From assembly GCF_002201475.1 (NCBI RefSeq), contig NZ_CP021422.1, forward strand, positions 930,001 through 994,000: a stretch of DNA of 64,000 bases, in the 5' to 3' direction. The stretch comes from Acutalibacter muris. Its GTDB lineage: Bacteria > Bacillota > Clostridia > Oscillospirales > Acutalibacteraceae. Below are positions 1 through 64,000 of this stretch, piece by piece. The position numbers were made by a program, and so were the translations under genes. A model generated the notes under the pieces. The model saw only the letters and a program-made list of their open reading frames with translations. It did not search any database and had not been told where the DNA came from. Numbering within the stretch: position 1 is the stretch's first letter; each line of letters begins with the position of its first letter.

Positions 1-230
1 AGCAGCCGCTCTTTGCACATCTCGGCCATCTGCTGCTCCACCTTCTCGAACAGGTCAAAAACGTCCGAATAGTGGGCATAGAAGGTGGAGCGGTTTATGC
101 CCGCCTTCTCACAGATTTCCCGGACGGTTATCCGGCTTATCTGCTTGCCCCCCAGCAGCATCGCCTCGAAAGCCGCCCGGATTATGGCCTCGTCAGTGTT
201 CTGGGAGCGCTTATTGTTTTTGGTATTCAT
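1..230 (-). CDS. TetR/AcrR family transcriptional regulator (partial)
   Basis: The gene runs off the left edge, so only the first 76 residues are visible. They form a TetR-type DNA-binding domain: the helix-turn-helix stretch TVREICEKAGINRSTFYAHY (about residues 36-55) is the family signature. The ATG is preceded by an AAAGGGGG ribosome site. The ligand-binding C-terminus is outside the window. The gene is divergent from a MATE exporter with 114 bp between the starts, the usual arrangement for a local repressor of a drug pump; the inferred role is control of that exporter in response to a small molecule. Confidence 0.85.
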   Translation of the reverse strand, partial: MNTKNNKRSQNTDEAIIRAAFEAMLLGGKQISRITVREICEKAGINRSTFYAHYSDVFDLFEKVEQQMAEMCKERL

Positions 231-272
231 AAAAAACCCCCTTTAATCCAACAGATGCTGTAAAATTGACGG

Positions 273-301
273 TTGAAAACAACACGTGTTGGTATTATAC
301 T
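273..301 (+). promoter_or_regulatory. Promoter of the MATE gene with palindromic operator
   Basis: A -35 like TTGAAA (273-278) and a -10 TATACT (296-301) are 17 bp apart. Between them lies a perfect 12-bp palindrome, CAACACGTGTTG (280-291). A dyad in the spacer is a typical repressor position, and the divergent TetR-family gene is the obvious candidate to bind it (inference). Confidence 0.6.
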
Positions 302-344
302 ATAGTCACAACAGAAATTCAAGTGACTGAAAGGAGAAACCCCC

Positions 345-1703
345 ATGAAAAACGAAAAAATGATGAAGGAAGCCTCTCCCATAAAGCTGCTCTTTACCAT
401 GGGCCTGCCCACCATAGTGGTGATGATAGTCCAGGTGCTCTACCATATGGCCGACGTGTTCTTTATCGGTCAGAGCGGCGACCCCATGCAGGTGGCGGCG
501 CTGTCCCTTGCAGGTCCGGCCTTTTCTATCTTCCAGGGTGTGGGCACTCTTTTTGGAGGCGGGGCCTGCACCGCCATCGCTATGGCCCTGGGCCAGGGTG
601 ATAGGGAAAAGGCAAAATATTTCAGCTCCTTCTGCGCCTGGGGCTCGGTGATAACCGGCGTGGTCCTGGCGATAGTAATGTTCATTTTCATGGACCCATT
701 GCTGGGCCTCATGGGCGCCAACGCCGAGACGGCCGGGTTTGCCCGCACATACCTGTCCATAGTGATACTGGGGTCCCCGTTCGTCATGTTCAGCGGCGGG
801 CTCGGCAACGCCATAAGGGCCGACGGCTCCTCCGCAAAGACCATGCTCATCGCCCTGGCGGGCACCTTCACCAATATTTTGCTTGACCCCCTGTTCATTT
901 CTGTTTTCGGAATGGGCATAGCTGGCGCGGCCTGGGCCACGGTGATCGGCAATGTTGTCACAAGCGGCTTAGTTTTCCTGCACGTCAAAAAGTCCGGCTG
1001 CTTCAGCATCTCCCCCAGATATTTCACCCTCAAAAAGGACGTGTCTCTCCGGGTCATAGGCCTGGGCGTGCCGATGGCGATGGGCGTGGTGCTGGGGTGC
1101 GTCTCGGGTATGTTCTCGAACCAGCTCTTGGTGAAGTATGGCAATATAGCCGTGGCGGCAAACGGTGTGGCGGGCAAGGCCGGTATGCTGGTGGGCATGA
1201 TGGCTATGGGCGTGTGCATGGGTATGCAGCCGGTCATCTCCTACTCCTACGGCATGGGCGACCGCAGGCGGCTTAAAAGGATAACCTTCGTGACCGGCGC
1301 GGCCTCGGCCCTTGTCAGCGCTGTGCTGGGGTCCGGGCTCCTCCTGGGCCGTGACGCGTTCATGACCGCTTTCCTGAACGACCCACAGGTTCTTGAGGCC
1401 GGCCGGTTTATGATGCTGACCCTCATTGCCGCGCCGGTGGGGGGCATATACCAGCTCTGCTCCTCTTTTCTTCAGGGCACCGGCAAGGTAAGCTATGCAA
1501 CGCTTACCTCCCTTCTCAGCAAGGGGCTGGTGTTTGTGCCGGTGCTGTTCATCAGCGAGGCCCTGGACGGCTTCACAGGGCTGGTGTTCGCAGGCGCTGT
1601 CTCCGACCTTATCTCTACCGCTATAGGCGCGGCGCTCTGCCTGAGCTGGGCGAAAAAATCCGGGGGTGCGGTCCCCAGCGCCGCCGCAGCTGAAGCAGTG
1701 TAA
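345..1703 (+). CDS. MATE family multidrug exporter
   Basis: A 452-residue polytopic membrane protein with the length and hydrophobic pattern of MATE exporters (two six-helix halves). The N-terminal stretch IKLLFTMGLPTIVVMIVQ followed by ADVFFIGQ is the typical first-helix region, and the duplicated second half begins near residue 230 (VIGLGVPMAMG). It is expected to extrude cationic drugs or metabolites using a sodium or proton gradient. The start follows a GAAAGGAG ribosome site. It is divergent from the TetR gene, which probably controls it. Substrate unknown. Confidence 0.9.
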   Translation: MKNEKMMKEASPIKLLFTMGLPTIVVMIVQVLYHMADVFFIGQSGDPMQVAALSLAGPAFSIFQGVGTLFGGGACTAIAMALGQGDREKAKYFSSFCAWGSVITGVVLAIVMFIFMDPLLGLMGANAETAGFARTYLSIVILGSPFVMFSGGLGNAIRADGSSAKTMLIALAGTFTNILLDPLFISVFGMGIAGAAWATVIGNVVTSGLVFLHVKKSGCFSISPRYFTLKKDVSLRVIGLGVPMAMGVVLGCVSGMFSNQLLVKYGNIAVAANGVAGKAGMLVGMMAMGVCMGMQPVISYSYGMGDRRRLKRITFVTGAASALVSAVLGSGLLLGRDAFMTAFLNDPQVLEAGRFMMLTLIAAPVGGIYQLCSSFLQGTGKVSYATLTSLLSKGLVFVPVLFISEALDGFTGLVFAGAVSDLISTAIGAALCLSWAKKSGGAVPSAAAAEAV

Positions 1704-1720
1704 AATATGCACAATAAAGC

Positions 1721-1764
1721 AAAAATCTATTATCGATATTTCTTTATCGATAATAGATTTTTTT
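1721..1764. terminator. AT-rich bidirectional hairpin terminator
   Basis: An 18-bp perfect inverted repeat (1721-1738 with 1745-1762, loop TTTCTT) ends in a run of T on the plus strand and begins with a run of A, so it can stop transcription from either side. It separates the MATE gene from rex. Confidence 0.75.
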
Positions 1765-1847
1765 ACTTCCCTTTTCATGAGATATGTGCTATTATATAGG
1801 CAGTAAAAGTTCCCGCATAGAGACTCTGAAGAAAAGAGGTGATAAAG

Positions 1848-2486
1848 ATGTCGGACCGATGTGTGTCAAAGCAGACCCTGCAAAGGCTTCCCGCCTACTT
1901 AAACTATCTGCGCGGCCCCGGAAAGGGCCTGAAAAAGCATGTTTCGGCCACGATGATCGCCGAGGCCCTGGGGCTTAACGACGTGGTTGTCAGGAAGGAC
2001 CTGGCCTCTGTGAGCTCCTCCGGCCGGCCCAAGGTGGGCTATGTGCGCTCGGAGCTCATAAGGGAGTTGGAGAAGTTTTTAGGCTACGACAACAGTCAGG
2101 ACGCGGTTTTAGTGGGCGCGGGCAAGCTTGGGCAGGCTCTGATGGCCTACAGCGGCTTTCCCCAGTACGGGCTCAATATCCTGGCGGGCTTCGACTCGGA
2201 CCCGCGCCTTGAGGGCGCGGAGGTGGCCGGGAAAAAGATACTCGCAATGGATAAGCTGCCCGGGCTCTGCCGCAGGGTGGGCGTGCACATCGGTATAATA
2301 ACGGTGCCGGGGGAGCACGCGCAGGCTGTGTGCGACCAGCTTATAGACAGCGGCATTCTGGCGGTTTGGAACTTTGCCAACGCGCACCTCTCTGTGCCCG
2401 AAGGGATCCTGGTGCAGAACGAGAACATGGCGGTGTCGCTGGCACTGCTCTCCAACCACTTGAAAGAAGTTTTCAGCACAAAATAA
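1848..2486 (+). CDS. rex: Redox-sensing transcriptional repressor Rex
   Basis: A 212-residue protein with the Rex layout. Residues 1-85 are a winged helix (TLQRLPAYLNYL, VVVRKDLASV), then comes a Rossmann domain with the NADH-binding loop GAGKLGQAL (about 85-93), and a C-terminal helix that swaps between subunits. Rex senses the NADH/NAD ratio and represses fermentation genes when NADH is low. The ATG at 1848 was chosen over an in-frame GTG at 1839 because AAGAGGTGA lies directly upstream of it. adhE, a classical Rex target in clostridia, begins 23 bp downstream, so regulator and target are probably co-transcribed. I did not find a clear Rex box upstream. Confidence 0.95.
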   Translation: MSDRCVSKQTLQRLPAYLNYLRGPGKGLKKHVSATMIAEALGLNDVVVRKDLASVSSSGRPKVGYVRSELIRELEKFLGYDNSQDAVLVGAGKLGQALMAYSGFPQYGLNILAGFDSDPRLEGAEVAGKKILAMDKLPGLCRRVGVHIGIITVPGEHAQAVCDQLIDSGILAVWNFANAHLSVPEGILVQNENMAVSLALLSNHLKEVFSTK

Positions 2487-2509
2487 ACAGCAAAGGATGG
2501 GAGAGTTTC

Positions 2510-5110
2510 ATGGAAACAAATTACGAGATCGTGGAAAACGTGGAAACCTTTGAAAAAATGCTGGCGCGGGTGCGCGAAGCCCAGAAGAAGTACGCCACCT
2601 TTACCCAGCAGCAGGTGGACGAGATTTTCCGCGCCGCGGCCATGGCGGCCAACCTCCAGCGTATCCCGCTGGCGAAGATGGCCGTTGAGGAGACCGGCAT
2701 GGGCGTTGTGGAGGACAAGGTCATAAAGAACCACTACGCCGCCGAGTACATCTACAATACCTATAAGGAGACCAAGACCTGCGGGGTCATCGAGGAGGAC
2801 AAGGCTTTCGGCATACGCAGGATAGCCGAGCCCATCGGCGTTATCGCCGCCGTTATCCCCACCACCAACCCCACCTCCACCGCCATATTCAAGACTTTGC
2901 TTGCCCTGAAGACCCGCAACGGCATCATCATCAGCCCCCACCCCCGGGCCAAGAAGTGTACCATCGCCGCGGCGAAGGTAGTGCTGGAGGCGGCCATAAA
3001 GGCCGGGGCCCCCGAGGGCTTGTTCGGCTGGATAGACGCGCCCTCTCTGGAGCTTACTAACCTGGTTATGGCCGAGGCCGACATCATCCTCGCCACCGGA
3101 GGCCCCGGCATGGTGAAGTCCGCCTACTCCTCCGGCACCCCCGCCCTGGGCGTTGGCGCCGGCAACGTGCCCGCTATAATCGACGAGAGCGCCGACGTTA
3201 TCATGGCCGTCAACTCCATCATCCATAGTAAGACCTTTGATAACGGCATGATATGCGCCTCCGAGCAGTCCGTTATCGCCATGGAGCCCGTGTATGACGC
3301 GGTAAAGGCCGAGTTTATAAAGCGCGGCTGCCACCTCCTCAATAAGTCAGAGCTCAATAAGGTGCGCAAGACCATCATCATCAACGGCGCCCTGAACGCC
3401 AAGATAGTGGGCCAGTCCGCCTTTAAGATCGCCCAGCTTGCCGGGGTCACCGTGCCCGAGAGCACCAAGATCCTTATCGGCGAGGTGGAGAGCGTGGATA
3501 TCTCCGAGGAGTTCGCTCACGAGAAGCTGTCCCCGGTGCTGGCCATGTACAAGGCCAAGACCTTTGAGGACGCTATAGCCAAGGCCGAGCGCCTTATCGA
3601 GGACGGCGGCTACGGACATACCGCCTCCCTCTATATCCACCCCGCCCAGCAGGAGCGCCTTGCCCAGCACCAGGCAGCCATGAAGACCTGCCGTATCGTG
3701 GTTAACACCCCCTCCTCTTTCGGCGGCATTGGCGACCTCTACAACTTCAAGCTGGCGCCCTCCCTGACCCTGGGCTGCGGCTCCTGGGGCGGCAACTCCG
3801 TCTCTGAGAACGTGGGCGTAAAGCATCTTATCAATATCAAGACCGTAGCCGAGAGGAGAGAGAATATGCTCTGGTTCCGCACCCCCGAGAAGGTGTTCTT
3901 CAAGAAGGGCTGTATGCCCGTGGCCCTGGAGGAGCTCCGCACAGACTATCACCGCAAGAAGGCCTTTATCGTCACCGACACCTTCCTGTATCAGAATGGC
4001 TATACAAAGCCCCTTACCGACAAGCTGGACGAGTTGGGCATACAGTATGCGGTCTTCGCCGACGTGGCCCCGGACCCGACCCTTGCCTGCGCTCTTGAGG
4101 GCGTGAAGCAGATAAACAGCTTTAAGCCCGACGTTATTATCGCTCTGGGCGGCGGCTCCCCCATGGACGCGGCGAAGATCATGTGGGTGCTCTATGAGCA
4201 TCCGGACGCGGACTTCCAGTCCATGTCAATGGACTTTATGGATATCCGCAAGCGTATCTACCGCTTCCCCAAGATGGGCGAGAAGGCCATGATGGTGGCC
4301 ATACCCACCTCCTCCGGCACCGGCTCTGAAGTGACCCCCTTCGCCATCATCACCGACGAGAAGACCGGCACAAAGTGGCCCCTGGCTGACTACGAGCTGC
4401 TGCCCACCATGGCTATTGTGGACGTGGACAACATGATGAACCAGCCCAAGGGCCTCACCAGCGCCTCCGGCATTGACGCCATGACCCACGCCATCGAGGC
4501 GTATGTGTCCATCATGGCCTCCCCCTTCACCGACGGTCTGGCCCTTGAAGCCATCAAGCTGGTCTTTAAGTACCTGCCCTCCGCCTATGAGAACGGCGCC
4601 AACGACCCCTATGCCCGTGAAAAAATGGCCGAGGCCAGCTGCATCGCCGGTATGGCCTTTGCAAACGCCTTCCTGGGGCTCAACCACTCCATGGCCCACA
4701 AGCTGGGCGCCTATCACCACCTGCCCCACGGCGTGGCCAACGCTGTGATTCTCACCGACGTTATCCGCTACAACGCTGCCGAGGTCCCCACCAAGATGGG
4801 CACCTTTTCCCAGTATCAGTATCCCCACGCCAAGGCCCGCTACGCCGAGATAGCCCGCGCCTGCGGCTTCCAGGGGAACAACGACGACGAGCTGCTGGAG
4901 AGCCTGATAAACGAGCTTGAGAAGCTCAAGGATATCATCGGCATAAAGAAGACCATCAAGGACTACGGCGTCACCGAGGAGAACTTCAAGGCCACTCTGG
5001 ACGAGATGGTGGAGAACGCCTTTAACGACCAGTGCACCGGGGCCAACCCCCGTTACCCGCTGATGAAAGAGATCAAGGCAATCTACGAGAAGTGCTATTA
5101 CGGCAAGTAA
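2510..5110 (+). CDS. adhE: Bifunctional acetaldehyde/alcohol dehydrogenase AdhE
   Basis: An 866-residue fusion, normal for AdhE. The N-terminal half is a CoA-acylating aldehyde dehydrogenase with catalytic Cys249 in FDNGMICASEQ. The C-terminal half is an iron-dependent alcohol dehydrogenase with the nucleotide loop GGGSPMDAAK and the iron-binding region HSMAHKLGAYHHLPHG. It reduces acetyl-CoA to ethanol and regenerates two NAD, and the family assembles into spirosome filaments. The ATG at 2510 was chosen because it gives the family N-terminus and follows GGATGGGAGAG; a longer open frame upstream overlaps rex and is not credible. It lies in one apparent operon between rex and a kinase-like gene. 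Confidence 0.96.
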   Translation: METNYEIVENVETFEKMLARVREAQKKYATFTQQQVDEIFRAAAMAANLQRIPLAKMAVEETGMGVVEDKVIKNHYAAEYIYNTYKETKTCGVIEEDKAFGIRRIAEPIGVIAAVIPTTNPTSTAIFKTLLALKTRNGIIISPHPRAKKCTIAAAKVVLEAAIKAGAPEGLFGWIDAPSLELTNLVMAEADIILATGGPGMVKSAYSSGTPALGVGAGNVPAIIDESADVIMAVNSIIHSKTFDNGMICASEQSVIAMEPVYDAVKAEFIKRGCHLLNKSELNKVRKTIIINGALNAKIVGQSAFKIAQLAGVTVPESTKILIGEVESVDISEEFAHEKLSPVLAMYKAKTFEDAIAKAERLIEDGGYGHTASLYIHPAQQERLAQHQAAMKTCRIVVNTPSSFGGIGDLYNFKLAPSLTLGCGSWGGNSVSENVGVKHLINIKTVAERRENMLWFRTPEKVFFKKGCMPVALEELRTDYHRKKAFIVTDTFLYQNGYTKPLTDKLDELGIQYAVFADVAPDPTLACALEGVKQINSFKPDVIIALGGGSPMDAAKIMWVLYEHPDADFQSMSMDFMDIRKRIYRFPKMGEKAMMVAIPTSSGTGSEVTPFAIITDEKTGTKWPLADYELLPTMAIVDVDNMMNQPKGLTSASGIDAMTHAIEAYVSIMASPFTDGLALEAIKLVFKYLPSAYENGANDPYAREKMAEASCIAGMAFANAFLGLNHSMAHKLGAYHHLPHGVANAVILTDVIRYNAAEVPTKMGTFSQYQYPHAKARYAEIARACGFQGNNDDELLESLINELEKLKDIIGIKKTIKDYGVTEENFKATLDEMVENAFNDQCTGANPRYPLMKEIKAIYEKCYYGK

Positions 5111-5130
5111 TTAAGGGAGGAGTTTAGATT

Positions 5131-5886
5131 ATGAATCTGGAAAATGCAAGAGTTATCGCGGCACGCACCTCCAAGACCATCTACCGCGAAGACGATAAGG
5201 TCATCAAGGTGTTCGACGAGGACTTTTCCAAGGCCGACATTCTCAACGAGGCGCTGAACATCGCCAGGGTCGAGGAGACCGGCATACCCATGCCCCGTGT
5301 GCAGGGCGTTGAGATGGTGGAGGGCAAATGGGCCATCGTCACCGACTTCATAGAGGGCAAGACCATGGCCCGACTGATGGAGGAGGAGCCCGAGAAGAAG
5401 CAGCAGTACCTGGAGCGCCTGGTGGACATCCAGATGGAGCTGCACACAAAGACCGCTCCCATGCTCAGTTTCCTCCACGAGAAGATGCGCCGGAAGATCT
5501 CTCAGACCGGCCTTGACGCCACTACCCGCTATGAGCTGGACGCGCGTCTTGACAGCCTTCCGAAGCACCGCAAGCTCTGCCACGGGGACTTCAATCCCTC
5601 TAACGTGGTTATCAAGCCCGACGGCGGCTATGCGGTCCTGGACTGGGCCCACGCCACCCAGGGCAACGCCAGCGCCGACGTGGCCCGCACCTATCTGCTG
5701 TTCTGGCTTAACGGCGACATGGATGGGGCCGAGAAGTACCTGGACCTGTTCTGCAAGAAGTCCGACACCGCCAAGCAGTACGTCCAGAAGTGGCTGCCCA
5801 TCGTGGCCGCCAGTCAGTCCGTCAAGGGCAAGCCCGAGGAGCGGGAGTTCCTTATGGGCTGGGTAAACGTCGTCGAGTACGAATAA
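5131..5886 (+). CDS. Aminoglycoside phosphotransferase/choline kinase-like protein
   Basis: A 251-residue protein of the APH/choline-kinase fold. Visible motifs are the catalytic loop CHGDFNPSNVVI and the metal-binding segment AVLDWAHATQGN, with a typical N-lobe (VIKVFDED). The family phosphorylates small hydroxylated molecules. The gene starts 20 bp after adhE, so it is very likely in the rex-adhE transcript. A role in antibiotic resistance is not implied: a fermentation-linked operon position suggests a metabolic kinase. The substrate is unknown. Confidence 0.8.
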   Translation: MNLENARVIAARTSKTIYREDDKVIKVFDEDFSKADILNEALNIARVEETGIPMPRVQGVEMVEGKWAIVTDFIEGKTMARLMEEEPEKKQQYLERLVDIQMELHTKTAPMLSFLHEKMRRKISQTGLDATTRYELDARLDSLPKHRKLCHGDFNPSNVVIKPDGGYAVLDWAHATQGNASADVARTYLLFWLNGDMDGAEKYLDLFCKKSDTAKQYVQKWLPIVAASQSVKGKPEEREFLMGWVNVVEYE

Positions 5887-5901
5887 TTATAATCAAAGGT
5901 G

Positions 5902-5923
5902 GGGGGAGGCCGAGGCCTCTCCC
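5902..5923 (+). terminator. GC-rich hairpin after the kinase-like gene
   Basis: GGGGGAGGCC and GGCCTCTCCC form a 10-bp stem with one mismatch and a 2-nt gap; only a short T run follows. It may be a weak terminator or attenuator at the end of the rex-adhE operon. Confidence 0.35.
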
Positions 5924-5946
5924 TTTCCTGATTTTAGGAGTATTAT

Positions 5947-6960
5947 ATGAAAGCAAATTACTTTATCGGAAACGGCAGCTTCGAGCTGCGTGAAGTGGAA
6001 ATGCCCCACGCCGACCCGGGCGAGGTGGTCATAAAGAACATGGTCTGCGGCGTGTGCGGCACGGACGTGCACATCAAAAACGGCGAGCCCGGCTCCGCGG
6101 AAGTGAATCCCCCGGTGGTCCTGGGCCACGAGTATTCCGGGGAGGTCATAGAGGTGGGGGAGGGGGTAACCTCCCTTAAACCCGGCGACCATGTGACCGT
6201 GGACCCCAACATCTATTGCGGACAGTGCGCCCACTGCCGTAACGGCAAAAAGCAGCTCTGTGAAAATATGCAGGCCGTAGGCGTGACCAGGGACGGCGGC
6301 TTCGCCCAGTTCAGCCTTGTGCCCGAGGCCCAGGCCTTCCGCCTGGCCCCCAGTGTGAGCTTCGAGGCCGGGGCTATGGCTGAGCCCCTGGCCTGCTGCC
6401 TGCACGGCATAGACCTTGCCGGGATAAAGCCCGGCCAGACCGTCTGCATAATCGGCGGCGGGGCCATCGGCCTTATCATGCTCCAGCTTGCGAAGCTTTC
6501 CGGCGCTGCAAGGCTCATTCTCAGCGAGCCCAACGAAAAGCGCCGTGAAGCCGCAAGGACTCTGGGCGCGGACCTGACGGTGGATCCCACGGACCCGGCG
6601 GCCTATGAGGGCGTGAAGGGCACCGCCGATGTGGTGATAGAGTGCGTGGGCAATAACCCGGCGGTGAGGGCCGCCTTTGACTTCGCCAAGAAGGGAGCCA
6701 CCCTGGTGCTCTTCAGCGTCCCCAAGCCCGAAGCCCAGTTCCCACTGCCCCTTTTCGACGTGTATAAAAAGGAGCTGACAATAAAGGGCTCCTTCGTGAA
6801 CCCGGACACCCATGACCGGGCAGTGGCCCTTATCAACTCCGGCAAGGTGGATTTCGGGCCCATCATCACCCACCGCTACCACCTCTCCGAGCTCTCCGGG
6901 GCCATTGAGGCCCAGAGCGGGAGCGAGTCTATAAAGGTAGTGGTTATGGCGCAGGAATAA
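5947..6960 (+). CDS. Zinc-dependent medium-chain alcohol dehydrogenase
   Basis: A 337-residue MDR-superfamily dehydrogenase. The catalytic zinc site is visible as CGVCGTD with GHEYSGE, the structural zinc site as the four cysteines of YCGQCAHCRNGKKQLC, and the Rossmann loop as IIGGGAIGL. The size and layout resemble the threonine, butanediol or sorbitol dehydrogenase group. It oxidises a secondary alcohol or polyol with NAD(P), or runs in reverse during fermentation. It stands alone behind a weak hairpin, so it may be partly read through from the adhE operon. Exact substrate unknown. Confidence 0.88.
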   Translation: MKANYFIGNGSFELREVEMPHADPGEVVIKNMVCGVCGTDVHIKNGEPGSAEVNPPVVLGHEYSGEVIEVGEGVTSLKPGDHVTVDPNIYCGQCAHCRNGKKQLCENMQAVGVTRDGGFAQFSLVPEAQAFRLAPSVSFEAGAMAEPLACCLHGIDLAGIKPGQTVCIIGGGAIGLIMLQLAKLSGAARLILSEPNEKRREAARTLGADLTVDPTDPAAYEGVKGTADVVIECVGNNPAVRAAFDFAKKGATLVLFSVPKPEAQFPLPLFDVYKKELTIKGSFVNPDTHDRAVALINSGKVDFGPIITHRYHLSELSGAIEAQSGSESIKVVVMAQE

Positions 6961-6967
6961 AAAAGCA

Positions 6968-6993
6968 GGGCCTGCCGTGTAAGCGGCGGGCCC
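6968..6993. terminator. Shared terminator between convergent genes
   Basis: GGGCCTGCCG pairs with CGGCGGGCCC around a 6-nt loop. On the minus strand it is followed by TTTTTA, so it should stop the SLOG-family gene; it also lies just past the plus-strand dehydrogenase. Confidence 0.6.
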
Positions 6994-7500
6994 TCAGTCT
7001 TTGCCGTTCCATAAATTCGTCACGCTGACCCCATTTTTCCGGGCATACCGCACCGTATACAGGGTGCCACCCCGGCTTCGGCCCTGTTCAAGATAGGCGA
7101 TGCAGTGGGCGCTGTGGTCCACCATATACCTGTCCCGGCGCAGCAGCAGACCCTCCGCGTACACGTCGCCGGTATAGATGACCTCGTCGGCCCGGCGCTT
7201 GATATAGTCGTACATGGCCCGGTCCGCCGGGTCCCACCGGGACTCCTGCCCCAGGTACGGCAGCACCAGCACCAGCTTCAGCCCGGAAAAGTCAGGGAGG
7301 AGCTTCATGCGCAGTATCTCCCGGGCGGCGAGGGTGTCAAAGCCCAGGGCGCCCCCCGCGAGAAAGGTATCGAAGCCAAACCTATAGAGCAGGGAGACCT
7401 CGTCGAAGACCGCCTCTCCCAGGAACTCCAAATCCGCCCCGTCAAGGGAGCGGTGCCCGGTGAAGCAGCAGGTTTTGTGCCGTATAAGCTGTATGCCCAT
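6994..7500 (-). CDS. SLOG-family protein (YpsA/DUF1273-like)
   Basis: A 168-residue protein that opens with HKTCCFTGHRSL, the hallmark of the DUF1273/YpsA branch of the SLOG nucleotide-binding superfamily. It also has the FLAGGALGFDTLAA loop and a C-terminal acidic and hydrophobic half. SLOG domains bind nucleotide-derived ligands; YpsA affects cell division in Bacillus, but the biochemical role is not settled. The start at 7500 puts the conserved TGHR motif near the N-terminus and follows a GGGGG-containing ribosome site; a longer reading frame upstream runs into the promoter. A single-gene unit. Confidence 0.8.
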   Translation of the reverse strand: MGIQLIRHKTCCFTGHRSLDGADLEFLGEAVFDEVSLLYRFGFDTFLAGGALGFDTLAAREILRMKLLPDFSGLKLVLVLPYLGQESRWDPADRAMYDYIKRRADEVIYTGDVYAEGLLLRRDRYMVDHSAHCIAYLEQGRSRGGTLYTVRYARKNGVSVTNLWNGKD

Positions 7501-7537
7501 AATGCGCCCCCAAGGTAAGTGTGATAAAGCTGACCTT

Positions 7538-7566
7538 AGTATAGCACAAATCGAACATAATGTCAA
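7538..7566 (-). promoter_or_regulatory. Sigma-A-type promoter of the SLOG-family gene
   Basis: On the minus strand TTGACA (7561-7566) and TATACT (7538-7543) are 17 bp apart, near consensus. The -35 box overlaps the stop codon of spmB. Confidence 0.75.
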
Positions 7567-8087
7567 AACCCCGAAAAGAATTTTACCGTCGCCACCGAGA
7601 GCGCCACGGCCATGCAGTCCCCCAGAAGCGCCGCAGGCAGGGTGTGCCGCAGCTTTTTGCACCCCACCGCCCCAAAGTAGACGGTGACGGCATAGAAGGT
7701 GGTCTCTGTGGAGGAGGCCAGCACAGAGGCAATTTTGCCGGTCTCGCTGTCCGGACCAAACTGCTCTAAAAGGGAGAGGGTATAGGCCGAGGAGCCGCTG
7801 CCGGAGATGGGCCGCAAAAGAGCTAAAGGCAGCACCTCGGTGGAGATACCGAGGGTTTTAGCCAAGGGCTCGCAGAGGGCGCAGAGAACCTCTAAAAGCC
7901 CCGAAGCCCTGACCATACTTACGGCCACTATCAGCCCAATTAAAGTGGGCAGCAGCCCCAGGGTGGTATGTATGCCCTCCTTGGCCCCGGACACAAAGGC
8001 GTCGAACACGTCCACGCCCCGGAGGAAGCCGAACAGCAGGATAACGCCGATTATCACCGGCAGCGCCGCCGCGCCTATCTGTTCCAT
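7563..8087 (-). CDS. spmB: Spore maturation protein B
   Basis: A 174-residue membrane protein with the SpmB pattern. Hydrophobic segments occur near residues 10-28 and 45-65, with the conserved stretch RPISGSGSSAYTL and STETTFYAVTVYFGAVGCKK near the C-terminus. SpmA and SpmB are needed for spore core dehydration and are related to nucleoside-transporter-type membrane proteins. The ATG at 8087 was chosen because it overlaps the spmA stop as TGATG, a translational coupling; a GTG one codon earlier is possible. Its presence supports an endospore former. Confidence 0.92.
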   Translation of the reverse strand: MEQIGAAALPVIIGVILLFGFLRGVDVFDAFVSGAKEGIHTTLGLLPTLIGLIVAVSMVRASGLLEVLCALCEPLAKTLGISTEVLPLALLRPISGSGSSAYTLSLLEQFGPDSETGKIASVLASSTETTFYAVTVYFGAVGCKKLRHTLPAALLGDCMAVALSVATVKFFSGF

Positions 8088-8671
8088 CACCCAAGCCCCC
8101 CTGACCGGCGCTCAAGCAGCTTGCACGCCATCACCGCCGTGATAAGCGCCCCCAAAGAGGTCAGCCATATCTCGGGCAGCACCCCGAAGGGCGCGGCGCT
8201 GCCGCAGGAGGCCCGCAGGGCCGCCATATTTACCGGCAGTAATTGCAGGGAGGCAGTGTTTATCACCACGAACAGGATCATGCCCCGGCTGGGCGTTTCC
8301 CCGGGGGACTTCTCGGCCATGGCCTTCATGGCCGACAGTCCCAGAGGAGTGGCGGCGTTGCCCAGCCCCAGAAGGTTCGCGGAGACGTTCATACATATCT
8401 TGCCCTTTATCCCATCGTCGTCCCTGTAATCGGGGAAAAGCCGGTCGATAATGGGGGAGAAGCCTCGGGCCAGTAGATTTGTAAGCCCAGCGCGCTCCGC
8501 TATTTTTAAAAAGCCCAGCCAAGCGCACATACTGCCCAGCAGAAAGATGGACAGCTCCACCGCGTCCCCGGCGCCGTCCATCACCGCAGAGGACAGCTCC
8601 GAAAGCCGTCCGTTGACCGCGGCGCAAACCACGCTTAGGGCTATCATTCCGAACCAGATATAGTTTATCAC
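8087..8671 (-). CDS. spmA: Spore maturation protein A
   Basis: A 194-residue membrane protein with SpmA features: the N-terminal INYIWFGMIALSV helix, NVSANLLGLGNAATPLGL in the middle, and NTASLQLLPVNMAALR. It works together with SpmB in spore core dehydration in the family. The start is GTG (minus strand, 8671) behind a GGGGGAA ribosome site. It is the first gene of the spmA-spmB pair and is divergent from a dipeptidase gene. Confidence 0.92.
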   Translation of the reverse strand: MINYIWFGMIALSVVCAAVNGRLSELSSAVMDGAGDAVELSIFLLGSMCAWLGFLKIAERAGLTNLLARGFSPIIDRLFPDYRDDDGIKGKICMNVSANLLGLGNAATPLGLSAMKAMAEKSPGETPSRGMILFVVINTASLQLLPVNMAALRASCGSAAPFGVLPEIWLTSLGALITAVMACKLLERRSGGLG

Positions 8672-8698
8672 GGCGATTCCCCCAAGGAAAAAATTGTA

Positions 8699-8727
8699 TT
8701 GACTTTGGCCGCAAAAGAGGTTAATCT
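8699..8727 (+). promoter_or_regulatory. Promoter of the PepV-like dipeptidase gene
   Basis: TTGACT (8699-8704) and TAATCT (8722-8727) are 17 bp apart, about 40 bp before the chosen start codon. The TTG of the -35 box could be misread as a start codon of a longer protein. Confidence 0.65.
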
Positions 8728-8767
8728 AATGTATAGCGGTCAATCAAATTCTGAAAGGATGAGAGAT

Positions 8768-10147
8768 ATGTTTGGAGAAAAGATACTGGACTACTGGGAC
8801 GATATTGTAAGGGACCTGGGTAAGCTGGTGGCTATCCCCTCCGTGGCCGTGCCCACAGAGGGGGAGCACCCCTTCGGGGACCCTTGCGCCAAGGCCCTGG
8901 ACACCGCGGTGGAGCTGGCGGAGAGCTACGGCCTTAAAGCCAAGAACGTGGACTATTACGCCGCCCACGCCGAGATAGGCGAGGGGGAGGGCAACGCTGT
9001 GGTCATGGCCCACCTGGACGTGGTGCCCGCCGGGGAGGGCTGGGACAGCGACCCCTTCACGATGGTGCTGACAGAGGACAGCCGGGCCATTGGCCGGGGC
9101 GTGGCGGACGACAAGGGTGCGGCTGTGGTGGCCCTGCACTGCCTTCGGGCCATAAAGGACGCGGGAGTAAAGGGCAAGCGCAAGCTCCGGGTTATATTCG
9201 GCTCCGCAGAGGAGATAGGTATGCACGATATGCCCTACTACTTCTCAAAGGAGCAGCACCCGGATATGGGCTTCACTCCGGACGCGGGCTACGGCATTTG
9301 CCACTGTGAGAAGGGCGGCCTGAACTTCCAGGTCAAGGGGGCTAACGACTCCACTCTGATAAAGAGCTTCACCGCCGGCACGGTGCCCAACGCCGTGCCC
9401 TCAAAGGCCGAGTGCCAGGTCGTCTGCACCGCGGCCGAGCGGGAGAAGCTGGCAGAAGCTGCCGGACACTTAGGCATAGCGGTAGAGGTCACCCCCACGG
9501 AGGGCGGCGCGAAGCTTTTGGCAAAGGGCAAGGCCGCCCACGCCGCCGCGCCACAGACAGGCATGAACGCGGCCTCCTACTTGGTGGAGCTGCTGTATGA
9601 GGTCTTCAGCGGGGAGCGCTTGGGCAGTTTCTTCACCTTTATCCATGAGAAGATAGCCCTTACCAGCGACGGCAGCCTCTTAGGGGTCAACATCAGCGAC
9701 GAGCCTAGTGGCCCCCTGACCTTCAACCTTGGCATCGTCAGGGTGACACCCGAGGACTGTTGCCTGACGGTGGATATCCGCTATCCCGCCACCAAGGAGG
9801 GCAAGTGGGTATCCGGGACCATACGGAAGGCCGTAGAAGCGGCGGGCCTTGAGTTCGTTCAGCTCAGCGACGCGGTACCTCTGTACCTGCCAAAGGAGAG
9901 CCGGCTTGTCACGCTGCTCTCCGGGGCCTATAAGGACGTGACCGGCGAGGACTGCGATATATTCTCCATGGGCGGAGGCACCTATGCCCGCCAGATGTTT
10001 GGCAAGGGCGTGGCCTTTGGGCCCGGGTTCCATGACGATATCCCCGCCCACGAGCACGACGTGAACGAGCAGATAAACCTGGAGAAGCTAAAGCTCCATG
10101 CGCAGATATGCCTGGAGGCCATGTACCGTATGTTTACGGCAGACTGA
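8768..10147 (+). CDS. Sapep/PepV-type M20 dipeptidase
   Basis: A 459-residue M20 metallopeptidase of the PepV/Sapep group. Metal-site motifs are visible: VVMAHLDVVPAGEGW (His and catalytic Asp), GVADDKGAA (bridging Asp), and FGSAEEIGMHD (general-base Glu). A lid domain follows, and the final metal ligand is near GFHDDIPAHEHDVNE. It hydrolyses dipeptides in the cytosol. The ATG at 8768 was chosen because GGATGAG is well spaced before it and the earlier TTG lies in the promoter. A single gene between a divergent spm pair and a terminator. Confidence 0.9.
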   Translation: MFGEKILDYWDDIVRDLGKLVAIPSVAVPTEGEHPFGDPCAKALDTAVELAESYGLKAKNVDYYAAHAEIGEGEGNAVVMAHLDVVPAGEGWDSDPFTMVLTEDSRAIGRGVADDKGAAVVALHCLRAIKDAGVKGKRKLRVIFGSAEEIGMHDMPYYFSKEQHPDMGFTPDAGYGICHCEKGGLNFQVKGANDSTLIKSFTAGTVPNAVPSKAECQVVCTAAEREKLAEAAGHLGIAVEVTPTEGGAKLLAKGKAAHAAAPQTGMNAASYLVELLYEVFSGERLGSFFTFIHEKIALTSDGSLLGVNISDEPSGPLTFNLGIVRVTPEDCCLTVDIRYPATKEGKWVSGTIRKAVEAAGLEFVQLSDAVPLYLPKESRLVTLLSGAYKDVTGEDCDIFSMGGGTYARQMFGKGVAFGPGFHDDIPAHEHDVNEQINLEKLKLHAQICLEAMYRMFTAD

Positions 10148-10201
10148 CCTTATATCATCCATATGCGCGTACCCCGAGGGGTTATGCCCGAAACAAGAGA
10201 G

Positions 10202-10225
10202 GCCCGGCAGGGAGAACTGCCGGGC
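10202..10225. terminator. Hairpin terminator between convergent genes
   Basis: GCCCGGCAG and CTGCCGGGC form a perfect 9-bp stem with a 6-nt loop between the dipeptidase and the convergent AraC-family gene. Confidence 0.6.
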
Positions 10226-10232
10226 TTCGGTA

Positions 10233-11078
10233 TTATGCGGACCCGGCCTGTCTCCTTCGATAAGCGCTGGGAGAGACCCCCTTGTACCGGGAAAATATCC
10301 TGGAAAAATAGCTTATATCGCTGAAGCCGCAGTTCAGCGCAATTTCCGTTACCGGGCGGGCGGTAAAGGCCAGCTGCTCGCCCGCCTGTTCCATCCGATA
10401 GTAATTGAGGTAGTCGATAGGGGTCCTGCCTGTCATCTGGGAGAAGGCCCGGCAGAAATACTTTGGGTTCATCCCCGCCACCGCCGCCAGTTCACTCAGT
10501 GTAACGGCGCTGTCATAGCGGTCGCGCATATAGGTGAGCACATTCTTCAGCCGCAGGGTCTTTTCCCGGCTCTCGGAGAAAGCTGGTTCTCCGCTTTCCA
10601 GCAGGCTGCCCATCAGCTGCCACATGAGCCCCAGGGTGGTCCACTCATAGCCCGGCGTCTCTCTTTCCATGGCTCCCATAAGCTGTTTGGATAGCTCAGA
10701 CTGGGCGCTGCCCGCCGGGAACACCCTTGTATAGCCGCTCTCCTCCGCCAGGAACTTTCCGGCGCTTTTGGCGCACACCGGCGTGTCATGCAGCAGGGTG
10801 CCCAGGTCGAACACCACGCACTGATACACACAGTCCCGGGGCGTGCCGCCGTGTATAACGCCGTCCCCCACCCAGGCGCAGTCCCCGGGGCCCATGGGGA
10901 AGCTGCCGCCGTCCAGGCTCAGACGGAAGCCGCCCTCTTTTACCAGAATCAGCTCATATTCCAGGTGCCAGTGCAGGGGCATCTGGTAGCGTGGGGAGGA
11001 GCTGTCCACCTTGTACAGCTCAATAGGGAAGCCAAAGGTTCCGCGGCGCTTGTTTTCGTACAGTCTGCTGTAATTCAT
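10233..11078 (-). CDS. AraC-family transcriptional regulator of the fucose locus
   Basis: A 281-residue regulator. Residues about 1-100 form a cupin-like sensor (MPLHWHLEYELILVKEGGF, with metal- or sugar-pocket histidines). The last 100 form the double helix-turn-helix of AraC/XylS proteins (TLSELAAVAGMNPKYFCRAF, then IALNCGFSDISYFSRIFSRY and the SPSAYRR end). It is divergent from a class II aldolase gene in a fucose-type cluster, so it is the likely sugar-responsive activator of that operon (inference). The gene itself looks intact although two of its presumed targets are broken. Confidence 0.88.
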   Translation of the reverse strand: MNYSRLYENKRRGTFGFPIELYKVDSSSPRYQMPLHWHLEYELILVKEGGFRLSLDGGSFPMGPGDCAWVGDGVIHGGTPRDCVYQCVVFDLGTLLHDTPVCAKSAGKFLAEESGYTRVFPAGSAQSELSKQLMGAMERETPGYEWTTLGLMWQLMGSLLESGEPAFSESREKTLRLKNVLTYMRDRYDSAVTLSELAAVAGMNPKYFCRAFSQMTGRTPIDYLNYYRMEQAGEQLAFTARPVTEIALNCGFSDISYFSRIFSRYKGVSPSAYRRRQAGSA

Positions 11079-11212
11079 GAAAACCCCTCTAAAAGTGAAT
11101 ATCCTCCTGTTTTGTCGGCGTATTTCTCCTAGATAAGGAGGTTAAAAGGTACTATAATACTATCAATCTAGCATATCGACGCTTATATGTCAATGGGAAA
11201 GGGAGGATCTGT

Positions 11213-11920
11213 TTGGAAAATTACCAGGAGATAAAGGACCAGATATGCGACGTATGCCACAAGACCTGGCAGCTGGGCTGGGTGGCCGCCAACGACGGCA
11301 ACGTCAGCGCCAGGCTGCCCGACGGAAATATCATCGCCACCCCCACAGGTATCAGCAAGGCTTTCATCACCCCGGAAAAGCTGGTGCTGCTGGATAGGGA
11401 GGGGAACGTGCTGGAGGCAAACGAAGGGTACAGGCCCTCCAGCGAGATAAAAATGCACCTGCGCTGCTATGAAAAGCGCCCGGACGTGCAGAGCGTCCTC
11501 CACGCCCACCCGCCCGGGGCCACCGGCTTTGCCGTGGCCCACAAGGCCATGGATATGTACAATATGATAGAGGACGTGGCGGTTATCGGTTCCGTGCCCC
11601 TTACCCCCTATGGCACCCCCTCCACCGGTGAGGTGCCCGACGCCATTGAGCCGTACCTGGAGGAGCACGACGTGATGCTGCTGGAAAACCACGGGGCTCT
11701 GGCCGTGGGCAGCGACGTGCTGACGGCCTTCTACCGCATGGAGAGCCTGGAGCTCTGGGCGAAGATAACCATCAACGCGGTGATACTGGGCGGCAGCTTT
11801 GACATCAGCCGGGACAATATACAGAAGCTTATTGATCTTCGCGGCTATTACCAGGTCACCGGGCGGCACCCGGGATATAAGCTCTATAACCCGGAGGACG
11901 ACGTATTACACAAGAAATAA
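11213..11920 (+). CDS. Class II aldolase, probable L-fuculose-1-phosphate aldolase
   Basis: A 235-residue zinc aldolase/epimerase-family protein. The catalytic Glu is in SSEIKMH, zinc-binding histidines in [12 protein letters not shown], and the third His in [11 protein letters not shown]. Next to a fucose isomerase remnant the best reading is FucA: cleavage of fuculose-1-phosphate to DHAP and lactaldehyde. Ribulose-phosphate epimerase-type activity remains possible from sequence alone. The start is TTG behind GGGAGGAT; no in-frame ATG fits. A TATAAT at 11153-11158 is a likely -10 box. This gene appears intact. Confidence 0.8.
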
Positions 11921-11958
11921 GAAGAAATATCAAAATTTCTAACCCAGGAGGAAAACAT

Positions 11959-12050
11959 ATGAATTATCCAAAGATTGGCATACGCCCCGCTATTGACGGC
12001 CGCTGGGGCGGCGTGCGCGAGAGCCTGGAGGCTCAGACCATGAGCATGAC
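11959..12050 (+). pseudogene. fucI: L-fucose isomerase, N-terminal fragment
   Basis: After a strong GGAGGAAAA ribosome site the frame encodes the FucI N-terminus, with [11 protein letters not shown] and [11 protein letters not shown] clearly matching the family start. Similarity stops after about 30 residues, where the DNA changes to AT-rich, unrelated sequence. The matching C-terminus of FucI is found 1.4 kb downstream in a different frame. FucI converts L-fucose to L-fuculose and is normally near 590 residues, so about 470 residues are missing and the enzyme cannot be made. Confidence 0.85.
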
Positions 12051-12086
12051 ATTGACAGCACACCGGACTATTCCCTCGCAAAGAAG

Positions 12087-12281
12087 ATGGATCTGGAAAT
12101 CCGAAAAGCCATTCAATCTTCCGGGGACTATCTTGGAAAAGTGTGGGCAGTCATTTTCAATATGCTTGGCATGGATTTTTATAAGCTGTCCCCTGATGAA
12201 CAGAAAACATTCAAAAAGGTTTTGTCAAAATCGCCCGCTATCAAAAACAGTCCGGTCAACTTCCGACGCAAGAGAAAATGA
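12087..12281 (+). pseudogene. C-terminal fragment of an unrecognised protein
   Basis: The frame is open from the fucI junction and encodes a basic tail (ends NFRRKRK) after a mostly helical stretch with [16 protein letters not shown]. There is no ribosome site before the internal ATG, and the frame continues upstream to the junction, so this looks like the 3' end of a gene cut when the segment entered fucI. I do not recognise the family. Confidence 0.45.
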
Positions 12282-12282
12282 A

Positions 12283-12322
12283 AACAGCCGTTGTGCGAAT
12301 GGATTTTCCTACAACGGCTGTT
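12283..12322 (-). terminator. Hairpin terminator in the foreign segment
   Basis: AACAGCCGTTGT and ACAACGGCTGTT are a perfect 12-bp inverted repeat with a 16-nt loop. On the minus strand TTTTCATTTTC follows, so it should end the XRE/membrane-protein transcript. Confidence 0.6.
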
Positions 12323-12409
12323 AATCTGGGGGATAATATTCACTTTTTATTCTTCTGCTATTGGAGTTGTGAGGTGCATCCTCTGAGAAATGCAAGTTGC
12401 AATTCGATA

Positions 12410-13027
12410 TTACCACGGAAAAACAAAGTAAACTATTAAGGAACTAATTACTGAAGCCACAATAAATATCTTCTTGCTTTTTGCTCTTTTATAAAAAAGT
12501 AGGAAAAAAACAATCACGCCTACAACATCCATTAGCAGTTGAAACAGAAATGTATGATGCTCCAAAAAATAAATAAAAATTGCGGTTGCTTCGGCGGCTA
12601 AAGCACCTATCGGAAGAGAATATAATATGGAATTAAAAATATATTCTCTGTTCCAGTAGTATAAGATGTAGGCTGCTATTGCACAAGGAATTGAAAGAAG
12701 CGTAAACAGAACGAATAGCGAAAAACGAAAACCACCGGAAAATAGGGGTACAAACATTCCTAAAATTGCCTGTAATCCATAAAAACTCAAGGTCATTCCA
12801 AACATATACAAAAACGAACTAATTCCTGCACAAATATTAGACGTGCTTAGTAGAACAATGGTAGTATTAGTGATTATCCAAAAACCCAGTAATGTTTGGA
12901 TTGACGAAAAACTCCATAATGTATCTGCGGGGAAATAATCCGCTAATCTGCAAATACACCCGACCAAAATTCCAACAAAAAAGATTTTTATATAAGATTT
13001 CGTACTATGTGTTAAAACTTTACTCAT
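12410..13027 (-). CDS. Integral membrane protein of the foreign segment
   Basis: A 205-residue protein with about six hydrophobic segments, such as IKIFFVGILVGCICRL near the N-terminus, FVLFTLLSIPCAIAAYIL in the middle and IFIVASVISSLIVYFVF at the end. It has a short basic KRAKSKK loop and no recognisable enzymatic motif. The start at 13027 was chosen because GGGAGGAA is eight bases upstream; an ATG two codons earlier is too close. It lies 41 bp downstream of a XRE regulator on the same strand; such regulator/membrane pairs are common on clostridial accessory DNA. Function unknown. Confidence 0.6.
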   Translation of the reverse strand: MSKVLTHSTKSYIKIFFVGILVGCICRLADYFPADTLWSFSSIQTLLGFWIITNTTIVLLSTSNICAGISSFLYMFGMTLSFYGLQAILGMFVPLFSGGFRFSLFVLFTLLSIPCAIAAYILYYWNREYIFNSILYSLPIGALAAEATAIFIYFLEHHTFLFQLLMDVVGVIVFFLLFYKRAKSKKIFIVASVISSLIVYFVFPW

Positions 13028-13068
13028 AAGCATTTCCTCCCAAGATTCAATTTGTTTTATTCCACATT

Positions 13069-13281
13069 TTAATTTTCTTCATCCTGCGTCAACTCAATCA
13101 CATCTAAAATGCCACAATTTAGGGCTTCGCAGATACGCAGCAGTGTTTTCATACTGATATGCTCGCCCTTGCCCATGTTGGCAATCATGTTGGTTGTCAG
13201 ACCGGCGGCAAGCCGCAAGTCCTCTTTTCTCATGCCACGTTCTTTCAAGGTGTTCCATAATGGCTGATAGCTGATGTTCAT
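13069..13281 (-). CDS. XRE-family helix-turn-helix regulator
   Basis: A compact 70-residue Cro/CI-type protein. The helix-turn-helix is in MRKEDLRLAAGLTTNMIANM, followed by the typical KTLLRICEALNCGILDVIEL end of this subfamily. The start at 13281 was chosen because it gives the conserved MNISYQPLWNTLKERG opening and has a purine-rich site before it. It is transcribed from its own consensus promoter and precedes a membrane protein gene. It probably autoregulates the pair (inference). AT-rich like its surroundings, unlike the host genes. Confidence 0.85.
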   Translation of the reverse strand: MNISYQPLWNTLKERGMRKEDLRLAAGLTTNMIANMGKGEHISMKTLLRICEALNCGILDVIELTQDEEN

Positions 13282-13323
13282 AGGCTTCCCGTCCCTCTTT
13301 CCATCGTCAAGTGTTCTGCACCC

Positions 13324-13352
13324 ATTATAGCAGAAATCTTGCGTTTCCACAA
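13324..13352 (-). promoter_or_regulatory. Promoter of the foreign XRE gene
   Basis: On the minus strand TTGTGG (13347-13352) and a perfect TATAAT (13324-13329) are 17 bp apart, about 40 bp before the start codon. Confidence 0.7.
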
Positions 13353-13433
13353 TATTTCTTGACCACACCGTCGTTTCCGTCTGGATTGTGCTTTTCCTTT
13401 CTCCGCTTTTATTACATCTAATTAGCCATAAGC

Positions 13434-13703
13434 TGGTTTGTGCCCAAGCTCACCGGGCACGGGGCCTTCACCGACGTGTACAGCGTCATGGCAAACTGGG
13501 GCGCGAACCACGGCGTTACGGTCTACGGCCATGTGGGGGCCGAGCTTATCACCCTCTCGTCCATGCTGCGTATACCGGTTAATATGCACAATGTGGAGCC
13601 GGAGCGGATATTCCGCCCCCATGCCTGGGCGGCTTTTGGAACAGAGGACGCCCAGAGCGCGGACTATAGGGCCTGCCGGGCCTATGGGCCCATATACGGG
13701 TGA
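13434..13703 (+). pseudogene. fucI: L-fucose isomerase, C-terminal fragment
   Basis: The frame reads [49 protein letters not shown] and finally [13 protein letters not shown], all characteristic of the FucI C-terminus. It begins abruptly at the end of the AT-rich segment, has no ribosome site or start of its own, and is in a different frame from the N-terminal fragment. About 90 residues remain. The GH95 gene starts 9 bp after its stop, showing that fucI and the fucosidase were once one operon. Confidence 0.88.
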
Positions 13704-13711
13704 GGCGCGGC

Positions 13712-15866
13712 ATGGGCGAGAGAAGCAGCCGCAAGGAGGTGTTCCACCGGCCCGCAGCCAGCTGGCACGAGGGCTTTCCCATAGGTAACGGCCGTATGGG
13801 CGCGGTGGTATATGGGGATTATAAAAGGGAAATCCTGGCTGTCAACGAGGACACCCTCTGGTCGGGTTATCCCAGCGAGACCTGGCCGGGCTTTTCCAGG
13901 GAGGCCAGCGCCCGGGCGGCGGAGTTCTGCCGGCTGGGCCGGAACAGGGAGGCCATGGAGCTGCTTGAGACCGAAGGCAGAGGGGCCGGGGACGTACAGA
14001 TGTATGCGCCCTTTGGAAACGTGATACTGGAATTCCTGGGCGAACGTTCTATTGAGGACTACCGCCGGGAGCTGGACCTGGGGGACGCGGTTATACGGGC
14101 CGCCTATGCCTGCAACGGCCGGCAGTACAGACATACTGTTTTTTGCAGCGCGGCGGACCAGGTGCTGGCGTACCGGGTGGAGGCCGGGGAGCCGTTCTCC
14201 CTGCGGATAACCGCTGAAGACGGTTTTCTCCGGCATACAGACTACACCTCAAAGGGCTTTCTGGCCCGGGGAGAGTGCCCGGGCAGGAACAGCTTTTCCG
14301 TGACCCAGGGACATGGGCCGCTGAGCTTTTCGGATAAGCCGGAGGAGCGCGGTATGCGCTACGTGGGCCTGGGGCAGGTGGTTACGGACGGAGAAGGTGT
14401 ACCCAGAGAGGAGGGCCTTCTCATAGAGGAGGCCACTCGGGTGACTATTTTTCTCTGCATCCGAAGCAGCTTTGCCGGGTTCGACCGCCACCCCTTCACC
14501 CAGGGCCTGGAGGAGACAGCCCTTGCAGAACGTGATATGGCCGCCTTTGAAAAAGACTTTGACGCCATGCTGGCAGGGCATATACGCGAATACAGGAGCT
14601 ATTTCGACCGGGTCGCGCTGGACCTTGGGGAGAGCCCTGACAGCGGCACGGACACGGACCAGCGCATCAGGAATGCGGAAAAAGGAGAGCCGGATCCCGA
14701 CCTGGCGGCGCTGCTGTTCGACTTTGGCCGCTACCTGCTGATATCCTGTTCCCGCCCCGGGACCCAGGCGGCAAACCTCCAAGGGCTTTGGAACCGGGAA
14801 AAATTCCCGCCGTGGTTCTGTGACTACACGGTCAATATCAACACGGAGATGAACTACTGGCTTACCGGCCCCTGCAACCTGGACGAACTGGCAGAGCCCC
14901 TGGCGCGCCTGAACCGGGAGCTGCTGGATAACGGCCGTATAACCGCCAGGGCCATGGGCAGAGAGGGCTCGGCCTGCTTCCATAACACCGACCTCTGGCG
15001 CAAGGCCTCCCCCGCCAGGGGAAAGACCAGCTGGGCCTATTGGCCCTTCGGCAGCGCCTGGATGTGCCGCAACCTCTATGAGACCTACCTGTTCAGCGGG
15101 GACAAGGACTATCTGAGAGGCCTCCTTCCCGTCCTTCGGGAAAACGCCCTCTTCTGCGAGAGCTCCCTCAGCGAAACGCCGGAGGGCCTTGCGGTTTGCC
15201 CGGCAACCTCCCCGGAAAATGAGTTCCTTATAGACGACCGGCCGGTGCCCACTGCCTACTATACCGAGCACACTCTGGCGGTAGTACGCAACTTATTCAG
15301 GGACTACGCCGAAGCTTGCCGGACTATGGGCGAACTCCGGGAGGCAGAGCGCTATGAGGAGCTGTTGGGCCGCATAGCCCCTATAAAAATTGGGGCATTT
15401 GGACAGGTGATGGAGTGGGACCGGGAGTTCCAGGAAAGCGACGTGCATCACAGGCACCTGTCCAACCTCTACGAGCTGCACCCGGGCCGGGGCATTTCCC
15501 AAAGCACCCCGGAGCTGCAAAGGGCGGCTGAGGTCACCCTTGAGCGCCGGGGGGACGAGGGCACCGGCTGGAGCCTTGCCTGGAAGCTGCTGATGTGGGC
15601 GCGGCTGGAAAACGGCCTTCGGTTCCAGCAGGTAATGAACAGGCTGTTCCGCCTTGTGGACCCGGAGGCGGCGGGGCAGTGTAAAGGGCCTTAGGGCCAG
15701 GGGCGGCGTCCTTGTGGATATCGCCTGGAGCAGGGAGTGCGTGGAGTACGCTCTTTTTAGTCCAACCAGCCGTACCGTTACGCTGCGGGTGATGGAGGGA
15801 CCCAGTGAGGAGGTTCGCCTTATTGGCGGGGGGACATATAGAAGTTCCGTAAAAAGGCCAAGATGA
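13712..15866 (+). pseudogene. GH95 alpha-L-fucosidase, internal deletion and frameshift
   Basis: The first 660 residues match GH95 fucosidases. The opening is PASWHEGFPIGNGRMG, then EDTLWSG, the active-site asparagines in NINTEMNYW (Asn375, Asn377) and the probable general acid in TSPENEF (Glu502). At VDPEAAG (about 15675) the frame jumps by one, and the next matching residues, GSVKGLRARGGVLVDIAW, belong near the family C-terminus. The usual segment between them, with the QIDGNFG motif holding the conserved Asp, is missing (roughly 50-65 codons). The original frame stops at 15694. The protein should be inactive. The start ATG at 13712 is used; the ribosome site is weak, consistent with coupling to fucI. 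Confidence 0.85.
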
Positions 15867-15894
15867 GCCGAAGGGCTGTTTTGGGAAAAATAAA

Positions 15895-15914
15895 CCCCCG
15901 GCTATAACCGGGGG
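15895..15914 (-). terminator. Terminator of the RpiR-family gene
   Basis: CCCCCGG and CCGGGGG form a 7-bp stem. On the minus strand TTTATTTTT follows, so it ends the RpiR-family transcript; it also separates it from the decayed fucosidase. Confidence 0.65.
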
Positions 15915-15936
15915 AACAAACCGCTTCTTTTACCTG

Positions 15937-16788
15937 TCACGCGCGCACATATTGGGCCACCTGCCTGGCGCGCTCAAGGTAGGGGGCGGTTTCGTTGTAA
16001 TAGCGGCTGATAAGGCATGAAAACAGGATATCTACCATGGTCATCTGGGCTATCCTGGAGCTCATGGCCCCGCTGCTCAGAGAGGGCTCCGGGGCGCTGA
16101 GCCCGAAGTGCACGTCGGAGTAGGAGCTTAAACTCACCGGCCCCAGCCGGGAGATGGAGATTATGAAAGCTCCGGCCCTTCTGGCCGCTTCACAGGCCCG
16201 CAGGACCTCTCTCGCCTCGCCGGACCAGGACAGGGCCAGCACCACATCCTCCGGCCCCAGCAAAGCCGCCGAGGACAGCTGAAGATGGGGGTCGGAGTAG
16301 GCCGATACCTGTTTGCCAATGCGCACAAGCTTCTGCTGTGCGTCAAGGGCGGCCAGGTGAGAAGCGGCCACCGCGTACACATCTACCCGCCGGGCGTCAA
16401 AAAGCTTGCCCGCGGCAAGCTCCACCTGGTCGGGATCGATAAGTGTGCTGGTGTCCTCGATGGCCCGCATATTGTGCTGGCATACGCTCTGTATCACGTT
16501 CCCGGCTCGGTCGCCTATCTTGATATCGCTGCATTCCCTGTCCTGACTCTGGCGGGCCACGGCCAGCTCACTGGCCAGCTTCAGGGAGAATTCCCGATAG
16601 CCGCGATAGCCCAGCTTCTTGCAGAAGCGCACCACCGCCGCCTGGCTGGAGTCGCTGCGGCCGGCCAGCTCCTCCACGGAGATACCCACCACGTCGTTCA
16701 GATTGCTAATTAAATATACCGCTATTTTTTGCTCTGAGGCCGGAAGGCTGTCCATGATTTCATTCAATTTTAGCACGATCCCTGCCAC
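15937..16788 (-). CDS. MurR/RpiR-family transcriptional regulator
   Basis: A 283-residue regulator. An N-terminal helix-turn-helix (ISVEELAGRSDSSQAAVVRF, residues about 35-54) is followed by the KKLGYRGYREFSLKLASEL linker of RpiR proteins, and then a SIS sugar-phosphate-binding domain from about residue 110 (VYAVAASHLAALDAQ, VLALSWSGEAREVL). The start is GTG with AGGTG upstream. The family senses phosphosugars. No sugar gene is transcribed divergently next to it, so its target is not obvious; the dyad 130 bp upstream may be its site. Confidence 0.85.
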   Translation of the reverse strand: MAGIVLKLNEIMDSLPASEQKIAVYLISNLNDVVGISVEELAGRSDSSQAAVVRFCKKLGYRGYREFSLKLASELAVARQSQDRECSDIKIGDRAGNVIQSVCQHNMRAIEDTSTLIDPDQVELAAGKLFDARRVDVYAVAASHLAALDAQQKLVRIGKQVSAYSDPHLQLSSAALLGPEDVVLALSWSGEAREVLRACEAARRAGAFIISISRLGPVSLSSYSDVHFGLSAPEPSLSSGAMSSRIAQMTMVDILFSCLISRYYNETAPYLERARQVAQYVRA

Positions 16789-16916
16789 AAGTCAGCACCT
16801 ACCTTATACCATAAGATTTTTGCAGACTATATGCACCAACTGATTAAAATTTTGCACAGGCCCTGGTCTGGGCAGTTTCTATTATAGAATTAACAGGCAA
16901 ACCAGTCAATAGACAA

Positions 16917-16950
16917 TATGCACAAATTTTGGAAAATCAATTTGTGCATA
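16917..16950. promoter_or_regulatory. Long perfect dyad TATGCACAAATT
   Basis: TATGCACAAATT (16917-16928) and AATTTGTGCATA (16939-16950) are a perfect 12-bp inverted repeat with a 10-nt spacer, directly after the stop of the DUF2752 gene and in the upstream region of the RpiR gene. A related half-site, TATGCACCAA, occurs near 16839. It may be an operator or the terminator of the DUF2752/DegV transcript; there is no clear T run. Confidence 0.45.
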
Positions 16951-16951
16951 C

Positions 16952-17344
16952 CTACGGTCCGGCCCAGGAGGGGGCCAGCCACTGGAAGCCCGGAAGGTTG
17001 CGCAGCACAGTGAACATAAGGCCCAGACCAAGCGCCGCGCAGAGGGCGGGGATAAAGGCCTTTGACCTGTACAGCGGCCTTTTCCCCTGTGTAAAGCGAA
17101 GAAGCTCCACCACAATATATATGCCCGCCCCGGGCAGGAACGCCAGCATAAAGAGGTTTTGTCCCAAGGCGCCCCTAAAATCACCCCGCAGCAGCGCCGC
17201 CACCATGCGCTGGGTGCCGCACCCGGCACAGTAGAGGCCGGTGTATTTCAGTATCAGGCACTCTGGTCTCAACAGCAGTATGGCCGCCGCTCCAAGGCAG
17301 AGGGCCAGCAGTACCCCGGCGGCTATAAGAGCGCGGCGCTTCAC
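16952..17344 (-). CDS. DUF2752 membrane protein
   Basis: A 130-residue protein with the DUF2752 signature YCAGCGTQRMVAALLRGDF (close to the usual CPxCGxTR pattern) and three hydrophobic segments: residues 5-25, 63-82 and 98-115. Function is unknown for the family. Its start overlaps the end of the DegV gene by 4 bp, so the two are translationally coupled. The two cysteines could bind metal or form a disulfide (inference). Confidence 0.78.
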   Translation of the reverse strand: MKRRALIAAGVLLALCLGAAAILLLRPECLILKYTGLYCAGCGTQRMVAALLRGDFRGALGQNLFMLAFLPGAGIYIVVELLRFTQGKRPLYRSKAFIPALCAALGLGLMFTVLRNLPGFQWLAPSWAGP

Positions 17345-18177
17345 TTGCGGATGTAGGCTAGGCCGCAGGCCCCCGGGCCCGTGTGGGTGCCCACGATGCT
17401 GCCGATGTCCAGTTTCAAAATCTCGCGCTTTTTAAGCTCTCCGCTCATGAAATCAATAAAGTCGTCCCGTGTACCGGGTACGGCGGCGTGGCCCACGGTC
17501 ACCGCGAAATCACTGGATATGGGCTCTTTTTCCACCATGTTTTGGATAAACTTAAAGGCCGCCCTCCTGCCACGGGCCTTTCCCACCACCTCCACAAGGC
17601 CGTTTTCCAGGGTGATGATGGGGCATATGCCGAGGATGCTGGCCACTAACGCGCTGGTGGCCGAGAGCCGCCCGCCCATTTTAAGGTACTTCAAATCGTC
17701 TATCAGCGCCCAGAGCCGCACCCGGGGGACCAGCTTCTCCACCTCGTTTGCGATGTCCGCAGCAGAAAGTCCACGGTCCCGCATCTTCACGGCCTCCTCC
17801 ACCAGCAGCCCCAGGGCGAAGGTGACGTTCAGGGTGTCGGGCAGGTATATCCTGTCCGCGCCCACAAGGTTCTTTGCAAGACGGGCGGACTGGAGGGTGC
17901 CGCTCATCATGGAGGAGATGAACAGGCAGACCACCTCGTCGCCGCTCTCCCTATACTCCTTGAACTTATCCTCAAAAAAGGCCGGAGTTATCTGGGCGGT
18001 CTTGGGCAGCTCAGAGGCTGCGGCCAGCTTTTCATAGAACTCGTCTGTGCTGATATCCAAATTGGCCCTATAGCTTTCGCTGCCAAAATTTACGGTGATC
18101 GGCAGCATCTCCACCCCCAGCTCCTCACAGCGGGCCGGGGACAGGTCGCAGGAGCTGTCGGTAAGTATCTTTACCAT
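17341..18177 (-). CDS. DegV family fatty-acid-binding protein
   Basis: A 278-residue DegV protein beginning MVKILTDSSCDLS, with SSMMSGTLQSARLA and LKYLKMGGRLSATSALV as family landmarks. DegV/FakB proteins bind a fatty acid and present it to the kinase FakA for phosphorylation, feeding host or exogenous fatty acids into phospholipids. No FakA is seen here. The start at 18177 was chosen because AAAGGA is correctly spaced and the family N-terminus is reached; earlier in-frame ATGs are poorly placed. First gene of a two-gene unit with a DUF2752 gene. Confidence 0.9.
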   Translation of the reverse strand: MVKILTDSSCDLSPARCEELGVEMLPITVNFGSESYRANLDISTDEFYEKLAAASELPKTAQITPAFFEDKFKEYRESGDEVVCLFISSMMSGTLQSARLAKNLVGADRIYLPDTLNVTFALGLLVEEAVKMRDRGLSAADIANEVEKLVPRVRLWALIDDLKYLKMGGRLSATSALVASILGICPIITLENGLVEVVGKARGRRAAFKFIQNMVEKEPISSDFAVTVGHAAVPGTRDDFIDFMSGELKKREILKLDIGSIVGTHTGPGACGLAYIRK

Positions 18178-18221
18178 ATTACACATTCCTTTCACGGTTT
18201 TAATTCTATACATACATTATA

Positions 18222-18250
18222 ATTATACACAATACAGGAGCGCGGGTCAA
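18222..18250 (-). promoter_or_regulatory. Consensus promoter of the DegV gene
   Basis: On the minus strand TTGACC (18245-18250) and TATAAT (18222-18227) are 17 bp apart. It lies immediately downstream of the terminator of the candidate small RNA. Confidence 0.8.
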
Positions 18251-18272
18251 TGGGGTGTGGGAAATTTTCAAA

Positions 18273-18343
18273 ATAAAAAAGAAGCCGGAGGTGGGGGAGG
18301 AGTTAATTGCCCCCGGCTTCAAACTTGTAATCGATATTTCTTT
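18273..18343 (-). ncRNA. Candidate small RNA with C-rich terminator loop
   Basis: The minus strand holds a complete small transcription unit of about 70 nt. A consensus promoter is followed by a short leader without a credible start codon and ribosome site. Then comes a terminator stem GAAGCCGG (18313-18320 side) with CCGGCTTC (18281-18288 side) followed by TTTTTTATTTT. The loop carries AACTCCTCCCCCACCTCC, whose CCTCC/CTCC parts are complementary to Shine-Dalgarno sequences, as in several Firmicute regulatory RNAs with C-rich loops. It is not the leader of DegV, because it ends before the DegV promoter. Divergent from a XRE gene. Confidence 0.6.
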
Positions 18344-18349
18344 GCTCCC

Positions 18350-18378
18350 ATTATACAACGTTTTGCTTTACATGTCAA
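18350..18378 (-). promoter_or_regulatory. Perfect sigma-A promoter of the candidate small RNA
   Basis: On the minus strand TTGACA (18373-18378) and TATAAT (18350-18355) are 17 bp apart: consensus in both boxes and spacing. No gene on this strand lies between it and the terminator at 18281-18320. Confidence 0.8.
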
Positions 18379-18435
18379 TATAACAATTCGTTTTGTCTAT
18401 ACTTTTTGTGTACCTAATTTTGAGGGGGCGCAGGA

Positions 18436-18657
18436 GTGTACAGACGAATCAGGGACCTGAGGGAGGACCACGACCTGAAGCAGGTGGATATGGCGGAGTA
18501 CCTGAACTGTTCGCAGGTGTGCTACTCGAACTATGAGATAGGAAAGCGGGACGTGCCCGCCGACGTGCTCATAAAGCTCAGTCAGTTTTATAACACCAGC
18601 GTGGACTATCTTCTGGAGCTCACCGACGACCCAAGGCCATATCCGCGCAAAAAGTAA
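18436..18657 (+). CDS. XRE-family helix-turn-helix regulator
   Basis: A 73-residue Cro/CI-type DNA-binding protein. RIRDLREDHDLKQVDMAEYL and QVCYSNYEIGKRDVPADVL are the helix-turn-helix, followed by LSQFYNTSVDYLLELTDD, the standard end of this phage-repressor-like family in clostridia. The start is GTG behind GAGGGGG; MYRRIRDLRE is the expected opening. A single gene followed by a terminator. It is divergent from the candidate small RNA, so it may regulate it (inference). Confidence 0.85.
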   Translation: MYRRIRDLREDHDLKQVDMAEYLNCSQVCYSNYEIGKRDVPADVLIKLSQFYNTSVDYLLELTDDPRPYPRKK

Positions 18658-18687
18658 AAGGGCGGCACTCGGCGGTGCCACCCTTTT
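18656..18687. terminator. Bidirectional terminator
   Basis: AAAAGGGCGGCAC and GTGCCACCCTTTT form a long stem with one mismatch, ending in T on both strands. It serves the XRE gene and the convergent minus-strand gene. Confidence 0.75.
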
Positions 18688-18707
18688 ATGCTCCTTTTAA
18701 GTAGGGC

Positions 18708-19364
18708 TTACTCCTCGTCCCCGGTCTTGCCGTAGCCCGCGAAGTAGTCCTCGAACATCTTGTCAACGGCGCTGATGGTCTCGCCCGCAATGCCGGGCAG
18801 ATCTCCGCCCCAGGCCTTGCCCGCGGCCTCATAGCCCTTTTTCACTGCGGCCTGCATGGCCTTCATCTTCTCCGGGTCGTCCCCTGCCAGTGCCTGGGCC
18901 ATCTGGAAGATGCGCTCGGAGGTCTGCTTCACGCCCCAGTAGCCGTTCTCGGAGATGGCCTCCTGGGCGGCGGCCTTTGTCTCCTGGTCCACCTGTAGGT
19001 TGCCCGAGGCGAACATACGCCAGAAGCTGTCGTCGTTTGCGGACTTGGCAGTCATGCCCTGCTTCTGGAAGGTCTGGGTCATCATGTTGATGAAGCGGGT
19101 CATCTGGTACTCCTGATCGGCCTTCAGGCTCTTGACCAGGGCGGCGCGCTCCTCGGCGCTCATCTTGTTTACGCTCTTGGCGTCGCCGGACAGCTCGACG
19201 CTGTCGGTTTTCTCTTGGGTTTTGCCCTCTTCGGCAGCGGCTTCGCCGGCCTTTAAGCTCTCGGCAGTCTTAGAGGCCTCTGCGGTCTTGCCGGTTTCAG
19301 CGGCCTTGGTATAGCCGGACACGGCCTGATAGCGGTTAACTGCGGGGTCGAATTCTAATGCCAT
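18708..19364 (-). CDS. Conserved-looking hypothetical protein, alanine/lysine rich
   Basis: A 218-residue soluble protein that I do not assign to a family. Residues 15-50 are a low-complexity run of short KTAE-like repeats (GKTAEASKTAESLKAGEA), followed by DSVELSGDAKSVNKMSAEER, which resembles the disordered N-termini of flagellar anti-sigma-type proteins only superficially. From about residue 85 a helical, ordered domain follows (RFINMMTQTFQKQG, SERIFQMAQALAGDDPEKM). There is no signal peptide. A strong AAGGAGGAA ribosome site and host-like codon use support expression. Stand-alone gene between two terminators. Confidence 0.6.
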   Translation of the reverse strand: MALEFDPAVNRYQAVSGYTKAAETGKTAEASKTAESLKAGEAAAEEGKTQEKTDSVELSGDAKSVNKMSAEERAALVKSLKADQEYQMTRFINMMTQTFQKQGMTAKSANDDSFWRMFASGNLQVDQETKAAAQEAISENGYWGVKQTSERIFQMAQALAGDDPEKMKAMQAAVKKGYEAAGKAWGGDLPGIAGETISAVDKMFEDYFAGYGKTGDEE

Positions 19365-19451
19365 GGGAAATTCCTCCTTATAGTCATGTGCTTCTACTTA
19401 CTATATCGGCAGAAATATGGAAAAGATTACCCCAAACGCCCCATATTTGTG

Positions 19452-20012
19452 TCAGGCGCGGGCTTTTTCCTGCACCGGGACATACAGCCAGCAGCCGTCT
19501 ATGGTTCCGTCCTCCTTATGGTGGTAATACTCCACAAGGGGCAGCTCGCTGTCCGGGCAGCTGAAGCCGAGCCTTGGACCCAAAGCCTCGCTGACCCACT
19601 GGTAGGGCGGCACGCCGCCCTCCATGGGCTCGCTCTCAAGGACCCTGGCCGTCTGCTCGTTTATCTCCAGCTTTAGATACCTCCCCTCCGGCAGCCAGCG
19701 CATATCAAAGCCCCTGGGCTGTTTGTGGCTCTGTACCAGGAACCCGAAGAACACCCCGCTGGGCCGCTCCGCCGACAGGTAGTTGAAGCTCATACACACG
19801 TCCCAGCCGGCTTCGGGGTCAAGGGGGGAGAGCTCCGCGTCCCCAAGGGCCACGAACTCCTCCATCAGCTTCTCCATATCCGGCTCGTCAGTGTTGTTCT
19901 CTGCGAAGAGTATCTTCCCGCACCAGAGGGTCTCGTCCCATCGCACCAGCTGGGCAGAAGCCCCGCTGCCTAAATCAAAGGTCTCCAGTATTTTCTCCTG
20001 TATGTGGGTCAT
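19452..20012 (-). CDS. GyrI-like small-molecule-binding domain protein
   Basis: A 186-residue protein whose C-terminal half looks like the GyrI/AraC effector-binding fold: YLKLEINEQTARVLE, VPPYQWVSEALGP, the acidic ELPLVEYYHHKEDG, and the terminal GCWLYVPVQ. It lacks a DNA-binding domain. Its start overlaps the end of a GH3 glycosidase gene by 4 bp, so the two are co-translated. GyrI-like domains bind hydrophobic or toxic small molecules. A link with aglycones released by the glycosidase is an attractive but untested idea. Confidence 0.6.
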   Translation of the reverse strand: MTHIQEKILETFDLGSGASAQLVRWDETLWCGKILFAENNTDEPDMEKLMEEFVALGDAELSPLDPEAGWDVCMSFNYLSAERPSGVFFGFLVQSHKQPRGFDMRWLPEGRYLKLEINEQTARVLESEPMEGGVPPYQWVSEALGPRLGFSCPDSELPLVEYYHHKEDGTIDGCWLYVPVQEKARA

Positions 20013-22222
20013 TTCTGATACCTCTCGGTACGCTCGTCCTTAATGACCCCGCGCCAGTCCATGCCGAAGCCGAAGTCGTAGGCATTGCCCTCAGAGTCGG
20101 TATAGGGCTCCATATCCATGGGCACGTCCTCACAGTGCCTTTCAACGGTCTCCATGTCCTTTGGCATCTGTACCGGCAAAAGGCCGCTGGGCTCGGCCCT
20201 GCCGCTGACTATCTCCATGATGGCCTGGCTCTGCACGCCGAAGTCCACAAGTATCGCGTCGGCGCTGCCCTCGAACTCCGCGGGCACGGTGGGCTTATGC
20301 ATCCGAAGCACCACTATAACCGGCTTATCGCCCATGGCCTTTTTTGCCTCCAGCACCAGGTCCAGGTCGTCCTCGTTGGCGGCGCAGCCTGTCTTTCCCT
20401 TATATCCACGGTCGGTAAAGTCCTCCCTTGGGTCGCCGCCGGCTATGCTGTGCTCCCGGGCGGCGTCGGCCTTATAGGGGCGGTACTGCAATGTTATGGG
20501 CACATATCCGTTGCCGCCCTTCTCCCGGTCTTCCTTGGAGTAGCCGCCGTCTGAGAGGGGGCTCTCGATGAACACTAGGGCAAAGTCGGCATTATCCGGG
20601 CTCTCCACCCGGTCGTAGTATTTACCCACAAGCCCGTCGCTCACCGGGTCAATATCCTGGGCGGGGATATCCCCACGGAAGAAGGCCTTCATGGGTCCGA
20701 TATGCCGGGTGGGGATATATACCTTTTTGCGCTCCTTTTGGGGCAGCGCGCCGGTGTTCTTTATCAGCACCAGGGATTTCAGCTGGGCCTCATACCCGGC
20801 TCTGCAAAACTCCTCGCAGCCCGCCGTTTTAACGCTCTCCTCCGGGTCCAGATAGGGGTTCTCAAAGAGCCCGCAGCGGAAGAGGTTTTTTAAGAGCCGC
20901 ACTGCGGAGCGCTCCATGCGCTCCCGCATGGCCTTCTCGCCGTGGCGCTTGCAGCCTATCTCATAGGCCTCCAAAATGGGCGCTATAGCCGAGTTGCCGC
21001 CAAATTGATCCACACCGTTCTCGATAGCCAAAAGGTGCCGCTCGGCTTCGGTAAGGTCCTCAACGCCGTAGCAGCGGCTGGAGAAGGAGTCTATCTCCGG
21101 CAGGGGGTCGGCGGTTATGCCCCAGTCGGTGCAGACCACGCCCTCGTAGCCGTACTTCTCCCGCAAGAGGTCGTTGATAAGGTAATGACTGTAGGAGTTG
21201 CCCACGTTCTTGCCGTCCTTCTCATCCAGCCCCCAGCTGACGGTGTAGTAGGGCATTATGGCCGCTGCGGACCTGGTAGGCCCGGGCAGGTCAAAGGCGC
21301 CCTCAATAAAGGGCTTCAGGTGGTCCTTAAGGTTATTTCCCGGGTAAACCGCGTAGCGCCCGAAGGGGTAGTGGGCGTCCCGGCCGCCCTCGCAGGGGGC
21401 CCCGCCGGGCCAGTGCTTGGCCATGGCGCAGATGCTGTCCTTTCCCCAGCCGTCCTCCTCGCCCTCGGTAGTCTGTAGACTGTCGCAGTAGGCTTTGCTA
21501 AAATCTGTGACTAGCTGGGGGTGTGAGCCGAAGGTGTCCTCAAGGCGCATCCAGCGGGGCTCGGTTGCCAGGTCCACCTGGGGGAACAGGGCGGTGGTTA
21601 TGCCCATGGCCCGGCACTCCTTGGAGACCGCGTTGCCAAAGGCCCGGCAGGTCTCCGGCGAGAAGGTGGCGGCCATACCCAGGCCCTCGGGCCATTTGGA
21701 CACGTCTCCGGCCCCGGACTTGTACTCGGCCCCGGCCCCGCTTGAGCCGTGGCGGGGGTCGCTGGAGATGTTCACCGGTATGCCCCAGGGCAGGCTCTCG
21801 GCATAGGCCTGGAGTTCGTTGCTCCACCGGGCGGCGGTCTCCGCGTTTTCAAGGACCATGGCAAGGAGGTGGCGCACGTGGTCCTTGTCCACAAACTCCC
21901 TCTGCTGGTCCGTCAGGTCCCAGGGGGCGGCGCCGCTGTCAGGGAAGGTCTTGCCGCCATAGGTACCGGGGAAGGGTCCGTGGGGATTTGCGGGCACCAT
22001 CTGGTGGGGGGAGTAGAGCATGAGCCCCGCTATCTCCGGGAGGGACAGCCGGGCGGCCAGGTCCTTTGCCCTCTCCTCGTCAGAGAGCCGCCAGTCCTCA
22101 TAGGGCAGCAGCTCTCCGGTCCCTGAAAGGTCCTTGAAGCAAAGGCCGTCCACCTTGAGCACCTTCGCCCCGGCTGTGCCGATGTCCGGGCCGTCCGGGT
22201 TCTTATAAAGCTTGAAATCCAT
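20009..22222 (-). CDS. Glycoside hydrolase family 3 protein
   Basis: A 737-residue GH3 enzyme, probably a beta-glucosidase or beta-xylosidase type. The catalytic nucleophile Asp is in YEGVVCTDWGI, the substrate-binding KHWPGG motif is present, and the C-terminal alpha/beta sandwich is seen around ADFALVFIESPLSDGGYS and KPVIVVLRMHKP. There is no signal peptide, so it acts in the cytosol on imported glycosides. It has its own consensus promoter and a GAGGAGGTC ribosome site, and is coupled to a GyrI-like gene. Substrate specificity cannot be set from the sequence. Confidence 0.9.
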   Translation of the reverse strand: MDFKLYKNPDGPDIGTAGAKVLKVDGLCFKDLSGTGELLPYEDWRLSDEERAKDLAARLSLPEIAGLMLYSPHQMVPANPHGPFPGTYGGKTFPDSGAAPWDLTDQQREFVDKDHVRHLLAMVLENAETAARWSNELQAYAESLPWGIPVNISSDPRHGSSGAGAEYKSGAGDVSKWPEGLGMAATFSPETCRAFGNAVSKECRAMGITTALFPQVDLATEPRWMRLEDTFGSHPQLVTDFSKAYCDSLQTTEGEEDGWGKDSICAMAKHWPGGAPCEGGRDAHYPFGRYAVYPGNNLKDHLKPFIEGAFDLPGPTRSAAAIMPYYTVSWGLDEKDGKNVGNSYSHYLINDLLREKYGYEGVVCTDWGITADPLPEIDSFSSRCYGVEDLTEAERHLLAIENGVDQFGGNSAIAPILEAYEIGCKRHGEKAMRERMERSAVRLLKNLFRCGLFENPYLDPEESVKTAGCEEFCRAGYEAQLKSLVLIKNTGALPQKERKKVYIPTRHIGPMKAFFRGDIPAQDIDPVSDGLVGKYYDRVESPDNADFALVFIESPLSDGGYSKEDREKGGNGYVPITLQYRPYKADAAREHSIAGGDPREDFTDRGYKGKTGCAANEDDLDLVLEAKKAMGDKPVIVVLRMHKPTVPAEFEGSADAILVDFGVQSQAIMEIVSGRAEPSGLLPVQMPKDMETVERHCEDVPMDMEPYTDSEGNAYDFGFGMDWRGVIKDERTERYQK

Positions 22223-22254
22223 AGAATGACCTCCTCAGTTTTTTTCACAAGTAT

Positions 22255-22283
22255 ATTATATAGGCATGCTCTGTCAATGTCAA
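22255..22283 (-). promoter_or_regulatory. Promoter of the GH3 gene
   Basis: On the minus strand TTGACA (22278-22283) and TATAAT (22255-22260) are 17 bp apart. The -35 hexamer is directly repeated (second copy 22272-22277). Confidence 0.8.
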
Positions 22284-22330
22284 CACAAAGTAAGCGGCAT
22301 ACCACAAAGTTTCATGCGGTTTGACAGGGG

Positions 22331-22359
22331 TTGCGGTTCTTGGAAAGATGTTGTATAAT
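22331..22359 (+). promoter_or_regulatory. Promoter of the ClC-family gene
   Basis: TTGCGG (22331-22336) and a perfect TATAAT (22354-22359) are 17 bp apart, 27 bp before the start codon. A better TTGACA at 22321 is too far (27 bp). Confidence 0.6.
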
Positions 22360-22385
22360 ACTGAGAAACTGAGGGGGCGATTTAA

Positions 22386-23630
22386 ATGGACAGGGAAAAG
22401 GTGCGCTATGCCGGAAAGTATATATTGGCTGCAATAAAATGGGCTGCGGTATCTCTTCTGATAGGAGTTGTCTGCGGGCTTTTGGGCACGGCTTTCCATT
22501 GGGGGATAGACTGGGCCACCCGGTACCGCTCGGAGCACATGGCGGTAATATGGCTGCTGCCTCTGGCTGGGGTAGCGACTCTGCTGCTCTATAGGCTCTG
22601 CCGAGTGAGCTTCGACGCGGGAACTAACCTGATAATTACCTCTGTCGTTACCGGCGAGCATATCCCCGTGCTTCTGGCCCCGCTGATAACTGCGGGCACG
22701 CTGCTGTCCCACCTTTTCGGCGCGTCCGTGGGCCGGGAGGGTGCTGCCCTGCAGCTGGGCGGCACCATAGGGCATAACCTGGGGGAGCTAATGCGGTTTG
22801 ACGAGGACGACGTGCGGGTGCTGGCTATGAGCGGCATGGCGGCCTGCTTTTCGGCCATGTTCGGCACACCCGTCAGCGCGGCGGTGTTCGTGCTGGAGGT
22901 GATATGCGTAGGCACTTTTCAGTACGCGGCGTTTCTGCCCTGTATAATAGCCTCCTGCACGGCCGGCTGGCTGGGCAGGCTGTTGGGGTCGAAGCCCATG
23001 GCCTTTGACCTGCCTCATATACCCGAGGCAAGCTGGGAGTTCGTGCTGAAAACAGCGCTCCTTGCCGCCCTGACGGCCGCTCTTAGCATTGTGCTCTGCA
23101 TAGCCCTGCACAAGTCGGCGGAGTTCTGGGCAAGGCTTATTAAAAATCCATATCTGCGCATTTTCCTCGGGGGTCTGATAATGGCCGTTCTGGTGACAGC
23201 GCTGGGCCTTGGGGACTATGCCGGGGCTGGTGCTCATATGATAGAACGGGCCATAGGCGGGGAGACGGAGCCCTGGGCCTTCGCCGTGAAGCTTCTCCTG
23301 ACGGCCCTATGTGTGGGCGTGGGCTTTAGGGGCGGCGAGATAGTCCCCACCCTGTTTATCGGGGCCACCTTCGGCTGCGCGGTGGGGCCGCTGCTGGGCC
23401 TGGACCCGGGCTTTGGGGCGGCGGCGGCCATGGCGGCGCTGTTCTGCTCGGTGGTGAACTGCCCCATAGCCACGCTTTTCCTGACGGCGGAGCTGTTCGG
23501 CACCACGGACCTGGGGCTTTTCGCCGTGGCCATAGCCGTGGCCTTTGTGCTGTCGGGATACTTCGGGCTCTATAACAGCCAGAGGTTCCAGTTCTCCAAG
23601 GTGAAGCGGCGGGCGTATGAGGAAAAATGA
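22386..23630 (+). CDS. ClC-family chloride channel/transporter
   Basis: A 414-residue membrane protein of the ClC superfamily. The selectivity-filter loop with the gating glutamate is visible as GASVGREGAALQ, and a second conserved segment is GVGFRGGEIVPTLFIGA. About ten or more hydrophobic helices are present. No C-terminal CBS domains are seen. It moves chloride or fluoride-like anions, either as a channel or in exchange with protons; the gating Glu suggests the usual ClC type. Single gene with its own promoter and terminator, divergent from the GH3 gene. Confidence 0.92.
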   Translation: MDREKVRYAGKYILAAIKWAAVSLLIGVVCGLLGTAFHWGIDWATRYRSEHMAVIWLLPLAGVATLLLYRLCRVSFDAGTNLIITSVVTGEHIPVLLAPLITAGTLLSHLFGASVGREGAALQLGGTIGHNLGELMRFDEDDVRVLAMSGMAACFSAMFGTPVSAAVFVLEVICVGTFQYAAFLPCIIASCTAGWLGRLLGSKPMAFDLPHIPEASWEFVLKTALLAALTAALSIVLCIALHKSAEFWARLIKNPYLRIFLGGLIMAVLVTALGLGDYAGAGAHMIERAIGGETEPWAFAVKLLLTALCVGVGFRGGEIVPTLFIGATFGCAVGPLLGLDPGFGAAAAMAALFCSVVNCPIATLFLTAELFGTTDLGLFAVAIAVAFVLSGYFGLYNSQRFQFSKVKRRAYEEK

Positions 23631-23634
23631 GCGT

Positions 23635-23668
23635 AAAAAAATCCTTGCCGGGGAGGCAAGGATTTTTT
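23635..23668. terminator. Bidirectional terminator
   Basis: AAAAAATCCTTGCC and GGCAAGGATTTTTT form a perfect stem with a 6-nt loop and T runs on both strands. It lies between the ClC gene and the convergent lipoprotein gene. Confidence 0.9.
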
Positions 23669-23689
23669 GTCACGTTCGTCAGTTGACCT

Positions 23690-24088
23690 TCATTCCATAT
23701 TTTTGAGTTCGTCAAGCCGTTTTTTGTCGGTGATTATCTCCACGACAACATTCCTCATATAGTCCGATTCGAGTTCGACATCAAAATCCTTGGAGTATCT
23801 GAGAACCTCCATTTCCACATCTGACAAAAAGGAGCCGCTGTTTTCATCAACTATTGTCCCAAGGACAAAATCGAACTGATCTATGCCGTCATCATACGAT
23901 ACCGTATAATAAACCGCGTCTCTGGCAAAGGTGCTGTTATCAACACTGGCATATTCATCATTGCGGGTTTCGGCTGAAGATGGCTTTTCGCCATTTGTTT
24001 GTTGAGACCCACAGGCCGCAAATCCGTGAGCAAGTGTTAATACCAAAATAAATAGTAAAATTCCTTTAAAAAAATCACATTTTCTCAT
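23690..24088 (-). CDS. Small hypothetical lipoprotein
   Basis: A 132-residue protein. Residues 1-26 are a lipoprotein signal (KGILLFILVLTLAHGFAAC, lipobox FAAC with Cys26). After a Ser/Asn-rich linker the rest is a small acidic domain with YYTVSYDDGIDQFDFVLGT and a C-terminal KKRLDELKNME. No family was recognised. It is expected to sit on the outer face of the membrane. The gene and its upstream region are richer in A+T than their neighbours, which may mean recent arrival. Confidence 0.65.
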   Translation of the reverse strand: MRKCDFFKGILLFILVLTLAHGFAACGSQQTNGEKPSSAETRNDEYASVDNSTFARDAVYYTVSYDDGIDQFDFVLGTIVDENSGSFLSDVEMEVLRYSKDFDVELESDYMRNVVVEIITDKKRLDELKNME

Positions 24089-24422
24089 ATTTTACAACAT
24101 ATAATCAAAAAATCTAAAGTATCCACATTTTAAAAAACTTTTTCGTGCTAAAGACTTCCAAAAATTTTCAGAAAACTTTTCTGTTAATTCATATAATATC
24201 ACAGATTTTAACTAATTTCAACCTTTTTTAAAAAATTGCTTTTATGAAATTCCAGAACAAACAAATATTGCCACATTCTTCTACAAAATGGAAGCCCTTA
24301 TTTTGAAAAGCTTACGAAAAACACCCCGGAGTTCTCCGGGGTGTTCCTATTCGCACAGATTCGCGCAGACATTTTTAACGCACCTCAGTTGATTATACGA
24401 TGATAATGGGTAACCATATTTA
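24089..24422. other. AT-rich intergenic region
   Basis: About 330 bp with many A and T runs and no supported protein gene. It contains the upstream region of the minus-strand lipoprotein gene and, near its right side, a strong hairpin (24320-24345) oriented as a minus-strand terminator with no recognised gene before it. A TATAAT on the minus strand (24392-24397) without a good -35 box could start a short RNA ending there. Confidence 0.5.
24320..24345 (-). terminator. Orphan terminator hairpin
   Basis: AACACCCCGGAG and CTCCGGGGTGTT form a perfect 12-bp stem with a 2-nt gap. On the minus strand TTTTT follows. The region to its right on that strand has no recognised coding gene. Confidence 0.65.
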
Positions 24423-24451
24423 TTGAAAATACCTAGGCGAAAATATATAAT
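24423..24451 (+). promoter_or_regulatory. Promoter at the head of the radical-sugar locus
   Basis: TTGAAA (24423-24428) and TATAAT (24446-24451) are 17 bp apart, 42 bp before the first Gfo/Idh/MocA start codon. Confidence 0.7.
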
Positions 24452-24493
24452 ATAACTAAAGAAAATATAAAAATGAGAGAAGGAGGCACTAGT

Positions 24494-25474
24494 ATGAAGA
24501 TAGGCCTGGGAATCATAGGGTACGGAGGCATGGGGGAGCTTCACCATAAATATGCCGCGCAGGCGGGAGGATACAATATAATAGGGGCCTATGACGTTGA
24601 CGCGGCCCGGCGGGCGGCGGCGGAGGCCGGCGGCATACGCACTTTCGGCTCGCTGAAGGCCCTGCTGGGGTGCAGGGAAATAAACACCGTCTTGGTCTGC
24701 GCGCCCGCCGGCCGGCGCAGTGAGCTGTGCGTGGCCGCGGCAAGGGCGGGAAAGCATGTGGCCTGTGCCGCGCCCGCCGCCTTCAGCGTCTGGGAGCTGG
24801 ACCAGATAATTGCCGCCATAGGACGTGGCGGCAGGGTGCTCGCCGTCTGTCAGGACCACCGCCGGGACAGGGATTTCTGCGTGGTGAAGAAGCTGCTCAA
24901 TACCGGCCGGCTGGGAAGGGTGTATTCCCTGCAGGCCAGACTGCAGGGGCGCGGAGCCCTGCCAGGCTGGGGGCTCTCTGCGGGAGAGAGCGTTTTGTAC
25001 AGCTGGGGGGTGCATGTGATAGACCAGCTCATGTGGCTTTTGGGATACGACGATTTCATAAGCGTGTTTTGCAGGACCTGCAAAACCGGGCTTTCCCATA
25101 CGGAGAATTACTGCCTTCTGGTCTTTAACCTGGAGAGCGGCGGCGTGGTGGAGATAGAACTTGACAGCTCCGCCCCAGAGACGTCGCCGCGCTGGACGAT
25201 CCTGGGGGACAGGGCGGCAGCCTGCCTGGGCGGAACTGCGGGAGAGGGGCGCACCCTCCTTCTGGAGCCCGGTGCAGAGGGCCGGGAGCTGCCTCTGCCG
25301 GAGCCGGAGGAGACGGGGGACGCTCTTGCTGCATACTATGAGAATCTGCGGGAGGTTATAGACGGAAGCGGGACGCTGGCAGCGCAGCCCTGGCAGGTTC
25401 GCCGGGTACTGAAGGCTGTAGAGGCGGCGCTTCAGTCTGCGGAAACAGGGAAACTTGTCAGTTTAAAGGGCTAA
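24494..25474 (+). CDS. Gfo/Idh/MocA-family protein lacking the EKP motif
   Basis: A 326-residue protein with an N-terminal Rossmann domain (GIIGYGGMGELHHKY) and the C-terminal dehydrogenase fold (SWGVHVIDQLMWLLG). The family's EKP motif, whose Lys is catalytic, is replaced by Ala92-Ala93-Pro94 in HVACAAPAAFS, and the usual Asp of the DxGxH motif is Ser (LYSWGVH). It therefore may not be a normal oxidoreductase; it could sense a sugar nucleotide or ligand, or catalyse a different reaction. The ATG at 24494 follows GAAGGAGG. It is the first gene of a locus with a two-component system 55 bp downstream, which makes a signalling role conceivable (inference). Confidence 0.75.
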   Translation: MKIGLGIIGYGGMGELHHKYAAQAGGYNIIGAYDVDAARRAAAEAGGIRTFGSLKALLGCREINTVLVCAPAGRRSELCVAAARAGKHVACAAPAAFSVWELDQIIAAIGRGGRVLAVCQDHRRDRDFCVVKKLLNTGRLGRVYSLQARLQGRGALPGWGLSAGESVLYSWGVHVIDQLMWLLGYDDFISVFCRTCKTGLSHTENYCLLVFNLESGGVVEIELDSSAPETSPRWTILGDRAAACLGGTAGEGRTLLLEPGAEGRELPLPEPEETGDALAAYYENLREVIDGSGTLAAQPWQVRRVLKAVEAALQSAETGKLVSLKG

Positions 25475-25529
25475 GGGCAGGCGCAAGTATTGTCTTTCGC
25501 CGTATGCTTTCTGGAAAGGAGAGCCTAAT

Positions 25530-27308
25530 ATGTCTCTGAAAAAGAAACTGATGCTGACAATGATTGGCATTGCCGTGCTGCCGATAGTTCTGCTGGGAAG
25601 CTTCTGCTACGGTTACTTTAAGCAGGTGCTGCTGACGGACATCCAGCAGAGCGAGCTGCAGCATAACAGCCAGACTATCTACGTGATGGACAGCTTTTTC
25701 CAGTCACTGGAAAAGATCTCCGATTCGCTGCTTATGAACCCGCAGCTGACGGAGGCCCTGGAGCGCGCCTATTCCGGCCCGACGGCTAGGGTGCTGAATT
25801 ATAGGGACAAACAGAATATAGAGGACGTGCTGTACCGCAACGGCTACTACCTGGACAATCGGATCGCCACCATCGCGGTGTTTCCGGAAAACAGCGATAT
25901 GTTCTATTACTGCACCAAGCATACCATCAATCCAAATTACGACGTGAAGGAGGAAAGCTGGTATGAGGAAGTGGTGGAAAATGAGGGTGCGCTCACTCTT
26001 ATCGGCGTACATGAGAACCTGTTGGTACAGCCGGATTCCACCGGGGAAAACAGATATTGCGTCACCCTGGGGCGAAGTCTGCATTCTCCCCGCAGCTCCC
26101 GGCTGCTGGGGGTTGTTTTGATAAACGTCGGTGTACAGGACCTCCGAAAGCTCTGGCCCCAGCGCCAAGAGGATCCACAGGAGCGCTTTTATCTCCTGGA
26201 CAGCCATTCGCGGGTGGTATACAGCGATATAGAGGAGGAGATAGGCGGTATGTTTTTTATGCCGGAGCTGGGCGGCGGGGTCACCACGGCGCGGGTGGAC
26301 GGGGCGCTCTGCGACATAATGGTGTCAGAATCCTCAAACCCCGGCTGGAAGGGGGTCAAGCTCATAATGCGCAGCAAGCTGAACAGGGAGATCGCGGCCA
26401 TGCCATATATCTCGATTCTTCTGGGGCTCCTCCTCATCTGTTTGGCGGTGGTCATGGCGCACTTCCTGTCGAAGGTCATCACCCGGCCTTTGCAGGAGCT
26501 TTACACAAAGCTTTGCAGCTTCGAGGCCCAAAAAAGCGGGGCGGATTTTCGGGAGAACCAGGTGGGGATAAAGGGGCTTTCCAACAGCTATAACAGCATG
26601 ATAGAGGAGATAAATAACCTGACCGTGCGCAACTATGAGACCCAGACGCGGCTTAGAAAGACCGAGCTTCTGGCGCTGCAGTTCCAGATAAACCCGCACT
26701 TTGTGTATAACACTATAAGCTCCATCAAATGGATGGCGGAGATGCAGGGCTCAAAGCGCATGGTGACGGCTCTGGAGTCGCTGATAAAGCTGCTCCAGTT
26801 CTCCTCGAAGAATGATAGGGATATGGTCCCCATCAGAGACGAGGTGCTTTTTATAAAGGACTATCTCAATCTGATAAACCTAAAGTATTTCGACAAGATA
26901 CAGGCAGATATAAAAATGGGACCGGATACGGAGGACTGCGCGACCCTGCGATTTCTGCTCCAGCCTATTGTTGAGAATTCCATCTGCCACGGCTTCAGCG
27001 AGTTTAAGCAGCCCTATCAGGACGCGGCTATCAGTGTTGATATAAGGCGGGACAGCGGCCGAATAGTGTATGAGGTGACGGACAACGGAAAGGGAATGAC
27101 CCAGGAACAGATCCAGCGGGCGCTGGAATCGGAGCACCCGGCAAGTTCCTTGTCCTTCAACAAGATTGGCCTATACAATGTGCAGAAGCGGATACAGTAC
27201 ACCTTTGGAAGCCAGTACGGCGTTAGAATAGATAGTAAGCCGGGAGAATATACCCGGGTGCTGGTAGAGATACCCGCCAGAGCCTATAAGGAGGGAGACA
27301 ATGAATAG
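25530..27308 (+). CDS. YesM-type sensor histidine kinase
   Basis: A 592-residue membrane kinase. TM1 is near residues 10-28, an extracytoplasmic sensor of about 250 residues (dCache-like size) follows, TM2 is near 290-312 (ISILLGLLLICLAVV), then HAMP and linker. The His-kinase motif LQFQINPHFVYN has phospho-acceptor His390, and the HATPase has DNGKGM. This group senses extracellular sugars and partners with AraC-type response regulators such as YesN. The next gene is exactly that and overlaps by 8 bp. Probably detects the substrate of the adjacent importer or a related carbohydrate. Confidence 0.92.
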   Translation: MSLKKKLMLTMIGIAVLPIVLLGSFCYGYFKQVLLTDIQQSELQHNSQTIYVMDSFFQSLEKISDSLLMNPQLTEALERAYSGPTARVLNYRDKQNIEDVLYRNGYYLDNRIATIAVFPENSDMFYYCTKHTINPNYDVKEESWYEEVVENEGALTLIGVHENLLVQPDSTGENRYCVTLGRSLHSPRSSRLLGVVLINVGVQDLRKLWPQRQEDPQERFYLLDSHSRVVYSDIEEEIGGMFFMPELGGGVTTARVDGALCDIMVSESSNPGWKGVKLIMRSKLNREIAAMPYISILLGLLLICLAVVMAHFLSKVITRPLQELYTKLCSFEAQKSGADFRENQVGIKGLSNSYNSMIEEINNLTVRNYETQTRLRKTELLALQFQINPHFVYNTISSIKWMAEMQGSKRMVTALESLIKLLQFSSKNDRDMVPIRDEVLFIKDYLNLINLKYFDKIQADIKMGPDTEDCATLRFLLQPIVENSICHGFSEFKQPYQDAAISVDIRRDSGRIVYEVTDNGKGMTQEQIQRALESEHPASSLSFNKIGLYNVQKRIQYTFGSQYGVRIDSKPGEYTRVLVEIPARAYKEGDNE

Positions 27309-28866
27309 GATTAGGATCGCGGTGATTGACGACGACAGTCTGATACGCCTGGGCATCTGCTCCTCGGTGGACTGGGGACAGCACGGCTATGAGGTGGTAG
27401 GGGAGGCGGACAATGGACAGACCGGCTGGGAGATGCTCCAGCGCGCACAGCCGGACATCGTGTTCCTGGACATCAGTATGCCGGTGATGGACGGAATAGA
27501 GGTATTAAAGCTTATGCAGCAGACAGGAGTGCGCACCAAAGCGGTTATACTCAGCTGCCACGACGATTTTCACCTGGTGAAGGAGGCCATGAAGAACGGC
27601 GCCTATGATTACCTGCGCAAAAGCGAGATAAACAGCGACAACCTTCTGTGCGTTCTGGACGAGATATGCCGGTCCCTGCAGGAGAGGGATCTTGCCGGGG
27701 AACAGGCGGCGCAGGGGAATTGGGAAAATTACTCCAACAGATACGCCAGCCTGAAGCGGCTGGTCACAGGCCGCGGCAGTGAGGGCGGGCACGCCGGCCA
27801 GGACACCCGGTGGCTTTCCATAAGGGAGAGGGAGCTGTACTGTGTAACCTTTGCCGTGGCAGGGTATCAACAGGTGATACAGCGGTACGATGAGGGTTAT
27901 CCCTTCACCCTTGAGCACGGTGTGGTGAACCTGTCCAAGGAGGTGCTGCGGCAGAGGACCACAGAGGTGGAGCTATTCGTGTTGAAGGAGAACCAATATG
28001 TGCTGCTTTTAAGCGGCATGGAGCGGAGAGAGGAGCTGTTTTCCCTTCTGGAGCAGATGGCCTCCGTGCTGAAAAATTACCTGAATGTTGAGGTGCTCTT
28101 TGGCGTCGGCGGGGCCGTGCAGAGCTTTTCGGCGCTGCCGGGGGCCTTCCGGCAGGCGGTATACTCCCGGAAGCTCCACTATTTTAGGCCGCAGGAAAGA
28201 ATTATCCAGGAGACCCGCCCCCCGGAGAATACCCTAAACGACCCGGTCCTCCAGCCGCTGACGGAGGGGGTAAAGGGCGCGGCGGAGCAGAAGAACTACC
28301 CTCAGCTTTTTGCCGGCCTTAACAAGATTCTCCAGTGGCTGCACCGGCACGAGGGTAGAAATTTGGAGGTGGACGGGATACAGGAGTTTTTGCAGGAGAC
28401 CGTCCGGCTGGTACTGGTGCAGGAGGGCAGGCCGGCGGAACAGTCCTTGAGAAAGCTGCAAGGCTGCGGGAGCCTGGAGGAGACGGAGGAGTTCTTTGCC
28501 GGGCTGCAGAAGGAGGTTCAGGCCGACGGCTCGGGCCGGAACCACTACCTTATCCGGGCGGCCACGGAGTATATCAGGCAGAACCTAAGCCGGGGGGACA
28601 TCTCCCTTGGGGAGATAGCGGACTATCTTATGATAAGCAAATCCTATCTCTGCCGCCTTTTCCAGAAAAAGCTCGGGGTTTCGGTGCAGCATTATATCCA
28701 CAATATACGTATCGAGAAAGCAAAGGAATATCTGAACGATTTTCATTTGAAGATATATGAAATAGCGGAGCTGACGGGCTTCAACAGCTCTACCCACTTC
28801 AATATCGTTTTTAAAAAGATAATGAACTGCACCCCGGTGGAATACCGCAACGGCCTGAAGCATTAA
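27301..28866 (+). CDS. YesN-type response regulator with AraC DNA-binding domain
   Basis: A 521-residue regulator. The receiver domain (residues 1-125) has the acidic pair in VIDDDSLIRLG and phospho-acceptor Asp57 in FLDISMPVMDG. A middle region of unknown fold follows, and the last 100 residues are an AraC double helix-turn-helix (SLGEIADYLMISKSYLCRLF, IYEIAELTGFNSSTHFNIVF). It overlaps the kinase gene. The presumed target is the promoter of the ABC importer operon beginning just downstream, as in other YesM/YesN-SBP arrangements. Confidence 0.93.
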   Translation: MNRIRIAVIDDDSLIRLGICSSVDWGQHGYEVVGEADNGQTGWEMLQRAQPDIVFLDISMPVMDGIEVLKLMQQTGVRTKAVILSCHDDFHLVKEAMKNGAYDYLRKSEINSDNLLCVLDEICRSLQERDLAGEQAAQGNWENYSNRYASLKRLVTGRGSEGGHAGQDTRWLSIRERELYCVTFAVAGYQQVIQRYDEGYPFTLEHGVVNLSKEVLRQRTTEVELFVLKENQYVLLLSGMERREELFSLLEQMASVLKNYLNVEVLFGVGGAVQSFSALPGAFRQAVYSRKLHYFRPQERIIQETRPPENTLNDPVLQPLTEGVKGAAEQKNYPQLFAGLNKILQWLHRHEGRNLEVDGIQEFLQETVRLVLVQEGRPAEQSLRKLQGCGSLEETEEFFAGLQKEVQADGSGRNHYLIRAATEYIRQNLSRGDISLGEIADYLMISKSYLCRLFQKKLGVSVQHYIHNIRIEKAKEYLNDFHLKIYEIAELTGFNSSTHFNIVFKKIMNCTPVEYRNGLKH

Positions 28867-28916
28867 GTAATAATCGCCGTTGGTCAATATCCATAAAAAA
28901 GCGGCAATGTGGTTTA

Positions 28917-28946
28917 TTGAAACAATAGGCCTGGTTAGATTATACT
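28917..28946 (+). promoter_or_regulatory. Promoter of the ABC importer/radical enzyme operon
   Basis: TTGAAA (28917-28922) and TATACT (28941-28946) are 18 bp apart, roughly 90 bp before the binding-protein start. The response regulator encoded upstream probably acts here (inference). Confidence 0.55.
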
Positions 28947-29037
28947 ATAATCACCATTAAGTATGGAAAATATCATGCAAAAGGAGGTGGCAAAAAGTTT
29001 AGGCTCAGACCAAAATAAAAGAATTGAGGTAAAGAAA

Positions 29038-30357
29038 ATGAAAAAAGTATTAGCGTTATTATTGGTATTATTGATGGTCGCCTCCTTTGCGGCCTGCGGG
29101 CAGAGCGGGAATAATTCCTCTACGCCCAGCAGCAAGGCGGAGAACAGCGAGAGCTCCGGCCAGGAGAGCTCTGAGGTCCAGGAGGACAGCCAGGCTTCCT
29201 CCGAAGGGAACAGCGGCGAGGTCGTCACCATCCGCATGGGCGGCTGGGGTGACTTTAACACAGAGCATGAGGCCGGCACCGAGGGTATGGCAGAGGCCAT
29301 CGGCGTTGAGGTGGAGTTCCAGAAGTATCCCACCGACTCTGCCTTCTGGGACAACCTGCCCGCTCAGATAGCGGCCAAGACAGCTCCTGATTTTATCGCT
29401 CTGACAAACGAGCTGTACCTGCCATATATCAAGGACGGCCTTATCGTGCCCATCGACCAGTACATTGAGGACGGCACCATCACCTGCTGGGATAAGGTCG
29501 GCCAGAACGTAAAGGACATCTGGACCATCGACGGACAGATATACGGTGTTCCCTGGCACCAGACCCCCGCAGTGTTCGCCATCAACATGGACCTCTGGGA
29601 GGAGGCCGAGCTCACCGAGGCCGACCTGCCCGAGACTTGGGATGACGTTCTGGAGGCCTGCAAGGTCTTTAAGGACAAGCTGGGCATGACCGGCCTGTGC
29701 TTTAACACCCAGGAGTTCCACTTTACCCAGTATTGCCTGTCCTATGGCGGCGGCTGGGGCCTGGGCAAGACCATCGACACCCCTGAGAACGCGGCGGCTC
29801 TGCAGTTCATTATCGACGCTTACCGTCAGGGTTATGTTGTCACCCCCAAGGAGCTGGGCGTCAGCTATGACGGAAACGTTGTAATGTCCGGCGACGCGGC
29901 AATGTCCACCGGCGGCACATGGTATGTGAACGACTTCATGCGCAACGCTCCCGATGTGAACGTGAAGTATATCACCATCCCACACGCCGAAGGCAAGAAC
30001 GATGTTTCCGGCACCTTCCATGCCCCCTGCTACGCTATACTGAAGGGCGGCTCCCACGAGAAGGAGACGGCACAGGCCATCAACTATATGATGAACGACA
30101 AGCTTTTCGATCATTTCTGTGATATCGGCTACATCCCCGCCGACCCCGACTACTTCGAGACCTTCAAGGAGAGGCAGCCCGAGCTTGCAAGCCTTGTGGA
30201 CGCTGTGCCCAAGTCCAACGGCTTTGGCTATCCCGCGGCGGGCAAGAAGTTTGCCGACGCGCTTATCTCCAAGATGGAGGAGGCCCTTTTCAACTCTGAT
30301 TCCACTGTTACCGGCGCTCAGATAGTCAAGGAGCTGCAGGAGGAGTTCGGAGAATAA
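29038..30357 (+). CDS. Sugar ABC transporter solute-binding lipoprotein
   Basis: A 439-residue lipoprotein. The signal KKVLALLLVLLMVASFAAC has the lipobox and is followed by a Ser/Glu-rich linker. The mature part is a family 1 (MalE/UgpB-like) sugar-binding protein, with VTIRMGGWGDFNTEHE at the first strand, DGLIVPIDQYI and DGQIYGVPWHQTPAVFAIN in the hinge region. The start at 29038 was chosen because it begins the signal peptide and follows GAGGTAAAG; the frame is open further upstream but without signal features. It captures a carbohydrate outside the cell for the two permeases that follow. Confidence 0.93.
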   Translation: MKKVLALLLVLLMVASFAACGQSGNNSSTPSSKAENSESSGQESSEVQEDSQASSEGNSGEVVTIRMGGWGDFNTEHEAGTEGMAEAIGVEVEFQKYPTDSAFWDNLPAQIAAKTAPDFIALTNELYLPYIKDGLIVPIDQYIEDGTITCWDKVGQNVKDIWTIDGQIYGVPWHQTPAVFAINMDLWEEAELTEADLPETWDDVLEACKVFKDKLGMTGLCFNTQEFHFTQYCLSYGGGWGLGKTIDTPENAAALQFIIDAYRQGYVVTPKELGVSYDGNVVMSGDAAMSTGGTWYVNDFMRNAPDVNVKYITIPHAEGKNDVSGTFHAPCYAILKGGSHEKETAQAINYMMNDKLFDHFCDIGYIPADPDYFETFKERQPELASLVDAVPKSNGFGYPAAGKKFADALISKMEEALFNSDSTVTGAQIVKELQEEFGE

Positions 30358-30390
30358 AATTTGAATCACTGATACGATTCAGAGATGTGG

Positions 30391-30431
30391 TGTGGTCTCC
30401 CTGCCGGCTGCGTCCGGCGGGGGGACCCACA
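30391..30431 (+). promoter_or_regulatory. Strong hairpin between binding protein and permease genes
   Basis: TGTGG..CTCCC..TGCCGG on the left pairs with CCGGCGGGGGGA..CCACA on the right (imperfect stem, 6-nt loop). No T run follows, so it is probably not a full terminator. Hairpins here usually protect the binding-protein mRNA and lower permease expression. Confidence 0.55.
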
Positions 30432-30458
30432 TATATATAAGAAAGGGGCTTATATAAA

Positions 30459-31379
30459 ATGACGGCTGAAAACACAGGAGGTAAGAAAAAGAAACACAGT
30501 AAAATGAGACGGCAGGAGGCCGTTGCCGGCTGGATATTCGTACTGCCCGCCGTGCTCTTCTGGCTGATATGGTTCCTATACCCTGCCCTAAAGGCCATAT
30601 CTATCAGCTTTTACCAGTACAACTACGCCACGCCCGAAACCAATATGTTCGTGGGCCTTGCAAACTACGTTCGGCTCTTTCAGGACACAAAGTTCTTTAC
30701 GGCCATGGGCCACAGCTTCTTTATGGTGGCCGTAATCGTTCCGCTGCAGACCCTGCTCTCCTTTGCCGTGGCGGTGCTGCTCAACGGTCCCATACGGCTC
30801 AAGGGCTTCTATCGCTCCAGCTGCTATATACCCTATGTCATATCCGCAATGGCGGTGACGATCTTCTTCATGTATTTCTTCGTCAAGGGCGGGCCCGCAT
30901 CCTCCTTCTTTGCTATGCTGGGGCTTGAGAACGTCAGCTGGTTTGCCAGCACCAAGTACGCCATGGCCTTTCTTATCATCGTCTACGTCTGGCAGCAGGT
31001 GGGGTTCTATATGGTCATCTTCATAGGGGCCCTTCAGGAGGTGCCCGTGGAGCTCTATGAGGCCGCAAAGGTGGACGGCGCCAACTCCTGGCAGAGGCTG
31101 ACGAAGATAACCGTACCCATGATAAAAAACACCACCTATCTGGTGCTGACCTTCGGCATGATAAACGCCTTCCAGATATTCGACCAGATAGCGGCCATGT
31201 CCAAGCAGTCCCCCCTGGGGTCCCCCTCGGGAGCCACCAGCACGCTGGTCACCTTCCTGTACCAGCAGTCCTTCAGCTATATGGACATGGGCTATGGCAG
31301 CGCGGCGGCGGTGGTGCTGTTCCTGATAATCTTCTCGCTGTCCGCTGTGAGAGAGGTCCTTGGAAGGAGGTCGGACTGA
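30459..31379 (+). CDS. Sugar ABC transporter permease (LacF/UgpA type)
   Basis: A 306-residue inner-membrane subunit with six predicted helices. The EAA loop, which contacts the ATPase, is visible as YEAAKVDGANSWQRLTKITVP. The N-terminus is cytosolic and basic (KKKKHSKMRRQEA), then AGWIFVLPAVLFWLIWFLYP opens the first helix. It pairs with the next permease. No ATPase gene is in the locus, so a shared MsmK/UgpC-like ATPase elsewhere in the genome is required. Confidence 0.93.
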   Translation: MTAENTGGKKKKHSKMRRQEAVAGWIFVLPAVLFWLIWFLYPALKAISISFYQYNYATPETNMFVGLANYVRLFQDTKFFTAMGHSFFMVAVIVPLQTLLSFAVAVLLNGPIRLKGFYRSSCYIPYVISAMAVTIFFMYFFVKGGPASSFFAMLGLENVSWFASTKYAMAFLIIVYVWQQVGFYMVIFIGALQEVPVELYEAAKVDGANSWQRLTKITVPMIKNTTYLVLTFGMINAFQIFDQIAAMSKQSPLGSPSGATSTLVTFLYQQSFSYMDMGYGSAAAVVLFLIIFSLSAVREVLGRRSD

Positions 31380-31380
31380 G

Positions 31381-32196
31381 ATGGCTAAAAAACGCATTGG
31401 CAAGGTATTCACATATCTGTTCCTGCTATGCCTGGCGCTGATATTTTTGGTGCCGGTGTTCTACGTGTTCTATAACTCGCTGCTGCCAAAGCGCTATATC
31501 GGTACCTTTGTGTCGCCGGATATCTGGAGCCTTGACAACTATAAGGAGCTCTTCTCGAAGTTTCCCATACTGAGATGGTACGGCAATACGGCCCTTTCCA
31601 CCGTGGCGGTGGTGGCGGGCAACATCTTCTTTACGCCCCTGGCGGGATACGCCTTGGCAAGGCTGCGGTTTCCGGGCCGCAAGGTCATCTTCCTCTGCCT
31701 TATGCTCTCCATGATGATCCCCGGCCAGTTGGTGCTGCTGCCGCAATATATCATGATGGCAAAGGCCGGGCTGGTGGATACCCTCTGGGCCATAACCCTG
31801 CCGTACCTGTCCCAGTCCATGTTCATCTTCATGTCCCGGCAGTTTTTCTACGGCATACCCGAGGAACTGGAGGAGGCGGCGCGCATTGACGGCCTTGGGC
31901 GCTTCGGCACCTATTTCCGCATAGTGCTGCCCATATCCGGGGTGCTGCTGGCGACCATTGCCATATTCAATTTTACAGGCACCTGGAATTCCTATCTGGT
32001 GCCCTCGACCTTCATAAGCTCGGCGGACAAATATGTGCTTGTGGTGGGCCTGCAGACGGTGAACAACCAGCATTTCCAGCAGGAAAACCTGACACTGGCG
32101 GGAGTGGTGCTCCTCTCCTTCCCGGTAATTGGGTTCTTCATGTTCACCCAGAAGTTCTTTGTGCAGGGCATCGCCACAGCCGGACTAAAAGGATGA
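31381..32196 (+). CDS. Sugar ABC transporter permease (LacG/UgpE type)
   Basis: A 271-residue membrane subunit with six predicted helices and the EAA loop EEAARIDGLGRFGTYFRIVLP. The ATG at 31381 directly follows the stop of the first permease and has GAAGGAGGTC upstream, so the two are translated together. It ends in FVQGIATAGLKG, typical for the family (the usual GLTAGAVKG-like end). Imports the sugar bound by the upstream lipoprotein. Confidence 0.93.
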   Translation: MAKKRIGKVFTYLFLLCLALIFLVPVFYVFYNSLLPKRYIGTFVSPDIWSLDNYKELFSKFPILRWYGNTALSTVAVVAGNIFFTPLAGYALARLRFPGRKVIFLCLMLSMMIPGQLVLLPQYIMMAKAGLVDTLWAITLPYLSQSMFIFMSRQFFYGIPEELEEAARIDGLGRFGTYFRIVLPISGVLLATIAIFNFTGTWNSYLVPSTFISSADKYVLVVGLQTVNNQHFQQENLTLAGVVLLSFPVIGFFMFTQKFFVQGIATAGLKG

Positions 32197-32258
32197 TGGC
32201 TATACAAAGGGTATAGTTTATCATATAGAATTTTAATTCTGTTAGGAGGAAAGTTGTA

Positions 32259-33347
32259 ATGAAAAAATGGAAGGTTGCGCTTATAGGCTGCGGCTCCATT
32301 GCGGACAACACCTATCTGCCCAGGATCAAGGACATTCCCGAGGCGGATATGGTGGCGGTCTGCGACATCATCCCGGAGAGGGCTAAAGCATACTCCGAAA
32401 AGTTCGGGGTGCCAGCCTGGTATTCCAGCATCGACGAGCTGCTGGAGAAGTGTGATTTTGAGATCCTGATGAACACCACCTCCATCCCGGCTCACCATGA
32501 GATCAACATGAAGGCCTTAAAGGCCGGAAAGCATCTCTATTCCCAGAAGCCGGTGGGCCTTACGGTGGAGGAGGTCACAGAGCAGATCGAGGCGGCCAAG
32601 GCGGCGGGAGTCAAATACACGGCCTCTCCCATCCATATGCTGCGCGACGACCTCCGCTTTGCTAAAAAGCTCATTGCCGACGGCTGCATAGGGGAGATAA
32701 TGAAGGTGCACACCAACGTCTGCCACGGCGGACCGGAGTATTTCCAGTACCGCACCGCCGACCCCACCTGGTTCCACCGTCCGGGCAGCGGCGCCCTGTA
32801 CGACATGGGCGTACACGGCCTTACCATGACCACCGGCCTTCTCGGTCCCGCAAAGGCCGTCGGGTGCATGGCGAAGATCTCGGAGCCCCTGCGCACCGTG
32901 CGCTCTGGCAGCTTTGACGGCATGAAGATCGAGGCCGATCAGCTTTACGACAACTACATCATCACCCTGGACTACGGCGACCGCACCATGGCCGTGGTGG
33001 AATCGGGCTTCTGCCAGAAGGGGAGCCGGGCCCCCCAGATGGAGATCTTCGGCACAAAGGGCACCATATCCTTTGTGGACAACGGCAACTGGATGCCCCT
33101 TGACATCTATCTGGACGCGCCGGAGCGGGGCCTTAGAGGCTGGATGAAGCCCATGGAGTGGGATATTCCCGCCAGCGAGCAGAACTTCTTCCAGTGCATG
33201 GTGGTACAGGACCTGATACACGCCATCGAGGAGGACCGCCCCGTGGGCCTGCCCCCCGAGCACGCAAGGCACGTTGTGGACATCATGTGCACCATACCCG
33301 AGGCCATAGAAACCCGCAGCGTGGTGCCGCTGCACACCACGTTCTAA
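32259..33347 (+). CDS. Gfo/Idh/MocA-family oxidoreductase
   Basis: A 362-residue NAD(P)-dependent sugar or polyol dehydrogenase. The Rossmann loop is ALIGCGSIADNTYLP, the catalytic-lysine motif reads QKPVGLT (Gln instead of the usual Glu), and the DxGxH motif is YDMGVHGLT. The substrate domain includes YRTADPTWFHRPGSGALYD. The family oxidises or reduces ring hydroxyls of inositols, glycosides or anhydrosugars. It follows the importer after 62 bp and is one of three canonical members in this operon, which suggests successive or reversible redox steps on one sugar. Confidence 0.88.
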   Translation: MKKWKVALIGCGSIADNTYLPRIKDIPEADMVAVCDIIPERAKAYSEKFGVPAWYSSIDELLEKCDFEILMNTTSIPAHHEINMKALKAGKHLYSQKPVGLTVEEVTEQIEAAKAAGVKYTASPIHMLRDDLRFAKKLIADGCIGEIMKVHTNVCHGGPEYFQYRTADPTWFHRPGSGALYDMGVHGLTMTTGLLGPAKAVGCMAKISEPLRTVRSGSFDGMKIEADQLYDNYIITLDYGDRTMAVVESGFCQKGSRAPQMEIFGTKGTISFVDNGNWMPLDIYLDAPERGLRGWMKPMEWDIPASEQNFFQCMVVQDLIHAIEEDRPVGLPPEHARHVVDIMCTIPEAIETRSVVPLHTTF

Positions 33348-33392
33348 ACAATACTACACAATACTATAAAGGAAAGGGATTATATTTTAGCT

Positions 33393-34514
33393 ATGAAAAA
33401 ATATCGTATCGGTCTTGTGGGCTTCGCCCATATGCACGTGCTGGACCAGATAAAGCCCTTTTTGACCATGCCCCAGCGGGTGGAGTGGATAGGCGCGGCG
33501 GACATAAAGCCCATGGTGGAGTCCGAGTATTTCGAGAGCTCCAGCCGCAGCAGGAATCTGGAACTGTGCAAAAAGCAGTGCGGCTTTGAGAAGGTCTATG
33601 AGGACTATAAGGAGCTTCTGGACCAGAAGCCTGATCTGGTGCTGGTAAACTGCGAAAACGCCTTTCACGGCACTGTGATACCCGAGATACTCATGCGCGG
33701 CATCCATGTGGTGGTGGAGAAGCCTCTGGCCTATTCCACGGCCCATGCCATGGCCATTGAGCGCGCCTCCCGTATAGGCGGGGCAGAGTGCATGATAAAC
33801 TGGCCCACCACCTGGCAGGCCAGTGTGCGCCTGGGCCAGAAACTGGTCAGTGAGGGCGTTATCGGCAAGGTATACCGCTTCCAGTTCCGCAACCCGGACT
33901 CCATGGGCCCCTTCTCCTACGGCCAGGTAATGACCGACCGGCAGCTGGGTAAGGAGTGGTGGCATCAGGAGGCCGCCGGCGGCGGCAGTATGCTGGACTA
34001 CTGCTGCTACGGCACTATACTCTCCAACTGGTATCTGAGCCAGGAGCCCCAGGGAGTCTACGGACTGAAGGCCAACTTCAACCACAGGTTCGGGGACGCG
34101 GAGGACTACGCCTCCCTGATGGTGCGCTATCCCGAGGCGGTCTCTATTTTAGAGGGCACCTGGAACACCATCAGCAGCGGCTATCCCTCCGGGCCCATCG
34201 TCTGGGGGGAGAAGGGGGCGCTTATAGTGGAGAACGGTGGGGAGCATGGAGCCCTTCCCAACGTGTGCGTGTACCGCGACAGGTATTCCACCACCCCCAA
34301 CGAGGTCTACAGCTCCGGCGACTATCCGCTGCCCGAGGGCCGGGAGGATCTGGCCAAGGAGGTCTTCCACCACCTGGAAACCGGCGAACCCATACACTAT
34401 ACCATGGACCTTAAGAATAACCTCTGGTCCGCCGCCATGCTGGACGCGGGCCTGCGCTCCAGTCGGTCGCTGAAAATGGAGGACGTCAAAAACGCCTGTT
34501 GGACTATCGGCTGA
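33393..34514 (+). CDS. Gfo/Idh/MocA-family oxidoreductase, GFAHMH subgroup
   Basis: A 373-residue member with an altered nucleotide loop, GLVGFAHMHVLDQI, in place of GxGxxG, as in some subfamilies. The EKP motif is intact (VVVEKPLAYS). The segment equivalent to DxGxH reads GSMLDYCCYGTI and lacks the His. The C-terminal domain contains ILEGTWNTISSGYPSGP. It probably acts on a sugar different from, or at a step different from, the other two members in the operon. 45 bp after the previous gene and 26 bp before a TIM-barrel gene. Confidence 0.85.
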   Translation: MKKYRIGLVGFAHMHVLDQIKPFLTMPQRVEWIGAADIKPMVESEYFESSSRSRNLELCKKQCGFEKVYEDYKELLDQKPDLVLVNCENAFHGTVIPEILMRGIHVVVEKPLAYSTAHAMAIERASRIGGAECMINWPTTWQASVRLGQKLVSEGVIGKVYRFQFRNPDSMGPFSYGQVMTDRQLGKEWWHQEAAGGGSMLDYCCYGTILSNWYLSQEPQGVYGLKANFNHRFGDAEDYASLMVRYPEAVSILEGTWNTISSGYPSGPIVWGEKGALIVENGGEHGALPNVCVYRDRYSTTPNEVYSSGDYPLPEGREDLAKEVFHHLETGEPIHYTMDLKNNLWSAAMLDAGLRSSRSLKMEDVKNACWTIG

Positions 34515-34540
34515 GAGGAAACTTATAAGGAGGAGAATAA

Positions 34541-35428
34541 ATGAAACTAGCAAACGTTGCCTGGGGCTGGACGCCAATACCCGAGGATATGCCCGAGGGG
34601 GATTCCCTTATAAAGATCGCCAGTGAGATCCGTGCCCTGGGCTTTGAGGGCGTGGACTATCTGGGCACGCCCGAGGCTCTGGACCAGTTCTTTACAAAGG
34701 AGACCGCAAACGCCCTTGGGGAGCACTCCCGCGCCATAGGCCTTGAGCCCAACGTGTTCGTATTCCAGGAGGCGGGCTGGAACGACCCGGACAGCGCCCG
34801 GAACGCGGACTGTCTGGCCCACTTTGAAAAGGCTGCTGAGACCGCAGTAAATATCGGCTGCAAGATAGTCTCAACCCTTGTGCCACTGCCCTTTGGGGCC
34901 AAGGCTTGGCATTTCAACCCCGCCGCCCCCGCCATCAAGCAGAGCTACCGTATGCCCGCCGGCTACTGCTACAAAAAGGACTGGGAGACCCTGATGGAGA
35001 GCTACCGCAAGTGCCTTGCCATCGCCAAAAAGCATGGACTGCGTATGTCTGTGGAGTGTTTCCCCGGCTCTATAATCTCCACACCCCACGCCATGCTGAA
35101 GCTGCTGGAGGACGTGAACGACCCGGACTTCGGTATCCAGCTGGACACGAACCACCTGGTGGCACAGCATATTGACCCGGAGTGGAGCATCTATGTTCTG
35201 GGCGGGGAGCGTATCTTCAACGTCCACTGCAAGGACTGCGACGCGGTGTCCAGAAGCAATATCCCCGCCGGCTGCGGCATAACGGACTATACGGCGGTCA
35301 TAGAGGCGCTGAAGAAGGTTGGCTATAAGGGCAACTTGTCCGTAGAGCTGGAATTCACCGACAATCCCCGCCGTTATAATAAGCAGGCTCTGGATCACCT
35401 CAAGCTCTGCCTTGCCGGGGAATATTAA
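34541..35428 (+). CDS. TIM-barrel sugar isomerase/epimerase family protein
   Basis: A 295-residue protein of the xylose isomerase-like (AP endonuclease 2) superfamily. Metal ligands can be read in order: Glu in RMSVECFPG, Asp in GIQLDTNHL, His in IFNVHCKDCD and Glu in LSVELEF. Members include IolE, IolI, tagatose epimerases and C-glycoside-cleaving enzymes, so isomerisation, epimerisation or elimination on a keto-sugar are possible. The gene sits between Gfo/Idh/MocA genes, the common pairing in which an oxidised ring is then isomerised or cleaved. GGAGGAG ribosome site. Confidence 0.85.
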   Translation: MKLANVAWGWTPIPEDMPEGDSLIKIASEIRALGFEGVDYLGTPEALDQFFTKETANALGEHSRAIGLEPNVFVFQEAGWNDPDSARNADCLAHFEKAAETAVNIGCKIVSTLVPLPFGAKAWHFNPAAPAIKQSYRMPAGYCYKKDWETLMESYRKCLAIAKKHGLRMSVECFPGSIISTPHAMLKLLEDVNDPDFGIQLDTNHLVAQHIDPEWSIYVLGGERIFNVHCKDCDAVSRSNIPAGCGITDYTAVIEALKKVGYKGNLSVELEFTDNPRRYNKQALDHLKLCLAGEY

Positions 35429-35455
35429 GGCTGATTATTTTAAGGAGAGCAATTT

Positions 35456-36583
35456 ATGAAAACATATAAGGTTGCCATTATCGGCAACGGCATGATCTGC
35501 AACGCCGCCCATATCCCGGCCTATAAGGCCATGGGGGACAGGGTGGAGCTGGCCGCTGTGGCGGATATCCGCGAGCAGGCCGCCCGGGAGACCGCACAGC
35601 GCCACGGTATTCCCAAATACTATACCGACCCCCAGAAGATGCTGGAGGAGGTAAAGCCGGACATCATCTCCGTCTGCACCCCCAACGCCTATCACAAGAA
35701 GTACACCCTTATGGGCTTTAAGGCCGGGTGCCATGTGATTTGTGAAAAGCCGGTGGCCATGAGCCGGGCGGACGCGAGGGAGATGTTCGAGGCCGCCGAG
35801 GCGGCCGGCCGGCAGCTGTTTGTGATACAGTCCCTGCGCTTTACCGGCAATTTCAGCGCCGCCGCGGAGTTTGCCAAGGACGGCTGTCTTGGGGACATCT
35901 ATTACGCCGACCTTAACCTGGTGCGGCGGCGGGGAGTCCCCCGCTGGGGTATGTTCCATATGGCCAGTGAGAACGTGGGAGGATCCTTCTGCGACCTGGG
36001 CGTGCATATGTGCGACTATCTGATGTACATCTCCGGCAACCCAAAGATGACCGCGGTAAGCGGCAGCGCTGTCACAAGGATAGTGAACAAGGAGGAGAAC
36101 GTGACCTTCTCCAACGCCGAGAGCGGCGCGCCCACGGGACTTTTCACCCCCAGAAAGTTCGATATGAAGGAGTTTGATGTGGAGGAGTTCTCCAACGGGT
36201 ATATCCGGCTGGATAACGGCATGACCGTCACCTTCAAGATATCCTGGGCTCTAAACCAGCCCAACTGCAACACCGTCAGTATCTGTGGAGACAAGGGCGG
36301 CCTTACCATAGGCGACGACGGCCTGCGGCTGCTGACCACCCAGGGGGCCTTCCAGACAGACGTGACTCCCAGGGTGTTCCCGGACGAGTATTCGGCCCTG
36401 TCGGATTTTACCGGACATATACACGAGCTCGAGTATATCCTGAAGGTGCTGGAGGGGGATATGACCATGGAGGAGTATCCCATCAAGCGTGAGGAGGTCA
36501 TGAACGTGGTCTCCATAATCGAGGCCTTCTACAAATCCTCGGAGCTTAAAAGGGAAGTGCGTTTTGAGGAACTGAGCAAGTAA
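35456..36583 (+). CDS. Gfo/Idh/MocA-family oxidoreductase
   Basis: A 375-residue member. The nucleotide loop is AIIGNGMICNAAHIPAY, EKP is intact in CEKPVAMS, and the DxGxH motif is CDLGVHMCDYL. The C-terminal domain has PTGLFTPRKFDMKEFDVEEF, a typical substrate-domain stretch. It is the most canonical of the four in this region. It lies between the TIM-barrel gene and the glycyl radical activase gene, separated from the latter by a GC-rich hairpin. Confidence 0.9.
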   Translation: MKTYKVAIIGNGMICNAAHIPAYKAMGDRVELAAVADIREQAARETAQRHGIPKYYTDPQKMLEEVKPDIISVCTPNAYHKKYTLMGFKAGCHVICEKPVAMSRADAREMFEAAEAAGRQLFVIQSLRFTGNFSAAAEFAKDGCLGDIYYADLNLVRRRGVPRWGMFHMASENVGGSFCDLGVHMCDYLMYISGNPKMTAVSGSAVTRIVNKEENVTFSNAESGAPTGLFTPRKFDMKEFDVEEFSNGYIRLDNGMTVTFKISWALNQPNCNTVSICGDKGGLTIGDDGLRLLTTQGAFQTDVTPRVFPDEYSALSDFTGHIHELEYILKVLEGDMTMEEYPIKREEVMNVVSIIEAFYKSSELKREVRFEELSK

Positions 36584-36596
36584 TTACCGTTGACCC

Positions 36597-36623
36597 CGGC
36601 GCGGCGACTTTCCCGCCGCGCCG
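36597..36623 (+). promoter_or_regulatory. GC hairpin before the radical enzyme pair
   Basis: CGGCGCGGCG and CGCCGCGCCG make a 10-bp stem with a 7-nt loop, 25 bp before the activase start. With no proper T run it may be an attenuator or mRNA-processing element that sets the level of the last two genes. Confidence 0.45.
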
Positions 36624-36647
36624 AATCTTTATAGAAGGGGAGAAGCC

Positions 36648-37550
36648 ATGAAAGGCGTGATCACAGAAATAGAGAGATTTTCACTAAGGGACGGGCCGGG
36701 GATACGCACGACAGTGTTTATAAAGGGGTGCAATATGGCGTGCAAGTGGTGCCATAACCCGGAGACGCTGCAAATCAGGCCCCAGCTGATGGTGTACCCG
36801 GAGAAGTGCCTGGGCTGCGGGGCATGTGTAAGGGCCTGTAAATCAGGGGCCAGGAGCATTAAAGATGGGAGGCTCCTTTATGACCGCGCCCTCTGCACCG
36901 GCTGCGGGGCCTGTGCCGGCGGCTGCTTTACCGGGGCGCTGGTGCTCTCCGGCAGGGAGATGACAGTGGAGCAGGTCATGGGGGAGATACTCCAGGACCG
37001 GGCCTATTACGAAAATTCGGGCGGCGGCGTTACCCTGTCTGGCGGTGAGCTTACCACCCAGCCGGAGTTTGCAAAGGCGCTGCTGGAGGCCATAAAGGCG
37101 CAGGGTATCTCCACGGCCCTGGAGACCAATATGCACGCTCCCTGGCACATATATGAGAGCCTGCTGCCCTTGGTGGACCTTGTGATGTTCGATATAAAAA
37201 TCTTCGACGCGGCGGCCCACAAAAAATGGACCGGTGTCGGCAACGACAGGATTTTGAAGAATGCCAAAAGACTGGCGGAGTCGGGAAAGGATTTCCTTGT
37301 CAGGACCCCTGTTATACCCGGCGTCAACGACGCTGAGGAGGAGATCGGCAATATCGCGGAGTTTGTGGGGGGCCTTGGTGGAGCGCAGTATTACGAGCTG
37401 CTGCTCTTTAACCCGCTGGGCGAGAGCAAGTACCAGGCCCTGGAGGCGGACAACCGCTTTAAAGGGGCACGTCCCTCGCCCCAGGATACCGCCGAAAGGC
37501 TGAGACGGACAGCCGAGAGGCGCTCGGGCCTGCCGGTGCGTGTGGGCTAG
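36648..37550 (+). CDS. Glycyl radical enzyme activase (radical SAM)
   Basis: A 300-residue radical SAM enzyme. RFSLRDGPGIRTTVFIKGC opens the family. The SAM-cluster cysteines are in CNMACKWCHNPE, and an inserted ferredoxin-like domain carries two further 4Fe-4S motifs, CLGCGACVRAC and CTGCGACAGGC. The GGE-like SAM contact is SGGELTTQPEF. The double-cluster insert is typical of activases for non-PFL glycyl radical enzymes (dehydratases, lyases, decarboxylases) and not of PflA. It installs the glycyl radical on the enzyme encoded 38 bp downstream. It works only under anaerobic, reducing conditions. Confidence 0.95.
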   Translation: MKGVITEIERFSLRDGPGIRTTVFIKGCNMACKWCHNPETLQIRPQLMVYPEKCLGCGACVRACKSGARSIKDGRLLYDRALCTGCGACAGGCFTGALVLSGREMTVEQVMGEILQDRAYYENSGGGVTLSGGELTTQPEFAKALLEAIKAQGISTALETNMHAPWHIYESLLPLVDLVMFDIKIFDAAAHKKWTGVGNDRILKNAKRLAESGKDFLVRTPVIPGVNDAEEEIGNIAEFVGGLGGAQYYELLLFNPLGESKYQALEADNRFKGARPSPQDTAERLRRTAERRSGLPVRVG

Positions 37551-37588
37551 GGCCTTACGGAGAGCTGCATAGAGAAAGGATGTGCTAT

Positions 37589-39796
37589 ATGGAAAACAGG
37601 CTCAATATTTTCCGGCCGGAGGAGCCCATGGATTTTGGGCGCCGGATAAAGATACTCAAGGAGCGCAAGCTTGAGGAGACCAAAGTGAAATCCAAGATGA
37701 AGGTGTATCAGGACGGCGACGACTATGGCAGCGTCCCGGCGCCGGAGGACTACAAGTTTCACTGCCTCCCGAACCACGAGAACGGCTCCTGGTACGGCTA
37801 TGAGGGCTGGAGCAAAAACTTCCACAAGCTCATGAGCGAGCACCCGGTGTATATCGACTCGGTGGACGCGTTCTCCTGCCGGTGGATGTACAGCATGATA
37901 TGGTTTGACGAGAAGTCCCCGGCAAAGGGGCTCAACTGGAACCCGGACTACTCCTATGACCACTTAAAGCCGGAGCAGGAGAAATACGGAATAGTGTCCG
38001 GCATCGGCTCTGACGCCCACTTCGGGGGCGACTATGAGCTGGGGCTCTCCCTGGGCTGGGGCGGGCTGCTGGAGAAGCTGGCGGCCTATAGGGAGAAGAA
38101 CCCGGGACACGACGAGTTCTACGACGCGGAGGAGCTGGTGATACAGGGCGTGCAGAACTGGATGCGCCGGGCCATAGAGGAGGCGGAGCGTCTGGCCGAA
38201 AAGGAACGGCATCCCCTCCTAAGAGAAAACCTGCTCCAGATGGCGCAGGTCAACAGGAATATTCTCAGCGGCGCGCCGAAGACCATGCGGGAGGCCTGCC
38301 AGTGGGTCTGCTGGTTCAATATGGCCAGCCGGACCTATAACCGGGACGGCGCGGGCTTCCAGCTGGACCAGGTGCTGAAGCGTTACTACGACGCGGACCT
38401 TGCCGCCGGGCGGATAACCCGGGAGGAGGCGGTCTTCTATATCGCCTGCCTCTTGCTTAACGACCCCCATTACTACCAGATAGGCGGCACGGACGAGGAG
38501 GGCAATTCACTGCTCAGCGAGTTCAGCGATATGGTGCTGGAGGGGGCGGATATGCTGGATTCCGCCTGCAATATCACCGTGCGGGTGGACAGGAACATGG
38601 ACCGGGACTTCCTGCACCGAGCGGTGGACTACCTCTTTAAGAACTGCAACGGCTGGCCCCGCTTCTCCGGGGACGAGGCCCTGAACGAGGGCTTCATGCG
38701 CCTGGGGTACCCGGAGAGCCTTGCGAGAAAGCGCATAGCGGTGGGCTGCCACTGGATGAGCCTGCCCGGCATGGAATACTGCCTCAACGACTGTGTGAAG
38801 ATAAACTGCGCCAAGGTCCTCGAGGTGGCCCTGGACGAGATGATGGCGGGGAGGGGACCCTATTCCACCGCGAGGCTGTGGGAGATCTATGAAAAGCATA
38901 TGGCCCGGGCGGTGGAGGTCACCGCCGAGGGCATAGCCTTCCATCTCAAGTACCAGCAGTACAACGAGCCCGAGCTCCTGCTGAACCTTATAAGCCACGG
39001 ACCGGTGGAAAAAGGGTTGGACATGACCTGCGGCGGGGCCATGTACTATAATATGTGCATGGACGGCACGGCTATTGCCACGGTGGCGGACTCCTTCGGG
39101 GCCCTGGAGCAGCGGGTGGAAAAGGAATCCCGGCTGAGCTGGGAGGAGCTCTATAAGCACCTGAAGACCGACTTTAAGGAGGAGGGCGGCGAGATAGTCC
39201 GGCGTATGCTGTCCTCCAGCCCCCGCTACGGCGGCGGAGACACCGTCAGCGACCGCTGGGCCAAAAGGCTTTCGGAGTCCTACTCCGGCCAGGTGCGGGC
39301 CATCAGCAAGAGCTACCCGGACTATGAGTTTATCCCCGGCTGGTTCAGCTGGTCCAACACCATCGTGTTGGGCAAGCAGGTGGGGGCCACCCCCAACGGC
39401 CGGCACGCTTTCGAGCCCATAAACCACGGGGCCAATCCCCATCCTGGCTTCCGCAAGGACGGAGCCCTTACGGCCATGAGCAACTCCATCTGCGCCATAC
39501 AGCCCGGCTTCGGCAACACCGCCCCGGTGCAGCTGGAGCTGGACCCCGGAATGGGCCGGGGGGAGGAGGCGGTGCAGAAGATCGCCGACTATATCCTGAC
39601 CCTTTTCCAGAAGGGCGGTACGCTGCTGAATATCAACATTATCGACAGCAGGCAGATCCTGGAGGCGGACAAGGACCCGGACAAATACCCGGACCTGGTG
39701 GTGCGCGTCACCGGCTTCACCGCCTACTTCTGCTCTCTCACCCCTGAGTTCCGTAAGCTTGTGGTGGATAGGATTCTGGTACAAGGCGGGGCCTAA
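37589..39796 (+). CDS. Glycyl radical enzyme with atypical GCHW active-site loop
   Basis: A 735-residue glycyl radical enzyme. The radical glycine is Gly709 in RVTGFTAYFCSLTPEF, the conserved C-terminal motif. The active-site cysteine is Cys387 in AVGCHWMSLPG, at the position where dehydratases and lyases read GCVE or GCIE; here the Glu two residues after Cys is Trp. The N-terminal half has HPVYIDSVDAFSCRW and HFGGDYELGLSLGWGG, aligned with family landmarks. Loss of the Cys-x-Glu base means it is unlikely to be a standard diol, choline, isethionate or hydroxyproline enzyme, and PFL has Cys-Cys. With neighbours for sugar import and redox, it probably cleaves or rearranges a sugar-like molecule. 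ATG at 37589 follows AAAGGATG. Confidence 0.9.
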   Translation: MENRLNIFRPEEPMDFGRRIKILKERKLEETKVKSKMKVYQDGDDYGSVPAPEDYKFHCLPNHENGSWYGYEGWSKNFHKLMSEHPVYIDSVDAFSCRWMYSMIWFDEKSPAKGLNWNPDYSYDHLKPEQEKYGIVSGIGSDAHFGGDYELGLSLGWGGLLEKLAAYREKNPGHDEFYDAEELVIQGVQNWMRRAIEEAERLAEKERHPLLRENLLQMAQVNRNILSGAPKTMREACQWVCWFNMASRTYNRDGAGFQLDQVLKRYYDADLAAGRITREEAVFYIACLLLNDPHYYQIGGTDEEGNSLLSEFSDMVLEGADMLDSACNITVRVDRNMDRDFLHRAVDYLFKNCNGWPRFSGDEALNEGFMRLGYPESLARKRIAVGCHWMSLPGMEYCLNDCVKINCAKVLEVALDEMMAGRGPYSTARLWEIYEKHMARAVEVTAEGIAFHLKYQQYNEPELLLNLISHGPVEKGLDMTCGGAMYYNMCMDGTAIATVADSFGALEQRVEKESRLSWEELYKHLKTDFKEEGGEIVRRMLSSSPRYGGGDTVSDRWAKRLSESYSGQVRAISKSYPDYEFIPGWFSWSNTIVLGKQVGATPNGRHAFEPINHGANPHPGFRKDGALTAMSNSICAIQPGFGNTAPVQLELDPGMGRGEEAVQKIADYILTLFQKGGTLLNINIIDSRQILEADKDPDKYPDLVVRVTGFTAYFCSLTPEFRKLVVDRILVQGGA

Positions 39797-39805
39797 TAAA
39801 TAGAA

Positions 39806-39858
39806 AAATCACCTATTGCAATCCAAAGTGCTTGAGCTTGGAGAGCAATAGGTGATTT
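39806..39858. terminator. Long inverted repeat after the radical enzyme gene
   Basis: AAATCACCTATTGC and GCAATAGGTGATTT are a perfect 14-bp stem around a 25-nt loop, just after the stop codon. It marks the end of the operon; T run is short, so efficiency is uncertain. Confidence 0.6.
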
Positions 39859-39881
39859 GCTTTAGGCGTATCCAATAGAAT

Positions 39882-39998
39882 ATAAGAGCATAAACCGTCT
39901 GTCCTCCTTCCTGACGGGAGCGGCGGTATGCCCCGGGGGTGGAGCTGACCAGCTTCTGGACGCGGCACAAATTTTCAAAAAATATATCTTGTAATATC
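39882..39998 (-). pseudogene. Remnant of an AraC-family regulator C-terminus
   Basis: On the minus strand a short open stretch reads FFENLCRVQKLVSSTPGAYRRSR, matching the second helix-turn-helix and the TPxxYRR end of AraC proteins. No upstream domain remains within the window. It suggests that the locus once carried, or lies beside, another sugar regulator that has been deleted. The match is short, so confidence is limited. Confidence 0.4.
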
Positions 39999-40050
39999 CC
40001 GCCGGATTTGGTAAAATCTATGGGTAAAAGCTAATTTGGAGGGAATGGAA

Positions 40051-40947
40051 ATGGACGAAGAAGCATCAAAACATGGGGCCAAGGGGCTCCTTACGAAAGA
40101 AAACCTGAAAACCTTTCTTATTATCAACGCCGGAGTCTTCCTACTGTCGCTGGGGGTATACTTTTTTAAGTTTCCCAACAACTTCACCACCGGCGGGGTA
40201 AGCGGCCTCTCCATTATTCTGGGCCGGCTGATACCCATGCCCTGGCTGTCCCCGGCCACCATGATGTGGATTATCAATATGGCCCTTTTGGCAATAGGCT
40301 TTATCTTCCTAGGGCGGGGCTTCGGTGTGTGGACGGCCTATTGCAGCCTTGCCTTCTCGGCGGAGACATGGCTTATGGAGAAGTTCTTTCCCATGGAGAG
40401 CCCCTTTACCCACCAGCCCCTTTTGGAGCTTTGCTTTGCCATAATGCTCCCGGCGGTGGGTTCGGCCCTGCTATTTAACAGCGGGGCTTCTTCAGGGGGT
40501 ACGGATATCGTGGCCATGATACTGAAAAAGTACACCGGCCTTGACGACATCGGAAAGGCGCTCTTTGTCAGCGACGGGCTTATCGCACTTAGCTCCTGCT
40601 GGCTATTCGGCATGGAGACCGGGCTCTTCTCCCTTTTGGGCCTGTTTTTAAAGGCCTTTGTGGTGGATTCGGTTATCGAGAGCATAAATCTTTGCAAGTT
40701 CTTCTCTATTGTGACCGCAAAGCCCGATGAGATATGCGACTTCATCATAAAGGATCTGAACCGCAGCTGTACCGTGGTGGACGCTATAGGGGCCTATTCC
40801 CATGAAGGCCGCAAGGTGGTGCTCATCGCCTGCCGCCGGGGGGAGGCGGTGCACCTTCGCCAGCGCTGCAAGCAGGTGGACCCCCAGTGCTTCATGTTCA
40901 TCACCAACACCAGCGAGATAATCGGAAAGGGTTTCCGCTCGGTATAG
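40051..40947 (+). CDS. YitT family membrane protein (DUF161/DUF2179)
   Basis: A 298-residue protein. The N-terminal part has five or so membrane segments with FPNNFTTGGVSGLSIIL and NSGASSGGTDIVAMIL, the YitT repeats. The C-terminal soluble DUF2179 domain begins near residue 215 (FFSIVTAKPDEICDFI) and ends FMFITNTSEIIGKGF. Transported substrate or function is not established for the family. ATG at 40051 has GGAGGG seven bases upstream. It is followed 11 bp later by an HD-domain gene. Confidence 0.88.
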   Translation: MDEEASKHGAKGLLTKENLKTFLIINAGVFLLSLGVYFFKFPNNFTTGGVSGLSIILGRLIPMPWLSPATMMWIINMALLAIGFIFLGRGFGVWTAYCSLAFSAETWLMEKFFPMESPFTHQPLLELCFAIMLPAVGSALLFNSGASSGGTDIVAMILKKYTGLDDIGKALFVSDGLIALSSCWLFGMETGLFSLLGLFLKAFVVDSVIESINLCKFFSIVTAKPDEICDFIIKDLNRSCTVVDAIGAYSHEGRKVVLIACRRGEAVHLRQRCKQVDPQCFMFITNTSEIIGKGFRSV

Positions 40948-40958
40948 GAGGTTATATA

Positions 40959-41525
40959 ATGGCATATAAAGACGAGTTTATAGAGATATACAATACCCAC
41001 GTCACAAGAGAGGGTGCGGACAAGCTTTTAAAGTGGCTTATGGGTACCGACTTTTTCACTGCTCCAGCCTCTACTAGGTTCCACTTGGCCTGTGAGGGCG
41101 GGCTTGTGGAGCACAGTGTGAACGTGTACAGGGTCCTGCGCGAGCGGTACTTTGACGAGGGGGACAGCGAGGAGAGCTTCGCCCTCTGCGGGCTTCTCCA
41201 CGACGTGTGCAAGGCGCAGTTCTATGGGGTCTCCACCCGCAACGTGAAGAACGAGAGCACCGGCCAGTGGGAGAAGAAGCCTTTTTATACAGTGGAGGAC
41301 AAGTTCCCCTATGGACACGGAGAGAAGTCTGTCTACCTTATCGAGCGCTTCGTGCGGTTGAAGCCCCAGGAGGCGGTGGCCGTTCGCTGGCATATGGGTG
41401 GCTTTGACGAGTCCGTGAAGGGCGGCAGCTTTGCCATAAGCGAAGCCTATGACAGATACCCACTGGCGGTGAAGCTACACCTTGCGGACCTTGAGGCTAC
41501 ATACCTTCGGGAGCACAGGGGGTAA
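40959..41525 (+). CDS. HD-domain phosphohydrolase family protein
   Basis: A 188-residue HD-superfamily protein. The metal ligands are the His of GGLVEHSVNVYRV and the His-Asp of LLHDVCKAQFYG, with later candidates in RWHMGGF and HLADLEATYL. Such small HD proteins hydrolyse nucleotides or phosphorylated metabolites. The start follows AGGAGG and the gene is close behind yitT, so they are likely co-transcribed. Substrate unknown. Confidence 0.82.
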   Translation: MAYKDEFIEIYNTHVTREGADKLLKWLMGTDFFTAPASTRFHLACEGGLVEHSVNVYRVLRERYFDEGDSEESFALCGLLHDVCKAQFYGVSTRNVKNESTGQWEKKPFYTVEDKFPYGHGEKSVYLIERFVRLKPQEAVAVRWHMGGFDESVKGGSFAISEAYDRYPLAVKLHLADLEATYLREHRG

Positions 41526-41560
41526 ACATATACCTTGACCATACTGAAAGGAGTTGGCCT

Positions 41561-42547
41561 ATGGAGGCGGTTATCGGAGCCTTTGATCTGACAAAAGTAT
41601 ACAGCTCCAAAGGGGCGGGGGGAAAGGCTGCCGCCCTTAAGAGCATTAACCTACAGGTGCCCGAGGGCCGGGCCGTGGCCTGTGTGGGGCCGGAGTCCTC
41701 GGGGAAGACCACCCTTATAAAGCTCCTGTCGGGGCTTATAAGGCCCACGGCTGGGGAATGCAGTGTGCTGGGGCTCTCTCCGGGTTATGAGACCGCCAGG
41801 CTCCACGGAAGGATGGGCACGGTGCTGTATTCGGCAAAACTCTACGCTGACCTGAGCCTTTGGGAAAACCTTCTGTTTTTCGCGGGGGTCCATGGTGTAG
41901 GGAAGGACGCCGCCGTAGAGCGGGCCTCCTTCCTGCTGCGAAGGCTGAACCTCTGGGAGGAGCGGGACCAGAGCCCCGCTGTGCTTCCCACCGGTATGTT
42001 CAAGCGGGCCAGCCTTGCCCGGGCCCTTATGCACAGGCCCCGGGTGCTGTTAATGGACAGCCAGGGGGCCGGTATGGACCTGGAGACCGCGGGGCTTGTG
42101 CAGGAGGTTCTTGAGTACGCGAGGAAAGAGGAGGGGGCCACGGTGCTGATGTGCACCCAGGATATGGGTTTTGCGCAGAACGTTGCCCAGAGCTTCGGGC
42201 TTTTGCACAAGGGGACGCTCATGGCCCGGGGGGACCTGGAGTCCCTTAGGATTGGCGGCGGGGTGCGGCTTCGGGCTTCCCTGCGGCTGAAGGAGGGCGA
42301 CAAGGCTCCCGAGGGGTTCCTGCGCCAGCCGGACGGCTCCTGGCAAAAGGAGGTCCAGTCTCAGGAGGAGATGCCAAAATACATTATGCAGACGGTATCC
42401 GAGGGCAGCAGCCTTTATGAGGCAAAGCTGCTGCGGCCGGGTCTTGGGGAGATATATCAGGCCTATCTCAGCGGTGGGCGCAGAAGGGAGGCGGCTGTAT
42501 ATGCGGGAGAGAGCACATCAGCGCCAGCAGGCACAGGGGAAAAATAA
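41561..42547 (+). CDS. ABC transporter ATP-binding subunit with degenerate catalytic motifs
   Basis: A 328-residue NatA-type ATPase. Walker A is good (GPESSGKTTLIKLLSG, Lys49). Other motifs are altered. The Q-loop region reads VLYSAKLYADLS without an obvious Gln, the LSGGQ signature is LPTGM (143-147), the Walker B end is VLLMDSQGAGMD with Ser167 where catalytic Glu is expected, and the switch His is Gln200 in CTQDMG. It probably binds ATP but hydrolyses it poorly or not at all, unless paired with another subunit. It overlaps the permease gene by 47 bp. Its C-terminal 100 residues are an extra domain of unknown role. Confidence 0.85.
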   Translation: MEAVIGAFDLTKVYSSKGAGGKAAALKSINLQVPEGRAVACVGPESSGKTTLIKLLSGLIRPTAGECSVLGLSPGYETARLHGRMGTVLYSAKLYADLSLWENLLFFAGVHGVGKDAAVERASFLLRRLNLWEERDQSPAVLPTGMFKRASLARALMHRPRVLLMDSQGAGMDLETAGLVQEVLEYARKEEGATVLMCTQDMGFAQNVAQSFGLLHKGTLMARGDLESLRIGGGVRLRASLRLKEGDKAPEGFLRQPDGSWQKEVQSQEEMPKYIMQTVSEGSSLYEAKLLRPGLGEIYQAYLSGGRRREAAVYAGESTSAPAGTGEK

Positions 42548-43361
42548 GCTCTTCAACTCGGCGGAGCTGCTGTTGGTAAAAAAGGACCTTAAATCTATAA
42601 GCGGCCGGGGTGGGCGCAGGGCGCTTCTGATACTGCTGCCGCTGATGTTGGTGGTGGTGATACCGGCGGTATACTTTGTCACCATCTCCCTCATGCCGGT
42701 GGAGCCGGGGGCAAGGCTGCCGGAAACCATAGAGAGGATGCTGCCTGAATATGTAAAGGCCCTGGACTACAGGCAGGGGTGGCTGGTGGCCTTCACTGAC
42801 CTTCTCTGCCCCATGCTCTTTTTATGCGTGCCCATACTCACCGGGGCGGCCTCGGCCAGCTACGCTTTTGTGATGGAGCGGGAGAGCGGCACCCTTGAGA
42901 CATTATTGCTCACGTCAATGGGCCCGAAGTCCGTGTACGGGGCCAAGACTACCAGCTGCACAGTGCTGTCGGTGTTTATCTCGGCGGCGGCCTTTTTGGC
43001 TTTCACCGTCACGGTGGGGGTGGCGGATGCCTTCGCGGGGGTGCGGTTCTTCTTCACCCTGGAATGGCTGCTGCTTTTGGTACTGGAGATGCCCGCCCTG
43101 TCCTTGTTCTCGGTGGTGTTTGTAGCGCTGACGGTGACCCGGGTGCACAGCACGGTGGAGTCTCTGCAGACCATGGGCTATCTGATACTGCCGGTGGCGG
43201 CAATATACCTTATGCAGCTTACCGGAGTCTTTCGACTGAACCTTCTGGCTCTGGCGATAATCGCGGTGGCGCTGGCGGCGCTGGACGTAGTGCTCTTTAA
43301 CGCGGCCTCCCGTGCCTTTGTGCCGGAAAGGCTGCTGGAGCGGGGGGAGCAGGAGGAGTAA
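42501..43361 (+). CDS. ABC-2 type (NatB-like) permease
   Basis: A 286-residue membrane protein with about six hydrophobic segments. The first is ALLILLPLMLVVVIPAVYFV; the cytosolic loop RESGTLETLLLTSMGPKSVYGAKT is characteristic of NatB/ABC-2 permeases. The ATG at 42501 lies inside the ATPase gene behind GAAGGGAGG; the reading frame extends further upstream but without a ribosome site. It forms the membrane part of an exporter with the degenerate ATPase. Substrate unknown. Confidence 0.82.
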   Translation: MRERAHQRQQAQGKNKLFNSAELLLVKKDLKSISGRGGRRALLILLPLMLVVVIPAVYFVTISLMPVEPGARLPETIERMLPEYVKALDYRQGWLVAFTDLLCPMLFLCVPILTGAASASYAFVMERESGTLETLLLTSMGPKSVYGAKTTSCTVLSVFISAAAFLAFTVTVGVADAFAGVRFFFTLEWLLLLVLEMPALSLFSVVFVALTVTRVHSTVESLQTMGYLILPVAAIYLMQLTGVFRLNLLALAIIAVALAALDVVLFNAASRAFVPERLLERGEQEE

Positions 43362-43379
43362 AATCTGAGCTGGCCCCAC

Positions 43380-43408
43380 TTGACACCTGCCGTGAAATCT
43401 GCTAAAGT
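43380..43408 (+). promoter_or_regulatory. Promoter of the TSCPD gene
   Basis: TTGACA (43380-43385) and TAAAGT (43403-43408) are 17 bp apart, 30 bp before the start codon. Confidence 0.65.
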
Positions 43409-43438
43409 ATATATGTAATCATTAAAGGAGGGGTTCCT

Positions 43439-43693
43439 ATGGAAATTCATTATACACCCAAAGGGGTTTGCAGCAAAGGTATTGATATTGAGCTGGACGG
43501 GGATATTATAAAGTCCGTAAAGTTCACCGGCGGCTGTAACGGCAACACCCAAGGGGTGGCCGCCTTGGCCAAGGGCATGACCGTGGAGGAGTATATCAAG
43601 CGCTGCAAGGACATCAAGTGCGGCTTCAAGAAGACCTCCTGCCCCGCACAGCTGGCGCTGGCGCTGGAGGAGGCTCTGGAGACTGCCAAGTAA
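43439..43693 (+). CDS. TSCPD domain protein (TIGR03905-like)
   Basis: An 84-residue protein. The visible landmarks are the N-terminal YTPKGVCSKGIDIELDGD, FTGGCNGNTQGVAALAKGM and KKTSCPAQLALALEEAL, all typical of the TSCPD family, a domain also found at the end of some ribonucleotide reductases. Four conserved cysteines suggest metal binding. Function of the stand-alone form is unknown. AGGAGGGG ribosome site, own promoter and own terminator indicate a single well-expressed gene. Confidence 0.88.
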   Translation: MEIHYTPKGVCSKGIDIELDGDIIKSVKFTGGCNGNTQGVAALAKGMTVEEYIKRCKDIKCGFKKTSCPAQLALALEEALETAK

Positions 43694-43712
43694 GTTCCGT
43701 CAAAATAAAGTC

Positions 43713-43749
43713 AGAGAGGACGCCCTTTTAGAGGCGCCCTCTCTTTTTT
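43713..43749 (+). terminator. Terminator of the TSCPD gene
   Basis: AGAGAGG.CGCC and GGCG.CCTCTCT form an 11-pair stem with one mismatch, followed by TTTTTT. Confidence 0.9.
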
Positions 43750-43785
43750 CAGCCCGCTCTCTCTACCCTAGAAGCAGCCGGCCAA

Positions 43786-43855
43786 GAGTTTGACCATAGG
43801 TCAAACTCGGTGACTTGGACCGAAGGTCCAACGTCGACTTGGGCGTAAGCCCAAG
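43786..43855. repeat. Three tandem short hairpins
   Basis: Three perfect hairpins with tiny loops follow one another. GAGTTTGACC-ATA-GGTCAAACTC is at 43786-43808, TTGGACC-GAA-GGTCCAA at 43815-43831 and CTTGGGC-GTAA-GCCCAAG at 43838-43855, with centres 23-26 bp apart. They lie directly downstream of the microprotein gene on the minus strand. A second cluster with similar units is at 53734-53804. Confidence 0.75.
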
Positions 43856-43859
43856 GTCA

Positions 43860-43997
43860 TCAGCAGCAGCTGTTGCCGCAGCCGCCGTTGCAGCCACAGT
43901 CGTTGCCGCTGTTCATAAAGCCGTTGCCACAGCCGCCGCCGCAGCAGCACAGCAGGAGAAGGATGATGATGATCCAAGAGCAACTGTTGTTACACAT
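43860..43997 (-). CDS. Cys/Gly-rich microprotein with a membrane segment
   Basis: A 45-residue protein. After MCNNSCSW comes an uninterrupted IIIILLLL hydrophobic run, then CCCGGGC and a Gly/Asn/Cys-rich tail ending CGNSCC. Twelve residues are cysteine. A strong AAAGGAGG site lies 10 bases before the ATG, which argues that it is translated. Small Cys/Gly-rich proteins with a short hydrophobic anchor occur among spore-associated and membrane microproteins of Firmicutes; metal binding or cross-linking is plausible. No family assigned. Three tandem hairpins follow its stop codon. Confidence 0.6.
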   Translation of the reverse strand: MCNNSCSWIIIILLLLCCCGGGCGNGFMNSGNDCGCNGGCGNSCC

Positions 43998-44148
43998 TTG
44001 AGCGCGCCTCCTTTCGTTTACACTACCATACTATTCCCTGGGGCAAAAAGGGTTCCGGGCGGGGCAAACTTTTTTTAAAAATAGCTTGAGTGAGGAAGAG
44101 GGAGTATAAACGAGATTTTAGGAGTTATCATTGCTTTTCACGGTTGAA

Positions 44149-44214
44149 TTTGACTTTGGTTGACCTTGACTTTGAACGGATTTTCAGATAAACTAAGGTC
44201 AAAGAAAGTCAAAG
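44149..44214 (+). promoter_or_regulatory. CtsR-controlled promoter of the clpC operon
   Basis: AGGTCAAAGAAAGTCAAAG (44196-44214) matches the CtsR box (RGTCAAANANRGTCAAA). An inverted copy, TTTGACTTTGGTTGACC, is at 44149-44165. Between them are TTGACT (44166-44171) and TAAACT (44189-44194), 17 bp apart, so the promoter is bracketed by operator sites. This is the expected autoregulatory control of a ctsR operon. Confidence 0.88.
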
Positions 44215-44233
44215 ACAAAACGGAGATGATGGA

Positions 44234-44686
44234 ATGAGGATAAGCGATAGCGTCGCCAACTATATCCTGGAGCTTCTGAACCAGGCGGGCGGCATAGCGG
44301 AGATACAGCGCAACGAGTTGGCAAGCTTTCTTGGGTGCGTGCCCAGCCAGATAAACTATGTGCTCACCTCCCGCTTCACCCCTGAACAGGGATATATTGT
44401 AGAGAGCAGGCGCGGCGGCGGCGGGTATATCCGCATAACCCGGTTAAAGCTTTCAAAGGCGGACATGATAATGCATATAATCAACGGCGTGGGTGACTCC
44501 CTGGATGGGGCCTCGGCCCGGGCTATGCTGGAGAATATGGTGGGGGGGGCGGTGCTGGACCGCCAGTCTGCGGAGCTCATCGCCGCGGCCCTCTCGGAAA
44601 AGGCCCTTGCTGCGGTGCCAAAGGAGCTGCGGGACACGGTGCGGGCCATGATATGCAAGAGTATGCTGCTGGCGACTAGGACATGA
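44234..44686 (+). CDS. ctsR: Class III heat-shock repressor CtsR
   Basis: A 150-residue protein with the CtsR opening MRISDSVANYILELL, the winged-helix part RNELASFLGCVPSQINYVLTSR (read in two halves), and the glycine-rich wing ESRRGGGGYIRI that touches DNA. The C-terminal half mediates dimerisation. CtsR represses clp genes and is released or removed under stress through McsB/ClpCP. The ATG at 44234 is preceded by GGAGATGATGG. First gene of the operon; two CtsR-type sites lie upstream. Confidence 0.96.
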   Translation: MRISDSVANYILELLNQAGGIAEIQRNELASFLGCVPSQINYVLTSRFTPEQGYIVESRRGGGGYIRITRLKLSKADMIMHIINGVGDSLDGASARAMLENMVGGAVLDRQSAELIAAALSEKALAAVPKELRDTVRAMICKSMLLATRT

Positions 44687-44687
44687 T

Positions 44688-45374
44688 ATGAAACGGGGGC
44701 ACTTTATACCGGGGACTTTACCGGCGGTGATACTTGCAGTAATACTGGCAGTATTACTGCAAGGCTGCCGGGGCGGTGGATTGGTCTTTAAGGGCACACA
44801 CGAGAGCCAGGACGCGACTCTGCTCCAGAAGCTTTCGGAGAAGTACCCGGAGATGGACTTTAGATGCACCGGCAGGACAGAGGGCGCTGTGCACGATATA
44901 GAAGCCGGCGACGGCACCATATTCCCCGCCTGGACGGCGGCAAAGTCAAAGGGAGAGTTCCAGGTGCTGGAATATTACCTGGAGGAATGGCTGGCCGCCC
45001 AGGGATATTATGACAGCTTAGTGGAATATCTTGAGGAGCAGGGCTATTCCTTTGAGTACAGGGACTATAATCACTATGACCGGCATTTTGAGTTCAGGCT
45101 CGGGCCTCTGGACAGCGGGGAGGAGCTGGAAAACGCGGCAAAGGCCATAAGCTTTGCCAAGGAGGAATTTGACGGCCTGCGCCGGGACTTTGAGTACAGC
45201 ACCGGCCAAAGTGACATAATGCTCTACTTTCACGGCAGCTTCACTATAGATGGAGAGGAGCACTTTGGAATGTTCCACATCTCCATGGGCGAAAACGAGA
45301 CCTGGAACCTGGACTACCCCTTTGACGACTATGAGGCCTGTCTTAGGGACTGCATAGAAAAGATAGGCAAATAA
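44688..45374 (+). CDS. Hypothetical lipoprotein inserted in the ctsR operon
   Basis: A 228-residue protein that I do not recognise. Residues 1-27 are a lipoprotein signal (AVILAVILAVLLQGC). The rest is acidic and rich in Tyr and Glu, with FQVLEYYLEEWLAAQGYYD, EYRDYNHYDRHFEFRLGP and MLYFHGSFTIDGEEHF. It starts one base after the ctsR stop codon and is followed 36 bp later by mcsA. In other Firmicutes mcsA usually follows ctsR directly, so this gene is an extra member of the stress operon and should be induced with it. Outer membrane-face location suggests an envelope stress role (inference). Confidence 0.7.
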   Translation: MKRGHFIPGTLPAVILAVILAVLLQGCRGGGLVFKGTHESQDATLLQKLSEKYPEMDFRCTGRTEGAVHDIEAGDGTIFPAWTAAKSKGEFQVLEYYLEEWLAAQGYYDSLVEYLEEQGYSFEYRDYNHYDRHFEFRLGPLDSGEELENAAKAISFAKEEFDGLRRDFEYSTGQSDIMLYFHGSFTIDGEEHFGMFHISMGENETWNLDYPFDDYEACLRDCIEKIGK

Positions 45375-45410
45375 CCCAATATAGACTAAATTTTTTAGGA
45401 GGTATGCTTT

Positions 45411-45953
45411 ATGATGTGTCAGAACTGCGGCCAGCGGACCGCCACCACCCATATCAAGACCATAATCAACGGCCAGCTTACAGAGAGCCATCTCTGCTCC
45501 CAGTGCGCCAAAAAACAGGGCTATGGACAAATGCTCTCGGAGTGGAACGGCTTTGGCAGCCTGCTCTCCGGCCTTCTCTCCGGCGAGCCGGAGGCGGGGA
45601 CCCTGGGCTCCGGGGAAAAGCGCTGCCCGGGCTGCGGAGCCAGCTTCAGGGAGATAAGCCGAAGCGGCAAGGTGGGCTGCGGTCAGTGCTACAGCACCTT
45701 CCGCACACAGCTTATCCCGGTGATAGAGCGCCTTCACGGCGCGGCCCAGCACAAGGGCAAGATACCAGGCGGGTCGGCGTTAAGGGTGCAGGAGGAGAAC
45801 CTGCAGCTGGTGAACGTGGAAAACCGGGCCCCGTCCCCGCTCTCGGAGGTAGAGGAAAAGAAGAAGCTGCTGCAAAAGGCAATAGAGACCCAGGACTTTG
45901 AACAGGCGGCGGTTTTAAGAGACCAGATAAAGGAGTTGGAAAGCCATGAGTGA
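45411..45953 (+). CDS. mcsA: McsA, activator of the arginine kinase McsB
   Basis: A 180-residue protein. Four CxxC zinc motifs are visible: CQNC, CSQC, CPGC and CGQC. A UvrB/UvrC-type coiled helix pair lies at the C-terminus (EKKKLLQKAIETQDFEQAAV). McsA binds and activates McsB and links it to CtsR and ClpC. It has a GGAGG ribosome site and overlaps mcsB by 8 bp. The layout and length are normal for the family. Confidence 0.93.
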   Translation: MMCQNCGQRTATTHIKTIINGQLTESHLCSQCAKKQGYGQMLSEWNGFGSLLSGLLSGEPEAGTLGSGEKRCPGCGASFREISRSGKVGCGQCYSTFRTQLIPVIERLHGAAQHKGKIPGGSALRVQEENLQLVNVENRAPSPLSEVEEKKKLLQKAIETQDFEQAAVLRDQIKELESHE

Positions 45954-46995
45954 GAAGGACAGCCGTAAATGGTATGAGAAGACCGGGGAGTCCGGCGACA
46001 CGGTTTGCAGCACCAGGGTCCGTCTGGCCAGGAACCTTGCCAGGGTTCCCTTCCCGGACCGGGCCGGGCCCGAGGACAAGGGGCGCGTCATTGAGCAGGT
46101 ACGGGCCGCCATAATGAACAGCAACAGCGTTATCTCCCGGGAGTTCAGCTTCTGCGAGCTCAGTAAGCTCTCAAAGGAGGCGGCTGTGTCCCTGGCGGAG
46201 CGCCACATAGTCAGCCCGGAGTTTATCGCGGACCGCCGTGGCAAGGCTGTGCTCATAAACGAGGACGAGAGCGTGTCTATCATGGTGAACGAGGAGGACC
46301 ACGTGCGCATACAGGTGCTCAGGGAGGGCCAGGCGCTGAGCGAGGCCCTGGAGACCGCCGACCGCATAGACACCCTGCTCAGCGAGAACCTGGACTTCGC
46401 CTATGACAAGGAGTTCGGTTATCTTACCCAGTGCCCCACCAACCTGGGCACAGGCATGAGGGCCTCCCTGACCCTGCATCTTCCGGCGCTTACGGAGGCG
46501 GGGGCCATGGGCAGGATAGGGGAGAACCTGTCAAAGCTGGGCTTTGCCCTTAGGGGCGCCTTTGGCGAGGGCTCAAAGGCCGTGGGGGATATGTACCAGC
46601 TGTCAAACCAGATAACCCTGGGGCTGACTGAGAAGCAGGCCGTGGAGAACCTTCTGTCCGTTGCAGGACAGCTTACGGAGCAGGAAAAAAGGCTCCGGGA
46701 GGAGCTTTGCGAGACTACCGCCTGGCAGGACCGTATAGCCCGGGCGGCGGGGGTACTGAAGTCGGCCCGGCTTATGTCCGGGGAGGAGGCTGCGGGGCTG
46801 CTCTCTCTGGTAAGGCTGGGGCTTGCCCAGGGACTCCTCTCCGGGGCGGACATGGGCGCGGTAAACGGCCTTACGGTGCGTGTGCAGCCCGCCACCCTGA
46901 TAAGCAGTGCCGGACGGCAGCTGGAGCCCGGGGAGCGGGACAGGATCCGGGCGGATATCTTGAGAGATACACTTAAAAATTTGAACATAACTTAG
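45946..46995 (+). CDS. mcsB: Protein-arginine kinase McsB
   Basis: A 349-residue member of the guanidino kinase family. VCSTRVRLARNLARVPFP is the nucleotide-binding arginine segment, followed by the conserved FAYDKEFGYLTQCPTNLGTG loop. It phosphorylates arginines of CtsR and misfolded proteins, marking them for ClpCP degradation. Overlaps mcsA and precedes clpC by 20 bp, the conserved order. Nothing unusual was seen in its length or motifs. Confidence 0.95.
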   Translation: MSEKDSRKWYEKTGESGDTVCSTRVRLARNLARVPFPDRAGPEDKGRVIEQVRAAIMNSNSVISREFSFCELSKLSKEAAVSLAERHIVSPEFIADRRGKAVLINEDESVSIMVNEEDHVRIQVLREGQALSEALETADRIDTLLSENLDFAYDKEFGYLTQCPTNLGTGMRASLTLHLPALTEAGAMGRIGENLSKLGFALRGAFGEGSKAVGDMYQLSNQITLGLTEKQAVENLLSVAGQLTEQEKRLREELCETTAWQDRIARAAGVLKSARLMSGEEAAGLLSLVRLGLAQGLLSGADMGAVNGLTVRVQPATLISSAGRQLEPGERDRIRADILRDTLKNLNIT

Positions 46996-47015
46996 ACTGA
47001 AAAGGGGTTGATATA

Positions 47016-49454
47016 ATGTTCCAATTCAAAGGCTTTACAGAAAAGGCGAATAAGGCTCTGAACCTGGCGGTGGAGTCCGCAGAGAACCTTGGCCACGACT
47101 ATATCGGCAGCGAGCACGTTATGCTGGGGCTGATAAAGGAGGGCAGCGGCGTGGCCCATACGGTGCTCAGCAAGCTGGGCGTTACGGCCGAGGACTATGA
47201 GAAGCTCCTGCGGGAGCGCATAGGCTATGGGGAGAAAACCAGCCTTACACCCGAGAGCCTCACTCCCCGCACCAAGCAGATACTACAGGTAGCTGCCATG
47301 GCCGGGGCACGGTTCAACAGCGCATATGTGGGCACGGAGCACATCCTTATAGCCCTCCTGCAGGACGAGAGCTGCTATGCCATTCGCTTTTTGAAGATAC
47401 TGGGTGTGGACCCGGACCGGGTGGTCCGTGAGCTGTCCGGGGCCGTGGGCGGCCAGGGCTTTGCCGGGGGGCCTGAGAGCGGAAAGGACCCGGGAAAGAA
47501 GGGCACGGCCCTTGAGCAGTTCGGCCGGGACCTGACCGCCCTTGCGAAGGAGGGCAAAATTGACCCGGTCATAGGCCGCTCTGAGGAGATACAGCGGGTG
47601 ATACAGATTCTCTCCCGGCGCACAAAGAACAACCCGGTGCTGATAGGCGAGCCCGGCGTGGGCAAGACCGCCGTGGCCGAGGGGCTGGCCCTTAAAATAA
47701 ACGCCGGAGACGTGCCGGAGACCCTTAAAAAGAAACGGCTTATCTCCCTGGACCTGACGGGTATGGTGGCCGGGACCAAGTACCGGGGCGACTTTGAGGA
47801 GCGCATAAAGTCCGCCATCGACCAGGTGAAACGGGACGGGGACGTCCTCCTCTTTATCGACGAGCTGCACACCATCATCGGCGCGGGCTCCGCAGAGGGC
47901 TCCACGGACGCGGCAAATATCTTGAAGCCCGCACTGGCCCGGGGGGACTTCCAGGTTATCGGGGCCACCACCATCAACGAGTACCGCAAGCACATCGAAA
48001 AGGACGCGGCGCTGGAGAGACGCTTTCAGCCGGTCACAGTTGGCGAGCCCACTGAGGAGGAGGCAGTGGAGATACTCTCAGGGCTTAAAGACAGGTACGA
48101 GGCACACCATAAGGTGAAGATCACGGACGAAGCCCTTGAAGCGGCGGTGAAGCTCTCGGCCCGGTATATCTCCGACAGGTTTCTGCCCGACAAGGCCATA
48201 GACCTGGTGGACGAGGCGGCTTCAAGAGTGCGCCTTCGCACCTTCACCGCACCGGAGAGCTTGCAGGAGCTGGAAAACAGGATAAAGGAGCTGGAGGGGG
48301 ACAAGGCCGCCGCCGTAAACAGCCAGGACTTCGAGCGGGCGGCTGACCTTAGGGACCGGCAGAAGGAGCTCTCTGAGGAGCTTGAGAGGGCTCGGGACCA
48401 GTGGACCGCCGAGAACGAGCGCAGCAGCTCCGTGGTGGACGCCGGGGCCATAGCGGATATCGTTGCCATGTGGACCGGGGTGCCTGTGTCCCAGCTGACA
48501 GAGGAGGAGAGCCAGCGGCTCCTGCGGCTGGAGGAGACCCTGCATAAACGGGTGGTGGGCCAGGAGGAGGCGGTCTCCGCCATCGCCCGGGCCATACGCC
48601 GGGGCAGGGTTGGGCTTAAGGACAAGAACCGGCCCATCGGTTCCTTCATCTTCCTGGGCCCCACGGGCGTGGGCAAGACCGAGCTCTGCAAGGCTCTGGC
48701 AGAGGCCATGTTCGGGGACGAGAAGGCCATGGCGCGCTTTGATATGTCAGAGTATATGGAGAAGCACACGGTGTCAAGGCTTGTGGGCTCGCCCCCCGGG
48801 TACGTGGGCTTTGACGAGGGCGGCCAGCTCACCGAGGCCGTGCGCAGAAAGCCCTACTCGGTGGTGCTCTTTGACGAGATAGAAAAGGCACACCCGGAGG
48901 TGTTCAACCTCCTCTTGCAGATACTGGAGGACGGCCGGGTCACGGATTCCCAGGGCAAGACCGTAGATTTTAAGAACACAGTAATCATCATGACCTCCAA
49001 CGTGGGTGCGCGGCTCATCACCGAGAAGCAGAGCTCCCTGGGCTTTGCCGGGGCTGAGAGTGCTGCGGGGGACTTTGAGAAGATCAAGGAAACGGTGCTG
49101 GGGGAGCTTAAAAACCTCTTTAAGCCGGAGTTTTTGAACCGGGTGGACGACATAATCGTCTTCCACAAGCTCACAAAGGAGGACACTGCCAAGATAGCCG
49201 GGCGGATGCTCCTGACCCTTTCGGGCAAGCTCACGGAGATGGGGGTGACGGTGGAGTTCACCCCGGCGGCGGTAGAGCTTATAGCCGGAAAGGGTTACGA
49301 CCCGGCTTACGGAGCGCGGCCCCTTAGAAGGGCGATTCAGAGCGAGCTTGAGGACGTGATATCAGAGCGTATGCTGGAGGGCAGCATTTCGGCGGGGAAA
49401 CGGTACAGGTGCGACGCGGCTGATGGGGAGTTCAGGATAGAGGAGGCCGGATAG
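47016..49454 (+). CDS. clpC: AAA+ protease subunit/chaperone ClpC
   Basis: An 812-residue Hsp100 protein with the ClpC layout. Two N-terminal Clp repeats (residues 1-145), a first AAA+ domain with [13 protein letters not shown], a middle coiled-coil with a UVR-like pattern ([19 protein letters not shown]), and a second AAA+ domain with [14 protein letters not shown] are all present. It unfolds arginine-phosphorylated and other proteins and feeds them to ClpP. Last gene of the ctsR operon, followed by a strong terminator. Confidence 0.97.
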
Positions 49455-49459
49455 AAAAG

Positions 49460-49500
49460 ACAGAAGCGGGGCGGACCATTATGGCCTGCCCCGCTTCTGT
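49460..49500. terminator. Terminator of the clpC operon
   Basis: ACAGAAGCGGGGC and GCCCCGCTTCTGT are a perfect 13-bp stem with a 15-nt loop. It ends at the stop codon of the convergent HxlR gene, so it may serve both strands. Confidence 0.75.
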
Positions 49501-49835
49501 CATGTCAGCCGGTTATTTTCACCCCATATGCATAGCTGGTCCAAAACGGCCATTAGGGTCTTTCCCCGCTCGCTTAGGGTATATTCCACCTTCGGCGGTA
49601 TCTGGGGGTACTCCGTCCTCAGGAGGAGCCGGTCCGACTCCAGCTCCTTTAGGTTCATGCTCAGGGTCTTGTCGGATATGTTCTTCAGATACCGCTTGAG
49701 CTCGTTGAACCTCACGACACCATACTCCATAAGGCAGTACAGTATTACCATCTTGTGCTTTCCCGATATGAGAGAGAGCGTATAGCTGAACCCGGTGTCC
49801 TCAAAATTCGCGCCGTCTATGTATTTACTTATCAT
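49500..49835 (-). CDS. HxlR-family transcriptional regulator
   Basis: A 111-residue winged-helix regulator. TLSLISGKHKMVILYCLMEY and RFNELKRYLKNISDKTLSMN are the HxlR DNA-binding core, followed by the wing PPKVEYTLSERGKTL. The N-terminal Cys seen in redox-sensing HxlR proteins such as HypR is not in the usual place. It is divergent from a flavin reductase-like gene, with a dyad between them, so it probably regulates that gene in response to electrophiles or quinones (inference). Confidence 0.88.
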   Translation of the reverse strand: MISKYIDGANFEDTGFSYTLSLISGKHKMVILYCLMEYGVVRFNELKRYLKNISDKTLSMNLKELESDRLLLRTEYPQIPPKVEYTLSERGKTLMAVLDQLCIWGENNRLT

Positions 49836-49853
49836 AATAAGCTATCCTTTCGG

Positions 49854-49907
49854 CAAGTACCTTTCATAAAAGACAGTACTTGAATTATTTGCGCAGCTTG
49901 CTATAAT
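49854..49907 (+). promoter_or_regulatory. HxlR-type operator and flavin-reductase promoter
   Basis: CAAGTAC (49854-49860) and GTACTTG (49876-49882) are an inverted repeat of the type bound by HxlR proteins. The right arm overlaps TTGAAT (49880-49885), which with TATAAT (49902-49907, 16 bp spacing) makes the promoter of the plus-strand gene. Binding would block RNA polymerase. Confidence 0.65.
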
Positions 49908-49964
49908 TATACACAGGACAGCAGAAGCTGTCAATTAAAAATTATGAAAAGAGAGGTACGGCTT

Positions 49965-50531
49965 ATGAGAACAAAACTGAACGTTACCGAGGGCATTTAC
50001 CCCATGCCGGTCCTTATGGTAGCAACCTATAATGAGGAGGGCAGCGTCAATGTGATGAACGCAGCCTGGGGCACCATGCAGGAGCGCGGCACTGTGGCTC
50101 TTAACCTCACCGAGAGCCATAAAACCGTGCAAAATATCAAGGCCCGGGGAGCCTTTACCGTCAGCATTGCCGACGCTGCTCACGTGACAGAAGCGGACTA
50201 TTTCGGCGTGGAGTCCGGGAACAAGGTCCCGGATAAGTTTGCCCGCAGCGGGCTTACCGCAAGCCGTGCCGAAACAGTGGACGCTCCTGTAATAAACGAG
50301 CTTCCCCTGTGCCTTGAGTGCGAATTTATTGAGTATCAGTCCAATGAATACGGCTGCGGGGTCATCGGCAGAGTGGTAAACGTCACGGCCGACGAAAGGG
50401 TAATGGTAAACGGCAAGCCGGATATGTCCTTAGTAAACGCCATTGCCTTTGACCCGTATACCCACGGGTACTACAAGGTTGCCGGCCGCGTGGGCGACGC
50501 CTTTAAGGACGGTTTGAAGCTGAAGGGATAA
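49965..50531 (+). CDS. Flavin reductase-like FMN-binding protein
   Basis: A 188-residue protein of the flavoredoxin/flavin reductase fold. YPMPVLMVATYNEEGSVNVMN opens the FMN-binding barrel; ALNLTESHKTVQNIKARGAF and the C-terminal AFDPYTHGYYKVAGRVGDAF are further family landmarks. It binds FMN and may reduce flavins, metals or quinones. The ATG at 49965 was chosen over one at 49944 because GAGAGG is correctly spaced. Paired with the divergent HxlR gene, as often seen for quinone/nitro-stress modules. Confidence 0.85.
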   Translation: MRTKLNVTEGIYPMPVLMVATYNEEGSVNVMNAAWGTMQERGTVALNLTESHKTVQNIKARGAFTVSIADAAHVTEADYFGVESGNKVPDKFARSGLTASRAETVDAPVINELPLCLECEFIEYQSNEYGCGVIGRVVNVTADERVMVNGKPDMSLVNAIAFDPYTHGYYKVAGRVGDAFKDGLKLKG

Positions 50532-50539
50532 GAGCCTGT

Positions 50540-51469
50540 TTAAAACACCGTGCGTATAATCTTCTCGCTCTCCGGCGGTGAATACAAAAACTCCTCCATA
50601 TGCTCCCCGGTGAAGAAATACTCCGGGGGCCGGGGCCGCCGGGGCTCGCTGTCGAAGGTCTCGATGATGATAAGCTTCACCTTCATGCGCTGGGGCAGCA
50701 CGCTCTTTATAAAGACGCTGGCCTGCTGGCCGGGAAAGATATTCTCCTTGGACTCCGCGAGACCGGCAAGGTTCGGGGCCAGCTCCACGAACACGCCGTA
50801 GCTCTCTATGCTGCGGATAATACCGCCGACGGTCTCCCCGGCCTGAAAACGCCGGGCGTTCTCGGCCCATGTGCCCAGAAGCTCCTTGTGGCTGAGATTT
50901 ATCCGGCCCCGGTCCCGGCCCTTTACCACGGCCCGTATGTCCATGCCGGGCAGAAACCGCTCCCTGGGGTGGCCTATTCTCGAGACGGATATGCTGTCTA
51001 TGGGCAGAAGGGCCGGTATGCCACAGCCGATGTCCGCAAAGACCCCGAAGGGCTCAAGATGGGTCACCCGGGCGGGCACCACGTCCCCGGGGCAGAGCTT
51101 ATCTATGTATTCCCGCTGGCAGAGCTCCTGGGCAGCACGGCGTGATAGAAGGGCCGTTATGCGGCCGTCCTCCTCCCTTATGAAGTCCTGCACAATGAAG
51201 GACACCGGCCGGTTCACCCGGGACAGTATGGCGATGTCCCGTACCGTGCCCTCGCGTATCCCCAGGGCCCCCTCCTCTCGGGGGATAAGACCCCTCATGC
51301 CGTTGAGGTCCACAAGGAGGTTATGGGCCCCGTCACACATAAGGGCTCGGGACTCCAGGATACGGCCGGCACGCTGAGCCTCTGAGAGAGCGGCAGGGGA
51401 GCTTATTGCCGCCAGATTCTCCGGGGCGTTCAGCCGGTGGCCTTCGGGATAAAATAGGGTTTCCATCAT
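50540..51469 (-). CDS. S1-domain RNA-binding protein (RpsA-like)
   Basis: A 309-residue protein with three S1-type beta-barrels. The first is degenerate (about 45-100, LLVDLNGMRGLIPREE). The second is typical (about 125-200, VTHLEPFGVFADIGCGIPAL to RINLSHKELLGTW), and the third is IIRSIESYGVFVELAPNLAG. It resembles a short ribosomal protein S1 homologue of low-GC Gram-positives and likely binds mRNA. It starts ATG-ATG behind GGGAAG. It ends 8 bp from the convergent flavin-reductase gene with no terminator between them. Confidence 0.78.
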   Translation of the reverse strand: MMETLFYPEGHRLNAPENLAAISSPAALSEAQRAGRILESRALMCDGAHNLLVDLNGMRGLIPREEGALGIREGTVRDIAILSRVNRPVSFIVQDFIREEDGRITALLSRRAAQELCQREYIDKLCPGDVVPARVTHLEPFGVFADIGCGIPALLPIDSISVSRIGHPRERFLPGMDIRAVVKGRDRGRINLSHKELLGTWAENARRFQAGETVGGIIRSIESYGVFVELAPNLAGLAESKENIFPGQQASVFIKSVLPQRMKVKLIIIETFDSEPRRPRPPEYFFTGEHMEEFLYSPPESEKIIRTVF

Positions 51470-51547
51470 TTCTACACTTCCCTTTCTATATAATTCTCTG
51501 GTTTTCCCAAGAGATTTATATGCTAAAAGAGCCGGCCATATGCGGGG

Positions 51548-51695
51548 TTGACAAATTGGGCGGGGAGTGTATAATAGGGACATAAAGAGAATAAAAAAGG
51601 CGGGCGGCGCTAATGCTTGCAGAGCCGTCAAATAAACAAAATAAAGCTTGCATATTTCCCCTCACTTTGCTACAATAGTGGGGAAATATTTTTTA
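51548..51695 (+). promoter_or_regulatory. Leader with nested promoter and terminator hairpin
   Basis: An upstream promoter, TTGACA (51548-51553) and TATAAT (51570-51575), 16 bp apart, drives about 110 nt of leader. The leader ends in a hairpin (ATATTTCCCC with GGGGAAATAT, CACT with AGTG inside) followed by TTTTTT. A second promoter, TTGCAT (51648-51653) and TACAAT (51671-51676), 17 bp apart, is buried within that hairpin. A short frame MLAEPSNKQNKACIFPLTLL starts at 51613 in the leader. It may be an attenuator or a separate small RNA before the cyclophilin gene. Confidence 0.5.
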
Positions 51696-51708
51696 GGAGG
51701 ACAAGCTT

Positions 51709-52608
51709 TTGAAAAGAACATTATGCGTAACGCTGGCGATTATAATGCTGCTCTGCCTTGGGGCCTGCGGCGAGGGAGAGGGCGGAAGCGCTTCTCCCGC
51801 GGCGGCGGTGCTAGGCACGGAGAAGGAGCTGGTTCCAATGGAGGAACTAAAATCCAAGAGTTCCGGCAAGAAGCTGGGCTGGCAGACGGAGGCCCCCGAG
51901 AAGGGGGAGGAGATAGCCGTTGTAACCATGCAGAGCGGCGAGGAATTCAAGATACGCTTTTTCCCGGGCGAGGCCCCTAAGGCCGTCTATAACTTCAAGC
52001 TCCACGCCATAAACGGCTACTTCGACGGAATGGCCCTGCACAGGGTCATAGCGAACTTCATGATACAGGGCGGCAGCCCCAACGGCACTGGCACCGACGG
52101 CGAGAGCGTCTGGGGACAGGACTTTGAGGACGAGTTCGACAAGTCCCTTGTGAATATAGACGGGGCCCTGTCCATGGCCAACGCCGGACCCGCCACCAAC
52201 GGCAGCCAGTTCTTCATAAACTGCACCGGGACCCCGGCCAGCAGCGAGATGTGGACCTACTATGAGAGCCAGTACGAACAGTTCAAGGAGTATTATAAGG
52301 AGAACAAGGAGCTGGTGGACGCGAACCCCAACGCCAAGACTCTTGACACCAGCAAAGTGACCGATGACTATAAGAAGCTCTATGAGCAGTACGGCGGGAA
52401 TATGCACCTAGACGGGGCCTACTCCACCAACGGCACCGGCCACACGGTGTTCGGGCAGGTTTTCGAGGGGCTGGACGGAGTGTACGCGCTGTCAAAAGCC
52501 GAGACGGACGGGAACGACAAGCCGGTGACTGATATGGTCATTGAGAGCGTGAAGATTGTGGAGTACGACGGCACCTCGGGCGAGGCACAGAGCAAATCTG
52601 CGGACTGA
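51709..52608 (+). CDS. Cyclophilin-type peptidyl-prolyl isomerase lipoprotein
   Basis: A 299-residue lipoprotein. The start is TTG behind AGGAGGACAAG. The signal TLAIIMLLCLGAC carries the lipobox. The cyclophilin domain shows FDGMALHRVIANFMIQGGSP and LSMANAGPATNGSQFFINC, which include the catalytic Arg and the QGG and FFI segments. Between them and the end an insertion of roughly 45 charged residues (YEQFKEYYKENKELVDANP) is not part of the core fold. It helps fold exported proteins outside the membrane. Single gene with a complex leader. Confidence 0.92.
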   Translation: MKRTLCVTLAIIMLLCLGACGEGEGGSASPAAAVLGTEKELVPMEELKSKSSGKKLGWQTEAPEKGEEIAVVTMQSGEEFKIRFFPGEAPKAVYNFKLHAINGYFDGMALHRVIANFMIQGGSPNGTGTDGESVWGQDFEDEFDKSLVNIDGALSMANAGPATNGSQFFINCTGTPASSEMWTYYESQYEQFKEYYKENKELVDANPNAKTLDTSKVTDDYKKLYEQYGGNMHLDGAYSTNGTGHTVFGQVFEGLDGVYALSKAETDGNDKPVTDMVIESVKIVEYDGTSGEAQSKSAD

Positions 52609-52635
52609 TAGTAAACGCATAAATGCGTTTACTAT
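52608..52635. terminator. Hairpin at the end of the cyclophilin gene
   Basis: ATAGTAAACGCAT and ATGCGTTTACTAT are a perfect 13-bp inverted repeat with a 2-nt spacer, starting within the stop region. Only a weak T-rich tail follows, so it may act as a 3' mRNA stabiliser together with the next hairpin. Confidence 0.5.
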
Positions 52636-52680
52636 AGCTTAATCAGAGTACAAGTTATTAGTACCCCCTTTCATATGGCG

Positions 52681-52712
52681 GCGGTGAATTTATCTTCACC
52701 GCTGTTAATTTT
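52681..52712 (+). terminator. Terminator downstream of the cyclophilin gene
   Basis: GCGGTGAA and TTCACCGC form a perfect 8-bp stem with a 6-nt loop, followed by TGTTAATTTTT. It isolates the PadR promoter from upstream transcription. Confidence 0.75.
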
Positions 52713-52734
52713 TGCGCTTTTTTGGATTTACCCC

Positions 52735-52787
52735 TTGACATATACAGTTTTACTGTATATAATGTGGATATACAGTAAAACTGTATA
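52735..52787 (+). promoter_or_regulatory. PadR promoter with two palindromic operators
   Basis: TTGACA (52735-52740) and TATAAT (52758-52763), 17 bp apart, form a consensus promoter. The whole spacer is the palindrome TATACAGTTTTACTGTATA (52741-52759). A second copy, TATACAGTAAAACTGTATA, lies at 52769-52787 just after the start site region. Repressor on either site would block transcription; the PadR protein encoded next is the natural candidate. Confidence 0.85.
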
Positions 52788-52801
52788 AAGGAGGACTGAG
52801 T

Positions 52802-53155
52802 ATGAACAGGGACAAGAACCTGCCCCTGACCGAGACAGTGTACTATGTGCTGCTGGCGCTGTATGAGCCGGGGCACGGCTATGCCATCATGAAGCGGGTG
52901 GAGGAGCTGAGCGGCGGGCAGGTGCGGCTGGCGGCGGGGACCATGTACGGGGCCCTTGAGAACCTTCTGAAGAAGGGGCTCATCACGGCCCTGGAGAGCG
53001 GGGACCCAAGGCGCAAGGTGTACGCCGTGACCCAAATGGGCCGGGACGTGCTCAAGGCGGACTGTGAGAGGATGAGGGCCCTGGTGGGGCTGACGGAAAG
53101 AGTTTTGGAGGGGGGATTTGCAGATGAAGCGCATGAAAATGTTCTTTCGTTTTGA
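52802..53155 (+). CDS. PadR-family transcriptional regulator
   Basis: A 117-residue winged-helix protein. LTETVYYVLLALYEPGHGYA is the PadR opening; GTMYGALENLLKKGLI is the recognition helix, and RRKVYAVTQMGRDVL the wing. Its C-terminal dimerisation helix is short, as in PadR subfamily 2. The start follows AAGGAGG. It overlaps the DUF2812 gene by 32 bp, the well-known PadR/DUF2812 pair, and probably represses its own operon through the two palindromes upstream. Confidence 0.92.
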   Translation: MNRDKNLPLTETVYYVLLALYEPGHGYAIMKRVEELSGGQVRLAAGTMYGALENLLKKGLITALESGDPRRKVYAVTQMGRDVLKADCERMRALVGLTERVLEGGFADEAHENVLSF

Positions 53156-53741
53156 CAAGGAGGAGAAGTGGCTGGAGGAGATGGCCGCAAAGGGCTGGCT
53201 GCTGTGCGGAAAGGGGCTTTTCTATGACTTTCAGCGGTGCACGCCGGACAGGTGCACTATCCGGGCGGACTATCGGGAGTTCAGGCGGAAGGAGGACTTT
53301 TGGGAGTATGTGGCGCTGTTTGAGGACAGCGGGTGGAAGCATTTGGCGGGGAGCAAGGGGTCGGGAAACCAGTATTTCTTGAAGCTGAGGGACAGCTGCA
53401 CAGAGGATATCTTCTCGGACGAGCGGTCCCGGGCGGGAAGGTATAAGAGGGTGGCCAACGCCTGGCTCTGCGCGGCCATAGCCCTGCTGCCGCTGATGGT
53501 GGTCTATTACGGCCCGGGGAGCGGCCAGCGGTACTGGAACCCGGCGGAGTGGTATCTGACCCCGGGGCTTTGGGAGCTGGAGGGCGCGAGTTTTTGGTGG
53601 GCGTTCCTGTTTGAAACCCCCTTCGCGCTGGGCAGAGGCGTGGGTTGGCTGTTCCCTCTGGCGCCCTTTCTGGTGTACCTGGGCTACGCGCTGAAAGCGT
53701 GGCATCTATACAGGGACGCGGTCAAGGGGCGGAATACTTAG
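53124..53741 (+). CDS. DUF2812 membrane protein
   Basis: A 205-residue protein. The soluble N-terminal domain has FFRFDKEEKWLEEMAAKGW and FYDFQRCTPDRCTIRADYR, which are DUF2812 landmarks. Two hydrophobic segments follow, around residues 116-135 and 175-195. The ATG at 53124 has GGAGGGGGG eight bases upstream; a TTG two codons earlier is less likely. It is coupled to padR. The family commonly sits next to PadR regulators and is thought to act in membrane or drug stress, but its function is not known. Confidence 0.82.
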   Translation: MKRMKMFFRFDKEEKWLEEMAAKGWLLCGKGLFYDFQRCTPDRCTIRADYREFRRKEDFWEYVALFEDSGWKHLAGSKGSGNQYFLKLRDSCTEDIFSDERSRAGRYKRVANAWLCAAIALLPLMVVYYGPGSGQRYWNPAEWYLTPGLWELEGASFWWAFLFETPFALGRGVGWLFPLAPFLVYLGYALKAWHLYRDAVKGRNT

Positions 53742-53804
53742 CTTCGCTAAGTATCGGTCCCTTCTGGGGTTTGGGACAGAGCCCCAAGGTCTGGCCGAAG
53801 GCCA
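53734..53804. repeat. Second cluster of tandem short hairpins
   Basis: ATACTTAGC-TTC-GCTAAGTAT (53734-53754), an imperfect TTGGG/CCCAA hairpin around 53771-53787, and TGGCC-GAA-GGCCA (53792-53804) follow one another. Loop sequence GAA and the words CCAAGGTC and GGCC/GGTC are shared with the cluster at 43786-43855. It begins in the last codons of the DUF2812 gene, at the 3' end of convergent genes. Confidence 0.6.
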
Positions 53805-53816
53805 AACGGTGATAAC

Positions 53817-53850
53817 AAAAAATAACCCCTTTCCGGGAGGAAAGGGGTTA
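53817..53850 (-). terminator. Terminator of the aconitase/isocitrate dehydrogenase operon
   Basis: TAACCCCTTTCC and GGAAAGGGGTTA form a perfect 12-bp stem with a 4-nt loop. On the minus strand TTTTTT follows directly. Confidence 0.9.
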
Positions 53851-53862
53851 AACGTCGCGCTC

Positions 53863-55080
53863 TTACAACAAAGCTTCCAACTTCTCTTTAATCGCTATAA
53901 GGAAATCCTGGGTATTGACCTTCCTAATCTCCGGCAGCGTAGACATAGCCGCCAGATCCCCGGTCATAACGCCGCCCTCAATGGTATCAATAGTAGCCCT
54001 CTCAAGCTTACCGGCAAAGTCCACCAGCCTGTCATTACCGTCAAGCTGCCCGCGCTTACGGAGCGCCCCGGTCCAGGCAAACAGGGTAGCCACGGAGTTC
54101 GTGGAGGTTTCCTCGCCCTTAAGGTGCTTGTAATAGTGCCTGGTCACGGTGCCGTGGGCGGCTTCATACTCGCAGGTGCCGTCAGGGGCCACAAGCACCG
54201 AGGTCATCATGCCAAGGCTGCCGAAAGCGGTTGCGACCATGTCGCTCATAACGTCGCCGTCATAGTTCTTGCAGGCCCAGATAAAGCCGCCCTGGCTGCG
54301 GACCACACGAGCCACAGCGTCGTCGATGAGGGTGTAGAAGTATTCTATGCCGGCCTCTGTGAACTTCTTGGCATATTCAGCGTCGAATATTTCCTGGAAA
54401 ATATCCTTGAAGCGGTGGTCGTATTTCTTGGAGATGGTGTCCTTCGTTGAGAACCAAATATCCTGCCTGGTGTCAAGGGCAAAGTTGAAGCAGGACCGAG
54501 CGAAGCTCTCAATGCTCTCGTCCACGTTGAACTGGCCTTGGAACACGCCGCCGCTCTCTTTGAATTCATGAACAGTCTGGCGCTCTTCACTGCCGTCGGG
54601 CTTTGTCACAACTATCTCAGCCTTGGAACCGGCGGGGACTATGGTCTCGGTGTTCTTGTAGATGTCGCCGAAGGCGTGGCGGGCGATGGTGATGGGCTTT
54701 TCCCAGGTGGGGATGTAGGGCACAATGCCCTTTACCAGAATGGGAGCCCTAAAGACGGTGCCGTCCAAAATGGCGCGGATAGTGCCGTTGGGGGACTTCC
54801 ACATCTCGTGGAGCTTGTACTCGTCCATGCGCTGGGCGTTGGGGGTGATGGTGGCGCACTTTACCGCCACGCCGTACTTCTTGGTGGCGTTGGCGGAAGC
54901 GATAGTCACCTGGTCGCCGGTCTCGTCCCGGTGGGGGAGGCCCAGGTCGTAATACTCCAGGTTCAGGTCGATATAGGGCGCAAGGAGCATATCCTTTATC
55001 AGCTGCCAGATGACCCGGGTCATCTCGTCGCCGTCCATCTCCACCAGTGGGGTTTTCATGGGAATTTTCTCAAAGCTCAT
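53863..55080 (-). CDS. icd: Isocitrate dehydrogenase (NADP, dimeric eukaryote-like type)
   Basis: A 405-residue enzyme. [17 protein letters not shown] opens the type II (subfamily II) group, with [17 protein letters not shown] as substrate loop and the metal-binding [38 protein letters not shown] is the nucleotide region. It converts isocitrate to 2-oxoglutarate, usually with NADP. Together with the adjacent aconitase it supplies the glutamate branch in an anaerobe. It overlaps the aconitase gene by 4 bp as the last gene of a four-gene unit. Confidence 0.95.
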
Positions 55081-57011
55081 TTGTTTTCTCCCTTCGTGTA
55101 GTTGAGTAAGCCGCCAACCAGGACCATGTCGCGCTGGCGGGGGGTGAGCACGGCCTTTAGCTTGAAGCTCTGGCCTGTGGTCTCGTCTGTAAGAGTCACG
55201 TCATTGCCTGACAGGAGCTCGCTCTTGATATCGGGAAGGCTAAGACTATCCATCTGACTTATCCTGTCATAATCGCCCTCGTCAGCAAACTGCAGGGGCA
55301 GTATGCCGGTGTTGGCAAGGTTTGCCGCGTGTATGCGGGCGTAGCTCTTGGCGATAACGGCCTTTACTCCCAGGTACAGGGGCACCAGCGCCGCGTGCTC
55401 CCGGGAGGAGCCCTGGCCGTAGTTGTGGCCCGCTATTACCATGCCGCCGCCCTCAGCCTTGCAGCGCTCCGGGAACTCCTTGTCGCAGACGGCAAAGCAG
55501 AACTGGCTGAGGTAGGGCACGTTGGAGCGGTAGGGCAATATTTTGGCCCCGGCGGGCATGATGTGGTCGGTGGTGATGTTGTCGCCCACCTTGAGGACCG
55601 CCTTGCCGGTGACGCTGTCGGACAGAGGGCCCGCGATGGGCAGGGGCTTGATGTTGGGGCCGCGCACCACGTCCACGGTCTCCATCAGGGGCTCCTCAAT
55701 GGGAGGCAGGATTAGGTTGTCGTTAATGAGGAACTGCTCGGGCAGGTCAATCTTCACGTAATCGCCCAGGGTTCGGGGGTCGGTGAACACTCCGGCTATG
55801 GCAGAGGCGGCGGCGGTCTCGGGGCTTACAAGATACACCTGCGCGTCCGCCGTGCCGGAGCGGCCCTCGAAGTTGCGGTTGAAGGTGCGAAGGGACACGC
55901 CCGCGGAGTTGGGGGACTGGCCCATGCCTATGCAGGGGCCGCAGGCACACTCGAGTATGCGTGCCCCGGCGGAAATCATGTCGGCCAAAGCTCCGTTTTG
56001 GGCCAGCATCTGGTACACCTGCTTAGATCCGCAGCCGATGGTCAGGCTCACCTCCGGGTGAACGGTCCTGCCCTTGAGTATGGCGGCCACGCGCATCATG
56101 TCAAGGTAGGAGGAGTTGGTGCAGGAGCCGATACAGCACTGGTCTATCTTCATGCCCGAAAGCTCCGCGACCGGCTTCACCGCGTCCGGGCTATGGGGGC
56201 AGGCGGCCAGGGGCTCAAGGGCAGAGAGGTCGATGGTGATAACCTCGTCATACTCCGCGTCCGGGTCCGACTGAAGCTCCACCCACTGGTCCTCCCGGCC
56301 CTGGGCCTTTAGGAACTGGCGGGTTATCTCATCGGAGGGGAACACCGAGGTGGTGGCCCCCAGCTCCGCTCCCATGTTGGTGATGGTGGCCCGCTCGGGG
56401 ACGGTCAGAGTTTTAACCCCCTCCCCGGCGTACTCGATTATCTTGCCCACGCCGCCCTTGACGCTCATCGTCCTAAGCACAGCCAAAATCACGTCCTTGG
56501 CGCTGACCCAGGGGGAGAGCTGGCCCAAAAGCTCGACCTTTGTCATCGAGGGCATATTGATATGGTACTCGCCGCCGCCCATGGCCACGGCCACATCCAT
56601 GCCCCCCGCCCCGAAGGCCAGCATACCGATGCCGCCGCCGGTGGGGGTGTGGCTGTCAGAGCCGATGAGGGTCTTGCCAGGGGCCCCGAAGCGCTCCAGG
56701 TGCAGCTGGTGGCAGATGCCGTTGCCCGGCCGGGAGAAGTAGATGCCGTGCTTTCTGGCGACGGTCTGGATATACCTGTGGTCGTCGGCGTTCTCAAAGC
56801 CGCTCTGAAGAGTGTTGTGGTCGATATACGCCACGCTCTTTTCGGTCTTCACCCTGGGGACCCCCATGGCCTCGAACTCAAGATAGGCCATGGTGCCGGT
56901 GGCGTCCTGGGTCAGAGTCTGGTCGATGCGGAGACCCACGTCCGAACCCACTGTCATTTCGCCGCTTACCAGGTGGGCGGCAATGATTTTTTGTGCTATA
57001 GTTTTACCCAT
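55077..57011 (-). CDS. Aconitate hydratase
   Basis: A 644-residue aconitase-family enzyme of the compact type. The Fe-S cluster cysteines are visible in [14 protein letters not shown] and [16 protein letters not shown]. The [20 protein letters not shown] segment is conserved, and the C-terminal swivel domain with [16 protein letters not shown] is fused to it. It interconverts citrate and isocitrate. Directly followed by icd with a 4-bp overlap. The other genes of the unit are a HAD hydrolase and an AEC carrier. No citrate synthase is in the window. Confidence 0.93.
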
Positions 57012-57030
57012 AGTTTTTGCTCCTTTATAT

Positions 57031-57789
57031 TTATTTTAGCTTTTCCATAAGATAATTTTTGAGCTCCTCCCACCCGGAAACGGTCAGATAGGGGAAGTCC
57101 GCCTCCTCCGGCTCATTGCCGCCGCGGTTTAGCCATACGGGGAATATCCCGGCGGAATGGGCCCCGCGCACGTCGAAGCTGAAACTGTCGCCGCAGTACC
57201 ACACCTTTTCCGGGGGCAGGCCCGCCTTCCGCAGAGCGATCTGAAAGAGAAGGGGATCCGGCTTGCGGATACCGTACTCACTGGAGGCCAGAACAAAGAC
57301 GAAGGAATGAGCGGGAAACAGCCGGTCCAGCCGGCGGGCAAGGGCGTTTCCGGACCAGCCGATATTGCTTATAACCCCTGTCATAATACCCTGTCTGTGC
57401 AAAAAGTCCAGCATTTCCGCCGTGCCGGGGTGGGGGTGGCTGGGACAGGAGTTGTCCATCAGCACAGTCTCGATCTCCGGCAGGGAAAGGGAAAATTCTA
57501 TCCCCAGCGCTTCGGCCACTGTTCTAAGCTGCTGCCATTCGTGTATCTCCCAGCCCCCCTTGCGGGCGGCGGAAAGGCTGCGGCTGAACCGCCGCCAAAG
57601 GCTGTCGGCAAGGGCGTTGGCTTCTTCGGGGCCTACACCCTCCGGCTTAGCGCAGACGTGCTGAAACACTGCCTGCCATCCACGAAGAAAATTCGGGACA
57701 GGCTCCCAGGCCAGCGTGTCCCCATAGTCGAAAAGCACCATCTCCGGCCTGGGAACACTCTCTTTCGAGCAATTAACAAAGCGTCCCAT
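57031..57789 (-). CDS. HAD-family hydrolase
   Basis: A 252-residue HAD-superfamily phosphatase. The nucleophile motif reads VLFDYGDTLAWEP, unusual only in having Tyr-Gly where many have Asp-x-Asp-Gly-Thr (the DYGDT form is common in a subgroup). Later motifs are TGVISNIGWSG and the KPDPLLFQIAL Lys. A C1-type cap lies near residues 25-110. Substrate probably a small phosphoester. It lies 19 bp before the aconitase gene and 15 bp after the AEC carrier, so it belongs to the same transcript. Confidence 0.85.
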   Translation of the reverse strand: MGRFVNCSKESVPRPEMVLFDYGDTLAWEPVPNFLRGWQAVFQHVCAKPEGVGPEEANALADSLWRRFSRSLSAARKGGWEIHEWQQLRTVAEALGIEFSLSLPEIETVLMDNSCPSHPHPGTAEMLDFLHRQGIMTGVISNIGWSGNALARRLDRLFPAHSFVFVLASSEYGIRKPDPLLFQIALRKAGLPPEKVWYCGDSFSFDVRGAHSAGIFPVWLNRGGNEPEEADFPYLTVSGWEELKNYLMEKLK

Positions 57790-57804
57790 AAGATGCCCCT
57801 TTCC

Positions 57805-58743
57805 TTAGAAGTACCCAAAATACCCCAGCCCCCATATATACAGAAACATTGTGCCGATACTGAGTATGGAGCTGAATACCACCAGCTGCCCCGCAAGCTG
57901 GTCGTCGCCGCCCATCTGCTGGGCCATGGTGAAGCTGGACACCGCTATGGGCGAGCCGAACACCGTCAGGAGCACCGCCAGGTTCGCGCCCCGAAAGCCC
58001 ATTAGTATGGCCGCGCCCACGAAAGCGGCGGGGTAGACTATCAGCTTCATGAAAAGGGTTATAAGCAGCGGCCGTATACAGCGCCCGGTCTCCCCGAAGG
58101 CGAGGGACGCGCCCAGCACCACAAAGGCCAGTGGAGTGGCTATGTCCCCAAGGGTGGACATGGTGCTGTAAAGCACCTTCGGAAGATACCAGCCGAAGTG
58201 GTTGAACAGCAGACCCAATAGGGACGCGAGGATAAGCGGGTTTGTGATTATTCCCAGCAGCACCCCCCAGAGGTTGGGCCGCTGACCGTTGAACATCTCC
58301 AGGGCCAGCACGGCCAGGGCGTTGAACATAGGGATTATGATGGCGATAAGCAGGGAGGCTGTCCCCGCCGCGCTGTCCCCGTAAAGGGACATGGCAATGG
58401 GTATGCCAAAGAGGACGAAGTTGCTTCTGAACATACCCTGGAGCATGACCCCTCTTTTGGAGTTGTCCTGTTCGGTGAGAAGCACCAGCACCAGGGAGAT
58501 CAAAAACTCTACCAGCACCCCCGCTGCCGCAAAGAACAAGAGGTCGTTCCTGAGTGTGGCCCCGGAGCCGGTATCGTATATGTTAATAAAGATCATCAGC
58601 GGCAGAAAGACCTTGAAGATACACTTGTTTACCTGCCGGGCGGAAATATCGTTCAGGAGCCCCGTCAGCCGTATGATATAGCCCACCGCCATCATCAGAA
58701 ACAGCGGGACCACGGCGTTCAGGGATATGAAAAGGCTGTCCAA
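57805..58743 (-). CDS. AEC-family transporter
   Basis: A 312-residue membrane protein of the auxin efflux carrier (AEC) family, with about ten helices. The first is LNAVVPLFLMMAVGYIIRL, and the conserved MFRSNFVLFGIPIAMSLYG lies in the middle. AEC members carry dicarboxylates or malonate in bacteria. The start is TTG behind AAGGAGGGT, giving the family N-terminus; the frame is open further upstream but across the promoter. It is the first gene of the AEC-HAD-aconitase-icd unit, which fits transport of an organic acid (inference). Confidence 0.88.
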   Translation of the reverse strand: MDSLFISLNAVVPLFLMMAVGYIIRLTGLLNDISARQVNKCIFKVFLPLMIFINIYDTGSGATLRNDLLFFAAAGVLVEFLISLVLVLLTEQDNSKRGVMLQGMFRSNFVLFGIPIAMSLYGDSAAGTASLLIAIIIPMFNALAVLALEMFNGQRPNLWGVLLGIITNPLILASLLGLLFNHFGWYLPKVLYSTMSTLGDIATPLAFVVLGASLAFGETGRCIRPLLITLFMKLIVYPAAFVGAAILMGFRGANLAVLLTVFGSPIAVSSFTMAQQMGGDDQLAGQLVVFSSILSIGTMFLYIWGLGYFGYF

Positions 58744-58783
58744 AGCTGAGACCCTCCTTGCAAGAGCTTTACTATGATAATAT

Positions 58784-58812
58784 AGTATACCACAAACTGT
58801 CCGGCTTGGCAA
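58784..58812 (-). promoter_or_regulatory. Promoter of the AEC-aconitase operon
   Basis: On the minus strand TTGCCA (58807-58812) and TATACT (58784-58789) are 17 bp apart. Confidence 0.7.
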
Positions 58813-58827
58813 GGTGGCGAAGGGGGC

Positions 58828-58856
58828 TTGTAAACTCTCCCCAAATGATGTATAAT
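58828..58856 (+). promoter_or_regulatory. Promoter of the LarC2-like gene
   Basis: TTGTAA (58828-58833) and TATAAT (58851-58856) are 17 bp apart. A leader of about 130 nt separates it from the start codon; no recognised riboswitch was seen in it. Confidence 0.65.
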
Positions 58857-58995
58857 ATGGCTAATATGCAAAAAAGGGGGAGCTTCCCATGGACTAGCGG
58901 GCGGAAGAGACATATCGGAGCGGATGTATGGCAACTAGTCAGCGTGATAAATCATATCCTGGAACCTATGCTATATATAATGGAAAGGAGCCGCC

Positions 58996-59415
58996 ATGAC
59001 CGACGAAATAATCGAGCTTTCCTGCAACCTGGACGACATGACTCCCGAAGGAGTGGGCTTTGCCCTGGAGACTCTGCTGGCCGAGGGGGCCCTGGACGCG
59101 TTCACCACGGCCATCGGCATGAAAAAGTCCAGGCCGGGGGTAATGCTGACCTGCCTGTGCAGGCCGGAGGAGGGGGAGAAGATGGCCCGGCTCCTCCTCC
59201 GGCATACCACCACGCTGGGCATACGGGAGACCCGCTGTAAAAGGTATATCCTTGAGCGGAGCCTTGAGGAGCGGGAGACGGAGTATGGCCCGGTGCGGGT
59301 AAAGCGGTCGGAGGGCTTCGGCGTAAGCAGGGAGAAGCCGGAGTATGAGGACCTGTGCAGAATTGCCCGGGAGCGGGGGCTCAGCTTAGAGGAGGTTCGT
59401 AAGCTTATCAAATAA
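58996..59415 (+). CDS. Stand-alone LarC C-terminal domain (nickel-pincer cofactor)
   Basis: A 139-residue protein that matches only the C-terminal part of LarC. CNLDDMTPEGVGFALETLL, IGMKKSRPGVMLTCL, the TTTLGIRE segment and the terminal KPEYEDLCRIARERGLSL are characteristic. LarC inserts nickel into the pincer cofactor of lactate racemase-type enzymes. In Lactobacillus the two halves are joined by a programmed frameshift, but here no LarC1 precedes it: the upstream DNA is a minus-strand AEC gene and a promoter. No larA, larB or larE is nearby. GGAAAGGAG ribosome site, own promoter. Confidence 0.82.
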   Translation: MTDEIIELSCNLDDMTPEGVGFALETLLAEGALDAFTTAIGMKKSRPGVMLTCLCRPEEGEKMARLLLRHTTTLGIRETRCKRYILERSLEERETEYGPVRVKRSEGFGVSREKPEYEDLCRIARERGLSLEEVRKLIK

Positions 59416-59440
59416 ATATTATACTCAGGAGGAACTTACT

Positions 59441-60058
59441 ATGAAGGTGCTTATGATCAACGGAAGTCCCCATAAGGAGGGGAATACCTACATTGCCCTG
59501 CACGAGATGGAAAAGGTCTTTAAAGAGGAGGGAGTGGAGGTAGAGCTGCTGCACATTGGTAACAAGGCTGTAAGGGGATGCATTGGATGCCGCAAATGCG
59601 GAGAGCTGGGGAAATGCGTCTTTGAGGACGCGGTGAACGAGACGGCGCAAAAATTTGCGGAGTGCGACGGCCTGGTGGTGGGGAGCCCCGTGTACTACGC
59701 CTCCGCCAACGCTACCTTGGTGGCCTTTCTGACCCGGCTTTTCTACAGCTGCCACTGCGACAAGACCATGAAGGTGGGCGCGGCTGTGGCGGCGGCCAGG
59801 CGCGGCGGGCTTACGGCTACCTATGACGAGCTCAACAAGTTCTTCGCCATCTCAGGTATGCCCATCGCCAGCGGCCAGTATTGGAACGGCATACACGGCC
59901 AGACCCCCGGGCAGGCCAACGAGGACGCGGAGGGCCTTCAGATGATGCGGACCCTCGCCCGGAACATGAGCTTTCTAATGAAAAGCATCGCCCTGGGCCG
60001 GGAGAAGTATGGATTGCCGGAGAATGAGCCCAAGACGTTTACAAACTTTGTGCGGTAA
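59441..60058 (+). CDS. Flavodoxin-family NAD(P)H-dependent oxidoreductase
   Basis: A 205-residue flavodoxin-fold protein. KVLMINGSPHKEGNTYIALH is the FMN phosphate loop, and GLVVGSPVYYASANATLVAF the flavin ring contact. A cysteine cluster, GCIGCRKCGELGKC, follows near residue 47, as in iron-sulfur flavoproteins, although the spacing is short. It likely transfers electrons or reduces quinone or nitro groups. 25 bp behind the LarC2 gene with AGGAGG; probably co-transcribed. Confidence 0.85.
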   Translation: MKVLMINGSPHKEGNTYIALHEMEKVFKEEGVEVELLHIGNKAVRGCIGCRKCGELGKCVFEDAVNETAQKFAECDGLVVGSPVYYASANATLVAFLTRLFYSCHCDKTMKVGAAVAAARRGGLTATYDELNKFFAISGMPIASGQYWNGIHGQTPGQANEDAEGLQMMRTLARNMSFLMKSIALGREKYGLPENEPKTFTNFVR

Positions 60059-60073
60059 TTTTAGGAGTAAGGC

Positions 60074-60102
60074 TTGCAAAATTCCGCCGGTTCGTGTATG
60101 AT
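60074..60102 (+). promoter_or_regulatory. Promoter of the chemoreceptor gene
   Basis: TTGCAA (60074-60079) and TATGAT (60097-60102) are 17 bp apart, 49 bp before the start codon. Confidence 0.6.
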
Positions 60103-60150
60103 AATAACAATACGTCCGCCCCGGCGGAGCAAGGAAAGGATTTATAAGCT

Positions 60151-61800
60151 ATGGGTAAGAGTATCAAACGGTCGGTAACTATAAGGGTGGCCTTTACGCT
60201 GGTTGCAATGTTGCTTTTCAGTTTTATCACCACCGCAAACACCTTTAAGATCCAGGGCACGCAGGAGCAGGCCCAGCAGGCAAGCGCGCTTCTGGACCGG
60301 GCACAGAAGGCGGAGGCCGCCCACTATAAGTGGGCCCAGAACCTTTCAAACGCCCTGTACGCCGGGACAGAGTTTACCGGCAGCACGGACCCCACGGGCT
60401 GCGTCCTGGGACAGTGGCTCTATGGCGAGGCGGGCACCGAGGACCCCACGGTCCTTGAGCTGCGCTCCAAGCTGGAGCCTCTGCATAAGGAGCTGCACGA
60501 GTCCGCTACATACGTTTTAGATATGCACAAGACCAGCCCCTCCGCCGCCCAGGCCTACTATCAGGAGACCATCGGCGGAAACCTTACCACTCTGGTCGGC
60601 TACCTTGACCAGGTGGTGGAGCAGGGCACGGTGCTTCGGGACGAGACCCAGGCGACCATGGAAAGGACCACGGTCACCATGCAGATCACCACCGGCATCT
60701 GTCTGCTGCTGGCCCTTGGCTGCCTTATCAGCCTTATATACTATGTGTTCACACGAGCCATAGACCCAATCGTAGCCATAAGCAAGGGCAGCTCTGTGCT
60801 GGGTGAGGGACGGCTGGATATTGATCTGCCGTACCGTTCTCAGAACGAGCTGGGACAGCTTGCGGATATCATTAGGAACTCCATGGCCACCATAGGCGGC
60901 TATGTGTCCGATATAAACCGGATTATGGGCGAGCTGGCCAACGGCAACTTCGACGTGTCCACCTCCTCGGACTATATCGGGGACTTTAGGACTATACAGG
61001 TGTCTGTTGACAACCTTACCAATATGCTCTCAAGGGCCATGGGCTCCATAAACGCCTCTGAGATGAAAATATCCGGCAACGCCGAGCAGCTCTCAAGCTC
61101 CGCACAGTCCCTGGCCCAGGGGGCAACGGAGCAGGCAAGTTCCGTCCAGGAGCTGTACGCCACCATCGACGGCATCTCCAAAAGCGCACAGCAGAATGTG
61201 GAGACAGCCTCTGCGGCCCAGGAGCGGGCGCGGCTTACCGGGGAGCAGGTGGCCGAAAGCGAGCGGAAGATGGAGCAGATGGTGTCTGCCATGCAGGACG
61301 TGAGCTCCTCCTCCGAGCAGATAGGGCAGATAATCACCACTATACAGAACATCGCCTTCCAGACCAACATCCTGGCCCTGAACGCCGCTGTGGAGGCCGC
61401 AAGGGCAGGAGAAGCCGGAAAAGGCTTTGCGGTGGTTGCCGACGAGGTGAGAAGGCTTGCGGCCCAGTCGGACGAGGCGGCGGCCGCCACCACACAGCTT
61501 ATCGACAACTGCGTGTCCGCGGCCAGCCGTGGCAGCGGGATAGTGGACGAGGTTTCTGTGGCGCTTAGGGAGACCATGGAGCTTGTGAACCGCTCGAACC
61601 AGGACATCGGGGTAATCGCTGACGCCGTGCGGGAGGAGTCGGAGTCTATCGCCCAGGTCACCGAGGGCATTGGACAGATATCCGCTGTGGTGCAGACCAA
61701 CTCCGCTTCCAGCGAGGAGTCCGCAGCGGTAAGCGCCGAGCTCTTCGCCCAGGCAAATAACCTGAAGGAGCAGACCAACCGGTTCAGGCTGAGGGGATAA
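60151..61800 (+). CDS. Methyl-accepting chemotaxis protein with outside CZB domain
   Basis: A 549-residue chemoreceptor. TM1 is near residues 11-30. The outside region (31-170) contains a zinc-binding CZB pattern: His58-x-x-Trp61, Cys84-Val-Leu-Gly-x-Trp89, and His112/His116. TM2 (about 172-195, [20 protein letters not shown]) and HAMP follow. The signalling tip reads [20 protein letters not shown], with the trunk ending in [16 protein letters not shown] domains sense zinc and, in some receptors, hypochlorous acid. They are most often cytosolic, so an outside one is less usual. It feeds CheA/CheW, which are not in the window. Confidence 0.9.
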
Positions 61801-61849
61801 GCGGGCTCTGCCCCTGGTCGCTGAAGGCTTTAAACGCAATAGAGAGATT

Positions 61850-61875
61850 AAGGGCACCCAGCAGTGGGTGCCCTT
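61850..61875 (+). terminator. Terminator of the chemoreceptor gene
   Basis: AAGGGCACCCA and TGGGTGCCCTT form a perfect 11-bp stem with a 4-nt loop, followed by TGTGTG. Confidence 0.75.
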
Positions 61876-61929
61876 TGTGTGTACTCTAAACTCGTTTATA
61901 AAATCTTTCAAAAATCTTTATAAAAGGGG

Positions 61930-61958
61930 TGGAAAAAACGGAAAAGCTGTGATATAAT
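61930..61958 (+). promoter_or_regulatory. Probable promoter of the ABC exporter genes
   Basis: A perfect TATAAT (61953-61958) is preceded at 17 bp by a weak TGGAAA (61930-61935). It lies 49 bp before the GTG start of the exporter gene. Confidence 0.5.
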
Positions 61959-62007
61959 ACTAGCTTGTGATAACAAATTGAAATGACGGAAAGAGGAGGT
62001 AAAAGCT

Positions 62008-63792
62008 GTGATTTTTGGCAGGCATATGAACAGGTACTACTTACGCTTCGCCCCGGTGCTGCTTATGGGGCTTCTGGCCCTTGTGGCTGTGGACTATTTC
62101 CAGCTGGTGATACCGAACCTGTACCAGATGGTCATAAACGGTATAAACCAGGGCTATGTGGAGGTAGACGGACAGACGCTGCCCTTTGACATGGACTTCC
62201 TGCTGGACAGGGTGTGTATGCCCATGGTGGGCGTTATCTTGGTGATAGTGGCCGGGCGCTTCTTTTGGCGGCTCTGTTTTATGGGCAGCGCCATTCGCCT
62301 TGAGACGGACCTTAGAGACAGGATGTTTGATAACTGCAAGAACCTATCCCGAGAGTTCTACCAGGAAAACAAGGTGGGCAACCTCATGAGCCTTTTTACC
62401 AATGACCTGGACACCGTGCAGGACTGCTTCGGCTGGGGCGTGCTGATGTTCTTCGACGCGCTGTTTATGGGCGGCATGGCCATTGTGAAGATGTGGGGCA
62501 TGAATCCGCTGTTAACCGTGCTGTCCATGATACCGATGGCGTTTCTGCTGTGCTGCGCCACCATAATCGGGCGCAAGATGATGAAGCGCTGGGAGATACG
62601 CCAGGAGGCCTTTTCAAAGCTTTCCGACTTCTCTCAGGAGAGCTTTTCCGGCATAGCCGTCATTAAGGCCTTCGTGAAGGAGGCCAAGGAGCTCTTGGCC
62701 TTCAAGGACCTCAATAAGGAAAATGAGGTGGCCAACATCAACCACACCAAAATATCCGTGCTCTTTAGGATTTTCGTCTCCCTCTTTATTGAGAGCGTGG
62801 TCTGCGTTATTCTGGGTTACGGCGGATATCTGGTTTATTCCGGCATATTCAACGCCGGGCAGCTGGTGGAGTTTATCGGCTACTTTAACGCGGTGATATG
62901 GCCCATCATGGCCGTGGGCGAGCTTATCGACATGACCTCCCGGGGCCAGGCCAGCATGAACCGGGTCAGCGAGCTTCTGGACGCGGCCCCTACCGTGGTG
63001 GACAGGCCCGGGGCAGAGCCCATAGAGCGTGTCAAGGGTGGCATTGAGTTTCGGAACCTTACCTTCCGCTATCCCGACGGTGAGTACGACGCGCTGGAGA
63101 ACATCAGCTTCAAGATAGAGCCCGGAGAGAACGTGGGCCTTGTGGGCAAGACTGGCTCGGGCAAGACTACTCTCGTTGACCTTATCCTCCGCACCTATAA
63201 CGTGCCCGACGGCACGCTGCTTATTGACGGCAAGGACGTGAATGACATCACCATCCGCTCCCTCCGGGACGGCTGCTCCTATGTGCCCCAGGACAACTTC
63301 CTGTTCTCGGACACTATCGAGCGCAACATCGCCTTCGGCGTGGAGGACTATGATGACAAGACCATAACCCAGTACGCCAAATTGGCGGACGTGGCCAACG
63401 ACATAAAGAAGTTCCAGCACGGCTATCACACGGTGCTGGGTGAGCGGGGCGTGACGGTCTCCGGCGGACAGAAGCAGCGTATCTCCATCGCCCGGGCCCT
63501 TATGAAGAACGCGCCTATACTTATTCTGGACGACTCCGTGTCGGCGGTGGACACCAAGACCGAGCGTTCCATTCTGCAAAACCTCCGGGAGACCCGGGCG
63601 GGCAAGACCACCATACTTATCGCCCACCGCATCTCCACCATCGAGCAGATGGACAAGGTGCTCTTTATCGACGAAGGCAAGCTGGTGGCCGCGGGCACCC
63701 ATGAGGAACTCTACCGCACCTGCCCCGAGTACACAAAGATGGTAGATTTGCAGAAGCTTGACGAGGAAGGAGCTGAACATCATAATGCGTGA
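62008..63792 (+). CDS. ABC exporter half-transporter (degenerate-site subunit)
   Basis: A 594-residue fusion of a six-helix membrane domain (about residues 10-310) and an ATPase. The ATPase has Walker A GLVGKTGSGKTTLVDL, signature TVSGGQKQRISIARAL and Walker B PILILDDSVSAVD, where catalytic Glu is Asp. The switch His is in LIAHRISTI. Asp in place of Glu marks the degenerate site of heterodimeric multidrug exporters (BmrC/BmrD or TM287/288 type), so it pairs with the next gene, which overlaps by 8 bp. Start is GTG behind GAGGAGG. Substrate unknown. Confidence 0.93.
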   Translation: MIFGRHMNRYYLRFAPVLLMGLLALVAVDYFQLVIPNLYQMVINGINQGYVEVDGQTLPFDMDFLLDRVCMPMVGVILVIVAGRFFWRLCFMGSAIRLETDLRDRMFDNCKNLSREFYQENKVGNLMSLFTNDLDTVQDCFGWGVLMFFDALFMGGMAIVKMWGMNPLLTVLSMIPMAFLLCCATIIGRKMMKRWEIRQEAFSKLSDFSQESFSGIAVIKAFVKEAKELLAFKDLNKENEVANINHTKISVLFRIFVSLFIESVVCVILGYGGYLVYSGIFNAGQLVEFIGYFNAVIWPIMAVGELIDMTSRGQASMNRVSELLDAAPTVVDRPGAEPIERVKGGIEFRNLTFRYPDGEYDALENISFKIEPGENVGLVGKTGSGKTTLVDLILRTYNVPDGTLLIDGKDVNDITIRSLRDGCSYVPQDNFLFSDTIERNIAFGVEDYDDKTITQYAKLADVANDIKKFQHGYHTVLGERGVTVSGGQKQRISIARALMKNAPILILDDSVSAVDTKTERSILQNLRETRAGKTTILIAHRISTIEQMDKVLFIDEGKLVAAGTHEELYRTCPEYTKMVDLQKLDEEGAEHHNA

Positions 63793-64000
63793 ATATCTTC
63801 CTGTACTGATAGTGGGCGGCATAATCGGTATGTTCGCCCTGGTGTTCCTTATCGCGTACTTAGTGGCAAGGCGCAAAAACGTCCTTGAGAACCGGGAGCG
63901 GAATATGCCAGACTCCGAGATAATCCGGCGGCTTCTGGCCTACGCGAAGCCCTATAAGTGGCAGTTTGTACTGGTTTTCTTCGTAATGCTGCTGTCCATC
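63785..64000 (+). CDS. ABC exporter half-transporter (partial, second subunit)
   Basis: The gene runs off the right edge. The 72 visible residues start with an extra hydrophobic helix (REYLPVLIVGGIIGMFALVF), a basic linker, and then LLAYAKPYKWQFVLVFFVML, the usual first helix of an exporter membrane domain. It overlaps the previous half-transporter gene, so the two are translated together and form a heterodimer. The catalytic site with the intact Glu is expected in this subunit but lies outside the window. Confidence 0.85.
   Translation, partial: MREYLPVLIVGGIIGMFALVFLIAYLVARRKNVLENRERNMPDSEIIRRLLAYAKPYKWQFVLVFFVMLLSI

Follow-up and report, generated by a model that had tools for sequence, protein, structure and literature searches.

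Glycyl radical enzymes (GREs) are oxygen-sensitive. In GRE eliminases, a His/Asp pair serves the leaving group, and the pyruvate formate-lyase PflB cleaves a C-C bond. Glycerol and propanediol dehydratases and choline lyase have the same fold family and the same glycyl and cysteine sites as the GRE described here, and they carry a Glu two residues after the catalytic Cys (Cys-x-Glu). The inositol enzymes IolG and IolE pair a Gfo/Idh/MocA (Gfo) protein with an AP_endonuc_2 TIM barrel. DgpA and D3dgpA are glycoside 3-dehydrogenases of C-glycoside metabolism, D3dgpA being described as working with 3-oxo-sugar acceptors, and the structure of DgpC has been solved. According to the accessible part of PMC6453916, the substrate hydroxyl in isethionate lyase loses its proton to the Glu that lies two positions past the Cys. 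The accessible text of PMC12441222 reports that PflD cleaves 1,5-anhydromannitol-6-phosphate and that YbiW cleaves 1,5-anhydroglucitol-6-phosphate, both substrates being phosphorylated and entering by PTS import. The functions of many abundant gut GREs are unknown, as stated in the available portion of a review (PMC11574389).

We analyzed a 64,000-nucleotide stretch of the Acutalibacter muris genome (the window), in which 12 plus-strand genes lie at positions 24473 to 39796 (Table 1). The intergenic gaps within this set are -20 to 101 bases, and the gene after the GRE begins 239 bases downstream. The initial annotation had described 12 same-strand genes of these families; ORF calling, Pfam (12 of 12 genes) and NCBIfam (7 of 12) confirmed it, with the longest ORF of the first gene starting at 24473 rather than 24494. 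The genes encode four Gfo proteins, a sensor kinase, a response regulator, a solute-binding protein, two permeases, a TIM barrel, an activase and a GRE. As also claimed earlier, the 12 genes have no Pfam match to a sugar kinase, an aldolase or a transporter ATPase; they have none to a PTS family either. The genome has 20 Gfo matches in 3.80 Mb, so that about 0.06 would be expected per 12.1 kb, versus 4 found in a stretch that was picked for having them.

All 12 genes have matches, with order and strand conserved, in the loci of three relatives (L117, L118 and L119). The sensor kinase is 86%, 83% and 59% identical in the three, and the response regulator is 84%, 81% and 54% identical. Gfo0 is 74% identical in L117, 69% in L118 and 45% in L119. 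The L119 match covers 285 of 333 residues, lies 1.3 kb from the kinase and extends to the end of the locus, so that it may represent a different Gfo. For the YitT gene downstream of the set, there was no match at 1e-20 in the 2.3 to 4.1 kb past the GREs of these three loci. The upstream ClC gene had none in the 2.5 kb covered in L118, the sole locus with enough upstream sequence. Sigma-70-like consensus matches numbered 16, versus 9.7 expected in shuffles.

Table 1. Features of the A. muris locus, with positions in the window
Feature	Position	Strand	Basis
Sigma-70-like promoter match (11/12), before first gene	24423..24451	+	Consensus match only
Gfo0: Gfo/Idh/MocA protein, AAP replaces EKP (no Lys)	24473..25474	+	PF01408 58.5 bits; sequence
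HK: sensor kinase (His_kinase, HATPase_c, dCache_1)	25530..27308	+	Pfam; dCache 36.7 bits, below cut-off 45
RR: response regulator with AraC-type HTH	27301..28866	+	Pfam
Sigma-70-like promoter match (10/12), before binding-protein gene	28917..28946	+	Consensus match only
SBP: family-1 solute-binding protein	28963..30357	+	PF01547 100.9 bits
Importer permease 1	30459..31379	+	PF00528 64.6 bits
Importer permease 2	31360..32196	+	PF00528 61.7 bits
Gfo1: Gfo/Idh/MocA oxidoreductase (QKP)	32259..33347	+	Pfam; sequence
Gfo2: Gfo/Idh/MocA protein (EKP), altered nucleotide loop GFAHMH	33393..34514	+	Pfam; sequence
TIM: AP_endonuc_2 (xylose isomerase-like) TIM barrel	34541..35428	+	PF01261 116.5 bits
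Gfo3: DgpA-like Gfo/Idh/MocA oxidoreductase (EKP)	35456..36583	+	PDB matches
ACT: radical SAM GRE-activating enzyme, extra 4Fe-4S motifs	36648..37550	+	TIGR02494 331.3 bits, cut-off 174.35; Pfam
GRE: W-type glycyl radical enzyme, 738 aa	37580..39796	+	PF02901 356.5 bits; PF01228 51.7 bits, cut-off 22.2; P0001
GRE H147	38018..38020	+	104/104 rows; His of PflD, YbiW and L001 in same column
GRE C390-H391-W392: catalytic Cys, then H/N/S, then Trp at eliminase Glu position	38747..38755	+	Alignment
GRE E399	38774..38776	+	103/104 rows; six other GREs have T, G, Q, S, A or a gap
GRE G712, glycyl radical site within VRVTGFTAYF	39713..39715	+	103/104 rows, one gap

The closest solved GRE is E. coli PflD (184 bits in a PDB sequence search). 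Like the PflD and YbiW systems, the locus combines a GRE with an activase, and a hexose-derived ring substrate would be a further likeness. The His column is common to both enzymes and the Asp column to PflD. However, the window GRE is 25.9% identical to PflD and 23.7% to YbiW, both of which retain Cys-x-Glu, and the locus has a binding-protein importer, in contrast to their PTS. The GRE and activase are intact, and the Gly and Cys sites are present, which by alignment makes the protein a member of the GRE superfamily. Its active-site C390, in the PFL-like barrel, is found in all 104 aligned rows. Trp392 is found in 103, the sole exception being an ordinary GRE, in a sample gathered partly by motif patterns, one of which contains the Trp; 7 Trp-type rows match neither pattern. 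The C390-x-W392 motif was present in all 121 rows of a second alignment, window included; the 120 homologues found by sequence search were the best 120 of 2393 listed. E399 sits seven residues past W392. Asp404 occurs in 103 of 104 rows, and PflD is the one enzyme out of six other GREs with an Asp in this column.

Three other GREs of the A. muris genome, as well as PflD and YbiW, have a Glu two residues past the Cys. Because this position is Trp, the window GRE falls, by its motif, outside the Cys-x-Glu eliminase type. It also matches 12 NCBIfam models, each at a score below the cut-off, such as the PFL2-3 model TIGR01774 (256.8 bits, cut-off 678.2). Motif and model scores likewise set it apart from choline lyase, and on these grounds we rejected the glycerol/propanediol dehydratase analogy drawn in the initial annotation.

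The 102 related rows compared are 38.6 to 93.8% identical to the window GRE. Judged from the aligned proteins, these W-type GREs, with Cys-x-Trp replacing Cys-x-Glu, form a widespread subfamily. We found no description of a Trp-type GRE in the titles and abstract openings of the open-licence literature; one may exist in other print. Of 101 loci, 94 have an activase gene no more than 5.5 kb from the GRE. Over the same distance, Gfo genes account for 89 of 844 genes, versus 7 of 287 beyond 6.5 kb (Fisher p 4e-6), in loci chosen for having a GRE and with neighbor ORFs from a simple ORF caller. These counts exclude the duplicates L097 and L100 and also L062, whose GRE is split into two ORFs, and they include both of the near-identical L013 and L014. 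Neighbor annotation is partial, with 50 neighbor proteins run on Pfam and at least 154 same-strand neighbors unlabelled; proteins without a match may be false ORFs.

Clades were assigned by hand from the tree, from which L029 and L031, included in the clade-A counts, were dropped. A Gfo gene is near 15 of 30 clade-A GREs and 1 of 23 clade-C GREs, which suggests that the pathway is not fixed and that substrates may differ by clade. The clade-C count also suggests that prior oxidation is no general requirement of a W-type GRE. The GREs of clade E, a second, distant clade, are 47.5 to 49.2% identical to the window GRE and have relatives of Gfo1, Gfo2 and Gfo3 as neighbors; those of Gfo1 (51 to 57% identity) are in 4 of 12 clade-E loci, and those of Gfo2 (30 to 36%) in 10 of 12. 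The initial annotation had staked its reading on the genes recurring together elsewhere, and Gfo, TIM-barrel, activase and GRE genes do occur together in distant genomes.

All four Gfo proteins belong to the family, as had been proposed. However, their description as four redox proteins may not hold for Gfo0. The Lys of the EKP motif has a catalytic role in Gfo proteins. In Gfo0 the motif reads AAP, in contrast to the EKP or QKP of the other three, so this protein may be non-catalytic. The best PDB matches of Gfo3 are DgpA1 (1.2e-47) and DgpA (2.4e-46). DgpA is also the solved protein closest to one clade-E Gfo, and both proteins align over nearly the full DgpA length, which adds support to the glycosides suggested earlier as candidate substrates. 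By likeness, a DgpA-type 3-dehydrogenase is the closest assignment for Gfo3, as a predicted activity. The top PDB match of Gfo1 is DgpA as well (81 bits, residues 1 to 192 only), and for a Gfo2 type from clade E no solved protein was matched at 1e-12. In metal-dependent xylose isomerase-like sugar epimerases, the metal ligands are Glu-Asp-His-Glu. Residues E172, D202, H229 and E269/E271 of the TIM barrel are invariant across 8 aligned sequences, window included, and its PDB search gave six weak matches of at most 36 bits. The solved kin of the binding protein (at most 55 bits) are mostly named as sugar-binding or ABC transporter proteins.

We propose, with a probability of about 0.5, that the 12 genes form an operon that responds to a sugar and allows a sugar compound to be used anaerobically, and that the W-type GRE is a radical C-O lyase acting on an unphosphorylated hexose or hexoside. 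We infer the catalytic steps, their order and the substrate as follows. The two-component sensor pair would turn the operon on, and the binding protein and permeases would bring in an oligosaccharide-like compound or glycoside. Gfo3 would oxidize or reduce C3, the TIM barrel with its metal-site-like residues would isomerize or epimerize beside the ketone, and Gfo1 and Gfo2 would carry out further redox steps. The GRE would then perform a single radical step, a C-O bond elimination that would dehydrate, ring-open or deglycosylate the substrate. His147 and Asp404, both of which have counterparts in PflD, would be retained for the leaving group. Trp392 would replace the Glu base and perhaps stack on the sugar ring, and E399 may act as the replacement base.

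Several observations argue for a C-O lyase. Trp392 and Glu399 are near-invariant, His147 is common to PflD and YbiW, Asp404 is common to PflD, and PflD, the closest solved GRE, is itself reported to cleave an anhydromannitol phosphate. The enrichment of Gfo genes near GREs, the likeness of Gfo3 to DgpA and the Gfo1 to Gfo3 relatives in clade E point to a sugar or glycoside pathway. Against this, PflB also lacks the Glu, so its loss could mean another reaction type. In addition, Asp404 has its Asp counterpart in PflD alone of six GREs, the solved kin of the TIM barrel are weak, and a TIM-Gfo fusion in clade B does not resemble DgpA (51.5 bits, versus 105 bits for its best PDB match, 3q2i).

The likeness of Gfo3 to DgpA would also suit C- or O-glycoside deglycosylation, in which Gfo3 would make a 3-oxo-glycoside, the aglycone would be eliminated, and the GRE would open the remaining 1,5-anhydro or 3-oxo sugar. 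The binding-protein importer suits glycosides, and the reported action of PflD on an anhydrohexitol phosphate (PMC12441222, accessible text) fits the last step. However, no separate ORF of at least 120 aa that could be DgpB lies between the 12 genes, no chain named DgpC was matched by the TIM barrel at 1e-4, and clade-C GREs mostly have no Gfo nearby. We consider this route unlikely. A full Dgp system was rejected, with no DgpB or DgpC and with a GRE added; Gfo3 is still DgpA-like.

Somewhat more doubtful is a radical isomerase or epimerase module, in which the GRE would shift a hydrogen, at C2 or C3 of the sugar for instance, with no loss of water, and Gfo, TIM-barrel or cupin proteins would complete the interconversion. 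The lack of Cys-x-Glu would fit, as would the TIM-barrel, mannose-6-phosphate-isomerase (PMI)-like and cupin-like partner genes that occur in clades A, B and C. However, ordinary isomerases manage such reactions without radicals, and His147 and Asp404 are kept in the columns of the PflD His/Asp pair, which serves the leaving group.

Cleavage of a Gfo-made keto-sugar by the GRE as a C-C lyase, in the style of pyruvate formate-lyase, appears improbable. The Gfo proteins would provide a ketone next to the cleavage site, and PflB is likewise without the Glu. However, in 103 of 104 rows Gly-Cys stands at the place of the pyruvate formate-lyase Cys-Cys pair, the TIGR01255 score is 84.2 bits against a cut-off of 994.2, and the scarcity of Gfo genes in clade C argues against a Gfo-made substrate. 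Inositol-type catabolism, suggested earlier, with Gfo as the inositol dehydrogenase, the TIM barrel as inosose dehydratase or epimerase and the GRE acting on a downstream diol, is very improbable and was rejected as a classification, because IolG and IolE, which rank first among the NCBIfam models matched by Gfo1, Gfo3 and the TIM barrel, score about a quarter of their cut-offs or less (83.6 and 97.5 bits against 355; 44.7 against 290), and Pfam matched none of the 12 genes to a kinase, an aldolase or any other family of the inositol pathway.

The locus points to a whole GRE subfamily marked by one change, the catalytic Glu to Trp, plus a new invariant Glu. The locus ties this subfamily to a type of enzyme that oxidizes glycosides; in another phylum, the link is to GH92 and GH47, both alpha-mannosidase families. 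If the C-O lyase reading is true, anaerobes possess a radical route into unphosphorylated sugars that lies outside all family models searched. Our best guess for the substrate, a tentative one, is the manno configuration, because GH92 or GH47 genes lie within 5.5 kb of the GRE in 13 of 23 loci of clade C (Bacteroidota), a PMI-like gene is in 14 of 19 clade-B loci (TIGR00218 83.6 bits, below the cut-off of 116.2), and GH130 and GH47 are annotated near a Flammeovirga GRE copy. However, GH92/GH47 seeds matched near clade-C GREs only, and GH92, GH47 and RhaT are all absent nearby in 5 of the 23 loci. A search of the open-licence literature for glycyl radical and GH92 together found nothing. With similar reserve, we suggest that W-type GREs may be a separate reaction class, radical C-O lyases for unphosphorylated manno-type hexoses or hexosides, with the Trp on the sugar and the relocated Glu E399 as base, feeding a deoxy- or keto-sugar route across gut Clostridia, Spirochaetes, Lentisphaerota, Planctomycetes and Bacteroidota.

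A wide spread in Bacteroidota was rejected, the seed genome alone having matched among 395 sampled. One cupin common to clades B and C was also rejected (profile comparison probability 0.2%). The larger cupin-like protein had no significant PDB match (best E 0.2). The small cupin-like protein that accompanies the clade-C GREs resembles CA_C3497 (3d0j, 5.6e-19), and in our reading both proteins are probably cupins.

The glycyl radical enzyme (GRE) has its glycyl site at G712, within VRVTGFTAYF, and its active-site cysteine at C390. These activation and radical sites are the same as in known GREs. A Trp occupies the eliminase Glu position (Cys+2) in all 121 rows formed by this protein and the best 120 of its 2,393 homologues, as it does in 103 of the 104 rows taken from the compared loci. 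The one exception, L053_1147, belongs to the ordinary Cys-x-Glu type, and in its region the L053 contig has a second GRE-activase pair, of that ordinary type. Seven residues after W392, E399 is invariant in all 103 Trp rows, whereas six comparison GREs (E. coli PflD, YbiW and PflB, and three others of the host genome) show T, G, Q, S, A or a gap at that column. D404 is conserved in the Trp rows, and only PflD among the six has Asp there. H147 is present in all rows, and PflD, YbiW and one other GRE share this His. A study of isethionate lyase (PMC6453916) describes the conserved Glu as essential for removing the proton from the substrate hydroxyl. Because Trp stands at that position here, the W-type GRE may work without the Glu, may rely on E399 or another group, or may catalyze another reaction.

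The other 102 W-type rows are 38.6 to 93.8% identical to the window GRE, and PflD, YbiW, part of PflB and the three other host GREs are 21 to 26% identical. PflD is the best solved relative (184 bits). According to PMC12441222, PflD and YbiW cleave 1,5-anhydromannitol- and 1,5-anhydroglucitol-6-phosphate. No family model among those searched describes the Trp/Glu rearrangement and gene company of the W-type GRE, nor do the titles and abstract openings of the open-licence papers surveyed.

The GRE is the last of twelve genes, called as ORFs with intergenic gaps of -20 to 101 bases. By Pfam and NCBIfam, their order is Gfo0 (the first of four Gfo/Idh/MocA proteins), histidine kinase, AraC-type response regulator, family-1 solute-binding protein, two permeases, Gfo1, Gfo2, an AP_endonuc_2 TIM barrel, Gfo3, GRE activase and GRE. 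Promoter-like matches, by consensus only, lie 5' of Gfo0 and 5' of the binding protein. The host genome (3.80 Mb, single contig) has 4 PFL-like, 20 Gfo and 18 AP_endonuc_2 matches. By chance, 0.06 Gfo genes would be expected over about 12 kb, far fewer than the four present here. Three loci from other genomes, L117, L118 and L119, match all twelve queries in preserved order. Their GREs are 94, 90 and 83% identical to that of the window, and their permeases, Gfo1, Gfo2 and TIM barrel are 80 to 97% identical. The kinase, regulator and Gfo0 diverge faster; Gfo0 is at 74, 69 and 45%, the last match lying at the locus edge, 1.3 kb from the kinase. The twelve-gene set is thus a real unit.

Features and their coordinates (window positions, or locus:positions)
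Feature	Coordinates
Twelve-gene unit, + strand	24473-39796
Gfo0	24473-25474
Gfo2	33393-34514
GH3-family gene, upstream of the unit on the opposite strand	20009-22222
U261 (261 aa), clade-B example	L040:12282-13067
U138 (~138 aa), clade-C example	L056:12151-12567
TIM barrel-Gfo fusion, 5' of activase and GRE	L052:7136-9073
DHDPS-family and BNR-repeat genes, directly 3' of a W-type GRE	L030:2199-4186
Amidohydrolase-family genes, 5' of an activase-GRE pair	L017:283-1476; L029:2576-3769

The distribution of the GRE is patchy. Counting the window's own genome each time, it was found in 6 of 60 genomes, in 27 of 391 from the same class and in 3 of 398 from the same phylum. The phylum of L056 gave 1 of 395, which was the seed itself. 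A pattern scan of genome contigs returned 272 stretches, 246 of which encode a relative; the 80 retained come from Clostridia, Spirochaetes, Lentisphaerota, Planctomycetes, Verrucomicrobia and Bacteroidota. Two Bacteroidota loci (L094 and L095) are on records labelled as plasmids. A tree of 106 rows, built by a quick method and treated as unrooted, with long outgroup branches, gave five named groups.

GRE clades and loci with each partner within 5.5 kb of the GRE
Clade	Members	Activase	Gfo	TIM
A	includes the window; mostly Clostridia	28/30	15/30	11/30
B	Clostridia, Spirochaetes, Lentisphaerota	19/19	10/19	10/19
C	Bacteroidota and one Chlorobiota	21/23	1/23	1/23
D	Planctomycetes and others; weaker support (82)	8/8	4/8	0/8
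E	genomes from the window's class	9/12	10/12	4/12
Ungrouped		9/9	3/9	

Of 844 genes near the GRE (within 5.5 kb), 89 are Gfo and 31 are TIM genes; of 287 far from it (beyond 6.5 kb), 7 are Gfo and 2 are TIM genes. The Fisher P values (4e-6 for Gfo and 0.007 for TIM) are a guide only, because the loci are related. Clade-A L016, L025 and L026 retain the TIM barrel (56 to 66%), a Gfo3 relative (46 to 48%), activase and GRE, and L020 retains the TIM barrel (74%), activase and GRE with a more distant Gfo. By blastp, Gfo2 relatives (30 to 36%) lie beside the GRE in 10 of 12 clade-E loci, adjoining the activase in most, and Gfo1 relatives (51 to 57%) occur in 4. A Gfo resembling the glycoside C3-dehydrogenase DgpA occurs in 9 of the 12; it is 43 to 45% identical to window Gfo3 in four loci, and in the other five is the L105 query itself or 75 to 90% identical to it. 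The clade-E GREs are 47.5 to 49.2% identical to the window GRE, and therefore the Gfo-GRE association is either old or rebuilt.

The closest solved proteins to window Gfo3 are DgpA1 (1.2e-47) and DgpA (2.4e-46), and DgpA is likewise closest to the clade-E type (4.3e-53). Published work describes regiospecific oxidation of various C- and O-glycosides by D3dgpA. However, the picture is not uniform: the match of Gfo1 to DgpA is confined to its first half, a clade-E Gfo2 type has no solved match at 1e-12, and the TIM-Gfo fusion of clade B, seen in L052 and similarly in several other genomes, is nearer to Gfo proteins other than DgpA. Window Gfo2 has the EKP motif and reads GFAHMH at the expected GxGxxG nucleotide loop. 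Gfo0, one of the less conserved members of the unit, has AAP in place of EKP and so lacks the lysine; instead of being an enzyme, it could represent a sensor or regulatory relic. The TIM barrel conserves a Glu-Asp-His-Glu set, and two of its six weak solved matches are named sugar epimerases.

We propose that the compound would be imported and undergo C3 redox by Gfo3, isomerization by the TIM barrel and further Gfo redox, and that the GRE would carry out one radical C-O elimination. In this scheme the Gfo and TIM proteins may act first, supplying the GRE substrate, or later, on its product. Clade C mostly has no Gfo nearby, which suggests that the GRE can act on a sugar directly.

In clade C, GH47, GH92, or an RhaT-type or MFS transporter often comes after the GRE and a small protein. 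In 20 of 23 loci this small protein, U138, is encoded no more than 5.5 kb from the GRE, usually directly downstream; its nearest solved kin is CA_C3497 (3d0j), and by eye it appears cupin-like. GH92 or GH47 is near the GRE in 13 of the 23 loci (6 and 7, non-overlapping), and RhaT-type transporters in 7. In annotated plasmid records, the Flammeovirga kamogawensis GRE has GH130 and GH47 in its vicinity, and the Persicobacter psychrovividus activase is closely preceded by GH47. A GRE neighbor in the Planctomycete locus L081 has GH38 domains above cut-offs. Joining these glycosidase families with the substrate of PflD, our guess is a manno-type hexose, whose axial C2 hydroxyl would, on chemical reasoning, be suited to elimination by a radical route from C1 or C3.

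However, five of the 23 clade-C loci have no GH92, GH47 or RhaT nearby, and GH92 and GH47 seeds gave no matches near GREs outside clade C. Isolated loci there have sulfatase, PL8, BNR, amidohydrolase, GH10 and GH65 neighbors. Substrates may differ between loci, or several routes may reach one sugar. In clade B, a mannose-6-phosphate-isomerase-like protein is near the GRE in 14 of 19 loci, and U261, which has strongly conserved His-rich motifs, in 18 of 19; U261 had no match in Pfam or NCBIfam and none that was significant in PDB. The amidohydrolases of the L017/L029 branch are perhaps a hint of amino sugars. A DHDPS-like gene related to that of L030 lies ahead of the activase in L031.
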